From the NCBI RefSeq assembly GCF_000426605.1, contig NZ_AUFR01000011.1, positions 1-64,000 of the forward strand: 64,000 bases of DNA, given 5' to 3'. The translations under genes and the position numbers were made by a program. The notes below the pieces were generated by a model. The model made no database searches and had not been told where the DNA came from. It was given only the letters and a program-made list of their open reading frames with translations. How positions within the stretch are numbered: position 1 is the stretch's first letter; each line of letters starts with the position of its first letter. This document shows positions 1 to 64,000 of the stretch, one piece after another. The DNA is from Propionibacterium acidifaciens DSM 21887 (GTDB taxonomy: Bacteria > Actinomycetota > Actinomycetes > Propionibacteriales > Propionibacteriaceae).

Positions 1-1
1 G

Positions 2-283
2 GGGCCTTTCGTGGGGCGTCAGGGGCATGAGTCGTTGTGGGACGAGATGGAGCCGGAGGAGCTCACTGCGGCCCTGAAGGGTTTCGAGGGTCAGCGGCTG
101 CGGGCTGTGGACTCCGGTGAGGGCTGGCTGCACGTGGGCTTCACGGATGGGTGGATCCGTGTGGTGGCGACGGAGTGGGAGTCATGGGTCATGACTCTGC
201 CCGGGGTCACGTGGATGGGGCACGGCCATGGGGCTCCCTCGGGTCCGGACGGGAAGTGGGCGTTCGGCGACATCGGACCCTGA
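2..283 (+). CDS. Small immunity-like protein, 5' end outside window
   Basis: The frame is open to the left edge, so the start lies outside the window. The visible 93 residues align almost end to end with the C-terminal half of the gene at 715-1161. Shared blocks include FVG-x2-G-x2-(S/A)LW-(D/E)EM, GFEGQ/KFEGQ, DGW(I/F)RVVA and WVMTLP. I do not recognise the family by name. Two near-copies in a row just before an Rhs fragment is the usual arrangement for duplicated orphan immunity genes of polymorphic toxins, so an immunity role is inferred from context. No signal peptide or membrane segment is visible in this part. Confidence 0.5.
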   Translation, partial: GPFVGRQGHESLWDEMEPEELTAALKGFEGQRLRAVDSGEGWLHVGFTDGWIRVVATEWESWVMTLPGVTWMGHGHGAPSGPDGKWAFGDIGP

Positions 284-714
284 CCGGGAATCCCGGAACC
301 ATGCTCTGCGCACGTGAAGCGCCCTCAACCCCGGGGCAGCACCAGCAAACGCATCACCCGCCCCACGGGCAGAGCCACCGGCCGCGCCTGCACGGCCGCA
401 GATCGAACCCCCGCACACGACAGGCCCCGACACCTGCGCCGACGACCAAGGAACCATCATCCCAACCAGCAGAACACGACACGAAGAAGGCCTCCAGAAC
501 GCCGGATTCCCGACGACTCCAACCAGAAGCCCCGGAACAAGCTATGACCTTCCTGATACAACTCCTGATACAACTAAGGTGCGAATCATGGAACCTAGTG
601 GCCCAGCACCTCGCAGGGCAAGTCTCACCAACGCAAATGAGCAATCCGTGAATCCATTTGCAGGCAAGCCAGTTCAGCCCCCGCAAGGACTCTCGAGGTC
701 AGCCAGAAAACAAT
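284..714. other. Intergenic stretch without a recognised gene
   Basis: No frame here has a credible start, ribosome binding site or recognisable protein. Overlapping frames of about 100 residues on both strands are proline/arginine-rich and look like composition artefacts. The right end drops in G+C towards the next gene, which fits recombined accessory DNA. Confidence 0.4.
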
Positions 715-1161
715 ATGTTCGAGAGCGGACCCACATTACGCTTGAGCCATGACAAAAATGAGGGACTTGTTGTGTCGGTAGCTCTTGATGAGCAGCTTGA
801 TTCCATCCTCCCTGCCCCTGTGACGAGGTTCGAATTGGTTTCCGAGACGATACCCTTGTTGCATGCCGGTGACATGGCCCTCGAGATCAATGGATCCTTT
901 GTGGGGCAGTGTGGGCGCGAGGCGTTGTGGGAGGAGATGAATCCCAAAGATCTTGCCCTGCTCCTGCAGAAGTTTGAAGGACAGGACCTGCTTTCTGTTG
1001 AATCAGGTCTCGACTGGTTGCATCTGGATCTCAGCGATGGCTGGTTCCGCGTGGTAGCGAGTACATGGGAGCCATGGGTCATGACTCTTCCCAAGATCAC
1101 ATGGGTCGCAGAGGAGAATGACGACCCTCTGAATGGGAAGCATTTGACTGGTGGTCACTGA
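715..1161 (+). CDS. Immunity-like protein, paralogue of the gene at the window start
   Basis: This gene encodes 148 residues from the ATG at 715. A longer frame from a TTG at 658 exists but has no better ribosome binding site. The C-terminal 85 residues repeat the preceding gene (LWEEMNPKD, LQKFEGQ, WLHLDLSDGWFRVVAS, WEPWVMTLP). The N-terminal part is a small soluble domain with no signal peptide. G+C is clearly lower by eye than in the surrounding DNA, suggesting recent acquisition. It sits directly upstream of an Rhs remnant, so a role in neutralising an Rhs/YD-type toxin is plausible, but this is an inference from position only. Confidence 0.5.
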   Translation: MFESGPTLRLSHDKNEGLVVSVALDEQLDSILPAPVTRFELVSETIPLLHAGDMALEINGSFVGQCGREALWEEMNPKDLALLLQKFEGQDLLSVESGLDWLHLDLSDGWFRVVASTWEPWVMTLPKITWVAEENDDPLNGKHLTGGH

Positions 1162-1210
1162 GACAGGCCCGTCATGAAACAGAATCGTCTTCATTTTCAC
1201 GGGGCCGGAG

Positions 1211-1750
1211 GTGCTCGAAGTCGTGGTCGAAGGCGTGCTTGAGGATGACCGCCGGACCATCACCTACGCCTGTGACCGGTCGGGCCGGCGCACCGCCGAG
1301 GAGCACTCCGACGGCCGCCGCCGCGAGTACGAGTGGACCGGCCTGTGGACACTGTCCGCCATCACCGACCACCACGACGACCGGGCCGTACGGACCACGA
1401 CCGTCGTGGACGCCCTCAGACAGCTCACCCGCGTCAACGACGAGGAGGTGTTCTTCGACGACCTGACCGGCCGGCTCCTCCAGGCCGGTGACCAGACCAT
1501 CACCCACGCCGGCCCCCTCACCGCCACCGTGCCGGGCGGCTGGCTCGAACCCTCATGGCGGCCCCACCGCGACACGGACCCCCGGGACCCCTACCAGCCG
1601 CCCACAGCCCGAACCGTGTTGCCCGGCGGTCTCGGACTCGGGCCCGGCGGCGAGGCCCGCATCGCCGGCACCGAATGGCTCGGAGCCCGCGTTCACGACC
1701 CCGCCAGCCGCGGGTTCCTGTCACCGCCAGCCGCGGGTTCGTTCGCATAA
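1211..1750 (+). pseudogene. Truncated Rhs/YD-repeat protein fragment
   Basis: The 179-residue frame starts at a GTG and contains degenerate YD-type repeat text (ITYACDRSGRRTAEEHSDGR, then a Y-x-W-T stretch). It ends with WLGARVHDPASRGFLSP. In Rhs proteins that last block is the 'ARxYDPxxGRFLSxDP' motif closing the core just before the variable toxin tip. Here the frame stops eight codons later, so there is no toxin domain, and the thousand-odd residues of a normal Rhs core are missing upstream. I read it as a decayed, displaced Rhs tail. A 17-bp direct repeat lies exactly at the break. Confidence 0.6.
1701..1740 (+). repeat. 17-bp direct repeat at the Rhs truncation point
   Basis: CCGCCAGCCGCGGGTTC occurs at 1701-1717 and again at 1724-1740, a period of 23 bp. 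It overlaps the codons for the FLSP motif and duplicates part of it out of frame. Replication slippage at this repeat is a simple explanation for the premature end of the Rhs frame. Confidence 0.7.
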
Positions 1751-1937
1751 CCCTCTTGACCATCTCAGGGCAGGCCGCCTTTTCGTCCTCTGCGGCACGC
1801 CCCACGCGGGACCACCGGCAACAACCTGAACCGGCCTTATGAATAGGCCTCCTCGGCCACGAAAGCGGCCACCGCCCCGGCGCCGCCCCGTCCAGCCCCG
1901 AGCGAGCGGGTCGGCCCCACGAGCCCGACGCCGACCC

Positions 1938-2576
1938 TCAACCGCCCAGCCGCTCGGCCCACCAGGCGAGGTCCTCCGGGGAGTCCACGTCGCGGCACTG
2001 CTGAACCGGCGCGAGCACCTCGACGAGGTCGAGCACGCGCAGGGTCCGCGCCACACCCCGGTCGCGCACCCGCACGCGTCCCAGCAGGCCGGCGAGCCGG
2101 TCGCGCCGGTACAGGCCCTCCAGGTACTGCCGGTAGGGCTTCGGCTCCCCGCCGACGGCGACAGCGCCGTCCCCGCCCGGGTGCTCCCCCAGCGCCCGGA
2201 GCAGACGCCCGGCGAGCGCCCCGATCCCCGGGGTGTCGACGCCGCACACGAGCACGAGCTCGTCGGGTCCCTCCGGCTCCGGCAGGACGTCGAGACCGGC
2301 CGCGATGCCCGCCAGCGGGCCGCCCCCCGGCGGGTCCTCCAGCGTGCGCCGGCACCCCTCGGGCACCTCGACCGAGCCGGGTGCGACGACGACGAGCGCC
2401 CCGCTCACAACCGGCCCCAGGCCGTCCAGCACCAGCTCGAGCAGCCGCCGCCCGCCCAGGACGATGTCGGCCTTGCTCACCCCGCCGAGGCGCTCCCCGG
2501 AACCGCCGGCGAGCACGACCGCATGGACGACCCCGCCGGTCCTGCCGGCGCCGACCGGACCCGGACCCTTGCTCAT
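1938..2576 (-). CDS. mobA: Molybdenum cofactor guanylyltransferase
   Basis: This 212-residue NTP-transferase-fold protein has the nucleotide signature AVVLAGGSGERLGGVSKADI near residue 20, which is the MobA form of LAGGxSxRMGxxK. A CGVDTPGIG segment around residue 110 corresponds to the metal-binding D-x-P loop. MobA links GMP to molybdopterin to make the bis-MGD cofactor needed by NarG. The start at the ATG at 2576 gives normal family length; the longer upstream frame has no recognisable N-terminus. It is divergent from moaA and lies in the same cofactor/nitrate island, which supports the call. It could alternatively be a MobA-like protein for another nucleotide, but the context argues against that. 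Confidence 0.8.
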   Translation of the reverse strand: MSKGPGPVGAGRTGGVVHAVVLAGGSGERLGGVSKADIVLGGRRLLELVLDGLGPVVSGALVVVAPGSVEVPEGCRRTLEDPPGGGPLAGIAAGLDVLPEPEGPDELVLVCGVDTPGIGALAGRLLRALGEHPGGDGAVAVGGEPKPYRQYLEGLYRRDRLAGLLGRVRVRDRGVARTLRVLDLVEVLAPVQQCRDVDSPEDLAWWAERLGG

Positions 2577-2904
2577 GACCCGATCATGCCGCACGGGCCC
2601 CTCCCCCGACGGACCCGGCGCGCACCCTCGGAGCCGGGCCCACACCGCCCACGGTGTTCCGCCGGTTCTCGCGACGCGCCCGTGCGGGTGCCCCTATGCG
2701 GGTTGGTCAAGCCGCGGCGGGTAGTTGGCGGAGTGATTGGGGCTGTAGAGGGCATCCCGCTCGCAACCGCCACGGCCGACCTCGAGGACGGGCCCGGAGA
2801 CGGGTCGCCGTCGGGCCCATGGAGGACGCGACGGCGCCCACCCGGACCGAGCCACACCGGCGGCGCGCCCGCGCCCGGCCCGTCTCGCGGTTAGAGTCGC
2901 AGGC
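2577..2904. promoter_or_regulatory. Divergent mobA/moaA intergenic region
   Basis: These 328 bases separate the divergent mobA and moaA starts and hold no convincing gene. The moaA -10 element sits at the right end (2892-2897). I see no FNR-type or NarL-type palindrome by eye and no riboswitch-like fold that I can name. Confidence 0.4.
2892..2897 (+). promoter_or_regulatory. Leaderless-type -10 element of moaA
   Basis: TAGAGT ends 7 nt before the moaA ATG. In actinobacteria a TANNNT box at this distance places the transcription start on the A of the start codon, giving a leaderless mRNA. This also explains the lack of a good ribosome binding site. Confidence 0.5.
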
Positions 2905-3939
2905 ATGAACGCGCAGCAGCCCGGCCCCGCTCCGGGGGCCCTCGTCGACCGCTTCGGCCGCGTCGCGACCGACCTGCGCGTCTCGCTCACCGACCGCTGC
3001 ACGCTGCGCTGCAGCTACTGCATGCCGCCCGAGGGCCTCGACTGGCTGCCCACCGAGCAGACGCTCACCGACGACGAGGTCGTCCGGCTGTGCCGCATCG
3101 GCGTCGAGCGCCTCGGCATCCGCACGATCCGCTTCACCGGCGGCGAGCCGCTGCTGCGCCGCGGCCTCGAGACGATCGTCGCCGCGGCCGCCGGGATGCG
3201 CACCGACCGGGGGCGGGCGCCCGGGCTGGCGCTCACGACGAACGGCCTCGGGCTCGCCCACCGCGCCCGGGGGCTCGCCGACGCCGGCCTCGACCGCGTC
3301 AACGTCTCGCTCGACACCCTCGACCCGGAGCACTACGCGCGGATCACCCACCGCGACCGCCTGCCCGACGTCCTCGCCGGCCTCGCCGCGGCCCGGAGCG
3401 CCGGTCTCGCACCGGTGAAGGTCAACGCCGTCCTCCTGCGCGGGGTCAACGACGCCGACGCCGCGCAGCTCCTCGACTTCTGCCTGGCCGAGGGCATTCA
3501 ACTGCGCTTCATCGAGCAGATGCCGATCGGCCCCATCGACGCCTGGCGCCGCAGCCGGCTCGTCACCCGCGAGGACATCCTCGCCCTGCTCGGCGCGGCG
3601 CACCGGCTGAGCCCGGCGCCGACGACCGACCCGCACGCACCGGCGCGCCTGTGGCAGGTGGACGACGACCCCTCCCGGACGGTCGGCATCATCGCCTCGG
3701 TGAGCGACCCGTTCTGCGGCGCGTGCAACCGCACCCGCCTCACCGCCGACGGGCAGATCCGCAGCTGCCTGTTCGCGATCAGTGAAACTGACCTCCGCGG
3801 GCCCCTCCGCGGGGGCGTCGACGACGCCGGGATCGCCCGCATCTGGGCCGACGCGATGCTCGCCAAACCGGCCGCCCACGGCCTCGACGGCATGGACTTC
3901 GCCGCCCCCAGCCGCACCATGAGCCGCATCGGCGGGTGA
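2905..3939 (+). CDS. moaA: GTP 3',8-cyclase MoaA
   Basis: This 344-residue radical SAM enzyme converts GTP to 3',8-cyclo-GTP, the first step of molybdopterin synthesis. The N-terminal SAM cluster motif is CTLRCSYC near residue 32. The second, substrate-binding cluster is formed by CGACNRTRLTADGQIRSC in the C-terminal third. The protein ends in Gly-Gly, which is required for MoaA activity in the family. The GGEP motif of radical SAM enzymes is also present (FTGGEPLLR). It is transcribed divergently from mobA and ahead of narK/narGHJI, consistent with supplying cofactor to nitrate reductase. MoaC, its partner, is 13 kb downstream at 17379-17879. Confidence 0.95.
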   Translation: MNAQQPGPAPGALVDRFGRVATDLRVSLTDRCTLRCSYCMPPEGLDWLPTEQTLTDDEVVRLCRIGVERLGIRTIRFTGGEPLLRRGLETIVAAAAGMRTDRGRAPGLALTTNGLGLAHRARGLADAGLDRVNVSLDTLDPEHYARITHRDRLPDVLAGLAAARSAGLAPVKVNAVLLRGVNDADAAQLLDFCLAEGIQLRFIEQMPIGPIDAWRRSRLVTREDILALLGAAHRLSPAPTTDPHAPARLWQVDDDPSRTVGIIASVSDPFCGACNRTRLTADGQIRSCLFAISETDLRGPLRGGVDDAGIARIWADAMLAKPAAHGLDGMDFAAPSRTMSRIGG

Positions 3940-4100
3940 GTACTCCCTAGTCGCCGAACGGTGTCCGCGCCGGCCCGGGGAGGGCCCGCTCCGGGCCCGG
4001 GTGTCTCCCGTCGGCCCCGGAGCAAGACCGCCCTCAGTCGCCGGCGCGGGCCGGGCCGACACCCCGCCGAGCGGTTCCGGGGGCGCCGGCGGCGGGCCCC

Positions 4101-4156
4101 GCGGGCTCCCCGCGTCCCCGTGGATTGGCGGCGGGGAGCCCGCACCAGTTATTTTT
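4101..4156 (+). terminator. Strong intrinsic terminator between moaA and narK
   Basis: A perfect 13-bp inverted repeat (GCGGGCTCCCCGC at 4101-4113, GCGGGGAGCCCGC at 4131-4143) encloses a 17-nt loop. A T-rich tract (TTATTTTT) follows at 4149-4156. This is the best rho-independent terminator in the window. It would separate moaA transcription from the nar operon. The T-rich segment and the bases after it could also hold the narK promoter. Confidence 0.65.
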
Positions 4157-4253
4157 GGGACCGGAACCGGACTAATTCCCCTGCGCGCCAGCGGCCGATG
4201 CCGTGACCGCCCTCGCCGGGCGCCTGGGGCACCGGTGGAGCGAGAGGAAGCGC

Positions 4254-5585
4254 ATGTCCGCCGCGAAGAGCGCGACCGCGTCGAGGCACGTGGTCACCGA
4301 CTGGAACCCCGAGGACGAGGCGAGCTGGGACTCCCGCCTCGCCTGGCGCACCCTGGCCATCTCGACCTACTCGATGATCCTGGCGTTCTGCGTCTGGTTC
4401 CTCGTGAGCGCCATCGCCCCGAAGCTCGCCTCGATCGGCTTCCACCTCACCAAGGGCCAGCTCTACTGGCTCACCGCCATGCCGGGCCTGTCCGGCGGCA
4501 TCATCCGCCTCGTCTACATGTTCCTGCCCCCCGTCATCGGCACCCGCAGGATGGTGGCCTGGAGCTCGCTGCTGTACATCATCCCGATGTTCGGCTGGTT
4601 CTTCGCCGTGCAGAACCCGAACACCGACTACGGCGTCCTCCTCGCCCTGGCGATCGCCTGCGGCATCGGCGGCGGTACCTTCTCGGGCTACATGCCCAGC
4701 ACCGGCTACTTCTTCCCCAAGCGCCTGTCGGGCACCGCGCTCGGCATCCAGGCGGGCATCGGCAACCTGGGCATGTCGGTCATCCAGCTCGTCGGCCCGG
4801 TCCTCATGACCTCCGGCCTGTTCGGCATCACCTGGATCGCCCCGCAGCACACCAGCGGTGGTGACCTGTGGGTGCACAATGCGGCGATCTTCTTCGTGCC
4901 GTGGTCGATCCTGGCCGCCGTCCTGGCGTTCGTCTACCTCAAGGACGTGCCGGTCAAGGCCAATTTCCGCGAGCAGATCGACATCTTCGGCAACCCGAAC
5001 ACGTGGCTCATGACCCTGCTCTACGTCATGACCTTCGGCCTGTTCAGCGGCTTCAGCGCCCAGTTCGGCCTGCTCATCAACAACACCTACGGCGCGACGA
5101 GCAGGTTCGCCGGCATGGAGGGCCTGCCCGCGGGCGCCACCTACGCCTTCCTCGGCCCGCTCATCGCCTCGATCGTCCGTGTCGCCTGGGGCCCGCTGTG
5201 CGACCGCTTCGGGGGCGCCATCTGGACCTTCGTCTCAGGCGTCGGCGTGGCCGGCACCCTCGTGTGGGCCGCCCTGTTCCTCGACCCGAGCGGCCCCGAC
5301 CAGTTCCCCGGCTTCCTGTGGGCGATGCTCGCGTTCTTCTTCTTCAGCGGCATCGGCAACGCCGGCACCTTCAAGCAGATGCCGATGATCATGCCCAAGC
5401 GCCAGGCCGGCGGCGCCATCGGCTTCACCGCCGCCATCGCCTCCTTCGGCCCGTTCTTCGTCGGCGTGGCCCTGTCGAGCATGGCGGCCAGCACCTGGTT
5501 CTGGATCTGCGCGGTCTACGCGGCCGTCTGCGCCGTCATCTGCTGGATCCAGTACGCCCGCCCGAGGGCGCCCTTCCCCGGCTGA
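4254..5585 (+). CDS. narK: Nitrate/nitrite transporter, MFS family
   Basis: This 443-residue major facilitator protein has about 12 hydrophobic segments. Both nitrate-signature regions of the NNP family are visible: GIQAGIGNLGMSVIQLVGP around residue 170 and SGIGNAGTFKQMPM in the second half. The ATG at 4254 is chosen because AGGAAG lies just before it; a GTG at 4203 would add 17 non-conserved residues. NarK imports nitrate and/or exports nitrite at the cytoplasmic membrane. It is first in a tight narK-GHJI order, 45 nt before narG, as expected for a respiratory nitrate reductase operon. Confidence 0.92.
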   Translation: MSAAKSATASRHVVTDWNPEDEASWDSRLAWRTLAISTYSMILAFCVWFLVSAIAPKLASIGFHLTKGQLYWLTAMPGLSGGIIRLVYMFLPPVIGTRRMVAWSSLLYIIPMFGWFFAVQNPNTDYGVLLALAIACGIGGGTFSGYMPSTGYFFPKRLSGTALGIQAGIGNLGMSVIQLVGPVLMTSGLFGITWIAPQHTSGGDLWVHNAAIFFVPWSILAAVLAFVYLKDVPVKANFREQIDIFGNPNTWLMTLLYVMTFGLFSGFSAQFGLLINNTYGATSRFAGMEGLPAGATYAFLGPLIASIVRVAWGPLCDRFGGAIWTFVSGVGVAGTLVWAALFLDPSGPDQFPGFLWAMLAFFFFSGIGNAGTFKQMPMIMPKRQAGGAIGFTAAIASFGPFFVGVALSSMAASTWFWICAVYAAVCAVICWIQYARPRAPFPG

Positions 5586-5630
5586 CCCCATCGCCCTTCG
5601 TCAGAGCTCGATCCCCAGAGGAGCCTCGCC

Positions 5631-8600
5631 ATGAGCACCGACATCAACGACAGCCCCGCCGCCACCGGCGGCGAACCGGCCCGCGAGGACGCCCTCCCGC
5701 ACAGGACCCCGCGAGCCGACCCCGCCTCGGCCAAGGCCTCGCCGTTGCTCCGCATGGGCAGCTGGCTGCGCCGCGGCGCCACCGACGCCTCCGGCCGCCA
5801 GCTCTTCCTCGAGGGCGGACGCGCCGCCGACGCCTTCTACCGCCGGCGCTGGAGCCACGACAAGATCGCCCGCTCCACCCACGGCGTGAACTGCACCGGC
5901 TCGTGCTCCTGGCAGGTCTACGTCAAGGACGGCATCATCACGTGGGAGTCGCAGTGCACCGACTACCCCAGCACCGGCCCGACCATGCCCGAGTACGAGC
6001 CCCGCGGCTGTCCGCGCGGCGCCGCCTTCAGCTGGTACGAGTACTCGCCGACCCGCATCAAGTACCCGTACGTGCGCAGCGTCCTCCTCGAGGCCTACCG
6101 CGAGGCCAAGGAGCGCCTCGGCGACCCGGTGGACGCCTGGGCCGACGTCGTCTCCGACCCGGCCCGCGCCAAGGCCTACAAGAGCGCCCGCGGCACCGGC
6201 GGCATGGTCCGCGTGAGCTGGTCCGAGGCCACCGAGATCATCGCCGCCGCCTACGTCCACACGATCAAGGCCTTCGGCCCCGACCGCATCGCCGGCTTCT
6301 CCGTCATCCCGGCCATGAGCATGCTGTCCTACGGCGCCGGCGCCCGCTTCCACGAGCTCCTCGGCGCGACGATGCTCAGCTTCTACGACTGGTACGCCGA
6401 CCTGCCGCCGGCGAGCCCGCAGGTCTTCGGCGACCAGACCGACGTGCCCGAGTCCGGCGACTGGTTCAACAGCCAGTACCTCATCATGTGGGGCTCCAAC
6501 GTGCCGTTGACCCGCACCCCCGACGCCCACTTCATGGTCGAGGCCCGCTACCACGGCCAGAAGGTCGTCGTCGTGAGCCCCGACTTCGCCGACAACACGA
6601 AGTTCGCCGACGACTGGCTGCGCGTGGCCCCCGGCACCGACGGCGCCCTGGCCATCGCGATGGGCCATGTCGTCCTCACCGAGTTCCACGTGAAACGCCG
6701 CGAGCCCATGTTCCGCGACTACGTGAAGCGCTTCTCGGACGCCCCCTTCCTCGTCGAGCTGGACGAGGCCGACGCCCGGGCCCGCGCCGGCGCCGGCGAC
6801 CTGGGAGAGGAGCGGGCCCTCGTCCCGGGCAAGTTCCTCACCGCCGACAAGATGCCCGAGGGCACCTGCGAGCGCACCGAGAACGCGGCCTTCCGCCCGC
6901 TCGTCCTCGACGCCGACGGGCGGGTGAAGGATCCGGGCGGCACGCTGGCCGACCACTTCGGGCCCCAGGGCGCGGGCCACTGGAACCTCGACCTCGACGG
7001 CGTCGACCCGGTCCTCTCGCTCATGGACACCGACGACTGGGAGCCGGCGCAGATCCTGCTGCCCCGCTTCGACCTGCCCGCCCAGGAGGATCAGGGGAGC
7101 ATCGGCGCCGGCGTCGTGCGCCGCGGCGTGCCGGCCCGCCGCGTCAACGGCCGCCTCGTCACCACCGTCTACGACATCCTCCTGGCCCACTACGCGGTGG
7201 CCCGCGACGGGCTGCCCGGCGTCTGGCCCACCGGCTACGACGACGCCTCGGCCCCCGGCACCCCGGCCTGGCAGGCCGAGCTCACCGGCGTCGAGGCGGG
7301 CGCCGCCGTGCGGATCGGCCGGGAGTTCGCGCTCAACGCCCTCGAGTCCGGCGGGCGCTCCATGATCCTCATGGGCGCCGGCACGAACCACTACTTCCAC
7401 TCCGACACGATCTACCGCACCTTCCTTGCGCTCACGACGATGTGCGCCACCCAGGGCGTCAACGGCGGCGGCTGGGCCCACTACGTCGGCCAGGAGAAGG
7501 TGCGCCCGATCACCGGCTGGGCGAACTACTCCTTCGCCCTCGACTGGCAGCGCCCGGCCCGCCAGATGATCGCCACCGGCTGGTACTACCTCACGACCGA
7601 CCAGTGGCGCTACGACGGCGCGCGGGCCGAGCGCATGGCCAGCCCGCTGGGCGCCCGCACGCTCGCCGGCAGGACGACGGCCGACTGCCTCGTCGAATCC
7701 GCCCAGCGCGGCTGGATGCCCAGCTACCCGACCTTCGACCGCTCCCCGCTCGTCCTCGGCGACGAGGCCGCGAAGGCGGGCATGGCACCGGGCGAGTACA
7801 TCGCCGCCGAGCTCGCCGCCGGCCGGCTCCACTTCGCCGCCGAGGACCCGGACGCCGGCGAGAACGTGCCGCGCATCCTGGCGAACTGGCGCACGAACCT
7901 GCTCGGCTCCTCCGCGAAGGGCACCGAGTTCTTCCTGCGCCACATGCTGGGCGCCGACAACGACGTCAACGCCGCCGAGCTGCCGCCCGGCCGGCGCCCC
8001 ACCACCATGACCTGGCGCGACGAGGCGCCCGCCGGCAAGCTCGATCTCATGTGGACCGCCGACTTCCGCAACACGAGCACGACGCTGCACTCGGACGTCG
8101 TCCTTCCCGCGGCCACCTGGTACGAGAAGAACGACCTGTCGAGCACCGACATGCACCCCTTCGTCCACCCCTTCACCCCGGCGGTCGACCCGCCGTGGGA
8201 GGCCCGCACCGACTTCGAGACCTACCGGACGCTGGCCCATCTCGTCTCGCGGATGGCCGCCGAGCACCTCGGCTCGCACGTCGACGCGGTCGCCGCGCCT
8301 CTCGGCCACGACAGCCCCGACGAGATGACCAGCCCGGGCGGGGTCGTGACCGACCGGCAGGGCTGGGTGCCCGGCGTGACGATGCCGAAGATCGTCGGCG
8401 TGGAGCGCGACTACACGCTGATCGGCGAGAGGTTCGACACCCTCGGCCCCCTCACCGAGGCGCCCGGCATGGCCACGAAGGGCGTCGTCTACCACCCCGA
8501 CCGCGAGGTGGGCGAGCTCGGCGAACTCAACGGTCGGGCGCTCGACGGGGCGGGGACGGGCCGTCCGCTCCTCGACACCGACGTGAAGGCCATCAACGCG

Positions 8601-9455
8601 ATCCTCGCCCTGTCGGGCACGACGAACGGGCGCCTGGCCACGCAGGGCTTCCGCACCCTCGAGCAGCGCACCGGCACGCGGATGGCCGACCTGTCCGCCG
8701 GCGACGAGGAGAAGCGCATCACCTTCCGGGACGTCGTCATCCAGCCGCGCTCGGTGATCACCTCGCCGGAGTGGTCCGGCTCGGAGCACGGCGGACGGCG
8801 CTACTCGGCATTCGTGCAGAACATGGAGCGCCACAAGCCCTGGCACACGCTGACGGGCCGCCCGCAGTTCTACGTCGACCACGACTGGATGCGCGACATG
8901 GGCGAGTCCCTGCCGATGTTCCGACCCCCGGTGAACCTCCAGCAGCTGTACGGCGAACGCCCCGTCGGCTACGAGGGCGTCTCGCCCGAGGGCACCGCCG
9001 AGGTGGCCGTGCGCTATCTGACGATCCACAACAAGTAGGCCATCCACTCGCAGTACTACGACAACCCGCACATGCTCACGCTGGGCCGCGGCGGCCAGAC
9101 GATCTGGATGAGCCCGGCCGACGCCGACAAGATCGGCGTGCACGACAATGAGTGGGTCGAGGCCTACAACCGCAACGGCATCGTCTCGGCGCGCGCGGTC
9201 GTCAGTCATCGCGTGCCCGAGGGCACCGTGTTCATGCACCACGCCCAGGAGCGCGTGGCGAACACTCCGCTCACCGAGCGCAGCGGACGACGCGGCGGCA
9301 TCCACAACTCGTTGACCCGCATCCTCATCAAGCCGAGCCACCTCATCGGCGGCTACGCCCAGTTCTCGTACGCGTTCAACTACTACGGGCCCACCGGGAA
9401 CCAGCGCGACGAGGTCACGCTGATCCGCCGCCGCAGCCAGGAGGTGCAGTTCTGA
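5631..9455 (+). pseudogene. narG: Respiratory nitrate reductase alpha subunit, interrupted by an in-frame TAG
   Basis: NarG is the Mo-bisMGD catalytic subunit that reduces nitrate with electrons from NarH/NarI. The frame opens at 5631 after AGAGGAG. It has the FS0 cluster region (HGVNCTGSCSW, residues 84-94) and the segment around YADLPPASPQVFGDQTDVPE where the Mo-ligand Asp sits. At 9036-9038 the codon TAG stops translation after 1135 residues. The same frame then continues without interruption to 9455, reading AIHSQYYDNPHMLTLGRGGQ, which is conserved NarG C-terminus. Homologues read K-W-(G/S)-IHS here, so TAG replaces a TGG Trp codon by one base. The missing 139 residues belong to the cofactor-binding C-terminal domain, so the truncated protein is unlikely to work. 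Confidence 0.85.
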
Positions 9456-10978
9456 TGAAGGTCATGGCACAGATCGCCATGGTGATGAACCTGGACAAGT
9501 GCATCGGCTGCCACACCTGCTCGGTCACCTGCAAGCAGGCGTGGACGAACCGCGAGGGCGCCGAGTACATGTGGTTCAACAACGTCGAGACCCGCCCCGG
9601 CGTCGGCTACCCGCGCCGCTGGGAGGACCAGGACGACTGGCACGGCGGCTGGCGGCGCACCGCGAGCGGCCGGGTCGTCCCCCGCCTGGGCGGGCGCCTG
9701 TCGACGTTGGCGAAGATCTTCGCCAACCCCTGCCTGCCCGGCATGGACGACTACTACGAGCCGTGGACCTACGACTACGACAAGCTGCTCAGCGCCCCGG
9801 CCGGGCAGCGGGCCGTCCCCACGGCCCGCGCCCGCTCACAGATCACCGGCCGCACCATGGACACCATCGAGTGGGGCCCGAACTGGGACGACGATCTGGG
9901 CGGCTCCATGGAGACGCTCGACACCGACCCGGTGCTGCACCAGATGAGCCTGCGGGTCTCGAAGACCATCGAGGACTCGTTCATGTTCCACCTGCCGCGC
10001 ATCTGCGAGCACTGCCTCAACCCGACGTGCGTCTCCGTGTGCCCCTCGGGCGCCATGTACAAGCGCGCCGAGGACGGCATCGTCCTCGTCGACCAGGACA
10101 GGTGCCGCGGCTGGCGCATGTGCGTGTCGGGCTGCCCGTACAAGAAGGTCTACTTCAACCATGAGACCCACAAGGCCGAGAAGTGCACGCTGTGCTACCC
10201 GCGCCTGGAGGTGGGCCAGCCCACCGTCTGCTCCGAGACCTGCGTCGGGCGGCTGCGCTATCTCGGCGTCGTGCTCTACGACGCCGACCGCGTCGACTGG
10301 GCGGTCTCGCGCCCCGACGAGACCGCGCTGTACGCCGCCCAGCGCGAGATCCTGCTCGACCCCCACGACCCCGAGGTGATCGGCCGGGCCGCGGCCAACG
10401 GCGTCCCGCACTCGTGGCTCGTCGCCGCCCAGGAGTCGCCGGTCCACAGGCTCATCCACGACTACGAGCTGGCGCTGCCGCTGCACCCGGAGTACCGCAC
10501 CCTGCCGATGGTCTGGTACATCCCGCCCCTGTCGCCGGTGGTCGACGCGGTGACCGCCTCGGGCGGCGACGGCGAGAACCACCGGGTGCTGCTGAGCGCC
10601 CTGTCGCAGATGCGCATCCCGCTGGAGTACCTCGCCGGCCTGTTCACCGCCGGCGACACGGCCCCGGTGGAGCGCTCGCTGCGCCGCCTCGCCGCGATGC
10701 GCTCGTACCTGCGCGACGTCTTCATGGACGCCCCGGGCGACGAGGAGATCCCCGCCGCCGTCGGCATGACGGGCCAGGACATGGAGGACATGTACCGACT
10801 GCTGTCGATCGCCAAGTACGACGACCGCTTCGTCGTCCCCACGACGCACTCGGAGCTGCCGCGAGGCCTCGCCCGGCTCGAGGGCTGCCCCATCCGCGGT
10901 CTCGACGACGACGCCTTCTTCCCGACGGCCCGCGGCAAGGGCCGTCACCCGTCGATTCCGCTGCAGGTGCTGCGATGA
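9455..10978 (+). CDS. narH: Respiratory nitrate reductase beta subunit
   Basis: This 507-residue iron-sulfur subunit relays electrons from NarI to NarG. Four cysteine groups are visible: CIGCHTCSVTCK near residue 16; CEHCLNPTCVSVCPSGA; CRGWRMCVSGCPYKK, where Trp replaces one Cys as in the 3Fe-4S cluster of NarH; and CTLCYPRLEVGQPTVCSETC. The start ATG shares its A with the narG stop (TGATG), so translation is normally coupled to narG. The narG amber codon lies 417 nt upstream, so coupling and possible polarity could lower NarH synthesis. All cluster ligands expected for the family are present. Confidence 0.95.
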   Translation: MKVMAQIAMVMNLDKCIGCHTCSVTCKQAWTNREGAEYMWFNNVETRPGVGYPRRWEDQDDWHGGWRRTASGRVVPRLGGRLSTLAKIFANPCLPGMDDYYEPWTYDYDKLLSAPAGQRAVPTARARSQITGRTMDTIEWGPNWDDDLGGSMETLDTDPVLHQMSLRVSKTIEDSFMFHLPRICEHCLNPTCVSVCPSGAMYKRAEDGIVLVDQDRCRGWRMCVSGCPYKKVYFNHETHKAEKCTLCYPRLEVGQPTVCSETCVGRLRYLGVVLYDADRVDWAVSRPDETALYAAQREILLDPHDPEVIGRAAANGVPHSWLVAAQESPVHRLIHDYELALPLHPEYRTLPMVWYIPPLSPVVDAVTASGGDGENHRVLLSALSQMRIPLEYLAGLFTAGDTAPVERSLRRLAAMRSYLRDVFMDAPGDEEIPAAVGMTGQDMEDMYRLLSIAKYDDRFVVPTTHSELPRGLARLEGCPIRGLDDDAFFPTARGKGRHPSIPLQVLR

Positions 10979-11100
10979 ACGCCCTCGGCGCAATGTCTTC
11001 GGGCACGGCCCGGAACCAGCGGGCGCTCCGGGCCCCGGACGCCGCCCGGCCGGACCGGCCGCAGCGGACGGGCCTGCTGCGGCACGAGGAGGGCCATCCG

Positions 11101-11829
11101 GTGACCGATGTCTTCATGGGCGCACCTCGCCTGCCCGTCAGGCGGCACGTGCCCACCGACCGCGCCCAGCGGCGGACCGTCGAGATGGCCTGCTCGCTGC
11201 TGCTGGACTACCCGGCCGACGAGCTGGCCGAGCAGTGCACGGCCGTGCGGGCCGAGCTGGCGACCCTGCCCGCACCGGTCGCCGAGCACCTGGAGGCCTT
11301 CTGCGCCCGTGCCGAGGCCCTCGGACTGCGCGGACTGCGCGAGCACTACGTCGAGACCTTCGACCAGCGGCGCCGCTGCGCGCTGTACCTGAGCTACTAC
11401 GAGCAGGGCGACACCCGCGGCCGCGGGCAGGCCATCGTGGCCTTCCGCGAGATCATGCGGGCCGCCGGCTTCGAGCAGGCCCGCGAGGAACTGGCCGACT
11501 ACCTGCCGGTCGTCCTCGAGTTCGCCGCCCTCGACGACGAGCAGGGCATGGGCGAGGAGCTGCTCGAGACCCACCGCGAGGGGCTGGAGGTCATCCGGGC
11601 CGCCCTCGTGGACGCCGGCTCGCCCTACGCCGAGCTCGTCGAGGCGCTCGTGGCGACCCTGCCGGAGCCCGACGAGCGAACCATCGCCGCTTACCAGAAA
11701 CTCATCAGCCAGGGCCCGCCGACCGAGCTGGTGGGTCTGGGCGCGGGGCGCCCGGGCGCCCCGGTCGGCGGCCGCGCGTCGGCCGTCGACGGGCCCCCAA
11801 CCGAACCGAACTCCCCGAAGGAGGGGTGA
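11101..11829 (+). CDS. narJ: Nitrate reductase assembly chaperone NarJ
   Basis: NarJ is a cytoplasmic chaperone needed for molybdenum cofactor insertion into NarG; it is not part of the final enzyme. The all-helical TorD/NarJ fold is suggested by long amphipathic helices, with the family segment HYVETFDQRRRCALYLSYY in the middle. I chose the GTG at 11101 (242 residues) because GAGGAGGG precedes it at good spacing and the length fits the family. An ATG at 10975 overlaps the narH stop (ATGA) and would add 42 low-complexity residues. The last 45 residues are Pro/Gly-rich and probably disordered. Confidence 0.88.
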   Translation: MTDVFMGAPRLPVRRHVPTDRAQRRTVEMACSLLLDYPADELAEQCTAVRAELATLPAPVAEHLEAFCARAEALGLRGLREHYVETFDQRRRCALYLSYYEQGDTRGRGQAIVAFREIMRAAGFEQAREELADYLPVVLEFAALDDEQGMGEELLETHREGLEVIRAALVDAGSPYAELVEALVATLPEPDERTIAAYQKLISQGPPTELVGLGAGRPGAPVGGRASAVDGPPTEPNSPKEG

Positions 11830-11834
11830 CCATC

Positions 11835-12638
11835 ATGTCCGCCGCCACGGTCCTGGCCTGGGTCGTCCTGCCGTACCTGTCGATCGTCCTGCTCATCGGG
11901 GGGCTCGTCTGGCGCTTCCGCACCGACCAGTTCGGGTGGACGAGCAGGTCGAGCCAGTGGCGCGAGAGCGCGATCCTGCGCTGGAGCTCCCCGCTGTTCC
12001 ACCTGGGCATCCTCCTCGTCGCCCTCGGGCACGTCCTGGGCCTCGTGGTCCCGCAGAGCGCCACCGACGCGATGGGGATCCCGCACCACGTCTACCATCT
12101 CGTCGCGACGATCCCCGGCTCGATCGCAGGCGCAGCCGCCGTCGTGGGCCTGGTCGGCCTGCTGTACCGCCGCATCGTCGTCAGGTCGGTGCGTCTGAAC
12201 ACCTCGAGGGGCGACATCCTCACCTATGCGCTGCTGACGATCCCCATCGCGCTCGGCGCGGCGGCCACCGTCAGCACCCAGCTCGTCGGCCCCGCCGGCG
12301 GCTACAACTACCGCGAGACGATCTCGGTCTGGTTCCGCTCCATCCCGATGCTGCACCCGCGGCCGGAGCTCATGGCCGACGTCCCGATGGTCTTCAAGCT
12401 GCACATCCTCGCCGGCATGCTCCTGCTGTGCATCTGGCCGTTCACCAGGCTCGTCCACGTCGTCTCGGCGCCGGTCGGCTACGTGACGCGCCCGAACGTC
12501 GTCTACCGCTCCAGGCGGGAGGGCCCCGTCGCCTCGGCGCCCGCGGCCCGCGGCTGGGACCGCCCCTTCGAGAGCCCCGGCCGGCGGGGCCGCCGGTCCG
12601 CCGCCCGCACCGCGAGCGACCGGACGGCGCTCGCGTGA
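11835..12638 (+). CDS. narI: Respiratory nitrate reductase gamma subunit
   Basis: This 267-residue membrane cytochrome b subunit oxidises menaquinol and feeds electrons to NarH. Five hydrophobic segments are visible. Candidate haem-ligand histidines lie in SPLFHLGILLVALGHVLG (segment 2) and in FKLHILAGMLLLCIWPFTRLVHVV (segment 5, two His), matching the family pattern. The tail after about residue 225 is basic and low-complexity. It starts 5 nt after the narJ stop, after the GAGGGG of the narJ 3' end, and closes the nar operon. Confidence 0.93.
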   Translation: MSAATVLAWVVLPYLSIVLLIGGLVWRFRTDQFGWTSRSSQWRESAILRWSSPLFHLGILLVALGHVLGLVVPQSATDAMGIPHHVYHLVATIPGSIAGAAAVVGLVGLLYRRIVVRSVRLNTSRGDILTYALLTIPIALGAAATVSTQLVGPAGGYNYRETISVWFRSIPMLHPRPELMADVPMVFKLHILAGMLLLCIWPFTRLVHVVSAPVGYVTRPNVVYRSRREGPVASAPAARGWDRPFESPGRRGRRSAARTASDRTALA

Positions 12639-12675
12639 CGGATCCCGACCGCGACCCTCCCCGGACGCCGCGCCC

Positions 12676-12681
12676 TAGAAT
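12676..12681 (+). promoter_or_regulatory. Leaderless-type -10 element of the nar-linked regulator
   Basis: TAGAAT ends 7 nt before a GTG at 12689, in frame with the regulator gene. This spacing is typical of leaderless actinobacterial promoters and decides the start used here. Confidence 0.5.
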
Positions 12682-12688
12682 CGGAGCA

Positions 12689-13558
12689 GTGGACAGCGAA
12701 CGAAGGGCCTCATCCATGCCTACCGACCACCGGGCTCCCCTCGACTGCGCCTGCAGCCACCGGGACCACCAGTACGACGCGAGCACGCCCGATCTGAGCG
12801 AGACGCTCAGGAGGATGGCCCGGCTCACCTCCGCGCAGCAGGCCCTGCTGCGCCGCATCTCCGCGCACGCCGGGTCCGTCACCGTCGCCGAGCTGGCCGC
12901 CGAGTCGGGCCTGCACCCGAACTCGGTGCGCGAGACCCTCGACGCGCTCGTCAACCTCGGCCTGGTCACCTGCGAGCAGATGCCGATCAGGGGCCGCGGC
13001 CGCCCCGCCCTGGGCTATCAGAGCTGGACGCCGACCGACCCGGCGTTCCCGGCGTGCACGCTCGCCCAGGTGAGCCATGCGATGTTCGCCTGGCTCACCG
13101 CCCACGTGGCCGACCCGCGCCAGGCGGCCCACGAGATGGGCCGCTACTGGGCCGACGACGCGCTGGCCATGATGCACGTGCCCGACCACACGCGGCTCAA
13201 ACCGACCGGGGGCTTCACGATGGCGGGGCACCTCAACAAGATGCGCCTGTTCCTCACCTCGCTCGGCTTCGCGGCGCAGCCGCATCCGCGCATCGACACC
13301 GGACTGGTGCTGCACGGCTGCCCGTTCGGCTGCACCGACGAGTCGTGCCCGGACTCGCTGGCCCTCGAGATGCGCGACGGCCTGCTCGAGCGGGTCATCG
13401 AGCGCACCGCGGGCAGCATGGCCGACGCCCAGGTCATGGTCGACGTCAACCACCCGCTGCGCTGCGAGATCATCCTCACCCCGAAGGACCGGCTCGCCGA
13501 CGGGGGGCCGGCCTCCGGCGGCGACGCCGAGGCGCCGGTGCGCGCCGCGGCATCCTGA
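12689..13558 (+). CDS. HTH regulator with a cysteine cluster, probable nitrate/redox regulator
   Basis: This is a 289-residue protein. A winged helix-turn-helix lies around residues 40-105 (TSAQQALLRRI, VTVAELAAESGLHPNSVRET). The C-terminal half contains HGCPFGCTDESC, a compact C-x3-C-x4-C group, with further cysteines at ACTLAQ and in the N-terminal CAC. SufR-like and related ArsR/DeoR-type regulators use such C-terminal cysteines to bind an iron-sulfur cluster. A redox- or NO-sensing role is therefore plausible but inferred. The GTG start at 12689 fits the leaderless promoter; an ATG at 12716 behind AAGGG is the alternative. Its place between narI and moaD suggests control of nar and/or moa genes. 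Confidence 0.7.
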   Translation: MDSERRASSMPTDHRAPLDCACSHRDHQYDASTPDLSETLRRMARLTSAQQALLRRISAHAGSVTVAELAAESGLHPNSVRETLDALVNLGLVTCEQMPIRGRGRPALGYQSWTPTDPAFPACTLAQVSHAMFAWLTAHVADPRQAAHEMGRYWADDALAMMHVPDHTRLKPTGGFTMAGHLNKMRLFLTSLGFAAQPHPRIDTGLVLHGCPFGCTDESCPDSLALEMRDGLLERVIERTAGSMADAQVMVDVNHPLRCEIILTPKDRLADGGPASGGDAEAPVRAAAS

Positions 13559-13594
13559 AGGTCCCGCCCGACCGGGGCACGACAAGGGGGATCC

Positions 13595-13831
13595 ATGATC
13601 ACCGTACGGTACTTCGGCGGCGCGGCGGAGGCCGCGGGCGTCGAGTCGGAGCAGTGCGCCCCGGCGGGGCGCCTCGACGAGCTGACCGCGGCGCTGGCCG
13701 ACGCCCACCCCGACCTCGAACGCGTCCTGCCCGTGTGCAGCTTCCTCGTCGACGAGGCCTCGGCCGCGGCCGACACGCCCCTGGGCGATGACGCGCTCGT
13801 CGACGTCCTGCCGCCCTTCGCCGGCGGCTGA
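13595..13831 (+). CDS. moaD: Molybdopterin synthase small subunit
   Basis: This 78-residue ubiquitin-like sulfur carrier ends in the required Gly-Gly (VLPPFAGG). The N-terminal strand ITVRYFGGAAEAAGV is typical for MoaD. It donates the dithiolene sulfurs in molybdopterin synthase after its C-terminus is adenylated and thiolated by a MoeB-type enzyme. It is preceded by AAGGGGGATCC. moaE follows 75 nt downstream and the activating enzyme overlaps moaE, so the sulfur-transfer module is complete. Confidence 0.9.
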   Translation: MITVRYFGGAAEAAGVESEQCAPAGRLDELTAALADAHPDLERVLPVCSFLVDEASAAADTPLGDDALVDVLPPFAGG

Positions 13832-13906
13832 GCCCGGGCCCGACCGCACCGTCCACCATCCGCTCCACCGTCCGGGTCCTGACGCCCGGGCGCCCGAAGG
13901 CATGAC

Positions 13907-14326
13907 ATGAACGCTGTTCTCTCCGGCATCACCGCCGAGGCGCTCGACCCGGCGGCGCTGTGCGCGCGGATCGGCGACGACCGCGCCGGCGCGGTGGCCT
14001 GCTTCGTCGGCGTCGTGCGCGACCACGACGCCGGCATGCCGGTGACCGCCATCGACTACTCGGCGCACCCGGCCGCCGGGCGGGTCCTCGACGGCATCTG
14101 CCGGCGCATCGCCGCCCGCGAGGGCGTCCACGCCGTCGGCGCCTGGCACCGCACCGGCGGTCTCGTCGTCGGCGACGTCGCGATGGTCGTGGCCGCGGCC
14201 GCCGAGCACCGGGGCCAGGCCCTCACGGCCGTCTCCGATCTCGTCGACCTCGTCAAGGCCGAGCTGCCGGCGTGGAAGTGCCAGTGGCTCCCCGACGGCT
14301 CCCACGTCTGGTCGGGCATCGCATGA
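13907..14326 (+). CDS. moaE: Molybdopterin synthase catalytic subunit
   Basis: This 139-residue protein matches MoaE length. It converts precursor Z (cPMP) to molybdopterin using MoaD thiocarboxylate. The catalytic region VDLVKAELPAWKCQWLPDGSHVW carries both conserved lysines near the C-terminus. The substrate-contact region IDYSAHP is also present. The gene overlaps the next one by ATGA, so the activating enzyme is translationally coupled to it. Confidence 0.92.
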   Translation: MNAVLSGITAEALDPAALCARIGDDRAGAVACFVGVVRDHDAGMPVTAIDYSAHPAAGRVLDGICRRIAAREGVHAVGAWHRTGGLVVGDVAMVVAAAAEHRGQALTAVSDLVDLVKAELPAWKCQWLPDGSHVWSGIA

Positions 14327-15156
14327 GCGCCGGCGGGGACCGCGCGCCGGCCGGGAACGAGGGCGCGCGTGCGCCGGCCGGGAGCCGGACGGGGGTGCGC
14401 GTGCCGCTGCGCAACCGGGTCGGGCCCCTCGACGACGCGACGGCCGCCCGCCACCGCCGCACCCGGCTCGTCACGGGGATCGGCGAACGGGGTCAGGCCC
14501 GGCTCGCCGCCGCGCGGGTGCTCGTCATCGGGGCCGGCGGGTTGGGCTCCCCGGTGCTGCTCTACCTCGCCGCGGCGGGGGTCGGGACGTTGGGCGTGTG
14601 CGACTCCGACGTGGTCGAGCTCTCGAATCTCCAGCGCCAACTGCTGCACGGCGAGGCGGACGTCGGCACGCCCAAGCCGGCCAGCGCGGCCGCCCACCTG
14701 GGCGGGCTCAACTCGGCCGTGCGCGTCGAGCAGTACCCGCACGCGACGAGGGGTTTCCTCGACAAGCACGGCGCCGAGTGGGACGTCGTCATGGACTGCA
14801 CCGACAGCTTCACCGCCAAGTACCTCGTGGCCGACTGGGCGGCCGAGGCCGGCGCGCCCCTCGTCTGGGGTACCGTCGTGGGGATGGGCTTCCAGCTGTC
14901 GGTGTTCTGGTCGCGCCCGCCGACCGGGCTCCCGGCGACGAGCCTGCGGACCCTGCACCCGCGGGTGCCCGAGCCCGGCTCGACGCCGACGAGCGCCCGG
15001 GCGGGCGTCCTCGGGACGGTCGTCGGACAGGCCGGCACGGCCATGGCCACCGAGGCCGTCAAACTCATCACGGGCGCCGGCGACCCGCTCATCGGGCGGG
15101 TCCTCGTCGGCGACGCCGCGCGGAACCGCTACGAGACGCTGCGCTTCGCGCGCTGA
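14323..15156 (+). CDS. MoeB/ThiF-type sulfur-carrier adenylyltransferase without the usual zinc cysteines
   Basis: The 277-residue E1-like enzyme has the nucleotide loop GAGGLGSPVLLYLAAAGVG and the block VVELSNLQRQLLHGEADVG, followed by DCTDSF, all typical of MoeB/MoeZ/ThiF. It should adenylate the MoaD C-terminus. There is no rhodanese domain. The segment that normally carries the conserved cysteines (C-x2-C and a Cys before the E-x-G-V-L motif) reads LRTLHPRVPEPGSTPTSARAGVLG, with no Cys at all. The first 45 residues are low-complexity and the true start could be slightly further in. ATGA overlap with moaE supports a MoaD-directed role. Sulfur transfer would need a separate sulfurtransferase. 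Confidence 0.8.
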   Translation: MSAGGDRAPAGNEGARAPAGSRTGVRVPLRNRVGPLDDATAARHRRTRLVTGIGERGQARLAAARVLVIGAGGLGSPVLLYLAAAGVGTLGVCDSDVVELSNLQRQLLHGEADVGTPKPASAAAHLGGLNSAVRVEQYPHATRGFLDKHGAEWDVVMDCTDSFTAKYLVADWAAEAGAPLVWGTVVGMGFQLSVFWSRPPTGLPATSLRTLHPRVPEPGSTPTSARAGVLGTVVGQAGTAMATEAVKLITGAGDPLIGRVLVGDAARNRYETLRFAR

Positions 15157-15204
15157 CGGGCAGGGCCGGCCGACTGTCGTGGGCGGCCCGGGAAGGTGGA
15201 TGAC

Positions 15205-16449
15205 ATGGGTGACGAGCCGTTGGGCCTCGACGAGTACCGGGCCCTCGTCGAGGCGCGGATCCCCGCCCGGGGCACGGCCACGAAACCGCTGGACGAGTGC
15301 CTGGGCCTGACGCTGGCCTCCGATGCGCCCGCCCGCATCCCGGTGCCCCCGTTCACGAACTCGGCGATGGACGGTTTCGCCGTGCGCCGCGTCGACGTCG
15401 CCGGGGCCTCCCCCGAGCATCCCGTGAGGCTCCCCGTCATCGCCGACGTCCCCGCCGGCGACCCCGCGGCGACGCCGCTGCGTCCCGGCACCGCCGAACG
15501 CATCATGACCGGCGCGATGATGCCCGCCGGGGCCGACACGGTGATCCGCGTCGAGGAGACGGACCACCGTCCGGGCACCGACCGGGCGCCCGAGGCCGTG
15601 ACGATCCTCCGCGGGGCCGAGGAGGGCGCGAACGTGCGCCGGGCGGGCGAGGACGTCGAGGCCGGCGATCCCGTCCTGACGGCCGGGATCCCGCTCGACG
15701 CCGTGGCGATCGCCGCCGCCGCCTCGGTCGGCCACACCACCCTCGAGGTGGTTCCGCGTCCGCGCGTCGGCGTGCTGGCCACCGGCTCGGAGCTGCGCGA
15801 GGCCGGCGACCCGCTGGGGCCCGGGCAGATCCCCGACTCCAACTCCCATCTGCTGGCCGGCCTCGTGCGCGAGGCCGGCTGCGAGCCCGTCGAGGTCGGG
15901 CGCGCGCCCGACGACCCGGCGAAGCTGCTGGGCCTGCTCGCGCAGTGGCCCGCGCTCGACCTGGTCATCACCGCCGGCGGGATCTCCGCAGGCGCCTACG
16001 AGGTCGTGCGCCAGGCCCTGTCGGGCCCCGCCTCGCGCTTCCACCGCGTCGCCCAGCAGCCGGGCGGGCCGCAGGGCCTGGCCACCGCCGTGGTCGGCGG
16101 GCGCCCCACCCCGGTGCTGTGCCTGCCGGGCAACCCCGTGAGCGTGTGGGCCGGCTTCCACGTCCTCGCCGCCGGGGTGCTGCGGGTGCTGGCCGGGCGG
16201 GCCACGGGCACCGCCCCGCGGACCAGTCGTGTCGTGGCGGCCGAGCCCTGGTCGGGACCGGCCGCGAAGGTGCAGTTCATGCCGGTCGTGCGCGAGGGCG
16301 AGCGCGTCCGTCCGATGCACCCGCTCGGCTCGAGGTCGCACCTGGTGGCCTCGCTGCCCCGCGCCGACGGGCTGGCCGTCGTCCCGGTCGGCACGGGCCG
16401 GGTGGAGCCCGGAACGGAACTGGAGTTCATCGCGGCGCACCCGCGCTGA
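15205..16449 (+). CDS. moeA: Molybdopterin molybdenumtransferase MoeA
   Basis: This 414-residue enzyme inserts molybdate into adenylylated molybdopterin. The N-terminal family block PVPPFTNSAMDGFAVR is intact. ATGSELREAGDPLGPGQIPDSN and TAGGISAGAYEVV mark the MoCF-binding domain, and LCLPGNPVSVW follows in the C-terminal part. The ATG at 15205 is preferred because GGAAGG lies 8 nt upstream; a GTG at 15196 is possible. It lies 48 nt downstream of the moeB-like gene, in the same transcription unit. Confidence 0.93.
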   Translation: MGDEPLGLDEYRALVEARIPARGTATKPLDECLGLTLASDAPARIPVPPFTNSAMDGFAVRRVDVAGASPEHPVRLPVIADVPAGDPAATPLRPGTAERIMTGAMMPAGADTVIRVEETDHRPGTDRAPEAVTILRGAEEGANVRRAGEDVEAGDPVLTAGIPLDAVAIAAAASVGHTTLEVVPRPRVGVLATGSELREAGDPLGPGQIPDSNSHLLAGLVREAGCEPVEVGRAPDDPAKLLGLLAQWPALDLVITAGGISAGAYEVVRQALSGPASRFHRVAQQPGGPQGLATAVVGGRPTPVLCLPGNPVSVWAGFHVLAAGVLRVLAGRATGTAPRTSRVVAAEPWSGPAAKVQFMPVVREGERVRPMHPLGSRSHLVASLPRADGLAVVPVGTGRVEPGTELEFIAAHPR

Positions 16450-16724
16450 GGGCGGCAAGCGGGCGGACTCGAAGACGCCGCGGCCCCGGACACGGAAGGC
16501 AGAGATGACCGGTGGAGGCGCCAGCCCGTGGGGGCGACGCGGCCTCCTCGCCCTGTGCCTGCTCGCCCCTGCCTGTTCGAGGCGGAGACCCTCCTGCTCA
16601 TCCGCTCCGGCAGGCCGCCCGGGAGGACAGCGGCAATCCCGCTGCGGGGCCCGATCGTGCCGGGGACGCTCGCTCATGGCCGCCCTCCGGGCCGGGTCAT
16701 CCTCTCCCGCCGTCGCAGGCACGT

Positions 16725-17233
16725 GTGAAGGACGCCGCTGCGGCGCGGGCCGCCGGCCTGCGCCACGCGGACCACGACGCGCCCTACGCGGCGCGGCTCG
16801 AGCAGCCGTGCGGGATCCGCAGGGCCCGTGTCTTGGTCCGACGCGTCGTGGAGCGCCCCGACGGCACCCGCAGCGGCGAATTCCTCGTCCGCGGGGGCAA
16901 GGGGGAGAGCATCCGGTGCTTCGCCGACATGGCCCTGCCGGTGCCTGCCGGGCCTCCGGTGACCTGCAATGCGCTGACCGGCGACCGCGCCTTCGACGAG
17001 GAGTGGGCCCTCATGACGACGGCCCCTCCCCGGCGCCGGTGCTCGGCCCGCAGCTGCGCGCCGTCCTGGGCGCCGACTGCTTCCGCCGGCTGCATCTGGC
17101 CGACGGCCGTATGATCTGTCTGACCAGGAATTCCTTCCGGGTCGAGGACTTCGGGCGACCCGCCGGCCAGGTCCGGTGGCCGGGGCGGATCATCGAGGCC
17201 GAGTCGGCAGGGCCGGCGGCGGGCCCCGGCTGA
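16725..17233 (+). pseudogene. Unrecognised gene split by a probable frameshift
   Basis: Two adjacent frames look like halves of one protein. From a GTG near 16725 one frame reads a natural-looking segment (IRRARVLVRRVVERPDG, GKGESIRCFADMALPVP, TGDRAFDEEWALM) until about 17020. A different frame then continues with LGADCFRRLHLADGRMICL and VRWPGRIIEAES to 17233. The switch lies between about 17010 and 17040, next to CCCCTCCCC. I do not recognise the product. It lacks a signal peptide and could be a small cytoplasmic protein. Boundaries and start are uncertain, and a sequencing indel is as likely as true decay. Confidence 0.4.
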
Positions 17234-17306
17234 GCCGAGGGAGCCGGCCGAGCAGTCCGCACGACCGCCGGACGCGGGAGAGCCTCCCCGGCCGGCGGAG
17301 GATCGA

Positions 17307-17395
17307 CATGACCGACACGCCGGACGGTCCGATGCGCCTCCCGGAAGGTGTACGGCTGTGCGTCGGAGAGGAAGCGACATGACCGACACGCCGGA
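17307..17395 (+). repeat. Tandem duplication of the moaC 5' end
   Basis: CATGACCGACACGCCGGA is present at 17307-17324 and 17378-17395, 71 bp apart. The similarity extends in degenerate form through (G/A)TGCGCCT(C/G)CCG. The downstream copy is the real moaC start; the upstream copy begins a short ORF. Confidence 0.8.
17308..17382 (+). CDS. 24-residue ORF duplicating the MoaC N-terminus
   Basis: The ORF encodes MTDTPDGPMRLPEGVRLCV followed by GEEAT. Its first 11 residues mirror MoaC's MTDTPENPVRLP. It has a GGAGG-type ribosome binding site upstream and its TGA overlaps the moaC ATG (ATGA). It could act as a coupled leader peptide for moaC or be a harmless relic of the duplication. No independent function is suggested. 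Confidence 0.4.
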   Translation: MTDTPDGPMRLPEGVRLCVGEEAT

Positions 17396-17879
17396 GAATC
17401 CGGTGCGCCTGCCGCACCTGCGCGGCGACGGCAGCGCCTTCATGGTCGACGTGACCGCCAAGGCGCCGAGCGTGCGCGAGGCCACCGCCGTCGCCGAGGT
17501 CGGCTGCTCGCCGCGGGTCATGTCCGCCCTGCGCGACGGCACCGTGCCGAAGGGCGACGTGCTGGCCGTGGCGCGCGTCGCCGGGATCATGGCCGCCAAG
17601 CGCACCCCCGACCTGCTGCCGTTGGCGCACCGCATCGGCGTGCACGGCTGCGAGCTCGACCTGTCCCTCGCCGAGGACCACGTGGCGATCCGCGCCACGG
17701 TCCGCACCGCCGATCGCACCGGCGTCGAGATGGAGGCCCTCACCGCGGCGACGGTGGCCGCCCTGGCCGTCGTCGACATGGTCAAGGGCGTCGACCGCTC
17801 GGCCGTCGTCCGGGAGGCGATGATCGTCCACAAGTCGGGCGGGCGCTCAGGCGACTGGACCCGCCCGGGCCGGGGGTGA
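17379..17879 (+). CDS. moaC: Cyclic pyranopterin monophosphate synthase MoaC
   Basis: This 166-residue enzyme works with MoaA to make cPMP. Family blocks are MVDVTAK near residue 25, KGDVLAVARVAGIMAAKRTP, LLPLAHRIGVHGC and GVEMEALTAATVAALAVVDM. The catalytic KGVDR lysine follows. The start is fixed by a GAGAGGAAG site 5 nt upstream and by homology. Its ATG overlaps the stop of the short duplicated leader ORF. Confidence 0.94.
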   Translation: MTDTPENPVRLPHLRGDGSAFMVDVTAKAPSVREATAVAEVGCSPRVMSALRDGTVPKGDVLAVARVAGIMAAKRTPDLLPLAHRIGVHGCELDLSLAEDHVAIRATVRTADRTGVEMEALTAATVAALAVVDMVKGVDRSAVVREAMIVHKSGGRSGDWTRPGRG

Positions 17880-17904
17880 GCCGGGCCCGGAGCCCGACCT
17901 CGTC

Positions 17905-17927
17905 CCGCATCCCGTCCCCGGATGCGG
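17905..17927. terminator. Hairpin between convergent moaC and transporter genes
   Basis: A perfect 8-bp stem, CCGCATCC at 17905-17912 and GGATGCGG at 17920-17927, has a 7-nt loop. It lies between two convergent genes (stops at 17879 and 18040), so it could serve both directions. There is no T-tract on either side. Confidence 0.45.
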
Positions 17928-18039
17928 CCGAGAGGGCCCGACCGCGCACCATGCACGGGCGGACGCCCCAGCTGCGATCAAGGGACGCCGACCGCCCCGA
18001 GCGCCCGACCGCCGGGCCGGTCCGTCGGGGCCAGCCGAG

Positions 18040-19011
18040 TCAGGGCACCGGTCGGGCACCCGGCAGCGCACGGACGGTGAGGCCCGCGACGGCGACGACG
18101 ACGGCCGTCGCCAGGGCCAGGACGGCCCAGGCCGCAGGGCGCCACGGCCCGAAGGGGGCGGTGGCCAACCACCGCACGAGGAAGTTCGCCGTCGCGGCCG
18201 AGGGGAAGGTGAACGACCACATGGCCGTCGTCGCAGGGGCCCTGAGATAGCAACCGGGCACCAGGAAGAGCTCGACGACGATGAACAGCGCCGTGATGCC
18301 GACGAGGATCTCGACGACGGCATCGCCGCGTCCGCCGTTCATCGTCACCCACGCGGTGCCGGCCGTGGCAGGCGGCGCGACGAGGATGGCCAACAGCGGC
18401 CATTGGGAGGGCGGCAGCGGCTCGCGCGTCCACAGTCGCACCGTGACGACGGCGCCGATCATCACCCACAGCATGATGCCGATGCCGAACTCGGCCATGG
18501 CCGGGCCCCGCGCGCCGACGAGCGAGAGCGCCGGGCTCGTGACGAAGGCACCCGCGATGAGCGGGACGAAGTAGCCGGTGTGCAGGGACTCGACCCGCAC
18601 CGGCCGGATGCACCAGCGGGCGACGAGCCGCGCGCCGAACAGACCGACCACGAGGGCGCAGGCGATGATGAGCCAGAACGCCGCGGTCGGAGCCCGGATG
18701 TACAGGCGCTCGCCGAGCAGCACCCCCACCAGCGGGAAGTAGGAGAACGCGAAGCCGTCCAGGTCGTCGCCGAAGCGGTTGGCCCCGCACGCCAAGGCGC
18801 GGACGTAGCGCACGGCGATGACGAGCACGGCGGCCAGGGCCGCGAGGGCGAGCAGATCGGCGCACCACCCGGGCGCTCCGAGCAGCGGAACGGCGCTCCC
18901 CCAGGCCCCGGCCAGACCGCTCAGGCCCAGCGCGACGGCCAGGGCGCTCAGATCGAACGGGCGCGGTGCGGGCCCGTCGGGAACCCCCTGCCCTGGTGCG
19001 GGCGCGCTCAT
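18040..19011 (-). CDS. TDT/SLAC1-family membrane transporter (TehA-like)
   Basis: This 323-residue protein has about 10 hydrophobic segments and aligns in character with the TehA/SLAC1 C4-dicarboxylate/tellurite family. Examples are AFSYFPLVGVLLGERLYI, HTGYFVPLIAGAFVTSP and WSFTFPSAATANFLVRW. The last is the conserved 'W.FTFP...' segment of the family, with the pore Phe plausible. Substrate is unknown; tellurite, sulfite and anions are reported for relatives. The start at 19011 overlaps the mogA stop by ATGA, so it is co-transcribed with mogA. That raises the possibility of an oxyanion substrate linked to molybdoenzymes, but this is inference. Confidence 0.75.
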   Translation of the reverse strand: MSAPAPGQGVPDGPAPRPFDLSALAVALGLSGLAGAWGSAVPLLGAPGWCADLLALAALAAVLVIAVRYVRALACGANRFGDDLDGFAFSYFPLVGVLLGERLYIRAPTAAFWLIIACALVVGLFGARLVARWCIRPVRVESLHTGYFVPLIAGAFVTSPALSLVGARGPAMAEFGIGIMLWVMIGAVVTVRLWTREPLPPSQWPLLAILVAPPATAGTAWVTMNGGRGDAVVEILVGITALFIVVELFLVPGCYLRAPATTAMWSFTFPSAATANFLVRWLATAPFGPWRPAAWAVLALATAVVVAVAGLTVRALPGARPVP

Positions 19012-19556
19012 GAGGGCCGGCGCCCTCTCGTCGCGCCTGTGGCCGGCGCGGGGTGGTCGCCGCCGTCGAGCTGGTCGAGGACGTGCCCGAGCAGCGGCGC
19101 GACGACGGCGACGGCGTCGCGCACCCCGCCGGGCGAGCCCGGGGCGTTGACGACGAGGGCGGCGTCGGCACCGCGCGCACTGATGCCGACGAGGCCGCGG
19201 CCGAGACAGGCGGTCGGCGCGGAGGCCTCGCCGCGACGGCGGATCGCATCGGCGAGCCCGTCGAGGCGGGCTGCGAGCAGGGGCGCGGTGGCCTCGGGCG
19301 TCACATCGCGCGGGCCGATGCCGGTGCCGCCGGTGGTGAGGACGAGGCGGCAGCCGTCGGCCAGGGCGGCCGCGATGGCAGCCCTCACCGATTCGACGCC
19401 GTCGGGCACGACGACGACCGGGCCGGCCGCGATGCCGGCATCGGCGAGCAGACGAGCAGCGAGCGGACCGGACAGATCCTCGCGCTCGCCGTGCGCACAG
19501 CGGTCGGAGACGGTGACGACCCTCGCCAGGGGCCCGTCCCCGGTGGTTCCGGCCAC
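19008..19556 (-). CDS. mogA: Molybdopterin adenylyltransferase MogA/MoaB
   Basis: This 182-residue MoCF-domain protein adenylylates molybdopterin before MoeA inserts molybdenum. Motifs are VTVSDRCAHGEREDLSGPL at the N-terminus, LTTGGTGIGPRDVTPEAT around residue 75, and LVVNAPGSPGGVRDAV near residue 140. With mobA, moaA, moaD, moaE, the moeB-like gene, moeA and moaC it completes the core cofactor pathway in this window. It is transcribed with the downstream TDT transporter and starts 3 nt after the upstream HIT gene. Confidence 0.92.
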   Translation of the reverse strand: MAGTTGDGPLARVVTVSDRCAHGEREDLSGPLAARLLADAGIAAGPVVVVPDGVESVRAAIAAALADGCRLVLTTGGTGIGPRDVTPEATAPLLAARLDGLADAIRRRGEASAPTACLGRGLVGISARGADAALVVNAPGSPGGVRDAVAVVAPLLGHVLDQLDGGDHPAPATGATRGRRPS

Positions 19557-19559
19557 GGT

Positions 19560-20009
19560 TCAGGCCAGCGCCGGCGAGCCGGGCGCGACGGGCACAGCGG
19601 CACCGTGCCCGAGCTCGTGCAGAGCGGCGCGGACCCGCTCGGTCGCGGCGTCCAGCTCGGTGCCGGGCACCTCGGCCCGGGCGTTGGTGAAGCTCAGTTC
19701 GGCCTCGCCCCAGGCGGGCAGGACGTGCAGGTGGAGGTGGGGGATCTCGAAGCCGGCGACGAGCAGGGCGGCGCGCGGCGAGTCGAAGGCCCGCTCGACC
19801 GCCTGGCCGATGATCTTGGCGACGGACATGAGGCGGGCCAGCAGCGCGTCGTCGGCGCTGGTGAACTTGGCGACCTCCTGGCGCGGCACGACGAGCATGT
19901 GGCCGTCGGTGATCGGGTTGATGGACGCGAAGACGACGCACGTCTCGTCCGCCCAGGCGAAGCGCCCGGGGATCCGACCCTCGATGATCTTCGTGAAGAC
20001 AGTGCTCAT
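19560..20009 (-). CDS. HIT-family hydrolase
   Basis: This 149-residue protein has the histidine triad HLHLHVLP at about residue 97. The N-terminal block TKIIEGRIPGRFAWADE and the ITDGHMLVVPR motif are typical for the HIT/HinT branch. These enzymes hydrolyse nucleoside phosphoramidates or related nucleotides. The start at the ATG at 20009 gives the family length. It is first in a three-gene minus-strand unit with mogA and the TDT transporter. The link to cofactor synthesis may be only positional. Confidence 0.9.
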   Translation of the reverse strand: MSTVFTKIIEGRIPGRFAWADETCVVFASINPITDGHMLVVPRQEVAKFTSADDALLARLMSVAKIIGQAVERAFDSPRAALLVAGFEIPHLHLHVLPAWGEAELSFTNARAEVPGTELDAATERVRAALHELGHGAAVPVAPGSPALA

Positions 20010-20270
20010 GGCCCCATCGTGGCACGCCGAGGGCCCGGCCTCGGGACGGGGCCGGGCGGCGGCGGAAGCGGTGGACGGCACGGCCCGCGCTCCGGACCGG
20101 TCGGGTGTGCGAACACGCCGTCCGGGGGCGGGGGGAATGGCCCGGCCCTGCGCTCCGGAGACCGGGCTTGCGCGCCGGGGGCCGGAACGCGAGGATTGCT
20201 GCACGTCGGCGTCCCGCCGGGCCGGCGCAGGAGCGCCGCCCCTCCCCGGACGCGCGGAGGAGGTTCGGTC

Positions 20271-20405
20271 ATGGCACGAGGACGAGCCGGATGGTTCGCG
20301 GCGGTCGTCGGGGCATTGCTCGGGCTGGCCCATCTGCACCGCCACCGCGCCGAGCGGTACGAGGCGGAGCTGTGGGCCGAGGTGGGTCGCGGCCTCAGGC
20401 CCTGA
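20271..20405 (+). CDS. Small hydrophobic protein, 44 residues
   Basis: The ORF begins MARGRAGWFAAVVGALLGLA and ends AEVGRGLRP. It has a strong ribosome binding site (GGAGGAGG) about 6 nt upstream of its ATG. It carries one short hydrophobic segment (residues 7-20) followed by a charged tail (HRHRAERYEAELWAE), which suggests a small membrane-associated protein. No family recognised. The good ribosome binding site is the main reason to list it. Confidence 0.45.
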   Translation: MARGRAGWFAAVVGALLGLAHLHRHRAERYEAELWAEVGRGLRP

Positions 20406-20887
20406 GGACCTCGTGCGCACGCCCGCCACCGACCTGATCGAATCCGCCTGCGACCCCCGTTCCTCTCGGAGCTCCGAGGGCCTCGTGCGCATGCCGCCCG
20501 CCATCACCGGTCGGGCGCGCAGCGCGGTCCTGGACGCTCGACCCCGCTGGCCCGAGTCCCGGGCCACCCCGACGACCCGGGCGCCGCACCCGACCGGCGA
20601 ACCCGTCTCCGGGCGCCGCGCCCGCGCGACCCCGACCCCTCCAGAAGGGGCACGACGAGCCCATGAACCCCGGGCGCCGCGCCCGCGCGACCGACACCAC
20701 CGTCGTACCCTCGTCCCCCGAGCCCGCACCGGCCCGTTGCGCCGGGGCGCGCGCCCTCGCTCACGCGGACTCCTCGATCGGCCCGCGACGGGCCCCGGCC
20801 GGGAACCCCGCGGCCGGCCCGGGAACGGTTCCCCGAGACCCCCTCGCCCGGACGCCCCGGCGGGGTCCGGGCCCGCGGAGACGACCG
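20406..20887. other. Gene-free region with a 61-bp spaced direct repeat
   Basis: No credible gene is seen. A 23-bp sequence beginning CCGGGCGCCGCG occurs at 20609-20631 and again at 20670-20692. Each copy can fold into a small GGGCG-CCG-CGCCC hairpin. The long frames on both strands here are composition artefacts. The right end leads into the histidine kinase promoter. Confidence 0.45.
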
Positions 20888-20893
20888 TAGACT
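20888..20893 (+). promoter_or_regulatory. Leaderless-type -10 element of the histidine kinase gene
   Basis: TAGACT ends 6 nt before the ATG at 20900, placing the transcription start at or beside the start codon. No ribosome binding site is visible, consistent with a leaderless mRNA. Confidence 0.5.
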
Positions 20894-20899
20894 CCGATC

Positions 20900-22099
20900 A
20901 TGAGCCTCGTCCCCCCACTCCGCCGCTCCGCGCGCCGGGAGCTCATCGCCGATGGGGCGCTGGCCGCCTGCCTCACCGCGCTCACCTGCTTCTGGGGGGA
21001 CGTCACCGTCCCCCAGCGCGACTCCTACCTCACGACGCTGCTCACCGGCCTGCCGCTCACGACGCCGATCGTCCTGCGCCGCCGCCGGCCCCTGCTCATG
21101 CTGGCCATCGCCACGGTCGGGGGCCTCGTGCAGTGCGTGGCCGTCGAGGCCCCGACCCCCTCGCTCATCGCGGTGCCGATCATCACCTACTCGGTCGCCC
21201 GCTGGGTCGACGGCCACGGCTCGCGGCTGGCGGTCCTGGCCGGCTTCATCGGCGCGGTCGTTGGCCCCTACCGCTGGTCGCACACGCGCGAGCCGTGGAT
21301 CCCCGGTCCGGATCCCAGCAGCGTCTTCACGCTGCTCTTCCTCATCTGCACGGCGATGGTGCTCGTCCCCTACCTCATCGGACGCCGCGTCCGCGAGAGC
21401 GACCGGGTCGAGCTCGAACGCGAGCTGGCGGCCGAGGCGCAGTACGAGGCCGAGCTCACCGCGCAGGCCGAACGGGCCCGCACCACCGAGGCCCGCGTCC
21501 GCAACGAGATCGCCCGCGAACTGCACGACGTCGTCGCCCACTCGCTGAGCGTCATCACGGTCCAGGCCCAGGGCGGCAAGGCGCTCGCCGCGAAGAACCC
21601 CGACGCGGCGGTCCACGTGCTCGGCACGATCGCCGACATGAGCCGGGACGCGCTCGTCGAGATGCGCCGCATCGTCGGCGTGCTGCGCGAGGGGCCCGCC
21701 GAGTACCGTCCTCAGCCGGGGCTGGACGACATCCCGACCATGGTCGAGCGGGCCGGCGAGCGCGTGCACCTGGAGGTCGTCGGCAGCCCGCCGCAGGTGC
21801 CGCCGACGCTGGGGCTGGCCGCGTACCGCATCTGCCAGGAGGCGATGACGAACTTCCTCAAGCACGCCGGCCCGAAGGCCCACTGCTGGATGCGCCTCGA
21901 CTACGGGGCCGAGCGCATCGTCATCGACGTCGTGGACGACGGGGCGGGCGCGGCCGTGCTGGACGACGGGGCCGGCAACGGGCTGCGCGGCATGGCCGAG
22001 CGGGCCACCGCGATGGGCGGCACCGCCGACGCCGGGCCCCGCCCCGAGGGCGGGTTCGCCGTGCACGCCGAGTTGCCGCTGGAGCAGCCGGGCCGCTGA
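20900..22099 (+). CDS. NarL-type (HisKA_3) sensor histidine kinase
   Basis: This 399-residue membrane sensor has four to five hydrophobic segments in residues 15-165. A short coiled coil of Glu/Arg follows, then the dimerisation/phosphoacceptor box NEIARELHDVVAHSLSV (His around residue 213) and a C-terminal HATPase with DDGAGAAVLDDGAGNGLRGM. It pairs with the LuxR-type regulator at 22367. There are no periplasmic or PAS domains, so the stimulus is probably sensed in the membrane, as in DesK/LiaS-like kinases. Nearby exporters (MFS at 23552 and ABC at 25064) are candidate targets. Confidence 0.88.
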   Translation: MSLVPPLRRSARRELIADGALAACLTALTCFWGDVTVPQRDSYLTTLLTGLPLTTPIVLRRRRPLLMLAIATVGGLVQCVAVEAPTPSLIAVPIITYSVARWVDGHGSRLAVLAGFIGAVVGPYRWSHTREPWIPGPDPSSVFTLLFLICTAMVLVPYLIGRRVRESDRVELERELAAEAQYEAELTAQAERARTTEARVRNEIARELHDVVAHSLSVITVQAQGGKALAAKNPDAAVHVLGTIADMSRDALVEMRRIVGVLREGPAEYRPQPGLDDIPTMVERAGERVHLEVVGSPPQVPPTLGLAAYRICQEAMTNFLKHAGPKAHCWMRLDYGAERIVIDVVDDGAGAAVLDDGAGNGLRGMAERATAMGGTADAGPRPEGGFAVHAELPLEQPGR

Positions 22100-22366
22100 G
22101 GACCCGCCCACGAGTCGCCGGACAGCGTCGACTCGGGCCTCGGCCCCTCCCGTTCCGCCCCGTCCGCGCGGATCGCCGGCGCCGTCGTGCTCGCCCGGCG
22201 ACCACGGGCGACCGTCCTCGGCAGAGCCGTCGGGGCGGCGCCCACGGTGCCCTGCGGACGTCGAACCGCCGGTCGCCGTCGGGCGGGCCCGGCGGCGCGG
22301 TTACCGTGGGGGCACCCGACCACGCGGGACGTCCGGCGGGCGCCGGACGCGAGTGCAGGAGGAATC

Positions 22367-23029
22367 ATGGCCGAGCCGATCACGGTGCTTCTCGTCGACG
22401 ACCAAGAGCTGGTGCGCAGCGGTTTCCGCATGCTCATCGACGCCCAGGACGACATGGGCGTCGTCGGGGAGGCGGCGGACGGCGCCGAGAGCCTCGAGCA
22501 GCTGGACCGTCTGCGGCCCGACGTCGTCCTCATGGACATCAGGATGCCCGTCATGGACGGCGTCGAGGCGACCCGGCGCATCATCGCGTCCGGCCTCGAC
22601 ACGCGCGTCCTCGTGCTGACCACCTTCGACCTCGACGAGTACGTCTTCTCGGCGCTCAAGGCGGGCGCCTCGGGCTTCATGCTCAAGGACGCCCGGCCCG
22701 AGGAGCTGCTGGCGGCCATCCGCACCGTCGCCTCCGGCGACGCCGTCGTCGCCCCCAGCGCGACCCGCCGTCTGCTCGAACACGTCGCCCCCAGCCTGCC
22801 CGACCACGTCGGCGAGGAGGACGACCGCCTGTCGGTGCTCACCGAGCGCGAGCTCGAGGTCCTCGGCGAGGTGGCGCGCGGCGCGACGAACGCCGAGATC
22901 GCCGAGCACCTGTTCATGGCCGAGGGCACGGTGAAGACCCACATCGGGCGGCTGCTGTCGAAGCTCGAGGCACGCGACCGCGTCGGGCTCGTCCTCATCG
23001 CCTACGAGACGGGTCTCGTCCATCCCTGA
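22367..23029 (+). CDS. LuxR/NarL-family response regulator
   Basis: This 220-residue regulator has a receiver domain (VLLVDDQELVRSGFRMLI, phospho-Asp in VVLMDIRMPVMDG, Lys in GFMLKDARPEE) and a C-terminal LuxR HTH (LTERELEVLGEVARGATNAE, EGTVKTHIGRLLSKL). It starts after GCAGGAGGAATC, a strong ribosome binding site. It lies 267 nt downstream of its presumed kinase, so it may have its own promoter. Confidence 0.92.
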   Translation: MAEPITVLLVDDQELVRSGFRMLIDAQDDMGVVGEAADGAESLEQLDRLRPDVVLMDIRMPVMDGVEATRRIIASGLDTRVLVLTTFDLDEYVFSALKAGASGFMLKDARPEELLAAIRTVASGDAVVAPSATRRLLEHVAPSLPDHVGEEDDRLSVLTERELEVLGEVARGATNAEIAEHLFMAEGTVKTHIGRLLSKLEARDRVGLVLIAYETGLVHP

Positions 23030-23551
23030 GCGGCCCCGGGCGCCCCGTCCTGCCATCCGTTGCCCGCCCCGCAGGGCCGCCCGGACCGCGTCACGTGCTC
23101 TTCGACAAGGATTGATGGTCTCTCTCAGAGGCTCGACCGCACCCTTGCGGACCGATCGCGATCACATTCCGGTCGTTTTCGTCCCCCCGGAGTTCCCACT
23201 GGTCTATCATGAGGAACGCATCGGATGTCCTGCCCGTGCAGTCCGTCTCGCCCGATGACGCAGTCGACCGCGGGCCCGCAGGATCCAGGGCATTCCCGCC
23301 GCATTCGCGGCCCGCAGACGCCCAGGGGGCTGTTGGGGGTGACCAGCAGCCCTCTGGTGCCCCTTCCAACGCGCGACGAGGCGCTGTCACGGGGGATCCG
23401 GTGCGTGCGCGCCCGATGGATCCCGACGCCCGTTCGACGAGATGATCCACCCCGACGGCGGGCCGCCGCGGCGGGATGGTGCATGCCCTCGCGCCCGCCG
23501 CCCGCACATGCTGACCGTCTAGACTCCCCGTGACCGCGGGAGGGGGCGCGT
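23030..23551. other. Gene-free region upstream of the MFS exporter
   Basis: These 522 bases have lower G+C than the surroundings by eye and contain no gene I can support; frames on both strands lack family features and ribosome binding sites. A TAGACT -10 box at 23520-23525 probably drives the MFS gene with a leader of about 20 nt. Confidence 0.4.
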
Positions 23552-24895
23552 GTGGAATTCACCCGGAGACTGAGCAGGCTGAGCAGGCACCGCGACTTCC
23601 GTCGGCTCGTCCTCGTGCGGCTGTGCGGCCAGTGCGGCGACGGCACCGCGCAGGTGGGCATGGCCTCGTACCTGCTGTTCAGCCCGCAGAGCCAGACGAG
23701 CGCCTGGGCGGTCGCCGGGGTGCTCGCCCTCACGATGCTCCCCTACTCGCTGCTCGGCCCCTTCGTCTCGGTGCTGCTCGACCGCTTCTCGCGCCGGCGC
23801 ATCTCGGTGCTCGTCGACGTGACGCGCGCCGTGTGCAGTCTCGCCCTGGCGGCGATGATCGCCGTGCACCGGACAGGCGGCGGCGCGAGCGTCGTCCTGG
23901 CCGTGCTCCTGCTCGTCATGCTGAGCCTCAACCGGTTCACGCTGGCCGGCCTGCAGGCGGGCCTGGCGGGGACGGTCGAGGAGGCCGAGTACCTGGAGGC
24001 GAGCTCGATCATGCCGATGATCGGCCCGCTGGCCGCGCTCGTCGGCGGCGCCGCGGCCGGGGCCATCCGCCTGGCGCTGGGCGGTCCCCTGGGCACGGAC
24101 GCCGCGAACGGGCTCATCTTCGTCCTCGCGGCGGCGCTGTTCGTCGGCGCCGCCGGCACCGCCTGCCGGATCGGGCGCACGGTCCTCGGCCCGGCGAAGG
24201 ACGCCGAACGGGTGACGGTGGGCGACGTGGCGCACGGCCTGGCCACCGGGATGCGGCACCTGGCGCACCGCCCGCCGGCCTGGCTGGCACTGCTCGCCGA
24301 GGCCGTCGTGCGCATCGGCTACGGCTTCCTCATGGCCTTCGTCGTCGTGATCCACCGCCACCACTTCGCCGGCGAGGGGCGCCTCGGATCGGCGATGGCC
24401 GGCGCGGGCGGCTGGTTCGCCGTGAGCGGCGTCGGTTTCGTCCTGTCCGGGGTCGTGTCGGTGCCGGTCGCCGAGCGCATCGGCGTGCGGCGCTGCATCG
24501 GGGCGATGCTGCTCGTCATGGGGCTCTCGCAGGCCACCGTCGGCGCCATCATGGCCGTACCGGCCCTGCTCGTGAACTCCTTCCTCACCGGGCTGGCCGG
24601 TCAGTCGCTCAAGGTGCAGACCGACACCGTCGTGCAGGCCCACGTGGACGACGACCACCGCGGACGCGTCTTCACGCTCTACGACGTGCTCTACAACATC
24701 TCGACGGTACTGGGCGCCGTCCTCGCGGCCGTCGTGCTGCCGCCCGATGCGGTGAGCCCGCCCGCCATGGCCGCCCTCGGCGCCGGCGCCCTGCTCGCCG
24801 GGCTCGGCTTCCTGGCGGCCACGCGACCCCTGGGCGGCGCGACCTTCGACCGGGGCACCCGGGCCGCGGACGAGCGGGCCGGCGCACGGGCCTGA
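23552..24895 (+). CDS. MFS exporter
   Basis: This 447-residue major facilitator protein has about 12 membrane segments. It begins with a basic cytoplasmic helix (RLSRLSRHRDFRRLVLVRL) and has an A-type loop (LLDRFSRRRISVLVD), typical of the multidrug and macrolide-efflux branch (MefA-like). The GTG start follows GGGAGGGGG at good spacing. The substrate cannot be predicted. It lies between a two-component system and an ABC-2 exporter, a common layout for antibiotic or peptide stress responses. Confidence 0.8.
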   Translation: MEFTRRLSRLSRHRDFRRLVLVRLCGQCGDGTAQVGMASYLLFSPQSQTSAWAVAGVLALTMLPYSLLGPFVSVLLDRFSRRRISVLVDVTRAVCSLALAAMIAVHRTGGGASVVLAVLLLVMLSLNRFTLAGLQAGLAGTVEEAEYLEASSIMPMIGPLAALVGGAAAGAIRLALGGPLGTDAANGLIFVLAAALFVGAAGTACRIGRTVLGPAKDAERVTVGDVAHGLATGMRHLAHRPPAWLALLAEAVVRIGYGFLMAFVVVIHRHHFAGEGRLGSAMAGAGGWFAVSGVGFVLSGVVSVPVAERIGVRRCIGAMLLVMGLSQATVGAIMAVPALLVNSFLTGLAGQSLKVQTDTVVQAHVDDDHRGRVFTLYDVLYNISTVLGAVLAAVVLPPDAVSPPAMAALGAGALLAGLGFLAATRPLGGATFDRGTRAADERAGARA

Positions 24896-24944
24896 GCCGA
24901 CGGGCGAAGCGCACCGGCCGAGCCCTCCCCTCCCGGCGTCGACG

Positions 24945-24956
24945 TGACATTCATCA
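24945..24956 (+). promoter_or_regulatory. Candidate operator upstream of the first ABC exporter
   Basis: TGACATTCATCA ends 107 nt before the ABC ATPase start. It matches 11 of 12 bases of the element on the minus strand at 30194-30205, upstream of the candidate lanthipeptide precursor. It also resembles the palindrome upstream of the second ABC exporter (51955-51966). A shared response-regulator site is inferred. Confidence 0.35.
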
Positions 24957-25063
24957 CGCCCCGGCATGACGAGGCGCACCGGATCCTGGGAACCACTTGT
25001 CAGAGGCGGTTTTCAGTCATTGACTGGGGCGTGCAGCACCTCACCGACCCAGAAGGGGACATC

Positions 25064-25984
25064 ATGAGCGCACCAGTCAGCGTGCCGGGACAGGCCGCCA
25101 TCGAGGTCGACTCGATCAGCAAGTCCTTCCGCACCGCGGGGGACGAACGGGTCGACGCCGTTCGGGGCATGAGCTTCACGATCCGCAGCGGCGAGGTCGT
25201 GGCCCTGCTCGGCCCCAACGGCGCGGGGAAGTCGACGACGATCGACATGATCCTCGGTCTCACCCACCCGGATTCGGGAACGGTGAGGGTCTTCGACGGA
25301 GCGCCGCTCGACGCCTCGCGCAGCGGGCGGACCGCGGCCGTCGCCCAGAGCGGCGGCCTGCTGGCCGAGAACACCGTGCAGCAGACGATGCGCGTCATCG
25401 CGGCCCTCCACCCGGGGTCGAGCATCGGCTCGTGCATGAGCCGCGCCGGCATCACCGACCTCGCCGACCGCCAGGTGTCGAAGTGCTCCGGCGGCGAGCA
25501 GCAGCGGCTGCGCTTCGCCCTGGCCCTGCTGCCCGACCCGGACCTGCTCATCCTCGACGAGCCGACGGCGGGGATGGACGTCCGGGCCAGGCGCGACTTC
25601 TGGCGCGAGATCCGCGCCGAGGCGCAGGCCGGCCGGACGATCCTCTTCGCCACGCACTACCTCGACGAGGTGGACGAGTTCGCCGACCGCGTCATCCTCA
25701 TCAAGGAGGGGCGCGTCATCGCCGACGACACGGCCGACGCCATCCGCACCACCGCCGGCGGCTGCACCGTCTCGGCGGAACTGACCCCCGGGACCCTCGA
25801 CCGCATCGGCCTGGCCGGCACGCGGCTGCTCGAGGAGCGCTCCGGGCGCACCTATCTGCACAACCCCGACTCGGACGCGCTGACCCGCCGCCTGCTGGAA
25901 CTGGGCGGGCGCGGGATCAGGGTCGTCCCACGCAGCCTGGACGACGCCTTCCTCGCACTGACCTCGACCACGACGGAGAACTGA
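25064..25984 (+). CDS. ABC-2 type exporter, ATP-binding protein
   Basis: This 306-residue ATPase has Walker A GPNGAGKST, signature CSGGEQQR (Cys in place of the usual Leu of LSGGQ), Walker B LLILDEPTAGMD and the H-loop in ATHYLDEVDEF. The ATG at 25064 follows GAAGGGGAC; the frame extends upstream but without family sequence. It overlaps no neighbour and is 1 nt from its permease. It closely resembles the ATPase at 50888-51823 across its whole length, including the unusual CSGGE signature and the C-terminal SGRTYLHNPDSDAL block. The two systems are paralogues, and a role in self-resistance or export for the 28-52 kb cluster is possible. Confidence 0.9.
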   Translation: MSAPVSVPGQAAIEVDSISKSFRTAGDERVDAVRGMSFTIRSGEVVALLGPNGAGKSTTIDMILGLTHPDSGTVRVFDGAPLDASRSGRTAAVAQSGGLLAENTVQQTMRVIAALHPGSSIGSCMSRAGITDLADRQVSKCSGGEQQRLRFALALLPDPDLLILDEPTAGMDVRARRDFWREIRAEAQAGRTILFATHYLDEVDEFADRVILIKEGRVIADDTADAIRTTAGGCTVSAELTPGTLDRIGLAGTRLLEERSGRTYLHNPDSDALTRRLLELGGRGIRVVPRSLDDAFLALTSTTTEN

Positions 25985-25985
25985 C

Positions 25986-26816
25986 ATGACGATCCTCACC
26001 GACACCCCCACGGCCCCCGGCCCCACCGCGACGAACTCGGTGCGGCTGCCGCCCCGGCGCACCCGGCTGCGCGGCATCCCGCTGAGCTACCTGTGGTGCG
26101 AGCTCCGCCGTCCGATGCGCCGCTCGAACCTGATCTTCAACCTGGCGCTGCCGGCGGTGCTCTACCTGGCGCTGTTCCGCGCCGGCCCGTCCGACGCGAA
26201 CCTGCCCGGCGGCAACTTCGCACTGTGGATGATGATCGGCATCGCCGTCTACGGCTCGGCCGCGGCCAGTACGAGCGCGGCCGCCTCCATCGCCATGGAG
26301 AAGGCGTCGGGCTGGATGCGCACGATGCGGCTGACCCCGCTCAGCACCGCCGGCTACGTCCTCACGAAGATCGCCGGCGCCATGACCATGAGCATCCTGC
26401 CCGTCGGCGTCGCCGGCCTCCTCGGGCTGCTCACCGGCGCGCGGGGCACCGCGGCGGCATGGGCCTGCGGGCTGGTGGGCGCCTGGGCGTCGTCAGCGAT
26501 CTTCTCGGCCCTCGGCCTGGCGATCGGCCTGGCCCTGCGCGCCGAGGTCGTCATCCATGTGCCGGGCCTGGTCATCACCGCCCTGGCCTTCCTCGGCAAT
26601 CTGTTCATCCCGCTGTCGGGCACGATGCTCACGATCGGGCGCTTCACCCCGATGTACGGCGCCGCGACGATCGCCCGCTGGAGCCTGACCGGTGGCAGCA
26701 GCTTCAGCGCCGACCACGACTCGCTCGGCTGGGCGGTCGTCAACGCGGCCTGCTGGCTGGTCGGATTCGCCCTCTGGGCGGCGCGCAGGTTCACCAAGAG
26801 CACGGGGCGCGTCTGA
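25986..26816 (+). CDS. ABC-2 type exporter, permease
   Basis: This 276-residue membrane protein has six hydrophobic segments. Segments such as NFALWMMIGIAVYGSAAAST and ITALAFLGNLFIPLSGTML are nearly identical in pattern to the permease at 50042-50878. It works with the adjacent ATPase. The substrate may be a drug or peptide; sequence alone does not say. Confidence 0.88.
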   Translation: MTILTDTPTAPGPTATNSVRLPPRRTRLRGIPLSYLWCELRRPMRRSNLIFNLALPAVLYLALFRAGPSDANLPGGNFALWMMIGIAVYGSAAASTSAAASIAMEKASGWMRTMRLTPLSTAGYVLTKIAGAMTMSILPVGVAGLLGLLTGARGTAAAWACGLVGAWASSAIFSALGLAIGLALRAEVVIHVPGLVITALAFLGNLFIPLSGTMLTIGRFTPMYGAATIARWSLTGGSSFSADHDSLGWAVVNAACWLVGFALWAARRFTKSTGRV

Positions 26817-26830
26817 CCCCATCGCCCGGC

Positions 26831-26853
26831 GCCCCCGCCCGGCGGGCCGGGGC
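26831..26853. terminator. GC-rich hairpin between convergent ABC permease and prs
   Basis: The segment GCCCCCGCCCGG at 26831-26842 pairs with the following half to 26853 as a near-perfect inverted repeat with one mismatch and a minimal loop. It lies between two convergent stop codons (26816 and 26861). There is no T-tract, so function as a bidirectional terminator is only likely by position. Confidence 0.4.
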
Positions 26854-26860
26854 AGGCCTG

Positions 26861-27838
26861 TCAGAACAGCTTGCTCTGGTCCTTGGGCGGGGCGTAGGCG
26901 GGGTCGACGCCGTCGAACATCTTCGAGATGGACCGGCCCCGGTGGATGCGGTCGATGGCCTCGGCGAACATCGGGGCGATGGACAGCACCGTCAGCCCGG
27001 GCCAGTCGGCGGGGGCCGGAACGGTGTCGGTCGTGACGACCTCGCTGATGAACTCCTCGGCGCGCAGGCGCTCGGCGGCGCGCCCGGCGAACAGGCCGTG
27101 CGTGCAGGCGACAGAGGCCGATCGGGCGCCCTGCTCCTTGAGCTTGCGGGTGAGTTCGATGATCGAGCCGCCGGTGGCGATCTCGTCGTCGAGGACGATG
27201 CAGTGCCGGCCCTCGACGTCGCCGACGACCATGTCGATGACGACCCGGTCGTCGCCCAGGCGGCGCTTGGAGCCGGCCGCGACGGGCAGGCCGAGGAGGC
27301 GGGCGAAGTTCGAGGCGGACTTGGCGTTGCCGAAGTCGGGACTGACGACCACCGCGTCCTCGCAGGCGCCGCGGTAGTGGTCGGCGATGACGCCCAGGGC
27401 GGTGAGCTGGTCGACGGGCACCGAGAAGAAGGCCTGCACCTGCGGGGAGTGGAGCTGCATGGTGAGCACGCGGTCGACGCCCGCGGTGACGAGCAGGTCG
27501 GCGACGAGACGGCCGCCGACGCTGATGCGCGAGGCGTCCTTCTTGTCGGAGCGGGCGTACGAGTAGTGCGGGATGACGGCGGTCACCTGGGCGGCCGAGG
27601 CCGACTTGGCGGCCTGCACCATGAGCAGCAGCTCCATGAGGTGGTCCTGGGTGGGCGGCACGAGCGGCTGGACGATGTAGACGTCGCGCTGGCGCACGTT
27701 GACCAGCAGCTGCGCCTGGAGGCAGTCGTTGCTGAAGCGGCTGATCCCGACCGGTGAGAGGTCGACCCGCGCGCACCGGCAGATGTTCGCGGCGAGCTCG
27801 CGATGGGCCGAGCCCGAGAACACGACGATGTCTTCCAC
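26861..27838 (-). CDS. prs: Ribose-phosphate diphosphokinase (PRPP synthetase)
   Basis: This 325-residue enzyme makes PRPP from ribose 5-phosphate and ATP. The N-terminus (VVFSGSAHRELAANICR) and the SRFSNDCLQAQLLVNVR, IPHYSYARSDKKDASR and MQLHSPQVQAFF blocks are clear Prs features. The PRPP loop reads VLDDEIATGGSI instead of the common DDIIDTAGT, and the flexible segment is SPDFGNAKSASNFARLL. Both are divergent, so this may be a second Prs class rather than the housekeeping copy. The GTG start at 27838 follows GGGAAGGA. A TAGGCT box lies about 30 nt further upstream. Confidence 0.85.
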   Translation of the reverse strand: MEDIVVFSGSAHRELAANICRCARVDLSPVGISRFSNDCLQAQLLVNVRQRDVYIVQPLVPPTQDHLMELLLMVQAAKSASAAQVTAVIPHYSYARSDKKDASRISVGGRLVADLLVTAGVDRVLTMQLHSPQVQAFFSVPVDQLTALGVIADHYRGACEDAVVVSPDFGNAKSASNFARLLGLPVAAGSKRRLGDDRVVIDMVVGDVEGRHCIVLDDEIATGGSIIELTRKLKEQGARSASVACTHGLFAGRAAERLRAEEFISEVVTTDTVPAPADWPGLTVLSIAPMFAEAIDRIHRGRSISKMFDGVDPAYAPPKDQSKLF

Positions 27839-27963
27839 GGCCGTCCTTCCCGCAGCGGATCGGTGCGCAACCAGCCTAGACGTCCGCGGGGTCCGTGCCG
27901 CACTCGACGCACCCGGCGAGCCGTCGGGGAGCCCCCGATGGGGTTCCACCGGTTCCGCCCGTC

Positions 27964-28611
27964 CTACAGCCAGCCCTGGGAGCGGGCCGTCTCGATGGCC
28001 TGGATACGGCTCGTCGCGTCGAGCTTGGTCATCACGGCCGACAGGTAGTTGCGCACCGTCCCCTGCGAGAGGCACAGCTGCTTCGCGACCTCGGAGGTGG
28101 ACGACCCGTCCGCGATGAGGCGCAGGACCTCCAGCTCGCGCTCGCTGAGCGGGCAGGGGCCGACGCGCAGGGCCTCGGCGGCCAGGTCCGGGTCGATCGC
28201 GGTGTGGTCGCCCATCACCGCCCTGATCGAGCTCATGAGGCGCGCGCCGGTGGTGGTCTTGAGCAGATAGCCGTTGGCGCCGGCCTGGATCGCGGCGTGG
28301 AGGTGGCCGCTGCCCTGGAGCGCGGTGAGGAGGAGGATCCTGCCCCGGTAGCCCTTCCCGCGCAGCTGCGCGGTGGCCTCGATACCGGTCGCGCCGGGCA
28401 TGTCGACGTCCATGAGGACGAGGTCGGGGCGGTGCACCGCGACGGCCCGCAGGACGAGATCGCCGCGGCTGACGCGGGCCACCACCTCGAAGGACGGCTC
28501 GGTGCTCAGGAGGGCCTCGAAGGCCTCGGCGACGAGGTCGACGTCCTCGGCGAGGAGGATGCGCAATCTGCTCCTCTCGTCGGAGGGCGGGTGGGGGGTG
28601 ACTGTGCTCAT
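27964..28611 (-). CDS. LuxR-family response regulator of the biosynthetic cluster
   Basis: This 215-residue protein has a receiver domain (ILLAEDVDLVAEAFEALL, phospho-Asp in LVLMDVDMPGATG, Lys in GYLLKTTTG) and a LuxR HTH (LSERELEVLRLIADGSSTSE, QGTVRNYLSAVMTKL). It follows its kinase by 19 nt. An in-frame TTG at 28647 would overlap the kinase stop, but the ATG at 28611 is the conventional choice. DesR/LiaR-type regulators of this class often activate adjacent ABC exporters. The TGACA-type sites in front of both exporters and the precursor are candidate targets (inference). Confidence 0.9.
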   Translation of the reverse strand: MSTVTPHPPSDERSRLRILLAEDVDLVAEAFEALLSTEPSFEVVARVSRGDLVLRAVAVHRPDLVLMDVDMPGATGIEATAQLRGKGYRGRILLLTALQGSGHLHAAIQAGANGYLLKTTTGARLMSSIRAVMGDHTAIDPDLAAEALRVGPCPLSERELEVLRLIADGSSTSEVAKQLCLSQGTVRNYLSAVMTKLDATSRIQAIETARSQGWL

Positions 28612-28630
28612 GGCAGCATTGTGCCGCGGC

Positions 28631-29773
28631 TCATTCTGCTCCGACAAGGGGGATCACGGCACGGAGACGGAACCTGCCGCCCTCCACCGGACCCGCCTCG
28701 AGACTCCCCCCGAGAAGAACGACCCTCTGACGCATCCGCCCCACACCACTGCCGTCCCCACCCACCGGCCGACCGTCCAGGACACCATCATTGACCACCG
28801 ACACGACAGCACAACCGCCCTCGATCCCCACCTCGACCCGGCACGACGAGGCATCGGCATGCTTGAGCATGTTCGTGACCCCCTCACGAACCACCAGAGC
28901 GCACTCGGCATCTGCACCACCCACCGGCACCGCACTCGCCTCGAACCGAACACCGATCCGCTCACACAACGCCCGCGCCGACCCGAGCTCCTCCTCGACC
29001 CCCGCCACCATCGGCCCATGCGTAAGAGCCCGCAACTGAGCCTGACCCTCACGAACCGTCTCCCCCGACGCCACCAACTGCCGCCGCGCCAACCCGACAT
29101 CCCGATCCAACAGATTGAGAGCAGCCTCCTGACGCAACGACACCGCCACCAGAGTCCGCCCAATGATGTCATGCAGATCACGAGAGATCCGCGACCGCTC
29201 CTCATCAACGCTGAGCCGAGCCAACCGCTCCCTGGAAACCTCCAACTGGATGAGGGTCCGGGCCAGCAGAGCAAAGGTCAACAGGACGATGCCGACAACG
29301 ATGTTGAGGCAGACCAGCACGAGCTTCCCAGCGATCGTGTAGGGCCGGATGCACAACAGTGCCACCTCGACGAGGATGACAATCGTGATCATCACCATGC
29401 GGTGACGCTGCGACGACACGAGGAGCAGGAGGGCGACCACCACGACGGCATCGAAGAAGGCGGCCGAGACGAGGCCCTCCGTGATGAGGATCGCGATGAT
29501 GAAGACCGTCGACGCGATCGACCACGAACGGTCGACGCGATCGACGATGACTGACTTCTGGATGGCGGGGTAGCACAGCATCAGCCCGGTCACGGCGACC
29601 AGGTAGATGACGGTCGCCACTCTGCCCGCGGTCGGGGTGACCTCGTAGGAGGTCACCCCGACGAGGGCGCCGCGACAGCAGGCCACGTAGCACAGGAAGA
29701 CGACGAGAAGAGCCGTTCGCTGCACCTGACGGGGAGTGATGAGGTCCAGGAAGGATCTGAATTGTCTCGACAC
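28631..29773 (-). CDS. HisKA_3 sensor histidine kinase of the biosynthetic cluster
   Basis: This 380-residue membrane kinase has five to six hydrophobic segments in residues 15-160, a short helical linker (RLARLSVDEERSRI), the phosphoacceptor box SRISRDLHDIIGRTLVAV (His around residue 200) and a C-terminal ATPase domain (REGVTNMLKHADASS, NDGVL). The start is a GTG preceded by CTGGAG at good spacing. It has no extracytoplasmic domain, like kinases that sense membrane-active peptides. It lies at the 3' end of the cluster with its regulator and may sense the product or the state of the membrane. Confidence 0.88.
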   Translation of the reverse strand: MSRQFRSFLDLITPRQVQRTALLVVFLCYVACCRGALVGVTSYEVTPTAGRVATVIYLVAVTGLMLCYPAIQKSVIVDRVDRSWSIASTVFIIAILITEGLVSAAFFDAVVVVALLLLVSSQRHRMVMITIVILVEVALLCIRPYTIAGKLVLVCLNIVVGIVLLTFALLARTLIQLEVSRERLARLSVDEERSRISRDLHDIIGRTLVAVSLRQEAALNLLDRDVGLARRQLVASGETVREGQAQLRALTHGPMVAGVEEELGSARALCERIGVRFEASAVPVGGADAECALVVREGVTNMLKHADASSCRVEVGIEGGCAVVSVVNDGVLDGRPVGGDGSGVGRMRQRVVLLGGSLEAGPVEGGRFRLRAVIPLVGAE

Positions 29774-29776
29774 GTC

Positions 29777-29935
29777 TCAAACTCCAGGTTTCAAATCCGC
29801 ATGCGCCACCCACACTGCCATCCAGAAACTGTCATCGACGTCACTGGATTGCAACCAGATGATGGAGTGTCTGCAAGAGGAGTATCCTGCGGTGGAGCCA
29901 TTTTCAAAAGACTCGGGAGCCATGCAGAATCTCAT
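29777..29935 (-). CDS. Questionable 52-residue ORF just ahead of the kinase
   Basis: The ORF begins MRFCMAPESFENG, contains TAGYSSCRHSIIW and ends HADLKPGV. Its stop lies 3 nt before the kinase GTG. It has several Ser/Cys residues but no clear leader/core division, a weak ribosome binding site and no third-position G/C bias. It is listed because it lies in the same gap as the candidate precursor and is positioned for coupling to the kinase. It may simply be chance. Confidence 0.2.
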   Translation of the reverse strand: MRFCMAPESFENGSTAGYSSCRHSIIWLQSSDVDDSFWMAVWVAHADLKPGV

Positions 29936-30005
29936 CCCACTCTCATCTCATTCCTTCGGGGTCAGGATTTTTCCAGTGACGCTTGAGTTTTGCACAACCT
30001 CCGGT

Positions 30006-30101
30006 TCACCAATGACAGAAGACAGACCAGCTCATGATGACTGGGGAGTCGATCAGCTCGTCCTCCTGGGTGGCAAGAGCATGAAGATCGGTGAGGTTCA
30101 T
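30006..30101 (-). CDS. Candidate class III lanthipeptide precursor, 31 residues
   Basis: This short ORF lies 101 nt downstream of lanKC on the same strand. The product reads MNLTDLHALATQEDELID then SPVIMSWSVFCHW. The first 18 residues form an amphipathic, acidic segment as expected of a leader. The last 13 contain three Ser and one Cys (S-x4-S-x-S-x2-C), suitable for dehydration by LanKC and thioether formation. About 70% of codons end in G or C although the surrounding gap is A/T-richer, which supports coding. The ribosome binding site is weak (CGGAC, 7 nt before the ATG). A TGACACTCATCA element lies about 93 nt upstream. No other better precursor was found near the synthetase. Expression and modification are untested. 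Confidence 0.45.
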   Translation of the reverse strand: MNLTDLHALATQEDELIDSPVIMSWSVFCHW

Positions 30102-30193
30102 AGCATTGTCCGTTCATGTAGTGGTTTCCGTTGTGATTCCATTCTCTTCGGCGCGAAGGCTCCGAACCAGTCACCATGATCACCGACTCGGGA

Positions 30194-30205
30194 TGATGAG
30201 TGTCA
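30194..30205 (-). promoter_or_regulatory. Candidate operator upstream of the precursor ORF
   Basis: On the minus strand TGACACTCATCA overlaps the lanKC stop codon and lies about 93 nt upstream of the precursor ATG. It differs by one base from TGACATTCATCA upstream of the first ABC exporter. A small CTTCG-GCG-CGAAG hairpin at 30146-30158 lies between it and the ORF. Confidence 0.35.
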
Positions 30206-32638
30206 TGCCAGTGCCAACGCATCGCTCACCACGGCCCATGGGTCGGGGGCCAGTGCCAGCGCCACGCCAGCGCTTCCTGAGGCGAGGTCAAGTCCGGCTC
30301 GGGCACCCGCCCGGCCGAGGACGACCGTGCGGGGCGCCCCGCTTCCGTCCGTGACCCGAGTGCATCCCCAGCGCAGCCGCCGAGCGTGTTCTGCCGACAC
30401 CCGGTCACCAGGGGCCAGAGCTCTCAACGCCATAAGAAGACCGGCCCGGCCCCGTATCAGGCCTGCTTCGAGCACGTGAGGGCTGCGGCAGCTCGCCCCG
30501 GCCGCGGCGATGAGAGAGAGCACGGCATCGTCGTCGCCAAATGAGCCGGGAGGCAGCATCCGGGCGAGGAGGGCCGCCGCGAGCCCCCCATGACCGAGGT
30601 ACGGCATGCGTCTGCTGCCGCTGACCGCAGTGAGAACCCGTCCGTCCATGGACAGCCGTCCCCTCTCGAGTCGGAGCGCAGCCGCCGCCTGTCCAACTGA
30701 CGGGCCATCGCTCCTCAATGGGAGCAGAGCCAGACCCACCCCCGCCCAGCCGTGGAGAAGACCGGCCCGTCCCGGCATCCCGCTCTCAAGAGCCTCGCAC
30801 GTCAGTCGCCGCTGCTGCCCGGCCATGCGGGTGAAGTCGGCGCGTTCGAGGGCCGCGCCCGCCTTGTCGAGCACGGCGGCGATCCCGGCCGTCCCGTTGG
30901 CCCACCAGGGGCAATCGGCGTCGGGCAGTCCGCGCGCGATGCAGCGTTCGAGGAGTTGCTCCGCCTCGTCCGGGCGCCCCATCCTGAGCAGGGCCCAGGC
31001 CATCCCCTCAGCCCCATCGGCCACGCCCCGGGGAAGCACCTGAAGGGCGCGGATCTGCTCGCACAGGATGTCCAGGAGCGGTTGGTCCACCGTTTCGCCC
31101 AGCAGGTGAAGCGAGAGCAGCACGCCGGCGCTGCCGTGGAGCAGTCCCAGCCCCGCACCGGGACGTTGGAACTGGACGGGATCGCCGGGGAAGAGACGCT
31201 CGGGTCGGGACGGGTCGGCGAAAGCCTTGATCCCCTCGACCAGCTCCTCGACCCGCAGCGGTTCGGTTCTCGTCGACGTCGGCAGTGGCGCGCCATCGCC
31301 GCGCAGCTCCTGCGAACCGACGCGCAGCATCTCGGTCTGCACCGGTCCGGACTGGTCCGCCGAGATGAGCGCGGGCACCTCGAGAACCGCCATGATCCTG
31401 CGCCGGGCCGATTCGTCCGCATGGTCGTCAGGTGCATCACGGGCCCGGGAGAACTGGGGATGGTGGAGTCCGGCCGAGGGGCCCGCGCCGTCAATCGTGC
31501 ACGACTCGAAGTCGATCGCGACCAGACCGTCCGGCCCATCCATGAGATTGCCGGGGTGGAGGTCACCGTGGACGATCCCCATCCGGTTCATCGTGGCGAC
31601 CAGTTCGTCCAGTCTTCCGCTCACGCCGTCCAGCCACTCCAGGTATCCCGTCCGGTCGGCATTCGGAACGGCCGATGGATGCCTCGTCTTCAGCACCGTG
31701 GCGAGCGAGGCGCCCGGCACGAGGCCCATGACCAGGAACTCACTGCTGCCGACCCGGAGATGGTCGAGGGGCTCGGGTGCGACGCCGGTGCCGGCGAGCC
31801 TGCGCAGGGCCTTCCACTCGTGCCGCAGTCTGATGCCCGCGGGTTGCTCCTCGAGGTCGAGGCCGCAGTGGTCGCGGGCCTCCTTGAGCACGACCCGTCG
31901 TCCGTGCCACTGGGCCGAGTAGACGCCCCCTGCGTTGGAGCGGTGGAGCAGGCGGACCTGCGAGATCTCCAGATGCTCGTCCTCCGGGCTCGTGGCCTCC
32001 ACGCGGGCCATGAGGGCCGCTGGCAGGCCGGGCGCCGAGTGCTGCTCGATGCCGCGCCGGTCCTCGACCACTGCGCCGTCGACCCTCACGCCAGGACGCG
32101 GCGTACCGGCGGTGTCGAGCAGCCATTCGGCCTGGAACGCCCCGTGGCGGAGGCTCACCGGCGACCCGGCCAGGTGCGGCTCGCCTTGGACCGGTGGGTG
32201 CGGCAGACACGGCAGCTCATCGGCGAGCCGCAGGGCCAGGGCCTCGAGTCGCCCAGCGGCCGGGTAGCACGTGAAGACCTTCCCCGACTGGACAGGATCG
32301 GCGTACTTGAGCTGGCTCGCCAGGACGAGTTCTCGCGTGCGGAGCATCTTGTGGGCGACGCCCTGCTCGCGACAGATCCGGGCGGCGGCCCCGACGACGG
32401 CGGCGGCATCCCGTGGCAGGGCCGAGACATGGATCTTCCACCCCTGTCGCGGCAGCGGCTCGGCTGGGGCGAGCGGCGCCCAGGTCGACCAGGGGCCGGC
32501 ATCACGACCGACCCATCCGGGGATGGGACCCTCCGGCCGGATGGGGGTCCGCAGGAAGGGCGATCCGGGGGCCCACGCCACCTCGAAGAAGGGGCTGCGC
32601 CACAGCATGTAGGGCGAGACCCGGTCCATTTCCGTCAT
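30203..32638 (-). CDS. lanKC: Class III lanthipeptide synthetase (LanKC)
   Basis: This 811-residue trifunctional enzyme phosphorylates, eliminates and cyclises Ser/Thr in a precursor peptide. Residues 1-200 are the lyase domain, with the family text LPRQGWKIHVSALP and LKYADPVQSGKVFTCYP. Residues 230-400 are the kinase domain: Lys252 in VVLKEA, catalytic loop HGDLHPGN at 357-364, and metal Asp in IDFES. From about 480 to the end is a LanC-like cyclase with GLLHGSAGVLLSL-type repeats. It lacks the Cys-His zinc ligands of true LanC, as usual for class III. No clear ribosome binding site precedes the ATG. It ends a long chain of overlapping genes, and the candidate precursor lies just downstream. 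The start could be the Met at residue 4. Confidence 0.88.
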   Translation of the reverse strand: MTEMDRVSPYMLWRSPFFEVAWAPGSPFLRTPIRPEGPIPGWVGRDAGPWSTWAPLAPAEPLPRQGWKIHVSALPRDAAAVVGAAARICREQGVAHKMLRTRELVLASQLKYADPVQSGKVFTCYPAAGRLEALALRLADELPCLPHPPVQGEPHLAGSPVSLRHGAFQAEWLLDTAGTPRPGVRVDGAVVEDRRGIEQHSAPGLPAALMARVEATSPEDEHLEISQVRLLHRSNAGGVYSAQWHGRRVVLKEARDHCGLDLEEQPAGIRLRHEWKALRRLAGTGVAPEPLDHLRVGSSEFLVMGLVPGASLATVLKTRHPSAVPNADRTGYLEWLDGVSGRLDELVATMNRMGIVHGDLHPGNLMDGPDGLVAIDFESCTIDGAGPSAGLHHPQFSRARDAPDDHADESARRRIMAVLEVPALISADQSGPVQTEMLRVGSQELRGDGAPLPTSTRTEPLRVEELVEGIKAFADPSRPERLFPGDPVQFQRPGAGLGLLHGSAGVLLSLHLLGETVDQPLLDILCEQIRALQVLPRGVADGAEGMAWALLRMGRPDEAEQLLERCIARGLPDADCPWWANGTAGIAAVLDKAGAALERADFTRMAGQQRRLTCEALESGMPGRAGLLHGWAGVGLALLPLRSDGPSVGQAAAALRLERGRLSMDGRVLTAVSGSRRMPYLGHGGLAAALLARMLPPGSFGDDDAVLSLIAAAGASCRSPHVLEAGLIRGRAGLLMALRALAPGDRVSAEHARRLRWGCTRVTDGSGAPRTVVLGRAGARAGLDLASGSAGVALALAPDPWAVVSDALALA

Positions 32639-32705
32639 GAGAAGGAGTTTAGATACTCGTGCCGGGTCGGTTCAGCGTATCAGCATGCGGTCCCGGCCCT
32701 GCCCC

Positions 32706-33875
32706 TCACGCCGCCGCCTCTCCGTCCTGAACGGCGTCGACGATCGTCTGCAAGAAGCCCGTGGCCCGCTGCCGGCTGTCGCTGCTGCGGTGGCCCAGGG
32801 TCAGGGAGGTCCGTCCGTTCACCGAGAAGGAACTGATGAACATCGCCGCGTACGGGACGAGCATCGGCAGGGTGAAGACCGCCTCGGGCCGCCACTCGGG
32901 CAGGGCGTACCGATGATCGGCGTCGATCCGGCCGTGGTCGGAGACGATGGCGGTGCACGGGAAGAGCCCGTCCCGGCCGGCCGAGCGGGCCTGCTCGAGG
33001 GAACGGGCCATCGGGTTGGATGCGACGAACCGGGCCATGATGGCCCGCAGCTCGTCCCCGTTCGCCATGGCCCGCAGGATCCTCCCCTGCACCTCCCGCC
33101 AGCCTCTCCCGGGGCGGGCCTCCATGTAGAGGGGGGCGCTCAGGTTGGCGGTGGAATCGATGGTGGGGTCGTGCCGGCGCAGGTCGACGGGGACCAGGAC
33201 GCGCGCGCCGGGGCACACGTCCCCCAGCCGGCTGATGATCCTGGCCGTCATGAAGGGGAAGTCGCCGTCCAGCCGGACGTGGGACCACCGGGGAAGATCC
33301 GCGTCATCCCGCCCGGCGCCCAGCGGTGAGGGCTGAGGCGAGCCGGGGCTCGCCCACGGGGCATCGGGGGCCGGGCGCCGTCGTGCCTTGGAGAGGAAGT
33401 ACTGGTCGGTGACGGTCGACGTGGAGCCGGCCGGCTCCTCCCCGCGCAGGGCCCGGAAGAGATCATCCGTCCAGCGTTCGATGCCGCGTCCGTCGGCCAC
33501 GGCGTGGCTGACCCGGATGACGAGCCGGTCCACGTGGCCGTCGCTGATGAGTCCGACACTCGCCACCGGACCGTGGACGAGATCGAGAGGGGTGTGAAGG
33601 AAGGGATGATCGGTCCACTCCTCACCGGCCCCTGTCGTATGCACCTCGAGGGCGGGCGGCTCGCCCGTACCGAGCCAGAGCTTCCCCTTCCTCGCGACGG
33701 ACAGGCCGGGGTTGGCCCGGCTCGTCACGACGATGGCACGTTCCAATTCCTGAGGGTCGAGCCGCCCGCGACCCTCGATGACGAAGCTGATGATGGGATT
33801 GTCCCCCTGGGTCGCGGCATTCAGGTAACCGCGTTCGATCGATGTGATGCGGCGCGAGTACTGCGCGGCGGTCAT
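32706..33875 (-). CDS. Condensation-domain-like acyltransferase
   Basis: This 389-residue protein has the catalytic motif HAVADGRG (HxxxDG) near residue 125 and a C-terminal block typical of the alcohol/wax-ester/PapA-type acyltransferases (YAAMFISSFSVNGRTSLTLG). The start at 33875 has GAAGGG nine nucleotides upstream; an ATG at 33884 overlaps the phosphopantetheinyl transferase stop. Such enzymes move an acyl group from a carrier protein or CoA to a hydroxyl or amine. Here it is a candidate for loading or releasing the polyketide chain, perhaps onto the peptide or a diaminopropionate. The acceptor is unknown. Confidence 0.7.
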   Translation of the reverse strand: MTAAQYSRRITSIERGYLNAATQGDNPIISFVIEGRGRLDPQELERAIVVTSRANPGLSVARKGKLWLGTGEPPALEVHTTGAGEEWTDHPFLHTPLDLVHGPVASVGLISDGHVDRLVIRVSHAVADGRGIERWTDDLFRALRGEEPAGSTSTVTDQYFLSKARRRPAPDAPWASPGSPQPSPLGAGRDDADLPRWSHVRLDGDFPFMTARIISRLGDVCPGARVLVPVDLRRHDPTIDSTANLSAPLYMEARPGRGWREVQGRILRAMANGDELRAIMARFVASNPMARSLEQARSAGRDGLFPCTAIVSDHGRIDADHRYALPEWRPEAVFTLPMLVPYAAMFISSFSVNGRTSLTLGHRSSDSRQRATGFLQTIVDAVQDGEAAA

Positions 33876-33880
33876 GTTCT

Positions 33881-34516
33881 TCATCCCTTCGGTTGGATGC
33901 GGGTACGAACGGGCGATGCGAGGCGCCCCCCGCGAGAGGAGCGGGAGACCCACCACCGGATCGTTGCAGGCCGGGTGGCCGCGACGGCGATGGCTCCCGC
34001 CCCACTGCAGTCGCTGCTCCACAGCCATGTCGAGTCGTCGAGTCGTCGCCATCCGGGCCGCCAACGGGGCAGCCTCACCTGCGAGAAGGTCTCCTTCGTG
34101 AGCCGGGTCGCCTTGATGATGGCCTCGGACTCGGCGAACTGCCGAATGCTCGCAGGCGCACCATCGGGCTCATGGACGAGCCCGCCCAGCCATGCGAGAG
34201 CCCCCGGCCGGTTCCGGTGATCCTGGACATCCACGCCGATGGGGCCCCCGGCGCACAGGGCGGTGAGACTCCACGCACCGCAGTGGGACAGGGACCCGTT
34301 CAGTCCATCGTCCCAGCGCCACCGCTTGTGCTCATCGCGAGCGGGGACGTCGTGACGCCCGGCCAGCAGGCGGGCCGCCTGCGTCAGCAGATGACGCCCG
34401 CCCGGGGGGATCCTCTCCCCGCGGGGCCCTCGAGGCAGGCCTTCGTGGCGGATGAGCAGGCACTCGATCGTCGGGGCGCAGCGCAGGGGGTCATGGGTCG
34501 TCGCGGTGCCGCTCAT
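33881..34516 (-). CDS. Sfp-type 4'-phosphopantetheinyl transferase
   Basis: This 211-residue protein has the two core motifs of the Sfp family: GPIGVDVQDHRN (metal-binding Asp) and FAESEAIIKATRLT (the F/W-x3-E-A-x2-KA block). They are preceded by SLSHCGAWSLTAL. It activates carrier proteins by attaching phosphopantetheine from CoA. Two carrier-protein genes lie in the cluster (40578 and 47374), so a dedicated enzyme makes sense. The ATG at 34516 overlaps the stop of the KS-CLF gene (ATGA). Confidence 0.82.
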   Translation of the reverse strand: MSGTATTHDPLRCAPTIECLLIRHEGLPRGPRGERIPPGGRHLLTQAARLLAGRHDVPARDEHKRWRWDDGLNGSLSHCGAWSLTALCAGGPIGVDVQDHRNRPGALAWLGGLVHEPDGAPASIRQFAESEAIIKATRLTKETFSQVRLPRWRPGWRRLDDSTWLWSSDCSGAGAIAVAATRPATIRWWVSRSSRGGRLASPVRTRIQPKG

Positions 34517-36823
34517 GCGCACTCCACCACCATCGAGGCGAAGGCACCGCCGTCCGAGCAGGATGAGAGCATGATCAGGTCGTCCTTCCTCCGCTCCTCG
34601 TCGACGAGCGCGTTCAACAGCCCCAGACCGGCGGCCGAACCGGCCGAATTCCCTATGAGCATTTGCGGAGCGAGGGTGCGGGTGCCGCTCAGGCCCACCC
34701 TCCGAGCCGCCTTCTTCTCGAGGGCGTCATGGGCGGGGTCGCCGCATCGCGCCGAGACGAAGGTGGCGATGTCCTCGGAGTCGGCTCCAGCGCGTTGGAG
34801 CGCCGTGCTCAGGCAATCCGCCCAGGACCTTTCGGCCGAGTCCTCCCCGCAGGGCTCCTCAGCCGTCCCCGTGGCGGCACTGGACATGATCCGGGCCAGC
34901 GGGGCCGCATCGCGTTCTCGGGCGCTCCGACGGGACTCGAGCATGATCGCCACCGCGCCATCGGCGAGGACCGCTCCGCACTGCTCGCCGACCCGTCTGA
35001 AACCACCCCGGAGGACGGCCGAGGAGATGGCGAGATCGGGGAATTCATCCGCGACGACGACGACGATGCGTTCTGCGCCGCCTCGAGCGATCACGTGCCT
35101 GGCCAGGGTCAGCGCCATGATGGAGCTGACGCCCGCTCCCGCCAGAGTGGCCGTGTACCCGCGCAGCCGATGAAGCATCGCCAGGTGCCCCGTGGCGGCA
35201 TTGACGACGGTGTTCGGGAAGACGAGCGGGTCCGCGCCCCTCATGCCCTCCTTCACGACTCCCTCGTGGAAGCTGAGCAGAGCGCTCAGGGGGCCGTAGC
35301 CGGTGGCGAAGACGATGCCCGTTCCGGCCGATTCGGCCCGTGTGGGTCTGCCGTACCTGGAGTACATGTCCGTCAGTGCCGCATTGGCCAGCAGGCTCAG
35401 CGGATCCATGCGGCGGGCGCGGGCCGGGTTGACCCCGCGCCTGAGCCTGGTCAGGTCCGAACGAGCGAACGGTACTGCTCCCCCGATACCGCCAGGGAGG
35501 TTCTCGAGCTCCTCGAACTCGCCTCCGTCCGCGAACGCGGCGATCAGCTCCTCGGTCGTGGCGGCCTTCCCGCAGACCCCCGCGATGCCGGTGATCATCA
35601 CATCGCTCCGGTGCGCTCCGGAGGCGGGGGAGGGCTTCCCGCGGGGGCCGGTGACGACCAAGGAGGCGTTGTTGCCGCCGAAGGCGAAGGAGTTCGACAG
35701 GACCACGTCGACCGGGCCGCTTCGCGCCTGGTCGGGAACGATGTCCAGACCGGATGGGCTCGTGATCCCGCGGGTGTTGATCGTCGGGGGAATCGTTCCT
35801 GTCCTGATGGCCAGTACCGCGCAGACCGCCTCCACGGCCCCGGCCGCGCCGAGGGTGTGGCCGAGTGCCGACTTCGTGGAACTCGTCACCGGAGCCGTCT
35901 CGCCGAAGAGACGGGAGATCGCCTTGGGCTCGACGGCGTCGTTCGTCGGGGTTCCCGTTCCATGCAGATTGACGTAGCTCACATCGGCGGGTTCACAGCC
36001 GGCGCACGCCAGGGCGTCCGCCATCGACTGGAAGGCGCCCTCACCACGCGGATCGGGCGCCGTCTGGTGGTAGCCGTCGCAGCTGGTCCCGTAGCCGCCG
36101 ATCTCCGCGAGGATCTCGGCCCCTGCGCTCGGCCGTCTCCCGCCGTTCCAGCACGAGGAAACCGGCGCCTTCACCGAGGGTCAGTCCGGTCGAGGCGGAC
36201 ATGGGGCTGCAGGGCTCTGCGTCCAAGGCGCCCAGGCATGAGAACCCGTAGCTGGACAGGCTGGCCAGCGGGTCGACCCCGCCGCACACGACCCGGTCCA
36301 CCTCACCGCTCCACAGGAGTTCCGCCGCGTAGCCGATGGCGATCGCGCCGGCGGCGCACGCATTGGAGGTGACCGCGCGGGGGCCCGTGACACCGAATCG
36401 TGTCGCGATGAAGTCGGCAACGGAGTGGATCTGGGAGTCGAGGGCCGTGACGGCGTCGACCGTGTCGTTGAGAACGGCTTCACGGTGCGCGGCTTGCAGT
36501 GATTCCATGGCTCCCAGGCTCGAGCCCACGACCAGAGCGGTCCGCGGCCCGGGAAGATCCGACGGGGTCAGACCCGCCTGGGCGAGAGCCTGCGCGACAC
36601 CCCTCTCCGCCAGCGAGTAGCAGCGGTCGATACGTCCGGTCCGTTCCGTGGTCACCTGGCCCGCCCAGTCGCTGAGCAGTTCGGAGGTGTCGAAAAGACT
36701 GTTCCTGACGATTCCGGTCCGCCCCGCGCGCAACGAGGACCAGCTCTCCCGGGTGGTGCCGCCTGCCGCGGTGACCAGGCTGACACCGGTCACCATGACG
36801 CTGTTCCCGCTCATCACGGTCAC
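34513..36823 (-). pseudogene. Fused ketosynthase and chain-length-factor, interrupted by a frameshift
   Basis: The first frame (36823 to about 36120) encodes the N-terminal half of a beta-ketoacyl synthase with active Cys156 in VTSNACAAG. The second frame carries the rest: VNLHGTGTPTND and KSALGHTLGAAG provide both catalytic histidines. Without a stop it then enters a second ketosynthase-like domain, where the Cys site reads TLAGAGVSS and the His sites read VSARCGDPAHD and IGNSAGSAAG. All three catalytic residues are lost, the hallmark of a chain-length factor. The frames meet at a G4 run (36120-36123, minus strand), where LERRETAERRG should lead into AEILAEIGGYG. One base too many or two too few explains it. 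GTG start with AGAGG upstream and GTGA overlap with the preceding gene. Confidence 0.8.
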
Positions 36824-37833
36824 GCCATCCTCTCGACGGAGGAGCGGGCCAGGACTCGGGGCAGAGCGACGGTTCGGATGGTCGTGCCGTCCTCACCCTC
36901 CAGGCTCAGCTCGATGCCCGGGACCCAGAAGGGGGCCTCGACGATCGCGAAGCCGAGTTCCTCATCGGGATTGGCCGAGGGCGTCACGTAGATCACCTCA
37001 CCGATCCGCTGCCCGTCGGCGAGGACCGGGGCCGACGGCTCGATCGTGGAACCTGCGGCCGCGATGAAGGGGACGAGCCGACGCTGCTCGCGGGTGGGAG
37101 CGGTCAACGCATCCGAGCCCCGGAACTCCCCGACGCGGTTCCAGTCGATGAGCCAGGACAGATCCATCTCGGTGAGATCGCGGCCCCTGACGCCGAAGGC
37201 GTAGTGCGGGGTTCCCGCCTCGGCCTCGACCCGCGCCAGGGCCGCATCGCCGATCACGGCCCCGCCGAGGGCACGGGCCTTCTCGGCGATGGTCAGTTCC
37301 GCGATGCCGGCGGCGTCCGTGACGACCAGGTAGCCGTACTCCCCCGAGGTGGACACGCGGGCCATGATGGCCGACGTCCCCCTGTCCGCCCCGGGGATGG
37401 TGATCTCGGTGATGCCGTGCAGGACCAGACCGGAGATGTCGTAGTCGATGAAGTCCCCGGCGACCTTCCACGCGCCGGCCCCCTCGAAGGCGATGGCCCT
37501 CCACCCGGAAGGGGCCACGTCCACCGTGACGCCGTCGGGAACATCCATGCTCCCCAGGTAGTCGACCAGTTCCTCTGCGCCGACCGCGCTACGGGGGACC
37601 AGCCAGGAGACCTCGTCCAGTTCCAGGTGCAGCAGGATCGCGAACGGTCGGCCGTCATCCCCCAGGGCGAGGCACTCGCGGGCGGTGTCAGGATCGACGA
37701 AATCACTGGACCTCGACAGGAAGCCGTCGAGGAACTCCAACCGGTCATCGCCCGTGAGCCGCACAAGCGGCGCGCCGAGGGTGTGGACCGCAATGCTGTT
37801 GCGGATGATCTGGTAATCGGTCTGTGCAGTCAT
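36820..37833 (-). CDS. GcvT-like folate-binding domain protein
   Basis: This 337-residue protein resembles the aminomethyltransferase/YgfZ fold: VRLTGDDRLEFLDGFLSRS at the N-terminus, AIMARVSTSGEYGYLVV mid-protein, and the GEVIYVTPSANPDEELGFAIVE barrel near the C-terminus. Relatives bind tetrahydrofolate and transfer or remove one-carbon units, or work on iron-sulfur proteins. In this cluster it might methylate, demethylate or hydroxymethylate an amino-containing intermediate. No substrate can be read from sequence. The ATG at 37833 has GAGGAGAAGG upstream; the longer frame has no homology. The stop overlaps the KS start (GTGA). Confidence 0.65.
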   Translation of the reverse strand: MTAQTDYQIIRNSIAVHTLGAPLVRLTGDDRLEFLDGFLSRSSDFVDPDTARECLALGDDGRPFAILLHLELDEVSWLVPRSAVGAEELVDYLGSMDVPDGVTVDVAPSGWRAIAFEGAGAWKVAGDFIDYDISGLVLHGITEITIPGADRGTSAIMARVSTSGEYGYLVVTDAAGIAELTIAEKARALGGAVIGDAALARVEAEAGTPHYAFGVRGRDLTEMDLSWLIDWNRVGEFRGSDALTAPTREQRRLVPFIAAAGSTIEPSAPVLADGQRIGEVIYVTPSANPDEELGFAIVEAPFWVPGIELSLEGEDGTTIRTVALPRVLARSSVERMA

Positions 37834-37937
37834 GCTTCCTTCTCCTCTTCGTGACGTCGATCCCTGTGGTCCGGGTCGACGAGCTGTGTCTGTTGGTCGT
37901 TGTTCTCCTGGTCGTCGGCGGATTCCGTCTCGTCGGA

Positions 37938-40010
37938 TCAGGCCGCCGTCCCGACCCGGGTCATCCGGGTCAGAGGCGCCCCGGTGGCGCGCACTCGCCA
38001 CACCATCGGGTCCTCCTCCAGGCCCGCGCGGCTCGTGCACCCAACGAGGAGGCCCGATGGCGTCGAGCGAACGAGGATCTCGGGGACGAGTTCCTCGTGA
38101 CCGGGAGCCGGAGCGATGCTGAGCCAGATGCCCTGGTCCAGCTCGATGAGCGTCGACGGCGTCCACCGCTGCCAGACGCCACTGCTCGGGGTGCTCCACG
38201 GACCGCGGAGCCCCGGGAACACGACGCGGGTTCCCGGTCCGGTCATGGGGGTGAGCCACAGGACGTCCTCGCCGTCGGTCTCCACGCTCGTGACGGAGAA
38301 CTCGTGGCGGCCGACAACGAGACTGTCGTTGATGGTGAACAGATTGCGGCGGTCGTCGCTGATGAGACTTCCCGTCTGAGTGGTGCTCCAGGTCTGGCGC
38401 GACAGGCCCCATCCCATGCCGTGCTCGCGGCGGTGGCGTTCCGGTTCATGCGTTGCCCACACGCCCGCTCTCCAGTAGGGGTTGCAGGCGAATCCACGGA
38501 TCCTCGGGAAGGGCGTGCGGACGAGCCGGCGTCCGTTGATGCGCCAGTCGGCCACTCCTGCGGCACTCTCGCGAATACGCAGACTCTCCTTCGTCGAGAC
38601 GACCGGATCGGCGACGAGGCCGCCGAAGGTGAGGGCGCCGGGACGGCTGCGCGCCGGTGGATGCACCACGGTGACGATCCGGGCAGCACCGGACTCGTCG
38701 GTCGTGAAGCGGCGATCCAGGAGCGTCGAGTGGATCATCGACGTGCGCCGGCCCGTGGTCTCCACGACCTTCTCCCCCTGTTCCCCGTACCACGTGGCGG
38801 GGAAGGACGGGTCGAGTTCGACCGATGCCGCCACCACCTCGGTGCAGTCGCGCACGGCCAACCCGGCGCCCACCGGCGCGCAGGTGAGGCTGGGGCCGCG
38901 GACCGGTACCGCGTCGAACCAGCCGGTGCGCAGTCCGACCGACTCGAACATGCGCAACTCGGAGTTCGGTTCAGCGACGAAATCCTGAATCAGCGCATCA
39001 TCCTCCACCCGCGCCGTGCACGATATCGAGGTCTCCAACTCGGTGATCCGGACGCCGGAGGAGATCCGCTCCATCCTGAAGGCGCGTGAATCGGACTCAC
39101 GCCATCCCGCCGCGCGGAAGCCGGGTCGCCCCGGCCAGGTGACGGACACGAGCGGACCGTAGTGGTCGGGGTGGCCGACGTCGACGGTGCCGTCGACGGG
39201 ATCGACGGTGAGGGTGAGATCACCGCACCGGGCGACCATGGCCGGGACGTCCGGTTCGGGGATTGCCTGCGGATTGTCCAGCTCGAGTCGTCGAACGCTC
39301 CCGTCCGGCCCGATGAGAGTGGCCTCCACGACGACGGCCGCGTGGGCGTCGACGAGAGCATTCAGTTTCATCCCGCCCAGCGCAAGATGGTACTGCAGGG
39401 CCAGTCGCCCGTCGTGGAGGAAGGCATCGGAGGCCAAGTGGTCGTCGAGACGCTCGGAGATGCTGCCGAACGAACGCAGCTCCCCGAGCCGCTCACGGTC
39501 GGCGTCGCTGAGGTCCCCGACGACGGCGCGCATGATGAGCGGTATGTAGTTGTAGAGCTGGACGTTCCCGTCCTCGCCCGGAGAACCATAGCCCAAGCTC
39601 ATGCAGCCCACTCGTCGGTAGAGCCGGAATGCGGTGCTGTTGGCGGGGTTGACGGTCAGACGCAGGACGCGTCTCCCCGAGCGGAACAGGCCTTCCACCG
39701 CTTCGGTGAACAGAAGACCCGAGGCCACGGAGCGCCGGTATCCCGGCGCGACGAAGAACATGTCGGCGAAGCCCTCGTGCTCGGCGACGGATCGCCGACC
39801 GTTGCTGCGGAAAACGCCGAAGGTTCCGATGACCTGTTCTCCGTCGACCGCGACGAGGAACGACTCCACGCCCCTCTCCCGGATCTCAAGAGCGAGCTGG
39901 TCGCCGGTGATTCCCCCTTCCACTGGGTTGGGACTGTCCTTGTGCGCATTGAACAGTCGTGCAATGGATTCTGCGTCGGCCTGCTCGAAGGGCCGTACGG
40001 AGATGGACAT
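37938..40010 (-). CDS. GNAT acetyltransferase fused to a large domain of unknown function
   Basis: This is a 690-residue protein. Residues 1-165 form a GNAT N-acyltransferase domain: ADMFFVAPGYRRSVASGLLF is the acyl-CoA/pantetheine loop, followed by VNPANSTAFRLYRRVG, the classic GNAT strand-helix. The remaining 520 residues are beta-rich in character, contain few cysteines, and match nothing I recognise. In goadvionin biosynthesis a GNAT enzyme (GdvG) joins a polyketide acyl chain to a lanthipeptide amine. This protein is the natural candidate for such a step here, with the extra domain possibly recruiting a carrier protein or peptide. That role is inference. Confidence 0.65.
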   Translation of the reverse strand: MSISVRPFEQADAESIARLFNAHKDSPNPVEGGITGDQLALEIRERGVESFLVAVDGEQVIGTFGVFRSNGRRSVAEHEGFADMFFVAPGYRRSVASGLLFTEAVEGLFRSGRRVLRLTVNPANSTAFRLYRRVGCMSLGYGSPGEDGNVQLYNYIPLIMRAVVGDLSDADRERLGELRSFGSISERLDDHLASDAFLHDGRLALQYHLALGGMKLNALVDAHAAVVVEATLIGPDGSVRRLELDNPQAIPEPDVPAMVARCGDLTLTVDPVDGTVDVGHPDHYGPLVSVTWPGRPGFRAAGWRESDSRAFRMERISSGVRITELETSISCTARVEDDALIQDFVAEPNSELRMFESVGLRTGWFDAVPVRGPSLTCAPVGAGLAVRDCTEVVAASVELDPSFPATWYGEQGEKVVETTGRRTSMIHSTLLDRRFTTDESGAARIVTVVHPPARSRPGALTFGGLVADPVVSTKESLRIRESAAGVADWRINGRRLVRTPFPRIRGFACNPYWRAGVWATHEPERHRREHGMGWGLSRQTWSTTQTGSLISDDRRNLFTINDSLVVGRHEFSVTSVETDGEDVLWLTPMTGPGTRVVFPGLRGPWSTPSSGVWQRWTPSTLIELDQGIWLSIAPAPGHEELVPEILVRSTPSGLLVGCTSRAGLEEDPMVWRVRATGAPLTRMTRVGTAA

Positions 40011-40053
40011 GGTGGATCCGTTTCGTGATGATGGGTTGCGGGCGTGAATTCTT

Positions 40054-40581
40054 TCAGGCTCTTTCGCTGACGATCAACTCACCGCTCGCAACGGCTGCGC
40101 GGCCGACGGCGGCGCTGACCCTGACGGTCCTGAGTCCGCCGAGTCTGGTGCCCATCCTGGCCTTCAGGGTGAGAACGTCACCGGGTACGACCAGACGGCT
40201 GAACTTCATGCTCCTGATGGCGCCCAGGTAGCCGACCCGGCTGCTCTGATCCTCGCCGGACCCGTCAACTGCGTTCTCGAGATGCTCGGAGACGTAGATG
40301 ACGGCTACCAGCTGGGCCATGGCCTCGACGATCAGGACACCGGGCATGATGGGCTCGTCCGGGTAATGCCCTGCGAAGTACGGCTCGTTGACCGAGACCG
40401 CCTTGATCCCGTACCCGCAGACGCCGGGTTCGACATCGTAGGCGCGGTCGAGCAGGAGCATGGGGGCGCGATGGGGCAGCATCTTCCTGATCCGGTCCGC
40501 CGCATAGTCGTGCAGGACGCTCTCCCCGTGTCCGGTGCTCGACGTCGGCAGCGGGCGGGTGATGACGGACGTGGACATCAT
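40054..40581 (-). CDS. FabZ-type 3-hydroxyacyl-ACP dehydratase
   Basis: This 175-residue hotdog-fold protein has the catalytic block FAGHYPDEPIMPGVLIVEAMAQ containing the active His and Glu, and MLPHRAPMLLLDRA near the N-terminus. It removes water from 3-hydroxyacyl-ACP to give a trans-2-enoyl chain. The ATG at 40581 overlaps the carrier-protein stop (ATGA) and follows a GAGG site. Unlike housekeeping FabZ genes it is embedded in a secondary-metabolite operon. Confidence 0.88.
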   Translation of the reverse strand: MMSTSVITRPLPTSSTGHGESVLHDYAADRIRKMLPHRAPMLLLDRAYDVEPGVCGYGIKAVSVNEPYFAGHYPDEPIMPGVLIVEAMAQLVAVIYVSEHLENAVDGSGEDQSSRVGYLGAIRSMKFSRLVVPGDVLTLKARMGTRLGGLRTVRVSAAVGRAAVASGELIVSERA

Positions 40582-40874
40582 CGGACCTCGTTCGCCTCGA
40601 TGTGATCAGCCATCGCATTGATCGAGCCGAACGCCTTCGCGTCGTCGTCGTTGATGCTCACCCCGAACTCGTTGTTGACCATGACGACGACTTCGAGGGT
40701 GTCCAGCGAGTCCATCTCGAGACCCCGGCCGAACAGCGGCTGGTTGTCCGAGACGACTTCGGGGGTGGTGTCCAGGCCGAGCCTGTTGATGATCTGCTCC
40801 TTGAGCCTGAAATTCTTGGCCATGCGGGCCTCGGCCTGCTGACGGACGCCCGAGGGCCTGACGGTGGTGGACAT
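40578..40874 (-). CDS. Acyl carrier protein 1
   Basis: This 98-residue carrier protein has the phosphopantetheine site GLEMDSLDTLEVVV (Ser in DSL). The N-terminus (residues 1-25) is longer than in a standard ACP and is basic. The start at 40874 has a GAGGAGAC site; the longer frame is not conserved. It probably holds the growing polyketide chain made by the KS-CLF, KR and DH encoded around it. Confidence 0.88.
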   Translation of the reverse strand: MSTTVRPSGVRQQAEARMAKNFRLKEQIINRLGLDTTPEVVSDNQPLFGRGLEMDSLDTLEVVVMVNNEFGVSINDDDAKAFGSINAMADHIEANEVR

Positions 40875-40953
40875 GATGTCTCCTCTTTCTTCTTCTGGTG
40901 ATGGATTCTCCGGAACAGTGCCCGGTTCGTGACGTGACCGGGATCCGGACATG

Positions 40954-41718
40954 TCAGCCGTTGATCATCCCGCCGTCGATCGTCAGCACCTTGCCGGTGA
41001 CGTAGGAGGCCAGCGGACTGGCCAGGAAGACGATGGCGTTGGCGACCTCCTCAGGCTGACCGAGTCGCCCCAGGGGGATCAGCCGCTCGGCCTGTTCCAC
41101 GACCCTCCTGGGCGTCCTCCGGACCATGTCCGTGGCGATGAACCCTGGAGCCACGCAGTTGACCCGGATACCGCGACCGGCCGTCTCCTGGCAGACGCTC
41201 TTCGCCATGGCGATGATCCCGCCCTTGCTGGCCGCGTAGTTCGCCTGCCCGGGACGTCCCGCCACGCCACTCGTCGAGCTCGTGAGGACGATCGACCCTC
41301 CGGCCGAGTACATGGCCCTCACGGTCTCCCGGAGGCAGCAGAACGTTCCGGTCAGGTTGGTGCCGATGGCCTGGTCCCACTTGGCGAGACTCATGCCCGC
41401 CGCATGTCCGTCGGCGGTGACGCCGGAGTTGAGGACCGCGGTGTCGAGTCGGCCGAACTGCTCGCGGATCGTCCGGAACAGCGCGATGACCTGCGTCTCA
41501 TCGGTGACGTCCGCGCGAACGGTCAGGCACTCACGACCGAGTTCCCGAACGCGCACCGCCGTCTTCTCCGCCTTGTCCGCCTTGGCGCGGTAGGCGACGA
41601 CGACACGACATCCGGCCTGCGCCAGGGCGAGTGCCGCCGCCGCACCGATCCCGCGGGAACCGCCGGTGACGAGGGCGACCGCTCCGTCGGGGAAAACGCC
41701 TGTGAGGCCTCTCATCAT
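40954..41718 (-). CDS. FabG-like 3-oxoacyl-ACP reductase (SDR)
   Basis: This 254-residue short-chain dehydrogenase has cofactor motif TGGSRGIGAA, NSG in place of NAG, and catalytic Ser-Tyr-Lys in LTSSTSG and NYAASKGG. NADPH-dependent reduction of 3-oxoacyl-ACP is expected. It follows a strong ribosome binding site (GGAGGAGCGG), and its ATG overlaps the sbnB stop (ATGA). No enoyl reductase is present anywhere in the cluster. Confidence 0.88.
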   Translation of the reverse strand: MMRGLTGVFPDGAVALVTGGSRGIGAAAALALAQAGCRVVVAYRAKADKAEKTAVRVRELGRECLTVRADVTDETQVIALFRTIREQFGRLDTAVLNSGVTADGHAAGMSLAKWDQAIGTNLTGTFCCLRETVRAMYSAGGSIVLTSSTSGVAGRPGQANYAASKGGIIAMAKSVCQETAGRGIRVNCVAPGFIATDMVRRTPRRVVEQAERLIPLGRLGQPEEVANAIVFLASPLASYVTGKVLTIDGGMING

Positions 41719-42743
41719 CCGCTCCTCCGAGAATCGCTGAACTGTTGACGGCCTGGGTCGAAGCCGCCGATCTCCGATCCGAGGCCATTGATGTCGGCGA
41801 AATCGAGGACCTGTCCTGCAACGGCCAGATCGAGGATCCCCAGACCGAAGGGAGAGAAGATGATCGGTTTCCCGTTCCGCGGCAGTTCCCTCGCATCGCT
41901 CAGCAGCTCCCCGATGGTCGCCGAGATGAAGGCGCTCCCCCCTGACTCCTCGGCAGCGCGCTCGATGCTCGTTCCCGCCCGGCAGACATGCTCGACGTCA
42001 TCCACGACGTTGGTCGCCGCCAATATCGAGGCGGTGCTCAGATCGCGCAAGGACAGGTGCAGGATCACTTGGTCCTCGCCCGCCGAGTCGTTGTCCAGAT
42101 CGAGCCAGTACGTCGAGTCGGTCGTCGCGATCGACACCGTGTCGGACCCCTGCAGGACGTCCTGCGCGCTCTGGCGCACCTCGACGTCGAGAAATGGATG
42201 GGCGACCAGCGCAGACCTCGCGAAGCGCGTGGCCCGTTCAGGAGCGACGTCCTGGACGCGGATGGCCCGAAGATCGGAGTGAAGCGCGACGAGGAAGTCG
42301 AGCACCCTGCGGTTGATCGTCCCGGAACCGATGAATCCGGCTGTGAGAACGGGTTTCATGCCATGCAGGGTCTGACTCGCCAGCGCTGCGCTGGCGGCGG
42401 TCCTCGTGGCGGAGATCTGGCTGGCCTCGAGGACCGCGACCGGGTAACCGGTCCTGGGGTCGTTCAGCACCATCACCGAGGATGCGCGCTGCAATCCTCG
42501 CTCGGTGTTCCCGGGGAAGGACGAGATCCACTTGATCCCCATGACATCCTGCTGGCCGTGCAGATGTGCGGGCAGGGCGATGATCCGGTCGTCCTGGTGC
42601 CCCAGCGGTCGGAGGAAGCAGGAGAAGGGCAGCGCCGTCTGACCCAGGCAATGGGCCATGTACGCGTCCTGAACTGCTCGGACCGGTGAGAAGGCGCCAC
42701 TGCGCAGGGCGATCGCGACGTCATCGTGGTTGAGGATTCTCAT
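41715..42743 (-). CDS. sbnB: SbnB-type N-((2S)-2-amino-2-carboxyethyl)-L-glutamate dehydrogenase
   Basis: This 342-residue protein belongs to the ornithine cyclodeaminase/mu-crystallin family and has the NAD-binding loop AGFIGSGTINRRVLDF. The N-terminal region MGIKWISSFPGN holds the conserved Lys of the family. In staphyloferrin B biosynthesis SbnB oxidatively splits the SbnA product to L-2,3-diaminopropionate, 2-oxoglutarate and NADH. Overlap with sbnA (ATGA) is the usual arrangement for diaminopropionate cassettes. A true ornithine cyclodeaminase is excluded mainly by this context. Confidence 0.82.
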   Translation of the reverse strand: MRILNHDDVAIALRSGAFSPVRAVQDAYMAHCLGQTALPFSCFLRPLGHQDDRIIALPAHLHGQQDVMGIKWISSFPGNTERGLQRASSVMVLNDPRTGYPVAVLEASQISATRTAASAALASQTLHGMKPVLTAGFIGSGTINRRVLDFLVALHSDLRAIRVQDVAPERATRFARSALVAHPFLDVEVRQSAQDVLQGSDTVSIATTDSTYWLDLDNDSAGEDQVILHLSLRDLSTASILAATNVVDDVEHVCRAGTSIERAAEESGGSAFISATIGELLSDARELPRNGKPIIFSPFGLGILDLAVAGQVLDFADINGLGSEIGGFDPGRQQFSDSRRSG

Positions 42744-43828
42744 GCTGCTGCCTCCTCGTGGTCGGTGAGATGGATGGGCGGGTAGGAGCAGCTCGGCCCC
42801 GCCCATCGGGATGGTTCGGGCAACGGACCTATGTGCTGACGGACCCAGCTCCGGTCGTAGATGGTGTCGAGATAGCGCTCCCCGCCGTCCGGCAGGATCA
42901 GCGCGCACCGGGCCGATTCAGGCAGCCGCGGCGCGAAACGCAGTGCAGCGGTCAGGACGGCCCCGGAGGAACCGCCGACCAGCAGGGATTCCTTGCGAAG
43001 CATTTCGTGGCAGCCGACCACGCAGTCCGCATCGTCGACCCGCACGAGCCAGTCGGCCGAGTCGTTGCTCATCAGGGGTGGTCTCAGCGCAGCGCCGTGC
43101 CCTGGGATGACACGTGCGGCGCGCTGGGGCGGTTCTCCGAAAATGCGACTGGCGCACGAGTCGACCGCGATGACCGTCACGTCCTGACGGCCCGCTCGGC
43201 GCAGGCCCTCGGCGCATCCCCGCAGGGTACCGCAGGAACCCGTTGCGAGGAACAGGTGCGTCAGGCCGGGGATGGCGGTGAGGATCTCCTCCATCGTCCG
43301 GTGGTGGGCCCGCGCGTTGGCAGGATTCGCGTACTGGTTCGACCACCAGGAATCCGGCAGGCCCGCGATGAGTTCGTTGACCCGTCGGATGCGGACCGGC
43401 AGGTACTCCCCGGTCGCCTCGTCCGGACGATCGATGACCTCGACATCGGCGCCGTAGGCTCTCATGAGGGCGAGGTTCATCGAGGTGATCTTCGGATCGG
43501 TGACGCAGCGGAAGGAAACGCCGTGGAAATTGCAGATCTGAGCCATGGCGATCCCGAGATTGCCCGAACTCGACTCGACCACCGTGGTGCGCCCGGGAAC
43601 GATCCGTCCGGACCCGAGGGCGTCGGTGAGCATGGACAGAGCGGTGCGGTCCTTGATGCTGCCGCCCGGGTTGAGCTTCTCCATCTTGCCGAAGAAGCGT
43701 GGGCCCGGCGGGGGGAAGAGGCGCTCCAGACTCACCATCGGAGTGTCACCAATCAGGCGCAGCGCATGGGGAACCGGCCCACCGGTCGACTCGTTCGGGG
43801 GATCCGCCACGGGGGTGCGGATGGTCAT
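42740..43828 (-). CDS. sbnA: SbnA-type 2,3-diaminopropionate pathway synthase (PLP)
   Basis: This 362-residue cysteine-synthase-fold enzyme has the PLP lysine in NPGGSIKDR, SSGN in VESSSGNLGIAMAQ, and a phosphate loop GSCGTLRG. SbnA joins O-phospho-L-serine with L-glutamate to give the substrate of SbnB. The start at 43828 overlaps the LanB stop (ATGA) and follows GGAGG. Together with SbnB it should supply L-2,3-diaminopropionate to the assembly. Confidence 0.85.
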   Translation of the reverse strand: MTIRTPVADPPNESTGGPVPHALRLIGDTPMVSLERLFPPPGPRFFGKMEKLNPGGSIKDRTALSMLTDALGSGRIVPGRTTVVESSSGNLGIAMAQICNFHGVSFRCVTDPKITSMNLALMRAYGADVEVIDRPDEATGEYLPVRIRRVNELIAGLPDSWWSNQYANPANARAHHRTMEEILTAIPGLTHLFLATGSCGTLRGCAEGLRRAGRQDVTVIAVDSCASRIFGEPPQRAARVIPGHGAALRPPLMSNDSADWLVRVDDADCVVGCHEMLRKESLLVGGSSGAVLTAALRFAPRLPESARCALILPDGGERYLDTIYDRSWVRQHIGPLPEPSRWAGPSCSYPPIHLTDHEEAAA

Positions 43829-46191
43829 GACTCCTCCTTCACTGGGATTGCGGATGGGTTCACGGGGCCTCGCGTCATCTGGAAGCGGAGCTCGCTCACG
43901 TAGTGCTGGCCGGAGTCGTCGCACAGCCAGTTGTCCTCGGGAAGCGGCAGGCACTCGGATATCACGGCAGTGGCACCGAGCTCCTTCGCCCTGCGTGCCA
44001 TGCGCACGAGATTCGCCGTGAGAACAGGGCTGGTGAAATCCACGTGGATCGGTTTCGTCTCGTGCGAGAACTTGGCGAACACGCGCGTGGGCAGACCGTT
44101 CGAGGTGCGCCATTCCTGGACCCGCACGAAATCCATGGCGGGGTCCCCGCGGCCGGGCGGGATGAGCTCCTCCGGGGTTGGGGTCCACGCCTCCCGGAAC
44201 AGGACCAGGTCGTCGATGGACAGTCTGGGCGTGTGCTCACCCGGCAGACCGATCTTGAACGCGTCCGCGCACAGGATCGAGAGGGGAACGCCCCAGATCT
44301 CCCGCAGGGTGAGGACCCGACCGGAAGGCATGGTACCGACGATTCCCGCCGGCGTGTCCGTCAGGAGGATGCGCGAGGCCGGGACGACCCTTTCGGGATC
44401 GGCCGCGACGGCATTGGTGAACCCGATGCCGGTCTCGCCGGTTCCGATGCGCGCCGGCTTGACCCGGCCGGTGTTGCGCCGCCAACCGCTGGGGAACAGG
44501 GGCACGGTTCGGCTGGTGCCCAGGGCCCGGTTGATCGTGTCCCTGACGACCGGAGTCACAGCGGTTCCGGCGCTGCTCTCGACGGCCGGCATCTCCAGGG
44601 TCGCCAGACAGGCATGCAGCTCGCCCAGAACGACCTGGTAGTCACCGGCCTCGACGTTCTCGGCCGAGCGGGCGACGATCTGCAGATCGGGGCTGTGCAC
44701 CGACATCGCGGGGACCGGCGCCTCCGTCCGGGGGAAGCACTCGTGGACCGCCCCACGAATGCGACGGCTCTCGAGGCGGATCCGAGTCGCACTCGCGCCG
44801 GGCTCGCCGAGGATGCCCGCCCAACGGCGGGACAGCTCCTCCTCGACGGTCCTGAGAGGGTTGTCCTCGGTCTCGCCCCACAGCAGCTCGAGGGAATGGT
44901 CCCAGACGTCGGCGACCGTTCCCGCTCCACCGCCCGTCGAGACGATGAACTCAGTCATCGACCTCTCGAAGGCGAGGCAGAGCCTCTCGCCGAACCACTC
45001 GGCGGAACGCAGGACCAGGTCCAGTGGCTCGGCAATGCGGGTCAGCAGAGATTCGCCGACGGACGCCGCGCAGGGCCTCGTCGCGTCCATGTAGACCGTG
45101 GTGCGGGCCGCGTAGGCCTTTCCCTCGGAACGATACGAGGGCCCGTGTGCGATGGATTCGTAATACTCGTCGAACTCCGTCAGTCGCTCGCGGAGTTCCC
45201 GATGGTCGGCGGCGTTCCCCAGCTCTTGGAGCCGGGCCATGATGCCGTCGAGGACACCGCTGAAGCGGCGACGCAGTCCTTCGTCACCGATGCGCTCCAC
45301 GCGCTTCATCAGGAGAGGGAGCGCCGCCGGACTGACCGGGATGGCGGCGTCCCATGTGAGGAACCTCCTGTGGACGTACTTCACCAGGGTCTTCTCCACC
45401 CGGGCCCTGCTCCACGCGGAGGCGTCGGGGCCACCGGCGAGCTCGGCAAGGATGTCGGATCCATTCCGCGATCCATCGACGAGACGCAGGACGCGCATGT
45501 CCTGAGCGGGTACGTGCGGATTCACGTGGCCCGGGCGGACGAGCTCGCCGAGCTCCTCGTCGAGGCCCTGATCCGGTCGTACTCGTGGCGGGAACCACCA
45601 GCGACCCCCCGATTCGGAGAACACGGTTCCGAGGCGTTGCACGGCCCATGCCTCCATGCAGACCCACAGGTCCTCGACGGATTCAGCCGACGGGGTGAAC
45701 CCGAGCGCCACGCCCGGAGTACCGACGGGGATCCACGCGAAGGGGCCGAAGAAGCCGATCGTCTCCGCCTTGCTGCAGTAACGCTGCCAGTAGAGAGCCG
45801 CGGCCTCCTCCCTCCGGCGCCGTCGCGAGGACAGCCGCTCGGCCTCCGTGGACAGCTCGTGCATTCCATGGGAGAGGACGTTCCGGTTCTGCCAGGTCAA
45901 GGCGGACAGGAAATCCTCCCGGCGGAGGAGACCTGTGATCCTGGTGGACAGACGGAGCCGCTCCCCGGCGAACGCATCACGGTACTCGGTCTCGTCGATG
46001 ATGCCGTCCATGTACCGCTGAGCGGCCGTGCAGAGCTCGGGACACGAGAGGAGGTCGAGTCCTTCGACCGGGAAGCCGGCGCTCCGCAGGACACCCGCAC
46101 CGAACGCCCTCCAATCGGAGTCCCCGACCGGAACGAGATCCTTGATCCTGGAAATCGTTCTGCGATTCCTCGTGATCGTCGGGGTCGTCAT
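43825..46191 (-). CDS. LanB-like (Lant_dehydr_N) protein without the elimination domain
   Basis: This 788-residue protein resembles the N-terminal glutamylation domain of class I lanthipeptide dehydratases. Family-like blocks are ALYWQRYCSKAETIGFFGPF, the long helical middle, LSIDDLVLFREAWTP, and a C-terminal KPIHVDFTSPVLTANLVRMA with SELRFQMT. The SpaB_C elimination domain is absent. Stand-alone LanB proteins of this size use aminoacyl-tRNA either to glutamylate peptides or, in PEARL systems, to add an amino acid to a peptide C-terminus. Next to the sbnA/sbnB genes it could attach or tailor diaminopropionate. The start overlaps the aminotransferase stop (ATGA), and the downstream gene overlaps it likewise. 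Confidence 0.75.
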   Translation of the reverse strand: MTTPTITRNRRTISRIKDLVPVGDSDWRAFGAGVLRSAGFPVEGLDLLSCPELCTAAQRYMDGIIDETEYRDAFAGERLRLSTRITGLLRREDFLSALTWQNRNVLSHGMHELSTEAERLSSRRRRREEAAALYWQRYCSKAETIGFFGPFAWIPVGTPGVALGFTPSAESVEDLWVCMEAWAVQRLGTVFSESGGRWWFPPRVRPDQGLDEELGELVRPGHVNPHVPAQDMRVLRLVDGSRNGSDILAELAGGPDASAWSRARVEKTLVKYVHRRFLTWDAAIPVSPAALPLLMKRVERIGDEGLRRRFSGVLDGIMARLQELGNAADHRELRERLTEFDEYYESIAHGPSYRSEGKAYAARTTVYMDATRPCAASVGESLLTRIAEPLDLVLRSAEWFGERLCLAFERSMTEFIVSTGGGAGTVADVWDHSLELLWGETEDNPLRTVEEELSRRWAGILGEPGASATRIRLESRRIRGAVHECFPRTEAPVPAMSVHSPDLQIVARSAENVEAGDYQVVLGELHACLATLEMPAVESSAGTAVTPVVRDTINRALGTSRTVPLFPSGWRRNTGRVKPARIGTGETGIGFTNAVAADPERVVPASRILLTDTPAGIVGTMPSGRVLTLREIWGVPLSILCADAFKIGLPGEHTPRLSIDDLVLFREAWTPTPEELIPPGRGDPAMDFVRVQEWRTSNGLPTRVFAKFSHETKPIHVDFTSPVLTANLVRMARRAKELGATAVISECLPLPEDNWLCDDSGQHYVSELRFQMTRGPVNPSAIPVKEES

Positions 46192-47384
46192 GCCGCGCCC
46201 TCCTGAACGGTCCCTGCCCCGGAGATGACCGCGCAGAGGCGATCGGCGGCGACGTGCAGTTCGCTCTCGCTCGCGCCGCTGAACGACAGCCGCAGGCCGG
46301 CCCTGGCCGCTCCGGTACCGCCGAACCGCGCTCCGGGGACGAGAGCGATCCCGGCCCGCCGCGCCGCCTCAGCGAGTCCGGAGGCGTCGACTCCGGTCGC
46401 GTCGGTGAGCCAGAGGTAGAAGCCCCCGTCAGGTTCGCGCCAGCTCCAACGATCGCGGTCGAGCCCGGAGGCGACCAGCGCCTCCGACAGGGTCATGGCC
46501 TTCCCCGCGTAGATCTCGCGGAACCGTGCAATGGCACGGTCCCAGCCGCATCTGCGGTGATGGCCGGCGATGATCGCCTGCGCGATCGGCGAGGGCGACA
46601 GGGTCGCCGTCTCGACCGCGCCACGGATCCTCTCGTGGTACTGGGCGGCCGGATCGATCCAGCCGCACCGCAGGCCGGGAACGAAGACCTTCGAGAAGGT
46701 CCCCAGATAGGTGACGCCGGCGGGGCTCATGGATTTCAGTGCGGGTAGCTCACGGCCCGTGAATGAGAGCATCCCGTAGGGATTGTCCTCGATCACGTGC
46801 ACGTCGAGCGCCTCGCAGGCCTCGAGGAGCCTCTGCCGCCGGCCCGTGCCCTGGGTGCGCCCGGTCGGGTTGTGGAAGGTTGGCACCGTGTACAGCACGT
46901 CGAGCCGGCCCCCAGACGCTCGAACACGCGTGACGGTCTCGACGAGGGCCTCTGGGACGAGGCCCTCCTCATCCATGGGCACTGGGGCGACGCGGGCTCC
47001 GCACCAGGCGAAAGCGCTGAGGGCACCGGGGTAGGTGAGCTCTTCTGTCGCGATGTACTCCCCGTCGGCCACGAGCGCCCGGCACACGGCGACCAGGCCG
47101 AGTTGACTGCCGCTGGTGGGGACGAGGTTCGAGGCGAGGGGGTGCATCGATTCCCGGCCGGCCAGGTCCTCGATCGCCTCGACGAGGTCGCTCGGCGTCT
47201 CCATGGTCGAGTACTGGAGGATGGTGGGCCCGCCCAGGCGGATCTGGCGGCCGACCTGCTCCGAGAGTCCCCTCATCTCGATGGGGCTCAGATCGGGCAC
47301 CCCGCCGGCCAGCGAGATGCCTCCGGACGGCACGTCGAAGAGGTGCGCTGCTCCTGCGGTCATGGCGATGCGCTCATTCCGCAT
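46188..47384 (-). CDS. PLP-dependent aminotransferase (MocR/2-aminoadipate type)
   Basis: This 398-residue fold-type I aminotransferase has ISLAGGVPDLSP at the N-terminus, TSGSQLGL, PTFHNPTGRTQ, IEDNPYGML and the PLP lysine in LGTFSKVFVPGLRCGW. There is no N-terminal GntR domain, so it is an enzyme rather than a MocR regulator. It may make an amino acid starter or install a terminal amine. It overlaps the carrier-protein gene by 11 nt. An internal Met at 47363 is an alternative start. Confidence 0.82.
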   Translation of the reverse strand: MRNERIAMTAGAAHLFDVPSGGISLAGGVPDLSPIEMRGLSEQVGRQIRLGGPTILQYSTMETPSDLVEAIEDLAGRESMHPLASNLVPTSGSQLGLVAVCRALVADGEYIATEELTYPGALSAFAWCGARVAPVPMDEEGLVPEALVETVTRVRASGGRLDVLYTVPTFHNPTGRTQGTGRRQRLLEACEALDVHVIEDNPYGMLSFTGRELPALKSMSPAGVTYLGTFSKVFVPGLRCGWIDPAAQYHERIRGAVETATLSPSPIAQAIIAGHHRRCGWDRAIARFREIYAGKAMTLSEALVASGLDRDRWSWREPDGGFYLWLTDATGVDASGLAEAARRAGIALVPGARFGGTGAARAGLRLSFSGASESELHVAADRLCAVISGAGTVQEGAA

Positions 47385-47613
47385 GAGTCGTGACCGCGCT
47401 CTCGGCGTAGGCATGCATCTCCGCCGGGGTCCGGGGCAGCCCATCGGCGAACGACGCGGGGTCGATCTCGATGGAGTAGCTGTCCTCGACAGCCACGAGG
47501 ACGTTCAGGAGACCGAGCGAGTCGAGTCCCTGGGCCGTGAAACTGGTCTGGGGGTCATCGAGCTCGACTCGCGCTGCGGTCGAGATGACTGCGGTGAATT
47601 CTTCGATGGTCAT
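47374..47613 (-). CDS. Acyl/peptidyl carrier protein 2
   Basis: This 79-residue carrier protein has the site QGLDSLGLLNVLVAVEDSY. Its start at 47613 follows AAGGAG. It lies immediately downstream of the AMP ligase, so it is likely the carrier loaded by that ligase, distinct from ACP 1 at 40578. Phosphopantetheine would be added by the PPTase at 33881. Confidence 0.87.
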   Translation of the reverse strand: MTIEEFTAVISTAARVELDDPQTSFTAQGLDSLGLLNVLVAVEDSYSIEIDPASFADGLPRTPAEMHAYAESAVTTHAE

Positions 47614-47644
47614 GTTCTGCTCCTTGTTCCGGTTGAGGCGACGC

Positions 47645-49117
47645 TCAGGAGACGGTGCCGAGGCAGAGGTTCTCCAGCTGACGTCGATCGGGTTTCGCGT
47701 TGTGCGTGAGGGGGATGGAGTCCATGCGGATGATCCGGTCGGGGGCCCTCGCCTGATCGAGGAACTCCTCGAGAGTGATGCCGAGGGAGTCGGGATCGGC
47801 CGGACCCGTGAAGCAGAGGGTGAGGCTCTCGGAGGGCCCGGACGGGTGGAGGGCGACGGCAGCATCCACCCCTTCGACCCGCTCGGCCGCGGATTCGATC
47901 TCGTTGAGCGAGATTCGAATGCCATGGCGTTTGACGATGTCGTCGTTGCGGCCCATGAAGAACAACCTGCCGGTGTCGTCCAGGCGACCTCGATCGCCGG
48001 TGTGCAACTCGACCGATCCGTCCGGAGCCCGGCGATAGCGGTCCTGAGCCTCCATGGGGACACCCCAGTAGCCACTCATCACGGTGCGGCCGCGGACGAC
48101 GATCTCACCGGGATGACCCGTCCCGACCGGTTCGCCGTTCTCGTCGAGGATGAGGATCTCGTCCCCCGGGATGGCTCGTCCCACGGATTCGGGATGAGCC
48201 CGCCATTCGTTGGTGGGCAGGATCGAAATCCTCTTGCACTCGGTCATGCCGTACATGGAGGCGTACTGCACCCGGGGGAAACGCTCCAGGAACTCCTCCA
48301 TGAGCGCGGGCGCCATCCGGGCGCCGGTGTTCGTCACGAGGCGCAGCACCGTGCCGACAGGACGGTGCCGGTGCAGGGCGATGAGCATGCGGGCCAGCGA
48401 TGGAACCAGCGGAACGACCGTGACGCCCCGCTCCACGATGATGCGCAGCAGGCGAACGTCCTCGGCGGCACTGACGATGACGACCTCGGCCCCGCAGTCA
48501 GCGGCGAGAAGGAGCTGGTAGAGGCCGTAGTCGAAGGCGAGCGGAAGACGACAGGCGATGACGTCGTCGCTGCGGTAGCCGAGACAGGAACCGATCGACT
48601 CGACTGCTGCACGCACCTGACGATGGGGGCAGACGACCCCTTTGGGATTCCCGGTCGTGCCCGAGGTGTAGATCAGCAGGGCCGGAGCGTTCTCCGAGGT
48701 CGTTGCACGACGGGGGCGGGGCGTGGCACTGACGCGAGGAAGATCGGCGAGGTCGATGACCCGTCGGCCTCCGGCGAGGGGGGCACCGGCCGGACCGTCG
48801 GCGACGACGACTCGCGCATCGCAGTCGTTGACGACGTGGTCGACCTGCATTCTCGTGAGACCCGGGTGCAGCGGGACGAACACGGCACCGAGTTCCAGCA
48901 CCGCCCACATGAGGACGACGGTTCGGACGCACGGCCCGGCGAGAGCGACGACGCGGTCACCAGGGCGGACACCGAGATCGGTGAGCTCATCGGCCGTTGC
49001 GGCGACCCTCGCCCCCAGTTCCGACCAGCGGAGCCGTTCCGTGCGATCGCTCACGGCGGGCCTGTCGGGGCGGTTCCTCACGGAGTTCCAGAGGAGTTCT
49101 TGGACGACCATGATCAT
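47645..49117 (-). CDS. AMP-dependent acyl/aminoacyl ligase (ANL family)
   Basis: This 490-residue adenylating enzyme has A3 motif LLIYTSGTTGNPKG, A5 MYGMTECKR, A7 HTGDRGRLDDTGRLFFMGR, A8 KRHGIRISLNEIE and the A10 lysine in NAKPDRRQL. It should activate a carboxylic acid as AMP ester and transfer it to carrier protein 2, located 31 nt downstream. Candidate substrates are a fatty or amino acid starter, perhaps diaminopropionate; the binding-pocket residues were not decoded. The start overlaps the acyltransferase stop (ATGA). Confidence 0.87.
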   Translation of the reverse strand: MIMVVQELLWNSVRNRPDRPAVSDRTERLRWSELGARVAATADELTDLGVRPGDRVVALAGPCVRTVVLMWAVLELGAVFVPLHPGLTRMQVDHVVNDCDARVVVADGPAGAPLAGGRRVIDLADLPRVSATPRPRRATTSENAPALLIYTSGTTGNPKGVVCPHRQVRAAVESIGSCLGYRSDDVIACRLPLAFDYGLYQLLLAADCGAEVVIVSAAEDVRLLRIIVERGVTVVPLVPSLARMLIALHRHRPVGTVLRLVTNTGARMAPALMEEFLERFPRVQYASMYGMTECKRISILPTNEWRAHPESVGRAIPGDEILILDENGEPVGTGHPGEIVVRGRTVMSGYWGVPMEAQDRYRRAPDGSVELHTGDRGRLDDTGRLFFMGRNDDIVKRHGIRISLNEIESAAERVEGVDAAVALHPSGPSESLTLCFTGPADPDSLGITLEEFLDQARAPDRIIRMDSIPLTHNAKPDRRQLENLCLGTVS

Positions 49118-50004
49118 GCCTTCCGGGTGAGATCTCGAGGGGTGGTGACGCACATGACCGATGACGAGGGGAGCCGACGGCGGGCCAGGCCGCTCAGCGT
49201 CCTGCCGGGAGGAGCGGCCACGATCATCCCCGGGTCGAGCGACTCGATCGTGTCCATGCACAGGTCCCAGCGCACGGGAGCGGTGATCTGACGCACCAGA
49301 CGATCGCGGAGCTCGTCCCCGTCACGGATGACTCGACCATCCAGGTTCTGGATGATCGGAATGGGGGCTGCACGGAAGGGGACTTCGTCTGCCGCCAGGC
49401 CGAAGGCCTCGAGTGCGGGCCTCATGAACGGGGTGTGGAAGGCTCCCGCCACCGCCAGACGCTTCACCGCGCAGCCCTCCGGAGGTGCACTGGTCAGTCG
49501 TTCGATGGCTTTCAGCGATCCGGCCGCAACCACCTGCCCCGTGCCATTGCGATTGGCCACGGATGCACCGGCCGCCCCGATGGCATCGGCGACGACCGCG
49601 GGGTCGCCCCCCAGGACGGCCGCCATCGTCGTCTCCGCCGCCCTGCAGGCCTCGGCCATGGCCAACCCGCGGAGACGGGCCAACCGCACGGCCTCGCCCG
49701 GCTCCAGCACACCGGCCATCGCCGCGGCAGACAGTTCGCCGACGGAGTGACCGGCCACCGCGATGCTCCGGCCGGTCACCTCGGTCATGATGAGAAGGGC
49801 TTGGGCGACGAGCAGCGGTTGGGCATTCTCCGTGCGGGAGATCTCGGCCATCGAGCCCTCCGTGCCGAGCGCTGCCAGATCGATCCCCGCCCGGAGGGAC
49901 CACTCGCGCAACCGTGCGGAGGCGGCCGGCTCCCTGATCCAGGGCGTCAGCATTCGGGGCCGTTGGGCCCCCTGCCCTGGGCAGATGACGATCGCGGTGG
50001 TCAT
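49114..50004 (-). CDS. Malonyl-CoA:ACP transacylase (FabD-like)
   Basis: This 296-residue acyltransferase has IVICPGQGAQ at the N-terminus, the active Ser in AVAGHSVGELSAAAMAG and the catalytic His in GAFHTPFM. It loads malonyl units onto ACP for chain extension. The Met at 50004 has GGAGG 10 nt upstream; an ATG at 50010 gives two more residues. It provides the extender-unit step for the KS-CLF. Confidence 0.87.
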   Translation of the reverse strand: MTTAIVICPGQGAQRPRMLTPWIREPAASARLREWSLRAGIDLAALGTEGSMAEISRTENAQPLLVAQALLIMTEVTGRSIAVAGHSVGELSAAAMAGVLEPGEAVRLARLRGLAMAEACRAAETTMAAVLGGDPAVVADAIGAAGASVANRNGTGQVVAAGSLKAIERLTSAPPEGCAVKRLAVAGAFHTPFMRPALEAFGLAADEVPFRAAPIPIIQNLDGRVIRDGDELRDRLVRQITAPVRWDLCMDTIESLDPGMIVAAPPGRTLSGLARRRLPSSSVMCVTTPRDLTRKA

Positions 50005-50041
50005 TTCCATCCTTCCTCCCCCGTGGTTCGTGCAGGACCGC

Positions 50042-50878
50042 TCACGCGCGGCCCGAACTCTTCGTGTAGGCGCGTGCGGCGAGCAGCACGAACAGGACGA
50101 ACCAGCCGCCGACGTCGAGGAGCACGAAGGTCAACGAGGAGTGGACACCGGACAGGGAGCAGCCATCGGTGAGGGCACGACGAGCGATGTCGGACACCCC
50201 GAACATCGGAGTCCAGCGGCCGACTTGGAGCACCCTGCCCGACAGGGGGAGGAAGAGGTTGCCGATGAAGGCGAGTGCAGTCGTCGTGAGACCGGGGATC
50301 GACGTGACGATCTCGGCGCGCAGGGTCAACCCGATACCGAGCCCGAATGCGGCGAAGACCGCTGAACCGCCCCATGCGGTGAGCAGACCGAGAATCCAGA
50401 CCCGCAGATTCCCCTCGGCGCCGGTCCCCCAGCCGAGAAGACCGACGACAACGACGGGCAGCACGGCCGAGAGCATGGCGGAAGCCACTTTGGACAGGAC
50501 ATATCCGACCGATGAGATCGGCATGAGACGCATGGTGCGCATCCAGCCCGAAGACTTCTCAATGGCGATTCCCACTGCGGTCGACGTGGAGGCCGTGGCC
50601 GATCCGTACACCGCAATGCCGATCATCATCCACATGGCGAAATTTCCGTGCGGGGGAGCGGTGTGCGAGCTGCCGGTCCGGTGGAGCGCGAGATAGAGGA
50701 CTGCGGGAAGCGCCACATTGATGAGCAGGGCCTGCCTGTTGAAGGGCCGCTTCAACTCGTGGCCCAAGTAGGTGAGGCTGAGGCCACCGGCCGGCCTCGC
50801 GGAGACGGGGGCGAATGTCTTGACAGCCCGGGCCGGAGCGTGATCGGCGAGAACAGGTGCAGTGGTGAGCAGGGACAT
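50042..50878 (-). CDS. ABC-2 type exporter permease of the cluster
   Basis: This 278-residue membrane protein has six hydrophobic segments and closely parallels the permease at 25986-26816 (NFAMWMMIGIAVYGSATAST, TALAFIGNLFLPLSGRVLQV). It works with the ATPase immediately upstream (9 nt). Export of, or immunity to, the cluster product is the likely job. Confidence 0.88.
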   Translation of the reverse strand: MSLLTTAPVLADHAPARAVKTFAPVSARPAGGLSLTYLGHELKRPFNRQALLINVALPAVLYLALHRTGSSHTAPPHGNFAMWMMIGIAVYGSATASTSTAVGIAIEKSSGWMRTMRLMPISSVGYVLSKVASAMLSAVLPVVVVGLLGWGTGAEGNLRVWILGLLTAWGGSAVFAAFGLGIGLTLRAEIVTSIPGLTTTALAFIGNLFLPLSGRVLQVGRWTPMFGVSDIARRALTDGCSLSGVHSSLTFVLLDVGGWFVLFVLLAARAYTKSSGRA

Positions 50879-50887
50879 GATGGTCTC

Positions 50888-51823
50888 TCAGTTCTTGCGG
50901 GTGAGGGTGAGGAAGGCGTCCTCGAGGCTCTGCGGGAGAACTTCGATGTCGGTGGCTCCGACTCGTACGAGATCGCCCACGAGGGCGTCGGAGTCGGTGC
51001 TGTGCAGATAGGTGCGGCCCGCGGACCGTTTGACGATGCTGACCCCCGGGTCATCGAGGACCGTCCGCGCGGCGTCAGCCGGCAGGACGCAGGAGGCGAT
51101 GCGGCCCGAACTCGCGGCTCGGATGTTGTCCGCCGTGTCATCGGCGATGATCCGACCGTCCTGGATGAGGATGACCCGGTCCGCGAACTGGTCCGCCTCC
51201 TCGATGTAGTGGGTGGCGAAGACAACCGTGCGGCCACGGTCCGCGTCCTCGTGGACGCGCTCCCAGAAGGTCCTCCGGGCCTCCACGTCCATGGCGGCGG
51301 TGGGTTCGTCGAGGATCATCAGCTCAGGATTCGGGATGAGGGCCATCCCGAAGCGGACGCGCTGGATCTCCCCGCCCGAGCACGTGGAGATCTTCCGGTC
51401 CGCCAGCTCGTTGATGTTGGCCCGCGCCATGCACCTGTCGACCTCGGCTTCGCGGAACAGGCCTCCGACCATGTGCATCAGGTCGCGCACGGTGAGGTCC
51501 GGGAGCATGCCTCCGGACTGCATGACGGCGGAGACCAGTCCTGCATGGGCGGCAGTGATCGGGTCGAGTCCGAAGATGCGTGCGCTTCCGGAATCCGGCC
51601 CGAGCAGTCCCAGGGCCAGGTCGATCGTCGTGGATTTTCCAGCGCCGTTGGGGCCGAGAAAGGCGACGACCTCGCCCCGGTCGATGGTGAACGAGACGTC
51701 ATCGACGGCGGTGATGGTTCCTCCGCTCGGGGCCCGGAACGTCTTCGTGAGGGATTCGAGACGGATCGCTGCATTCGGATCATGCTCACGAGATGTCAAC
51801 GGGTCATTCAGGTACTGGGCCAT
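50888..51823 (-). CDS. ABC-2 type exporter ATPase of the cluster
   Basis: This 311-residue ATPase has Walker A GPNGAGKST, signature CSGGEIQR, Walker B LMILDEPTAAMD and H-loop ATHYIEEADQF. It shares the unusual Cys in the signature and the SAGRTYLHSTDSDAL segment with the ATPase at 25064-25984, showing the two systems are paralogues. It is the first gene of the long minus-strand operon; GAAAGGATCC precedes the ATG at 51823. A TGACA-type palindrome lies 132 nt upstream. Confidence 0.9.
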   Translation of the reverse strand: MAQYLNDPLTSREHDPNAAIRLESLTKTFRAPSGGTITAVDDVSFTIDRGEVVAFLGPNGAGKSTTIDLALGLLGPDSGSARIFGLDPITAAHAGLVSAVMQSGGMLPDLTVRDLMHMVGGLFREAEVDRCMARANINELADRKISTCSGGEIQRVRFGMALIPNPELMILDEPTAAMDVEARRTFWERVHEDADRGRTVVFATHYIEEADQFADRVILIQDGRIIADDTADNIRAASSGRIASCVLPADAARTVLDDPGVSIVKRSAGRTYLHSTDSDALVGDLVRVGATDIEVLPQSLEDAFLTLTRKN

Positions 51824-51954
51824 GAGGATCCTTTCAGTGCGCCGAGGAGCGGGTAATCCTTGTTCCGCCATCGATCCTGTGACGCCGGGAACCGTTCTGG
51901 CGAGGGAACATGGGAGGCTCATGAGAAGTCGGGGCACCTGTGTGCCGGTCGATG

Positions 51955-51966
51955 TGACAGATGTCA
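51955..51966. promoter_or_regulatory. TGACA-N2-TGTCA palindrome upstream of the cluster operon
   Basis: TGACAGATGTCA is a perfect inverted repeat of 5-bp arms with a 2-bp centre. Read on the minus strand (TGACATCTGTCA) it matches 9 of 12 bases of the element upstream of the first ABC exporter. Size and symmetry fit a LuxR-type response-regulator site. It lies 132 nt upstream of the operon's first start codon. Confidence 0.4.
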
Positions 51967-52376
51967 TGACAGCCCGCCACGCACGCTTGTTCAGCGGAAC
52001 GGCGCGGCAAGTCCACCGGGCCCTCCCGGATCACTGCGCGGAAGGATCCACCAGCCGTCATGCATGGGCGGGTCCCGGTCGGAGGAGAGATCGATGAAGT
52101 CGCAGCAGACGAACCGCTCGGGCGCGCCGCGAGGGGCCGGACGTTCTCCGGATCGTTGTCGGTTTCGCGGACGGCACGCGCTCAGCCCCGATCGGGCGGG
52201 CTGCGCGCCGAATCCGTCAGCGTCGGCGGGGAAGACGCGGACCCGCCCGTTGGGATGGCCGCCGTCCTCCGCCCCGCGAGTCGGTGCGGAGGCTGTCGCC
52301 GTGCGTGAATCGATCCCGCCGGTCCCGCCCCGAACGCATCCTCGTCACGACGAACGCCCCCGGTCCGCCCCAGCCC
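51967..52376. other. Gene-free region between the cluster and mshB-like gene
   Basis: Apart from the palindrome at its left edge, I see no supported gene. Frames on the plus strand are arginine/glycine-rich and lack homology. This is probably the right boundary of the biosynthetic cluster. Confidence 0.45.
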
Positions 52377-53174
52377 TCACAGCAGGCCGATCCTCCGCGG
52401 GATCGCCTGGCGCTGGCCGCCGACGTGGCGGATGCACCGCTCGGCGCCGGAGCCGACGACGGTGAGCTGCGTGCGGAAGCGGCGCAGCGCCGCGACGACC
52501 CGGGCCTCGAGCGCCGGGTCGTCGACGTCGAGCCAGGCGGCCGCGGCGGCGTCGCCGGCGGCCGGGTTGTCCTCCTGCGAGAGCACCTGGACGAAGGGCA
52601 GGCCGGCGCGCTCGCACGTCAGGGCGACGATCTCGTGGCAGCGCACATGGTCGGGATGACCGTAGCCGCCGCCGTCGTCGTAGCTCACGAGCGCGTCGTA
52701 GCCGCGGCCCTCCAGCCCTGCGAGCAGGTCGGCGGCCTCCTGCTCCAGCGGCGCCCTCGTGAGGGCGCGCGCGCCGGCGCCGGCGGCGGGCCCGGCCAGC
52801 GTCGGCGTCACCCAGCGCATCCCCGAGTCCTCGTAGCGGCACTCGGGCAGCCCGGCGGCGCGCCACGGTGCGGAGCCGAGGAACCACCGCTCGGCGATGC
52901 CCAGCTCGGCGCAGGCGGCGTCGAGCTCGCCCTCGCGCACGGCGACGAGCCCGTCGGGCGAGGTGCCGGCGGGCAGGACGCCGTCCACGACCTCGCCGCG
53001 CTCACCGCGCGTGCAGGTGACGAGGTCGACGCGGCCTCCCCGGCTCGTCACCCGGGCGGCGAGCGGGCCGGTCGAGAGGGTGTCGTCGTCGGGGTGGGCG
53101 TGGACGAGCAGCACGCGCAGGCCCGCGGGGTCGCCGATGAGTCGCTCGATCACGGCGGTGTTGTCGATGGGCAC
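52377..53174 (-). CDS. PIG-L family deacetylase, MshB-like
   Basis: This 265-residue zinc-dependent N-acetylglucosaminyl deacetylase has the metal motif HAHPDDDTLSTG near residue 25 and YGHPDHVRCHE in the middle. The MshB branch is suggested by its length and the adjacent MshA-like glycosyltransferase. MshB removes the acetyl group from GlcNAc-inositol in mycothiol synthesis. Mca-type amidases have the same fold and cannot be excluded. The start is a GTG at 53174. The gene is downstream of mshA-like by 75 nt on the same strand. Confidence 0.75.
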   Translation of the reverse strand: MPIDNTAVIERLIGDPAGLRVLLVHAHPDDDTLSTGPLAARVTSRGGRVDLVTCTRGERGEVVDGVLPAGTSPDGLVAVREGELDAACAELGIAERWFLGSAPWRAAGLPECRYEDSGMRWVTPTLAGPAAGAGARALTRAPLEQEAADLLAGLEGRGYDALVSYDDGGGYGHPDHVRCHEIVALTCERAGLPFVQVLSQEDNPAAGDAAAAAWLDVDDPALEARVVAALRRFRTQLTVVGSGAERCIRHVGGQRQAIPRRIGLL

Positions 53175-53249
53175 GGTGCTGCTCCTCTTCTCCCGGACGG
53201 TCAGCGGGGCCGGCCCCGTCCGCCGGGCGCCCCGCCGGGGGACGACCGG

Positions 53250-54458
53250 TCAGCCGGTCGCGCGGCGGTAGGCGGCGAGCAGTCCCGCCGCGGTGCGGTC
53301 CCAGCTGCGCTCGCGCGCGAAGTCGCGGGCGGCCCGCACCATGCGCTCGCGCAGCGCCTCGTCGTTGCGGACCGACTGGGCGGCCGCGGCCCACTCGGCC
53401 GGGTCGCGGCCCTCGAGCAGGATCCCGGTGACGCCGTCGCGGACCGCCTCGGGGATGCCGCCGACGCGGCCGGCGATGACCGGGGCGCCGCTGGCCTCGG
53501 CCTCGAGGCAGACGAGCGAGAAGGTCTCCGAGTAGCTCGGGTTGATGAGCGCGCAGGCGCCCCGCAGCATGCAGGCCAGCTCGTCGCGGTTCTGCGAGCC
53601 GAGGAAGACGACGTGCTCGTCGAGGCCCAGCTCGTGCACGAGCCGGTGCAGCCGCCCCTCGTAGTCGGTGAAGTCCTGCGAGGCCTCGCCGGCGACGATC
53701 AGGTGCGGGCGGTCGTACTCGGGGATCTCGGCCATCATGCGGATGGCCAGGTCGGGGCCCTTGAGCGGTTGGAGGCGCGAGGCGAACAGGTAGTAGCAGC
53801 CGCCCGTGGCGCCCCAGGCCCAGTGCCGCTCGCCGGGCTGCAGGGGGTGGAAGCGGTCGGCGTCGACGCCGGGGTGCACCGGCACGATGGGCGTCGACAG
53901 CGGCCCGTAGCGCTCAATGATGGTCCGCCTCTCGGCCTCGGAGACCGAGACGATGAGGTCGGAGCCCTCGGCGACGAGCGCCTCGCCGCCGGGCCGGCCC
54001 GGCGACTCGGGCGGCTCGCCGTCCGACAGGGAGTGCGTGCCGGGCGGGGCCGACACCGAGTGGAAGCTCTGGACGTGCGGGACACCCCAGCGCCGCGCCA
54101 GCGGCAGGGCCGCGACCCCGCTGAACCAGTGGTGCGAGTGGACGAGCCCGTAGTCGTGGTCGAGCCGTCCCATCGCCTCGCGGAAGGGCTCGATGAGCGC
54201 CTCGGCCCTGCTCTTGGCGACGACCCGGGCCGGGCCGGCGTCGAGGTTGATGAGCCGCACGCCGGGCGCGATCTCGGCCCGGTCGGGCGCGTCGGGGTCG
54301 TCGCGCCGGGTGATGAGGTCGACCTCGTGGCCGGCCCGGGCCAGCGCCATGGCGGAGTTCAGCTCGACGACGTTCATGCCGCCGGCGTCGGCCGTGCCGG
54401 GGGACGCGACGGGCGAGGTGTGCAACGAGACGAAGGCGATGCGCGCCAGCTCAACCAT
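53250..54458 (-). CDS. GT4 glycosyltransferase, MshA-like
   Basis: This 402-residue retaining glycosyltransferase begins RIAFVSLHTSPVASPGTADA followed by GGMNV, the donor/acceptor loop characteristic of D-inositol-3-phosphate glycosyltransferases (MshA). The C-terminal E-x7-E motif is ETFSLVCLEAEASG. MshA transfers GlcNAc to inositol-3-phosphate, the first step of mycothiol. The start at 54458 is set by GGAGGTGG upstream. With the MshB-like gene next to it a thiol-buffer role is reasonable, although other GT4 enzymes share these features. Confidence 0.75.
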   Translation of the reverse strand: MVELARIAFVSLHTSPVASPGTADAGGMNVVELNSAMALARAGHEVDLITRRDDPDAPDRAEIAPGVRLINLDAGPARVVAKSRAEALIEPFREAMGRLDHDYGLVHSHHWFSGVAALPLARRWGVPHVQSFHSVSAPPGTHSLSDGEPPESPGRPGGEALVAEGSDLIVSVSEAERRTIIERYGPLSTPIVPVHPGVDADRFHPLQPGERHWAWGATGGCYYLFASRLQPLKGPDLAIRMMAEIPEYDRPHLIVAGEASQDFTDYEGRLHRLVHELGLDEHVVFLGSQNRDELACMLRGACALINPSYSETFSLVCLEAEASGAPVIAGRVGGIPEAVRDGVTGILLEGRDPAEWAAAAQSVRNDEALRERMVRAARDFARERSWDRTAAGLLAAYRRATG

Positions 54459-54690
54459 CGAGTCCACCTCCGTCGTCACGGCAAGTGTTCCACAGATGGC
54501 CGGGCGAAAGAATCGCATCCGGGGATCGCCCCTGGTCGGGGGGCGCCGCCGTCGGGGGCCCCTCAGGGGACGCCCGACGGGGTCCGCAGGGGGCCCGCCC
54601 GGGTCGTCGACGCCCCGTCATCGGGGAGCGCCTCGGGGTCGACCGACGGGCCCGGGCCGGTCGCTGCGGCCCGAGGGCGGCCGCCTCGCC

Positions 54691-54696
54691 TAGGGT
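54691..54696 (+). promoter_or_regulatory. Leaderless-type -10 element of the lipoprotein gene
   Basis: TAGGGT ends 7 nt before the ATG at 54704. No ribosome binding site is visible, fitting a leaderless transcript. Confidence 0.5.
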
Positions 54697-54703
54697 TGGC
54701 CCC

Positions 54704-55579
54704 ATGAACCGTGTTGGCCCCGTGACCCGCCGCATCGTCCCCGCGCTCCTCGCCGCCGCCGTCCTGTCGGCCGCCGGCTGCGCCCAGAACCCCTCGGCCA
54801 AGAACGGCGACCCGTCGGGCTTCGGCCCCACGAGCACCTCCCCCGGCGCCACGAGCACCGACGGGGCCAAGGCCATCGAGGGCTTCGACTTCGCCGGCGC
54901 CGACTGGTACGACGCCCGCTCGGGGCAGACGCTCCACGCCGGCTCGACGCCCTCGCAGGACTTCTGGTGGCAGGTCGACACCGGGACCAGCGGCAACCCC
55001 GTGCAGTACGCCGACCTCGACCACGACGGCGACGAGGACGCCGTCGTCTGGCTGACGAGCGGCGAGGGCAACGGCTACTGGCACCACGCCTACATCTGGA
55101 CCTGGGACGCCGCCCGGGGCACCGCCGTCCAGTCGCCGTACCCGATCACCGACGACTCCTCGTGCGGCAACGCGACGAAGTCCCTGAGCGTCGACGCGGC
55201 GGCCGGCACGATCACGGCGACGCGCCTCATCCGCAACGGCGAGGCCTGCTCGGATCTTCCGTCGCACGAGGTCACCAACACGATCACGCTCGAGAACGGC
55301 GTGCCGATCCGCACGGCCCCGGTCCGCGCCTCGGCCGGCCCGTGCCTCAACCCGGCCTCCGACGGCCGCGCGACCACCGAGATCGCCACCAGGCCGTTCA
55401 AACTGGCGCCCGATGCCGGCGCCCCCGAGCTCCCGCTCGACCGAGTCACGTGGGTGGCCCTCGGCGGCGGCCGCGACCAGACGACGAACGGCTTCCACCA
55501 GGTGCTCTTCCGCGCCGACGGCGACTCGCTCACCTGGTACTGCGCCTACACCGACGAGGTGGGCGTCGCCAACGGCTGA
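54704..55579 (+). CDS. Secreted lipoprotein of unknown function
   Basis: This 291-residue protein has a lipoprotein signal peptide (basic MNRVGPVTRRI, hydrophobic core, lipobox LSAAGC) followed by a Ser/Thr/Gly-rich linker. The mature part is Trp/Asp-rich with a calcium-loop-like DLDHDGDEDAVVWL (an FG-GAP/EF-hand-like segment) around residue 108 and four or more Cys that may pair outside the cell. No family was recognised. It is divergent from the mshA-like gene and convergent with the next. Confidence 0.7.
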   Translation: MNRVGPVTRRIVPALLAAAVLSAAGCAQNPSAKNGDPSGFGPTSTSPGATSTDGAKAIEGFDFAGADWYDARSGQTLHAGSTPSQDFWWQVDTGTSGNPVQYADLDHDGDEDAVVWLTSGEGNGYWHHAYIWTWDAARGTAVQSPYPITDDSSCGNATKSLSVDAAAGTITATRLIRNGEACSDLPSHEVTNTITLENGVPIRTAPVRASAGPCLNPASDGRATTEIATRPFKLAPDAGAPELPLDRVTWVALGGGRDQTTNGFHQVLFRADGDSLTWYCAYTDEVGVANG

Positions 55580-55645
55580 ACGGCGCCCACCGCTCGTCCG
55601 ACCGGGACGGCCCTGCGCCCGTCCGGGCGGGTTCGGACCGGCCCC

Positions 55646-56776
55646 TCAGCCGCGGGCCAGCTCGGCGCCGTCCAGCGCGTAGGTGATGGTGAGGCGCCGG
55701 GCGCCGGCGTCCTGGCCGATGCGGCTGTCGGCGACGATGACGACCTGCCCGTGGGCGTCCGACCAGCCGATGCTCAGCGCCTCGGCGGTCGGCGACGCGG
55801 TGGGCAGCTCGGGGACGGCGAGGAGCCGGGCGAGCAGCCCGGCGTCGAGCCCGCCCGGATCGACGCGGTGCGCAGCATCCCCGGCCCCGGCATCCCCGAC
55901 GCCGTCCGGGGCCGAGGGCTCGTCGACGACGGTGAGCGGCAGCTTGCCCTCCGAGGGGCCCCCTCCCGAGCACAGGCGGGTCTGGTCCATCCAGGGCCGG
56001 CCGCCGCCCGGCGCGCCGCCGGCGTCCTCGGCCGGCCACAGCGCCTCGGCCGCGCAGTCCTGCCGGTTCGCCAGCCGGACGACGGCCGCGCCCCCGGCCG
56101 GGGCGAGACGGTCCAGGTCGCCGAGCACCGAGCCGAGGGCGGCGGCGGTCCCCAGATCGCTGTGCACCTGGACGACGCGCGTCCCGATCCAGTCCTGCAC
56201 GATGCCCACGGTCGGCGTGCCGGTCCAGTCGCCGCGCGTGCAGTGCGCGGTGATGCGGGCGGCCCCGCCGGCCCCGGCGGCCGCCTCGACCCGTGTGAAC
56301 TCCTCGCCGCAGGCCGTCATCGACCCGGCGTAGCGGGTCCAGGCGCGCGAGAGCTGCTCGGCGTCGGCCTGGAAGAACTCGCCGGCCGTCTCCCCGGTGC
56401 GCGGCGGGGAGCCGGAGACGAGCCGTGGCAGCGACTGCGGGCGGACGCTCCACAGCTGGTCCCGGCCGTCGGGCGCGCGGACGGTCAGCTCGAGCTCGGC
56501 GCGGGCGATGGACGCGGAGACGAAACCGGTCGCCCCGGAGTCGGCGCGCACGCTGCTCACCGCCCAGGCGAGGAACGGGGCACTCGTGACGGCGTCGTCC
56601 AGCGGGGCCTCGGCCCCGGCGCGGGCCACGAGACCGGGGGCCACCGCGCAGCCGAGCGCCGCGGTCACCGCGACGGCGCAGACGGTCCCGCCGAGGCGCA
56701 GGGCCCGTCGTCCCCCGGCGCGCCGCCCGTCCCGGGCCCCTGCAGCGCGCGAGCCCCCGGCCGGTCCGGCGGCCAT
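55646..56776 (-). CDS. Membrane-anchored or secreted hypothetical protein
   Basis: This 376-residue protein has a basic N-terminus and one hydrophobic segment (LRLGGTVCAVAVTAALGCAV) followed by a long soluble domain with paired cysteines. No family was recognised. The hydrophobic segment may be an uncleaved anchor or a signal peptide; the Cys in it is not in a clear lipobox. It starts 3 nt after the stop of the PatB-like gene, so the two are co-transcribed. Confidence 0.6.
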   Translation of the reverse strand: MAAGPAGGSRAAGARDGRRAGGRRALRLGGTVCAVAVTAALGCAVAPGLVARAGAEAPLDDAVTSAPFLAWAVSSVRADSGATGFVSASIARAELELTVRAPDGRDQLWSVRPQSLPRLVSGSPPRTGETAGEFFQADAEQLSRAWTRYAGSMTACGEEFTRVEAAAGAGGAARITAHCTRGDWTGTPTVGIVQDWIGTRVVQVHSDLGTAAALGSVLGDLDRLAPAGGAAVVRLANRQDCAAEALWPAEDAGGAPGGGRPWMDQTRLCSGGGPSEGKLPLTVVDEPSAPDGVGDAGAGDAAHRVDPGGLDAGLLARLLAVPELPTASPTAEALSIGWSDAHGQVVIVADSRIGQDAGARRLTITYALDGAELARG

Positions 56777-56779
56777 GGC

Positions 56780-57970
56780 TCAGGCGAGCCCGGACAGGCC
56801 GTTGACCAGCTGCTCGACCCCCTGGGAGAGGATCGCCGGGGTGGTGGCCAGGTTGAAGCGGACGAAGCCCTTCGCCTGCGGCGAGAACCATTCGCCGTAG
56901 TCGACGGCCAGCCCGCAGGTGTCCTGGAGGAACGAGCGCATGTCGGCGGGCCGGACGTAGTCGCGCAGGTCGAGCCACAGCAGATAGGTGCCCTCGAGGG
57001 TCGGCATGAGGGCGGTCGGGGCGACCTCGCGGACCCGGGCCCGGAAGCCCGCGTCGTTGACGCGGAGGAGCTCGGTGAAGCCGTCCAGCCAGTCCGCGCC
57101 GCCCCGCCAGGCGGCCTCGGCGGCGGTGAGCCCCAGGATGTTCGGCTCGGTCTGCACGTAGGCCCTCGCCCAGGAGTCGTAGCGGGCGCGCAGGCCCTCG
57201 TCGTGGATGACGATGTGCGAGTGGACGAGGCCGGCCAGGTTGAAGGTCTTGGAGACCGCGCTCAACGTGATGACGCGGTCGCGGTGGCGTCCGCCGGCCA
57301 CCTCGGACATCGCGATGAACGGGCGGGTGCCGGGCAGGATGTCCTGGTGGATCTCGTCGGCGACGACGAGGACGTCGTGGCGGGCGCAGATGCCCAGCAC
57401 CGCGTCGAGCTCGTCCTCGGTCCACACGCGGCCGACCGGGTTGTGCGGGGAGCAGGCGATCCACAGCCGCACGCCGCCGTCGACGACGGCGCGCTCGAAG
57501 CCGTCGAGGTCGAAGCCGTACTCGCCGGCCCCGTCGCGGACCAGCTCGCTCGTGACGAGCCGGCGGCCGGTGTCGCGCACCGCGCTGTGCATCGGGTAGT
57601 AGACCGGCGTCGTGAGCAGGACGGCGTCGCCGGGCTCGGTGAAGGCGCTGATCATCCAGTAGAAGGACGAGACGACGCCGGTGCCGAAGCGCACCCGCTC
57701 CCGCCTGACCCGGGCCTGGCCGCGGGCCGCCGCCCAGGCGTCGAAGGCCTCGAAGTAGGAGTCCGGCACCGTGGCGTAGCCGAAGGCTCCGTGCCGCACG
57801 CGGGCGGTCAGCGCGTCGAGGACGGCCTCGGGCGCGCGGAACTCCGTGTCGGCCACCCACAGGGGCAGCAGATCGGGGTTGCCGAATCGTTCGCCCAGGG
57901 CGTCCCACTTGAGGGAGTCGGTGTTGCGGCGCTCCACCCGGTAGCGCTGCACGAAGGTCTCGGCGTCCAT
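56780..57970 (-). CDS. MalY/PatB-type PLP-dependent C-S lyase
   Basis: This 396-residue fold-type I enzyme has the family N-terminus RRNTDSLKWD and LPLWVADTEFRAP, CSPHNPVGRVW, VADEIHQDI and the PLP lysine in SAVSKTFNLAGL. MalY/PatB enzymes cleave cystathionine or S-alkylcysteines. A few act as regulators. The start at 57970 is conserved, with GGAGGACCG just upstream. A role in methionine or sulfur metabolism is likely. Confidence 0.87.
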   Translation of the reverse strand: MDAETFVQRYRVERRNTDSLKWDALGERFGNPDLLPLWVADTEFRAPEAVLDALTARVRHGAFGYATVPDSYFEAFDAWAAARGQARVRRERVRFGTGVVSSFYWMISAFTEPGDAVLLTTPVYYPMHSAVRDTGRRLVTSELVRDGAGEYGFDLDGFERAVVDGGVRLWIACSPHNPVGRVWTEDELDAVLGICARHDVLVVADEIHQDILPGTRPFIAMSEVAGGRHRDRVITLSAVSKTFNLAGLVHSHIVIHDEGLRARYDSWARAYVQTEPNILGLTAAEAAWRGGADWLDGFTELLRVNDAGFRARVREVAPTALMPTLEGTYLLWLDLRDYVRPADMRSFLQDTCGLAVDYGEWFSPQAKGFVRFNLATTPAILSQGVEQLVNGLSGLA

Positions 57971-58087
57971 CGGTCCTCCTGTCGGTGCACGAACCCGTGA
58001 ATTCTCTCACCCCGGCGCGCACCGTCGGGCCTCGTCCGGGCGGCGACTCTCCGGCTGAGACCGCTTCGTCGGGCGCGCGGGGCGTGA

Positions 58088-58093
58088 CAGGCT
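58088..58093 (+). promoter_or_regulatory. Leaderless-type -10 element of the HemD-like regulator
   Basis: CAGGCT, one base from TAGGCT, ends 6 nt before the GTG at 58100. Spacing matches the other leaderless starts in the window. Confidence 0.35.
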
Positions 58094-58099
58094 TGGCCC

Positions 58100-59269
58100 G
58101 TGACGAATCCAGAGGCCGAGCTCCCCGCACGGGGCCCGGCCGCGCACGGATTCGTCGACGGGGCCTTCACCGAGGTGCTGGCCGGCGCCCGCGTCCTCAT
58201 CACCGCGCAGCGCCGTGCCGAGGACCTGTCGGCCGCCCTGAGGCGCCGCGGCGCCGGCACGGTCATCGCCTCGATCCTGGGGGTCGAGCACCACATCGAC
58301 GAGGCGGGCCTGCTGGGCGTCACCCGCGACCTCATCGACGAACCGCCCGACTGCGTCGTCGTGACGACGGGCATCGGCCTGCGCGCCTGGCTCGACGCGG
58401 CCGACACCGCGGGCCTGTCCGAGGCGCTCGCCGGGATGCTCCGGGGCACCTCCACGATCGCCCGGGGCCCGAAGGCGCTCGGCGCGCTGCGCGGCGCGGG
58501 GGCCGAGCCGGCATGGGTCTCCCCCCGGGCCAGCTCCCGCGAGATCCTCGACCGCCTGCTCGGGGCCGGCGTCGAGGGCCGGCGCGTCGTCGTCCAGTGC
58601 CACGGCGCCGGGGACGACGGCCTGTCCGAGGCGCTGCGCGAGGCGGGCGCCGAGGTGACGCCGTTGACCGTCTACCGGTGGGGCCCGCCGCCCGACGCCG
58701 GGGCCGTGACGGACTCGATCGACGAGCTGCGCGCCGCCCGCTTCGACGCGGTGGCGTTCACCTCCTCGCCCGGCTCGGCCGCCTGGGTGCGGGCCCTCGA
58801 CCGGGCGGGGGCCCTCGCCGAGGTGCGCGCCCAGAACCTGGCGGGCCGGCTGCTCCTCGCCGCGGTCGGCCCGGTCGCCGCGGAGCCCCTCGTCGGGGCA
58901 GGTCTCGATGCGGGCTGCCCCGAGCGCGGGCGCATGGGTGCGCTCGTCCGGTACATCTCGACGCGGGTCGCCGAGAACGCCCTGACCTGCGTCATCCCGG
59001 CCGGCCTGCTGCGCGTCCACGCCACTGACGCCGCCCTCGGCCAGCGGCCGCTCCGCCTGTCGCCGGGCGGGCTGGCGGTCGCGCGTCTGCTCGCGGGGCA
59101 CCCCGGCGAGACCGTGAGCCGCGAGCAGATCCTCCGCGTGCTGCCCGGCGACTCGACCGACCCGCACGCCGCCGAGGTCGCCATCGCCCGCCTCCGCGAG
59201 GCGCTGGCCAGCCCGGCGTCCATCCGGACGGTGGTGCGCCGGGGCTACCGTCTCGTCGACGCCAGCTGA
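58100..59269 (+). CDS. Uroporphyrinogen-III synthase-like domain fused to a winged-helix DNA-binding domain
   Basis: This is a 389-residue protein. Residues 20-280 resemble HemD (VLITAQRRAEDLSAALRRRG, VVVTTGIGLRAWLD, VQCHGAGDDGLSEALREAGA, VAFTSSPGSAAW). Residues 300-389 form an OmpR-type winged helix (LSPGGLAVARLLAGHPGETV, HAAEVAIARLREAL, VVRRGYRLVD). In mycobacteria and relatives this fusion regulates nitrate/nitrite assimilation genes and is not a haem enzyme. It may therefore control narK/narGHJI 46-54 kb away in this window, but no operator was found. A residual HemD activity is possible. Confidence 0.82.
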   Translation: MTNPEAELPARGPAAHGFVDGAFTEVLAGARVLITAQRRAEDLSAALRRRGAGTVIASILGVEHHIDEAGLLGVTRDLIDEPPDCVVVTTGIGLRAWLDAADTAGLSEALAGMLRGTSTIARGPKALGALRGAGAEPAWVSPRASSREILDRLLGAGVEGRRVVVQCHGAGDDGLSEALREAGAEVTPLTVYRWGPPPDAGAVTDSIDELRAARFDAVAFTSSPGSAAWVRALDRAGALAEVRAQNLAGRLLLAAVGPVAAEPLVGAGLDAGCPERGRMGALVRYISTRVAENALTCVIPAGLLRVHATDAALGQRPLRLSPGGLAVARLLAGHPGETVSREQILRVLPGDSTDPHAAEVAIARLREALASPASIRTVVRRGYRLVDAS

Positions 59270-59352
59270 CGGGCCGGCGCAGGGCGCGGAGTGCGTCGCC
59301 CGCCGCCGCGGGGCGACAATGGGGGCCACCACCGGCAGACGACAGGAGGGCC

Positions 59353-61386
<2,034 letters not shown>

Positions 61387-61455
61387 GTCAGCCGCGACTG
61401 ATGAGGACCGGACAGACTCGCGACCGCAGGCGTGTCGGCGGTCAGCGGTACCGTG

Positions 61456-62892
61456 ATGGTCATGGACATGGTGGGGCGCGCGGCCCGCAGGCGCGAAACT
61501 GCGCTGGCCGATCTTGACGAGACCGAGCGAGCGGCGAGAGGTCAGTTCTTCACGCCCACCGCCGTCGCCAAGATCATGGCCCGTCTGCTCAAGGTTCCCG
61601 ATCACGGAGTCGTGCGAGTGCTCGATCCCGGCGCCGGATCGGGGATGCTCACTGCAACGCTGGTCAGCCATCTCGCAACCGTCACCCCAAGCCTCCGGGT
61701 TCACGTAACCGCCGTCGAGGACGACACCTCCCTGCTGCCAGCGCTGCGCGAGACACTAGACGACTGCTCCGTGCTCGGGGCCGAGACTCGCCTCATCGCC
61801 GAGGATTACGTCTCGTGGGCCGTGACCAGTGACGAACGTTTCGACCTTGTCATTCAGAATCCGCCTTACCATAAACTCCGCGTTGATAGCACCGCCGACG
61901 TGCTGCTCCGCAATGCAGGGATCGTCGTCCCCAACATCTACGCGGGGTTCATGGCGCTGGCAGCGCGTCAATTGACTCCAGGTGGTCAGATGGTGGCGAT
62001 CACACCGAGGTCGTGGATGAATGGCACCTACTATGAATCCTTCCGCCGTGGTCTCTTGGATCGCGCCGCCATCGACGCGATCCACACTTTCGCATCGCGC
62101 TCCTCGGTGTTCGGAGACATGGGCGTGCTCCAAGAGTCGATTATCGTGTCAGTGACCTCAAATGCAATCCAGGGACCGGTGCGACTTTATTCGTCGGTCG
62201 ATCAGGCCTCTGAAACCGCTGAACGTATCGTCCCCGGAAACCAAGTAGTCACACCCGATTTCGTGTTCGTCCCGGCCAGCCGGTCAGACGCCGATGCCGT
62301 GTCGTGGATGGCGAGCGCGACCCGAACTCTCGCTGACCTCGGACTGACGGTTTCAACTGGGCGAGTGGTGGATTTCCGCTCGCGCGACCTGCTCCGCCAC
62401 TCCCCCGACCAGCCCTGCTCCCCCATGATTTACCCGGCCAACATCGTTGAACGCACAGTCCAACACCCCCGCACGAGACTGAGAAAACCCCAGTGGTTTG
62501 CGATCGATTCCACAACAGCGAGCAAACTCCTCGTTCCGGCGGGCGTCTACGTCTTGGTCAAGCGCTTCTCCTCGAAGGAGGAGAAGCGCCGCATCGTCGC
62601 AGCCGTCTGGGACGACGACCGGGCCCCCGCCTTCGACAACAAGCTCAACTACATTCATCGGGCCGGGCACGGACTCGACCCGGGTCTCGCACGCGGCTTG
62701 GCCATATGGTTAAACTCCACCCGGGTCGACGACTACTTCCGCGTCTTCAGTGGACACACTCAAGTCAACGCGACCGACCTGCGACACATGAGATTCCCCA
62801 GCCATGCCGAGCTCCTCGAGCTGGCTCGGACGAACAGCGACATCGACATTGCAGTCGAACAACTCTTCGCCGCTAGGAGGAAGGCCGCGTGA
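61456..62892 (+). CDS. BsuBI/PstI-type adenine-specific DNA methyltransferase
   Basis: This 478-residue N6-adenine methyltransferase has the SAM motif LDPGAGSGMLT and catalytic NPPYHK, preceded by RGQFFTPTAVAKIMARLL, typical of the Eco57I/BsuBI/PstI group. It protects the host from the adjacent endonuclease, whose family usually reads CTGCAG. The start is ambiguous (ATG at 61456 or 61462, or GTG at 61432); no good ribosome binding site is seen. G+C falls below the neighbours by eye. The gene overlaps the endonuclease start. Confidence 0.85.
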   Translation: MVMDMVGRAARRRETALADLDETERAARGQFFTPTAVAKIMARLLKVPDHGVVRVLDPGAGSGMLTATLVSHLATVTPSLRVHVTAVEDDTSLLPALRETLDDCSVLGAETRLIAEDYVSWAVTSDERFDLVIQNPPYHKLRVDSTADVLLRNAGIVVPNIYAGFMALAARQLTPGGQMVAITPRSWMNGTYYESFRRGLLDRAAIDAIHTFASRSSVFGDMGVLQESIIVSVTSNAIQGPVRLYSSVDQASETAERIVPGNQVVTPDFVFVPASRSDADAVSWMASATRTLADLGLTVSTGRVVDFRSRDLLRHSPDQPCSPMIYPANIVERTVQHPRTRLRKPQWFAIDSTTASKLLVPAGVYVLVKRFSSKEEKRRIVAAVWDDDRAPAFDNKLNYIHRAGHGLDPGLARGLAIWLNSTRVDDYFRVFSGHTQVNATDLRHMRFPSHAELLELARTNSDIDIAVEQLFAARRKAA

Positions 62893-63824
62893 GCACCATG
62901 GAGGAGGCCAGACGGATCCTCACCGCACTCGAGTTCGACACGAAACGAACCAACGAAATGGCAGGCCGCACCCTCATGGCACTCGCCGGCGTCGACGAGA
63001 ACACGCCTTGGTCAAAGGCCACTGGAGAACGCCTCGGAGTCCGAGCCATCATGGACTGGATGCGTGAGAGGCTGGAGCATCCGATCGCGGAGAATTCCCG
63101 TGAGACCTTCCGTCGTTTCGTCCTGCATCAGTTCGTGGATGCCGGGTTCTGCCTCCACAACGACGATGATCCTTCCCGGCCGACCAATTCCTCACTCAAC
63201 AACTACCGCATCAATCCCGAGGCACTCCTAGTGATCCGAGAGTTCGGTACACCAGATTTCGAGCAAGCGGTCGGTGAGTACCTCGCGGACGCGCCCGGAT
63301 TGGCCACTAGGTATGCAGCGGTGCGCGAGATGACCCGCATACCAGTCACCCTGCCCGGCGGCAGGACCATCGATCTTAAAGGCGGTGGTCAGAACGTCCT
63401 GCTCAGGGACATGATAAAGGATTTCTGTGCCTACTTCATTTCCGGCGGAGAAGTCCTCTACGTCGGAGACGCAGATGCAAAACTCATGCTTTTCGAGCAA
63501 CAGCGACTTGCCTCTCTGGAAATCCAGCTCGACTTGCACGGAAAGTTCCCGGACCTGATCGTGCACGAACCCGATAAGAACTGGCTCTTTCTCATGGAGG
63601 CCGCGTCCACACACGGACCGATCGACCACATCCGTCACAGCGAGCTCTCGACCATTTTCGCATCCTGCACCGCGAAGCTCATCTACGTCTCCTGCTTCCC
63701 TACTCTCGCAATCATGAGAAAATTCCTCGTCGACCTTGCCTGGGAGACCGAGGCTTGGGTCGCAAACAACCCGACCCACATGATCCATCTCGATGGTGAC
63801 AGATTCCTCGGGCCACATCGATAG
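62889..63824 (+). CDS. BsuBI/PstI-family type II restriction endonuclease
   Basis: This 311-residue protein matches the BsuBI/PstI endonuclease family: NSRETFRRFVLHQFVDAG in the N-terminal half, and GGQNVLLRDMIKDFCAYFI, EVLYVGDADAK, KFPDLIVHEPDKNWLFLMEA in the catalytic C-terminal half. The P-D-x-(E/H)-x-K-like arrangement around PDLIVHEPDKNW and the E of LMEA are the catalytic candidates. The likely target is CTGCAG by family. GTG start overlaps the methyltransferase stop (GTGA), after GGAGG. Coupled expression ensures methylase first. Confidence 0.88.
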   Translation: MSTMEEARRILTALEFDTKRTNEMAGRTLMALAGVDENTPWSKATGERLGVRAIMDWMRERLEHPIAENSRETFRRFVLHQFVDAGFCLHNDDDPSRPTNSSLNNYRINPEALLVIREFGTPDFEQAVGEYLADAPGLATRYAAVREMTRIPVTLPGGRTIDLKGGGQNVLLRDMIKDFCAYFISGGEVLYVGDADAKLMLFEQQRLASLEIQLDLHGKFPDLIVHEPDKNWLFLMEAASTHGPIDHIRHSELSTIFASCTAKLIYVSCFPTLAIMRKFLVDLAWETEAWVANNPTHMIHLDGDRFLGPHR

Positions 63825-64000
63825 GCATCGTGAATTCGTTCTCAGTACTGAAGACAGTGAGTTCTCCTCAATCCCGAGCACATCCCGCGTCTTTGAGGTT
63901 TATGCAAAACCTTGACACAATCCAAGTGAAACACCTAGCCAGCAGGCCCATGGAATTAAGTTCTGCATAAGCCTCCCTGTCGACTTGGCTCGACGCCGAA
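63825..64000. other. Low-G+C tail with an inverted repeat
   Basis: No gene is visible. AGGTTT (63896-63901) and AAACCT (63907-63912) form a short inverted repeat around ATGCA, shortly after the endonuclease stop. It could be part of a terminator or a relic of a recombination end. No clear att site is recognised. Confidence 0.35.

Follow-up and report, generated by a model that had tools for sequence, protein, structure and literature searches.

The stretch of DNA analysed here (the window) comprises the first 64,000 nucleotides of contig NZ_AUFR01000011.1 from Propionibacterium acidifaciens DSM 21887, whose genome (3.04 Mb) is available as a draft assembly of 85 contigs. A sequence-only reading had named a biosynthetic gene set spanning 27964–51823 of the minus strand, and profile searches confirm it: all the named genes lie there on that strand and match their families, the phosphopantetheinyl transferase and the condensation-like protein by weak matches. 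The set counts 19 genes, with the ketosynthase (KS) and the chain length factor (CLF) taken as two, plus a kinase and a regulator. Overlaps of 4 bp (ATGA), said to be many, occur at 7 of the 21 gene junctions. A comparison across the Actinomycetaceae had been suggested; the host family is in fact Propionibacteriaceae, as it is for Cutibacterium porci (G069, NZ_VUMG01000001.1), which has an equal gene order at 35–73% protein identity. As the order is repeated at such protein distances, the co-location of these genes is not due to chance. We describe the cluster as two parts, a polyketide module (module A) and a LanKC-LanA-kinase-regulator module (module B).

Module A starts with the ATPase of an ABC exporter (50888–51823; PF00005, drrA-like), the first gene of the polyketide operon, followed by an ABC-2 type permease (50042–50878; PF12698), a FabD-type malonyl transferase (MAT; 49114–50010; PF00698), whose nearest solved structures are MATs, and a VinN-like stand-alone adenylation enzyme (47645–49117; PF00501), whose nearest solved structure is VinN (3WVN, 494 bits). 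Next come carrier protein 1 (47374–47613; PF00550), without a tblastn match in 4 of 14 clusters, a PLP enzyme of the class I/II aminotransferase family (46188–47363; PF00155), MppQ-like with a score under the MppQ cut-off, a PEARL-like LanB protein (43825–46191; PF04738), and SbnA-type (42740–43828) and SbnB-type (41715–42743) enzymes of diaminopropionate synthesis. A FabG-like ketoreductase (KR; 40954–41718; PF13561), carrier protein 2 (40578–40874; PF00550) and a FabZ-like dehydratase (DH; 40054–40581; PF07977, NF000582 above cut-off) precede a GNAT domain (37938–40010; PF00583) fused to a beta-rich region of ~540 aa; among the fold matches listed for its low-confidence model, only the GNAT part is covered. 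The module ends with a GcvT-like folate-binding protein (36820–37833; PF01571; nearest solved structure the aminomethyltransferase 1YX2), the KS and CLF, an Sfp/EntD-like phosphopantetheinyl transferase (33881–34522; no Pfam match, weak EntD match with E 3.9e-05) and a condensation/PapA-like protein (32706–33884; without a Pfam hit, and with weak hits to PapA5 and C domains) with an HxxxDG motif, of which the H and D are invariant (n = 6).

The KS frame is broken inside the KS: the N-terminal half with the active-site Cys (PF00109) lies at 36041–36814, and the C-terminal half with the His is fused to the CLF at 34513–36174 (PF02801 and PF00109). KS and CLF form one fused gene in all 13 other clusters read across its full length, in a frame of 769–1060 codons from stop to stop; in Flexivirga the CLF motif check was negative, yet both tblastn matches fall within one 768-aa ORF. 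The break may be a real lesion or an assembly error. If real, it could silence the pathway and leave only module B live in this strain, a situation compatible with the other readings considered below. The intact frame in 13/13 comparable clusters would fit such a loss, as would the MFS gene present in the 13 other full clusters and not found in that of the window; however, the remaining module A genes are open and a draft in 85 contigs may contain a sequencing error, and we regard a defunct module A as doubtful.

That these genes form a conserved cluster holds well beyond this strain, as module A was found in 15 genomes from seven genera with a nearly constant gene order. The set expected of a highly reducing type II PKS (KS-CLF, KR, DH and ACP) is complete, the KS frame being interrupted in the window. 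The diaminopropionate cassette proposed earlier is upheld: SbnA and SbnB pass the TIGR03945 and TIGR03944 cut-offs in the window, as do 8 of the 9 proteins tested from five relatives, the one miss being a Rhodococcus SbnB (324.2 vs a TIGR03944 cut-off of 326.9). The VinN pocket residues D230 and R331 are kept in 14/14 clusters and K330 in 13/14, with Gln in the remaining one (G918). The LanB-like gene is likewise present as announced, but its product has only the tRNA-dependent domain, without the PF14028 elimination domain. A genome-wide profile search found no PF14028 in the window genome, and one of six genomes has it, as two copies on another contig; the elimination partner not being found in the window genome speaks against a role as class I lantibiotic dehydratase. 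The low-confidence model (pLDDT 60) matches the folds of TbtB, MibB, NisB, MadB and GodF, and a LanB fold lacking its elimination partner suggests a PEARL, a type of enzyme that forms amide bonds with aminoacyl-tRNA, more than a dehydratase.

From this gene content, the VinN-like ligase would charge a carrier protein with an amino acid, and the fused KS-CLF, with KR, DH and malonyl transferase, would extend this starter into what is probably a polyene chain; the PEARL-like LanB, the GNAT, the PLP enzyme, the condensation-like protein and diaminopropionate made by SbnA/SbnB could then decorate or release it. Module A appears to encode a conserved, previously undescribed polyketide pathway, and its fused KS-CLF, VinN-like priming, PEARL-like LanB and diaminopropionate genes would define a new biosynthetic family.

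In module B, LanKC (30203–32638, minus strand like all genes described here) contains a RamC_N lyase region (E 1.5e-34) and weak kinase-fold and LANC_like matches in one protein, the architecture of class III lanthionine synthetases; the class III model NF038151 is its best NCBIfam match (441 bits, cut-off 575). The LanKCs of the hybrid clusters form one group (UFBoot 93), and those of module B are set apart from the 26 other LanKCs compared (UFBoot 99). We assigned lanA (30006–30101), which had been overlooked, from its position and a leader pattern common to eight loci; its 31-aa product is MNLTDLHALATQEDELIDSPVIMSWSVFCHW. The leader, of class III type, recurs in 8/8 module B precursors, all 31–36 aa long. 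The class III core motif is S-x2-S-x3-5-C in a short precursor. Seven of the eight cores read S/T-x2-S-x4/5-C, with Thr allowed first (5/8 with Ser), and the window core reads S-x-S-x2-C, without the spacing of its relatives. Among the cluster genes we recognised no LanD-type gene, LanA protease or separate LanA exporter. The avionin that defines lipolanthines, made from a decarboxylated C-terminal Cys, looks impossible here because no LanD-type gene is found among the cluster genes and the Cys is followed by His-Trp. Downstream lie a HisKA_3 sensor histidine kinase (28631–29773; PF07730), in which hydropathy indicates four to six hydrophobic segments, the last three overlapping, and a NarL/LuxR-type response regulator (27964–28611; PF00072 and PF00196), 61–63% identical to its C. 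porci and Rhodococcus counterparts. Kinase-regulator pairs also occur near the MFS gene in the LanKC-free G808 and G979, and kinases adjoin eight other class III loci.

The two modules are separable. LanKC adjoins module A in 6 of the 14 clusters with readable downstream DNA, from three genera, which bears out the expected co-occurrence of LanKC and KS-CLF elsewhere; in the other eight, each read 5.3–17.2 Kbp past the MFS gene, module A is complete and no LanKC was found beside it. Conversely, module B is present in G537 and G044 (the latter 79% complete, on a 5.8-Kbp contig), accompanied by ABC transporters, and neither genome has a match to the module A LanB. The sequence-only reading took the whole for the pathway of a single acylated lanthipeptide, and named two separately conserved clusters as the finding that would tell against it; this is largely what we observe, even though the modules do co-occur. 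The acyltransferase of goadvionin biosynthesis is reportedly of the GNAT class. If the GNAT or the condensation-like protein joined a polyketide, perhaps with diaminopropionate, to the mature LanA core, the LanKC-bearing clusters would yield a lipolanthine-like hybrid. This would account for the grouping of the LanKCs that adjoin the operon and for the lack of a recognised LanA exporter among the cluster genes; it would also recall goadvionin, whose halves are joined by an acyltransferase (PMC10435860), and a different locus of G479 combining LanKC, type I PKS and LanB. However, the eight clusters without adjoining LanKC all keep the same GNAT and condensation-like genes, module B occurs alone, no avionin is expected, and the joint core and sensor divergence described below is left unexplained, making such a conjugate improbable.

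A perfect TGACA-NN-TGTCA palindrome (51955–51966), the single perfect copy in the 3.04-Mb genome, precedes the polyketide operon by 131 bp, and an operator-like copy with two mismatches, weak on its own, lies upstream of lanA (30193–30206). This palindrome was first spotted by eye and scanned for afterwards. With at most one mismatch, it precedes the first ABC gene of 6/6 hybrids, an ABC gene in 2/2 lone module B loci (in G537, ~8 Kbp past the regulator) and lanA in 7/8 loci, the window being the exception; at the 7/7 testable LanKC-free module A operons it was not found, the best sites having 3–4 mismatches. Shuffled stretches reach one mismatch in 0.3–3.3% of cases; at a tolerance of two mismatches, the window has three sites vs an expectation of 0.75, and a count of three is attained in 4 of 100 shuffles. 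One-mismatch sites also occur off these promoters, in the window (one, inside the KS), C. porci (two more), and G658, G647, G634, G537 and the LanKC-free G499 (one each). A reversed control pattern matches its genome-wide frequency in Rhodococcus (2–3 per genome) and exceeds it in Labedaea (16 vs 5), so only the position of the palindrome counts. In the Rhodococcus G634 and G258, it also precedes an ABC-ABC-kinase-regulator operon of a paralogous system (regulator 43% identical).

We then compared the Rhodococcus clusters G647 and G634, which share a median 97.6% nucleotide identity over 26 Kbp. The strongest dip (23–83% in 60-bp windows) begins at the codons of the LanA core and extends as far as the kinase domain: identity is 57% in the N half of the kinase vs 95% in its C half, 99% in the regulator and 93–98% in the other genes compared. 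G647 and G658 likewise show low identity in the intergenic part of this dip (21–35%), and lesser dips occur in lanKC (80–93%) and ahead of the ABC gene (40% and 87%). The change in core and sensor is one event, separating G634 from the other three Rhodococcus (3/6 pairings). Such joint divergence resembles pherotype switching and, with the placing of the palindromes, points to signalling. NarL-type regulators such as RamR are often present in class III clusters. Together with the kinases beside other class III loci and the lone module B loci with their ABC transporters, this would agree with an independent class III antibiotic or morphogen, near module A through co-inheritance of two products under shared regulation, whose sensor could answer to the antibiotic itself; the palindromes tying lanA to the polyketide operon, the very short precursor and the joint divergence weigh against it, and we consider it unlikely. 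A self-inducing antibiotic would also fit the evidence.

The reading we prefer is that the lanthipeptide is probably a self-inducing pheromone switching on the polyketide operon, a lanthipeptide counterpart of ComQXPA in which two modules have been joined. The short LanA peptide would be cyclised by LanKC and exported, then sensed by the adjacent membrane kinase, which would activate the NarL-type regulator; the latter would bind the TGACA-NN-TGTCA palindromes ahead of lanA and of the module A genes, which start with the ABC exporter and are predicted to be transcribed as one operon. We lean, somewhat less firmly, towards a private pheromone with exchangeable pherotypes as the on-switch of an amino acid-primed, PEARL-containing type II PKS in Propionibacteriaceae and Rhodococcus. 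If so, a defined peptide could switch on this cluster and its relatives, silent polyketide clusters being often hard to activate; the pherotype change would predict which strains hear one another; and class III lanthipeptides, most of which have no known role, would gain a ComX-like signalling job.

Several known systems resemble parts of this locus. Highly reducing type II PKSs and the cispentacin AmcF-AmcG pair (PMC10698177) share the KS, CLF-like partner, KR, DH and ACP, with a moderate AmcF score below cut-off, but module A has KS and CLF fused and adds MAT, SbnA/SbnB and PEARL-like genes. VinN, the vicenistatin starter ligase (PMC11253843, PMC10662134), shares with the window ligase the Asp for the beta-amine and the Lys/Arg loop positions; the window ligase would feed a type II rather than a modular PKS, and the cluster genes include no recognisable glutamate mutase or VinO-like decarboxylase. 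SnaE and other PEARLs of NRPS/PKS clusters (PMC11212132) are, like the window protein, stand-alone LanB-like proteins in a PKS setting without a PF14028 partner; here the setting is a type II PKS, and the likeness is one of fold and domain content. Class III lanthipeptide systems share the RamC_N, kinase and LanC-like regions and the short precursor with its leader, whereas module B has precursors of only 31–36 aa and an adjacent kinase and regulator. The PKS of lipolanthines is of type I. Lipolanthines, i.e. microvionin, nocavionin, goadvionins and nocavioguas (PMC10435860), also have a class III synthetase adjoining acyl-chain genes, but the window combines a type II PKS with no expected avionin, and conjugation is unsupported. 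A further parallel is ComQXPA of Bacillus, described as a same-strand modifier, prepeptide, HisKA_3 kinase and regulator, with pherotypes and with variability highest in the prepeptide and lowest in the regulator (PMC4008528). Module B differs in its modifier, a lanthionine synthetase instead of the ComQ isoprenyl transferase, and in its putative target, a polyketide operon. It is not a member of that family, and the likeness is one of gene order, with no sequence kinship claimed; module B would work like ComQXPA, with adjacent modifier, prepeptide, HisKA_3 kinase and regulator on one strand, and with peptide and sensor domain diversifying jointly in the one event seen in Rhodococcus.

The genes that the sequence-only reading had listed on the minus strand at 27964-51823 were borne out by Pfam and NCBIfam scans, with SbnA (371.8 against a curated cut-off of 349.95) and SbnB (336.4 against 326.9) above their thresholds, and with weak matches only for the PPTase and the condensation-like protein. 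That inventory had overlooked the 31-codon lanA gene (30006-30101), which sits between the genes for LanKC and the kinase, and the family to which the host belongs is Propionibacteriaceae, not the Actinomycetaceae across which it proposed to compare neighbourhoods. Overlaps of 4 bp occur at 7 of the 21 gene junctions, and Rfam at gathering cut-offs gave no match in 27500-52400. The GNAT fusion was recognised in its GNAT part alone (model pLDDT 61), and a VinK-like assignment of the acyltransferase was ruled out, its nearest solved structures being FabD-type MATs. KS and CLF, proposed as a pair, are both present; they form one gene with an unbroken frame in the 13 other clusters read across its whole length (13/13), whereas in the window the frame is interrupted inside KS (36041-36174), which may be a true lesion or an assembly error. 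Genes for a PIG-L deacetylase and a GT4 glycosyltransferase (52377-54518), on the same strand upstream of the operon, are apparently unrelated, and another LanKC-like gene lies elsewhere in the same genome (contig C7, 97797-100199).

We distinguish module A, the polyketide operon from its ABC exporter to the condensation-like gene, from module B, the cassette of LanKC, LanA, kinase and regulator. Relatives of module A were collected by LanB-profile searches of genome collections, which gave four loci in a species-level collection, 6 of 198 genomes in the family (3 strong matches including the window, 3 weak) and 12 of 394 in the class at E 1e-30; among 8 class-level genomes read besides the window and G479 (G297 and G444 left out), module A was present in G499 only. 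Within genera, 4 of 37 Rhodococcus genomes (the genus of G258) matched at 1e-100 and 6 of 343 in the genus of G499 at 1e-230. Module A clusters number 15: the window, C. porci, G070, Flexivirga meconopsidis, Labedaea rhizosphaerae, four Rhodococcus and six from the genus of G499, one of which (G800) ends at a contig end. Gene order is nearly constant, with SbnA/SbnB moved from their usual place in G070 and Flexivirga, the ABC genes unrecognised in the Flexivirga cluster, and no tblastn match to carrier protein 1 in 4 of 14 clusters. Of the 14 clusters whose downstream DNA could be read, all but the window (13/14) have an MFS transporter gene after the condensation-like gene.

Module B adjoins module A in 6 of 14 clusters, namely the window, C. 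porci and the four Rhodococcus; the latter are close kin, and the six hybrids therefore represent about three independent lineages. Beside the other eight, no module B was found over 5.3-17.2 kb past the MFS gene, and some of these genomes carry LanKC genes elsewhere. Module B also occurs in G537 and on a 5.8-kb contig of G044 (79% complete), two genomes with no match to the module A LanB. Two separately conserved clusters, the outcome against which the sequence-only reading had set its view of one product, are largely what the comparison shows, although the modules do occur together in the six hybrids. A single acylated lanthipeptide-polyketide hybrid, as first proposed, would suit the adjoining modules and sits poorly with their occurrence apart; we hold it to be quite unlikely.

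In a tree of 31 LanKC proteins, with one Rhodococcus included and the G044 sequence partial, the five lineages of module B stand apart from the 26 others (UFBoot 99) and the three hybrid lineages group together (UFBoot 93). In the module A tree (11 proteins), C. porci pairs with the LanKC-free G070 with support 100, and because of this pairing LanKC was probably gained or lost more than once. Kinship with ordinary class III loci was rejected, as stretches of ~17-40 kb around full-length LanKC hits in 10 other genomes gave no matches beyond LanKC, ABC, kinase and regulator. At the place of LanKC, G070 (L071, 13048-18456) has a regulator, a kinase, a transposase-like gene and a small ORF resembling a secreted peptide; this may be a further peptide-sensor pair, or the remains of one.

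The LanB-like protein matches the N-terminal tRNA-dependent domain only. Its profile has TbtB and GodF as nearest solved structures, and 11 of 11 fold matches of its low-confidence model (pLDDT 60) at E <= 0.001 are LanB-family. A part in the lanthipeptide pathway was rejected, since the protein is without an elimination domain and is found in LanKC-free clusters. PF14028 is absent from five of six genomes tested and on another contig in the sixth. PEARLs do not co-occur with PF14028, and SnaE forms an amide within an NRPS-PKS cluster (PMC11212132); on these grounds the PEARL class suits the LanB-like protein. LanB-like proteins of the same profile lie beside adenylation-matching genes in G400, G547, G497, G520, G465, G458 and G313, several also beside KS or acyltransferase genes, and are likely further SnaE-type PEARLs. 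The AMP ligase is nearest to VinN (494 bits), whose substrate pocket is given in a review as D230, F231, S299, K330 and R331 (PMC11253843); by alignment, the window ligase has D196, Y197, T264, K295 and R296 at these positions. Its substrate may be an aspartate-like acid, going by the pocket, or diaminopropionate, going by gene content. Module A would make its product without module B.

A palindrome, TGACA-NN-TGTCA, first noticed by eye and then scanned for, lies upstream of the leading ABC gene of module A in all six hybrids with at most one mismatch, and upstream of lanA at the same stringency in five, the window copy having 2 mismatches. In both lone modules (G537 and G044) it precedes lanA and also an ABC gene, which in G537 is ~8 kb past the regulator. 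Among the clusters free of LanKC, the seven in which an ABC gene was recognised have a best site of 3-4 mismatches in the 480 bp tested, and Flexivirga has none at <= 1 mismatch across 55 kb; a probable operator is present at the module A promoter only where module B is. Dinucleotide shuffles of the upstream regions of five lineages attained one mismatch in 0.3-3.3%, with palindrome-to-ABC distances counted from the tblastn match start. The single perfect palindrome of the window genome is at the polyketide operon. A 14-bp form with 2 mismatches has 3 sites in the window against 0.75 expected, a count reached in 4 of 100 shuffles; sites with one mismatch also lie elsewhere than at these promoters, inside KS in the window, at two places in C. 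porci, and in G658, G647, G634, G537 and the LanKC-free G499; and perfect copies number 0-5 in each of 16 genomes scanned, not commoner than the reversed control in Rhodococcus or Labedaea. The evidence therefore lies in position, not number. In Rhodococcus G634 (C43, ~290.7-294.2 kb) and G258 (C56, ~249-252.6 kb), a perfect palindrome precedes an ABC-ABC-kinase-regulator operon, and in G647 and G658 it precedes the same ABC pair. The regulator of that operon is 43% identical to that of module B, and this additional copy suggests that the palindrome is bound by this regulator family; cross-talk between the two systems is possible.

Our best reading, which we favour with some reserve, is that the lanthipeptide would be a pheromone controlling polyketide synthesis, because module A stands without module B, module B unites a peptide, its modifier, a kinase and a regulator, and the probable operator tracks module B. 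The modified peptide would be sensed via the kinase, a membrane protein with four to six hydrophobic segments, and the regulator would act at the operator of the module A promoter. That module B yields an independent lanthipeptide agrees with the lone modules and less well with a probable operator at module A; it seems to us an unlikely account.

The eight precursors read share the leader pattern M-x-(I/L/V)-x-x-(L/M)-(H/Q)-x-L. A LanA pattern fitted to the five precursors then known, the window's own among them, had one match in 598 start-to-stop readings; the C. porci precursor is read from a GTG within a longer ATG frame. The Rhodococcus precursors combine a nearly fixed leader with a variable core (SAVSVNGWCL, SGVSVNGWCV, SGVSVNGWCH, SSYSTMGICP), with S-x2-S-x4-C constant. 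The window core, SWSVFCHW, is spaced differently, and its ring type is therefore uncertain.

G647 and G634 show a pherotype-like change. Their 26-kb clusters have a median nucleotide identity of 97.6%; identity stays at 95-100% along the LanA leader, drops steeply once the core codons are reached, is 23-83% (60-bp windows) through the intergenic region and kinase sensor, and returns to 92-100% in the kinase domain, with 87-88% in four later windows. Protein identity, on stop-to-stop frames whose ends include some non-coding codons and with the N-terminal KS half left out, is 57% for the N half of the kinase, 95% for its C half, 99% for the regulator and 93-98% for the other genes compared. In the three pairings that do not involve G634, cores are similar and sensors share 83-84% identity. 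Against a pherotype-like interpretation, the divergence of core and sensor amounts to a single event (G634), identity in the intergenic part is low for G647 versus G658 as well (21-35%), a further, milder dip lies within lanKC (80-93%; 80% at G647 26352-26601, joined coordinates) in clusters otherwise ~98% identical, and dips to 40% and 87% occur in the first 470 bp of the comparison, which precede the ABC gene.

Among the matches listed in the open literature, most subscription papers being outside this scope, neither this cluster nor a pheromone of the class III lanthipeptide type was described. Another hybrid locus, in G479 (L145-L147, ~15.6-47.5 kb of the joined stretch), differs from the window cluster and resembles lipolanthine loci in layout; it comprises LanKC, a pair of short ORFs that look like precursors, PKS-like genes of type I, a distant LanB-like protein and a condensation-like protein. 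In ComQXPA (PMC4008528), pherotypes are marked by paired variation of peptide and receptor.
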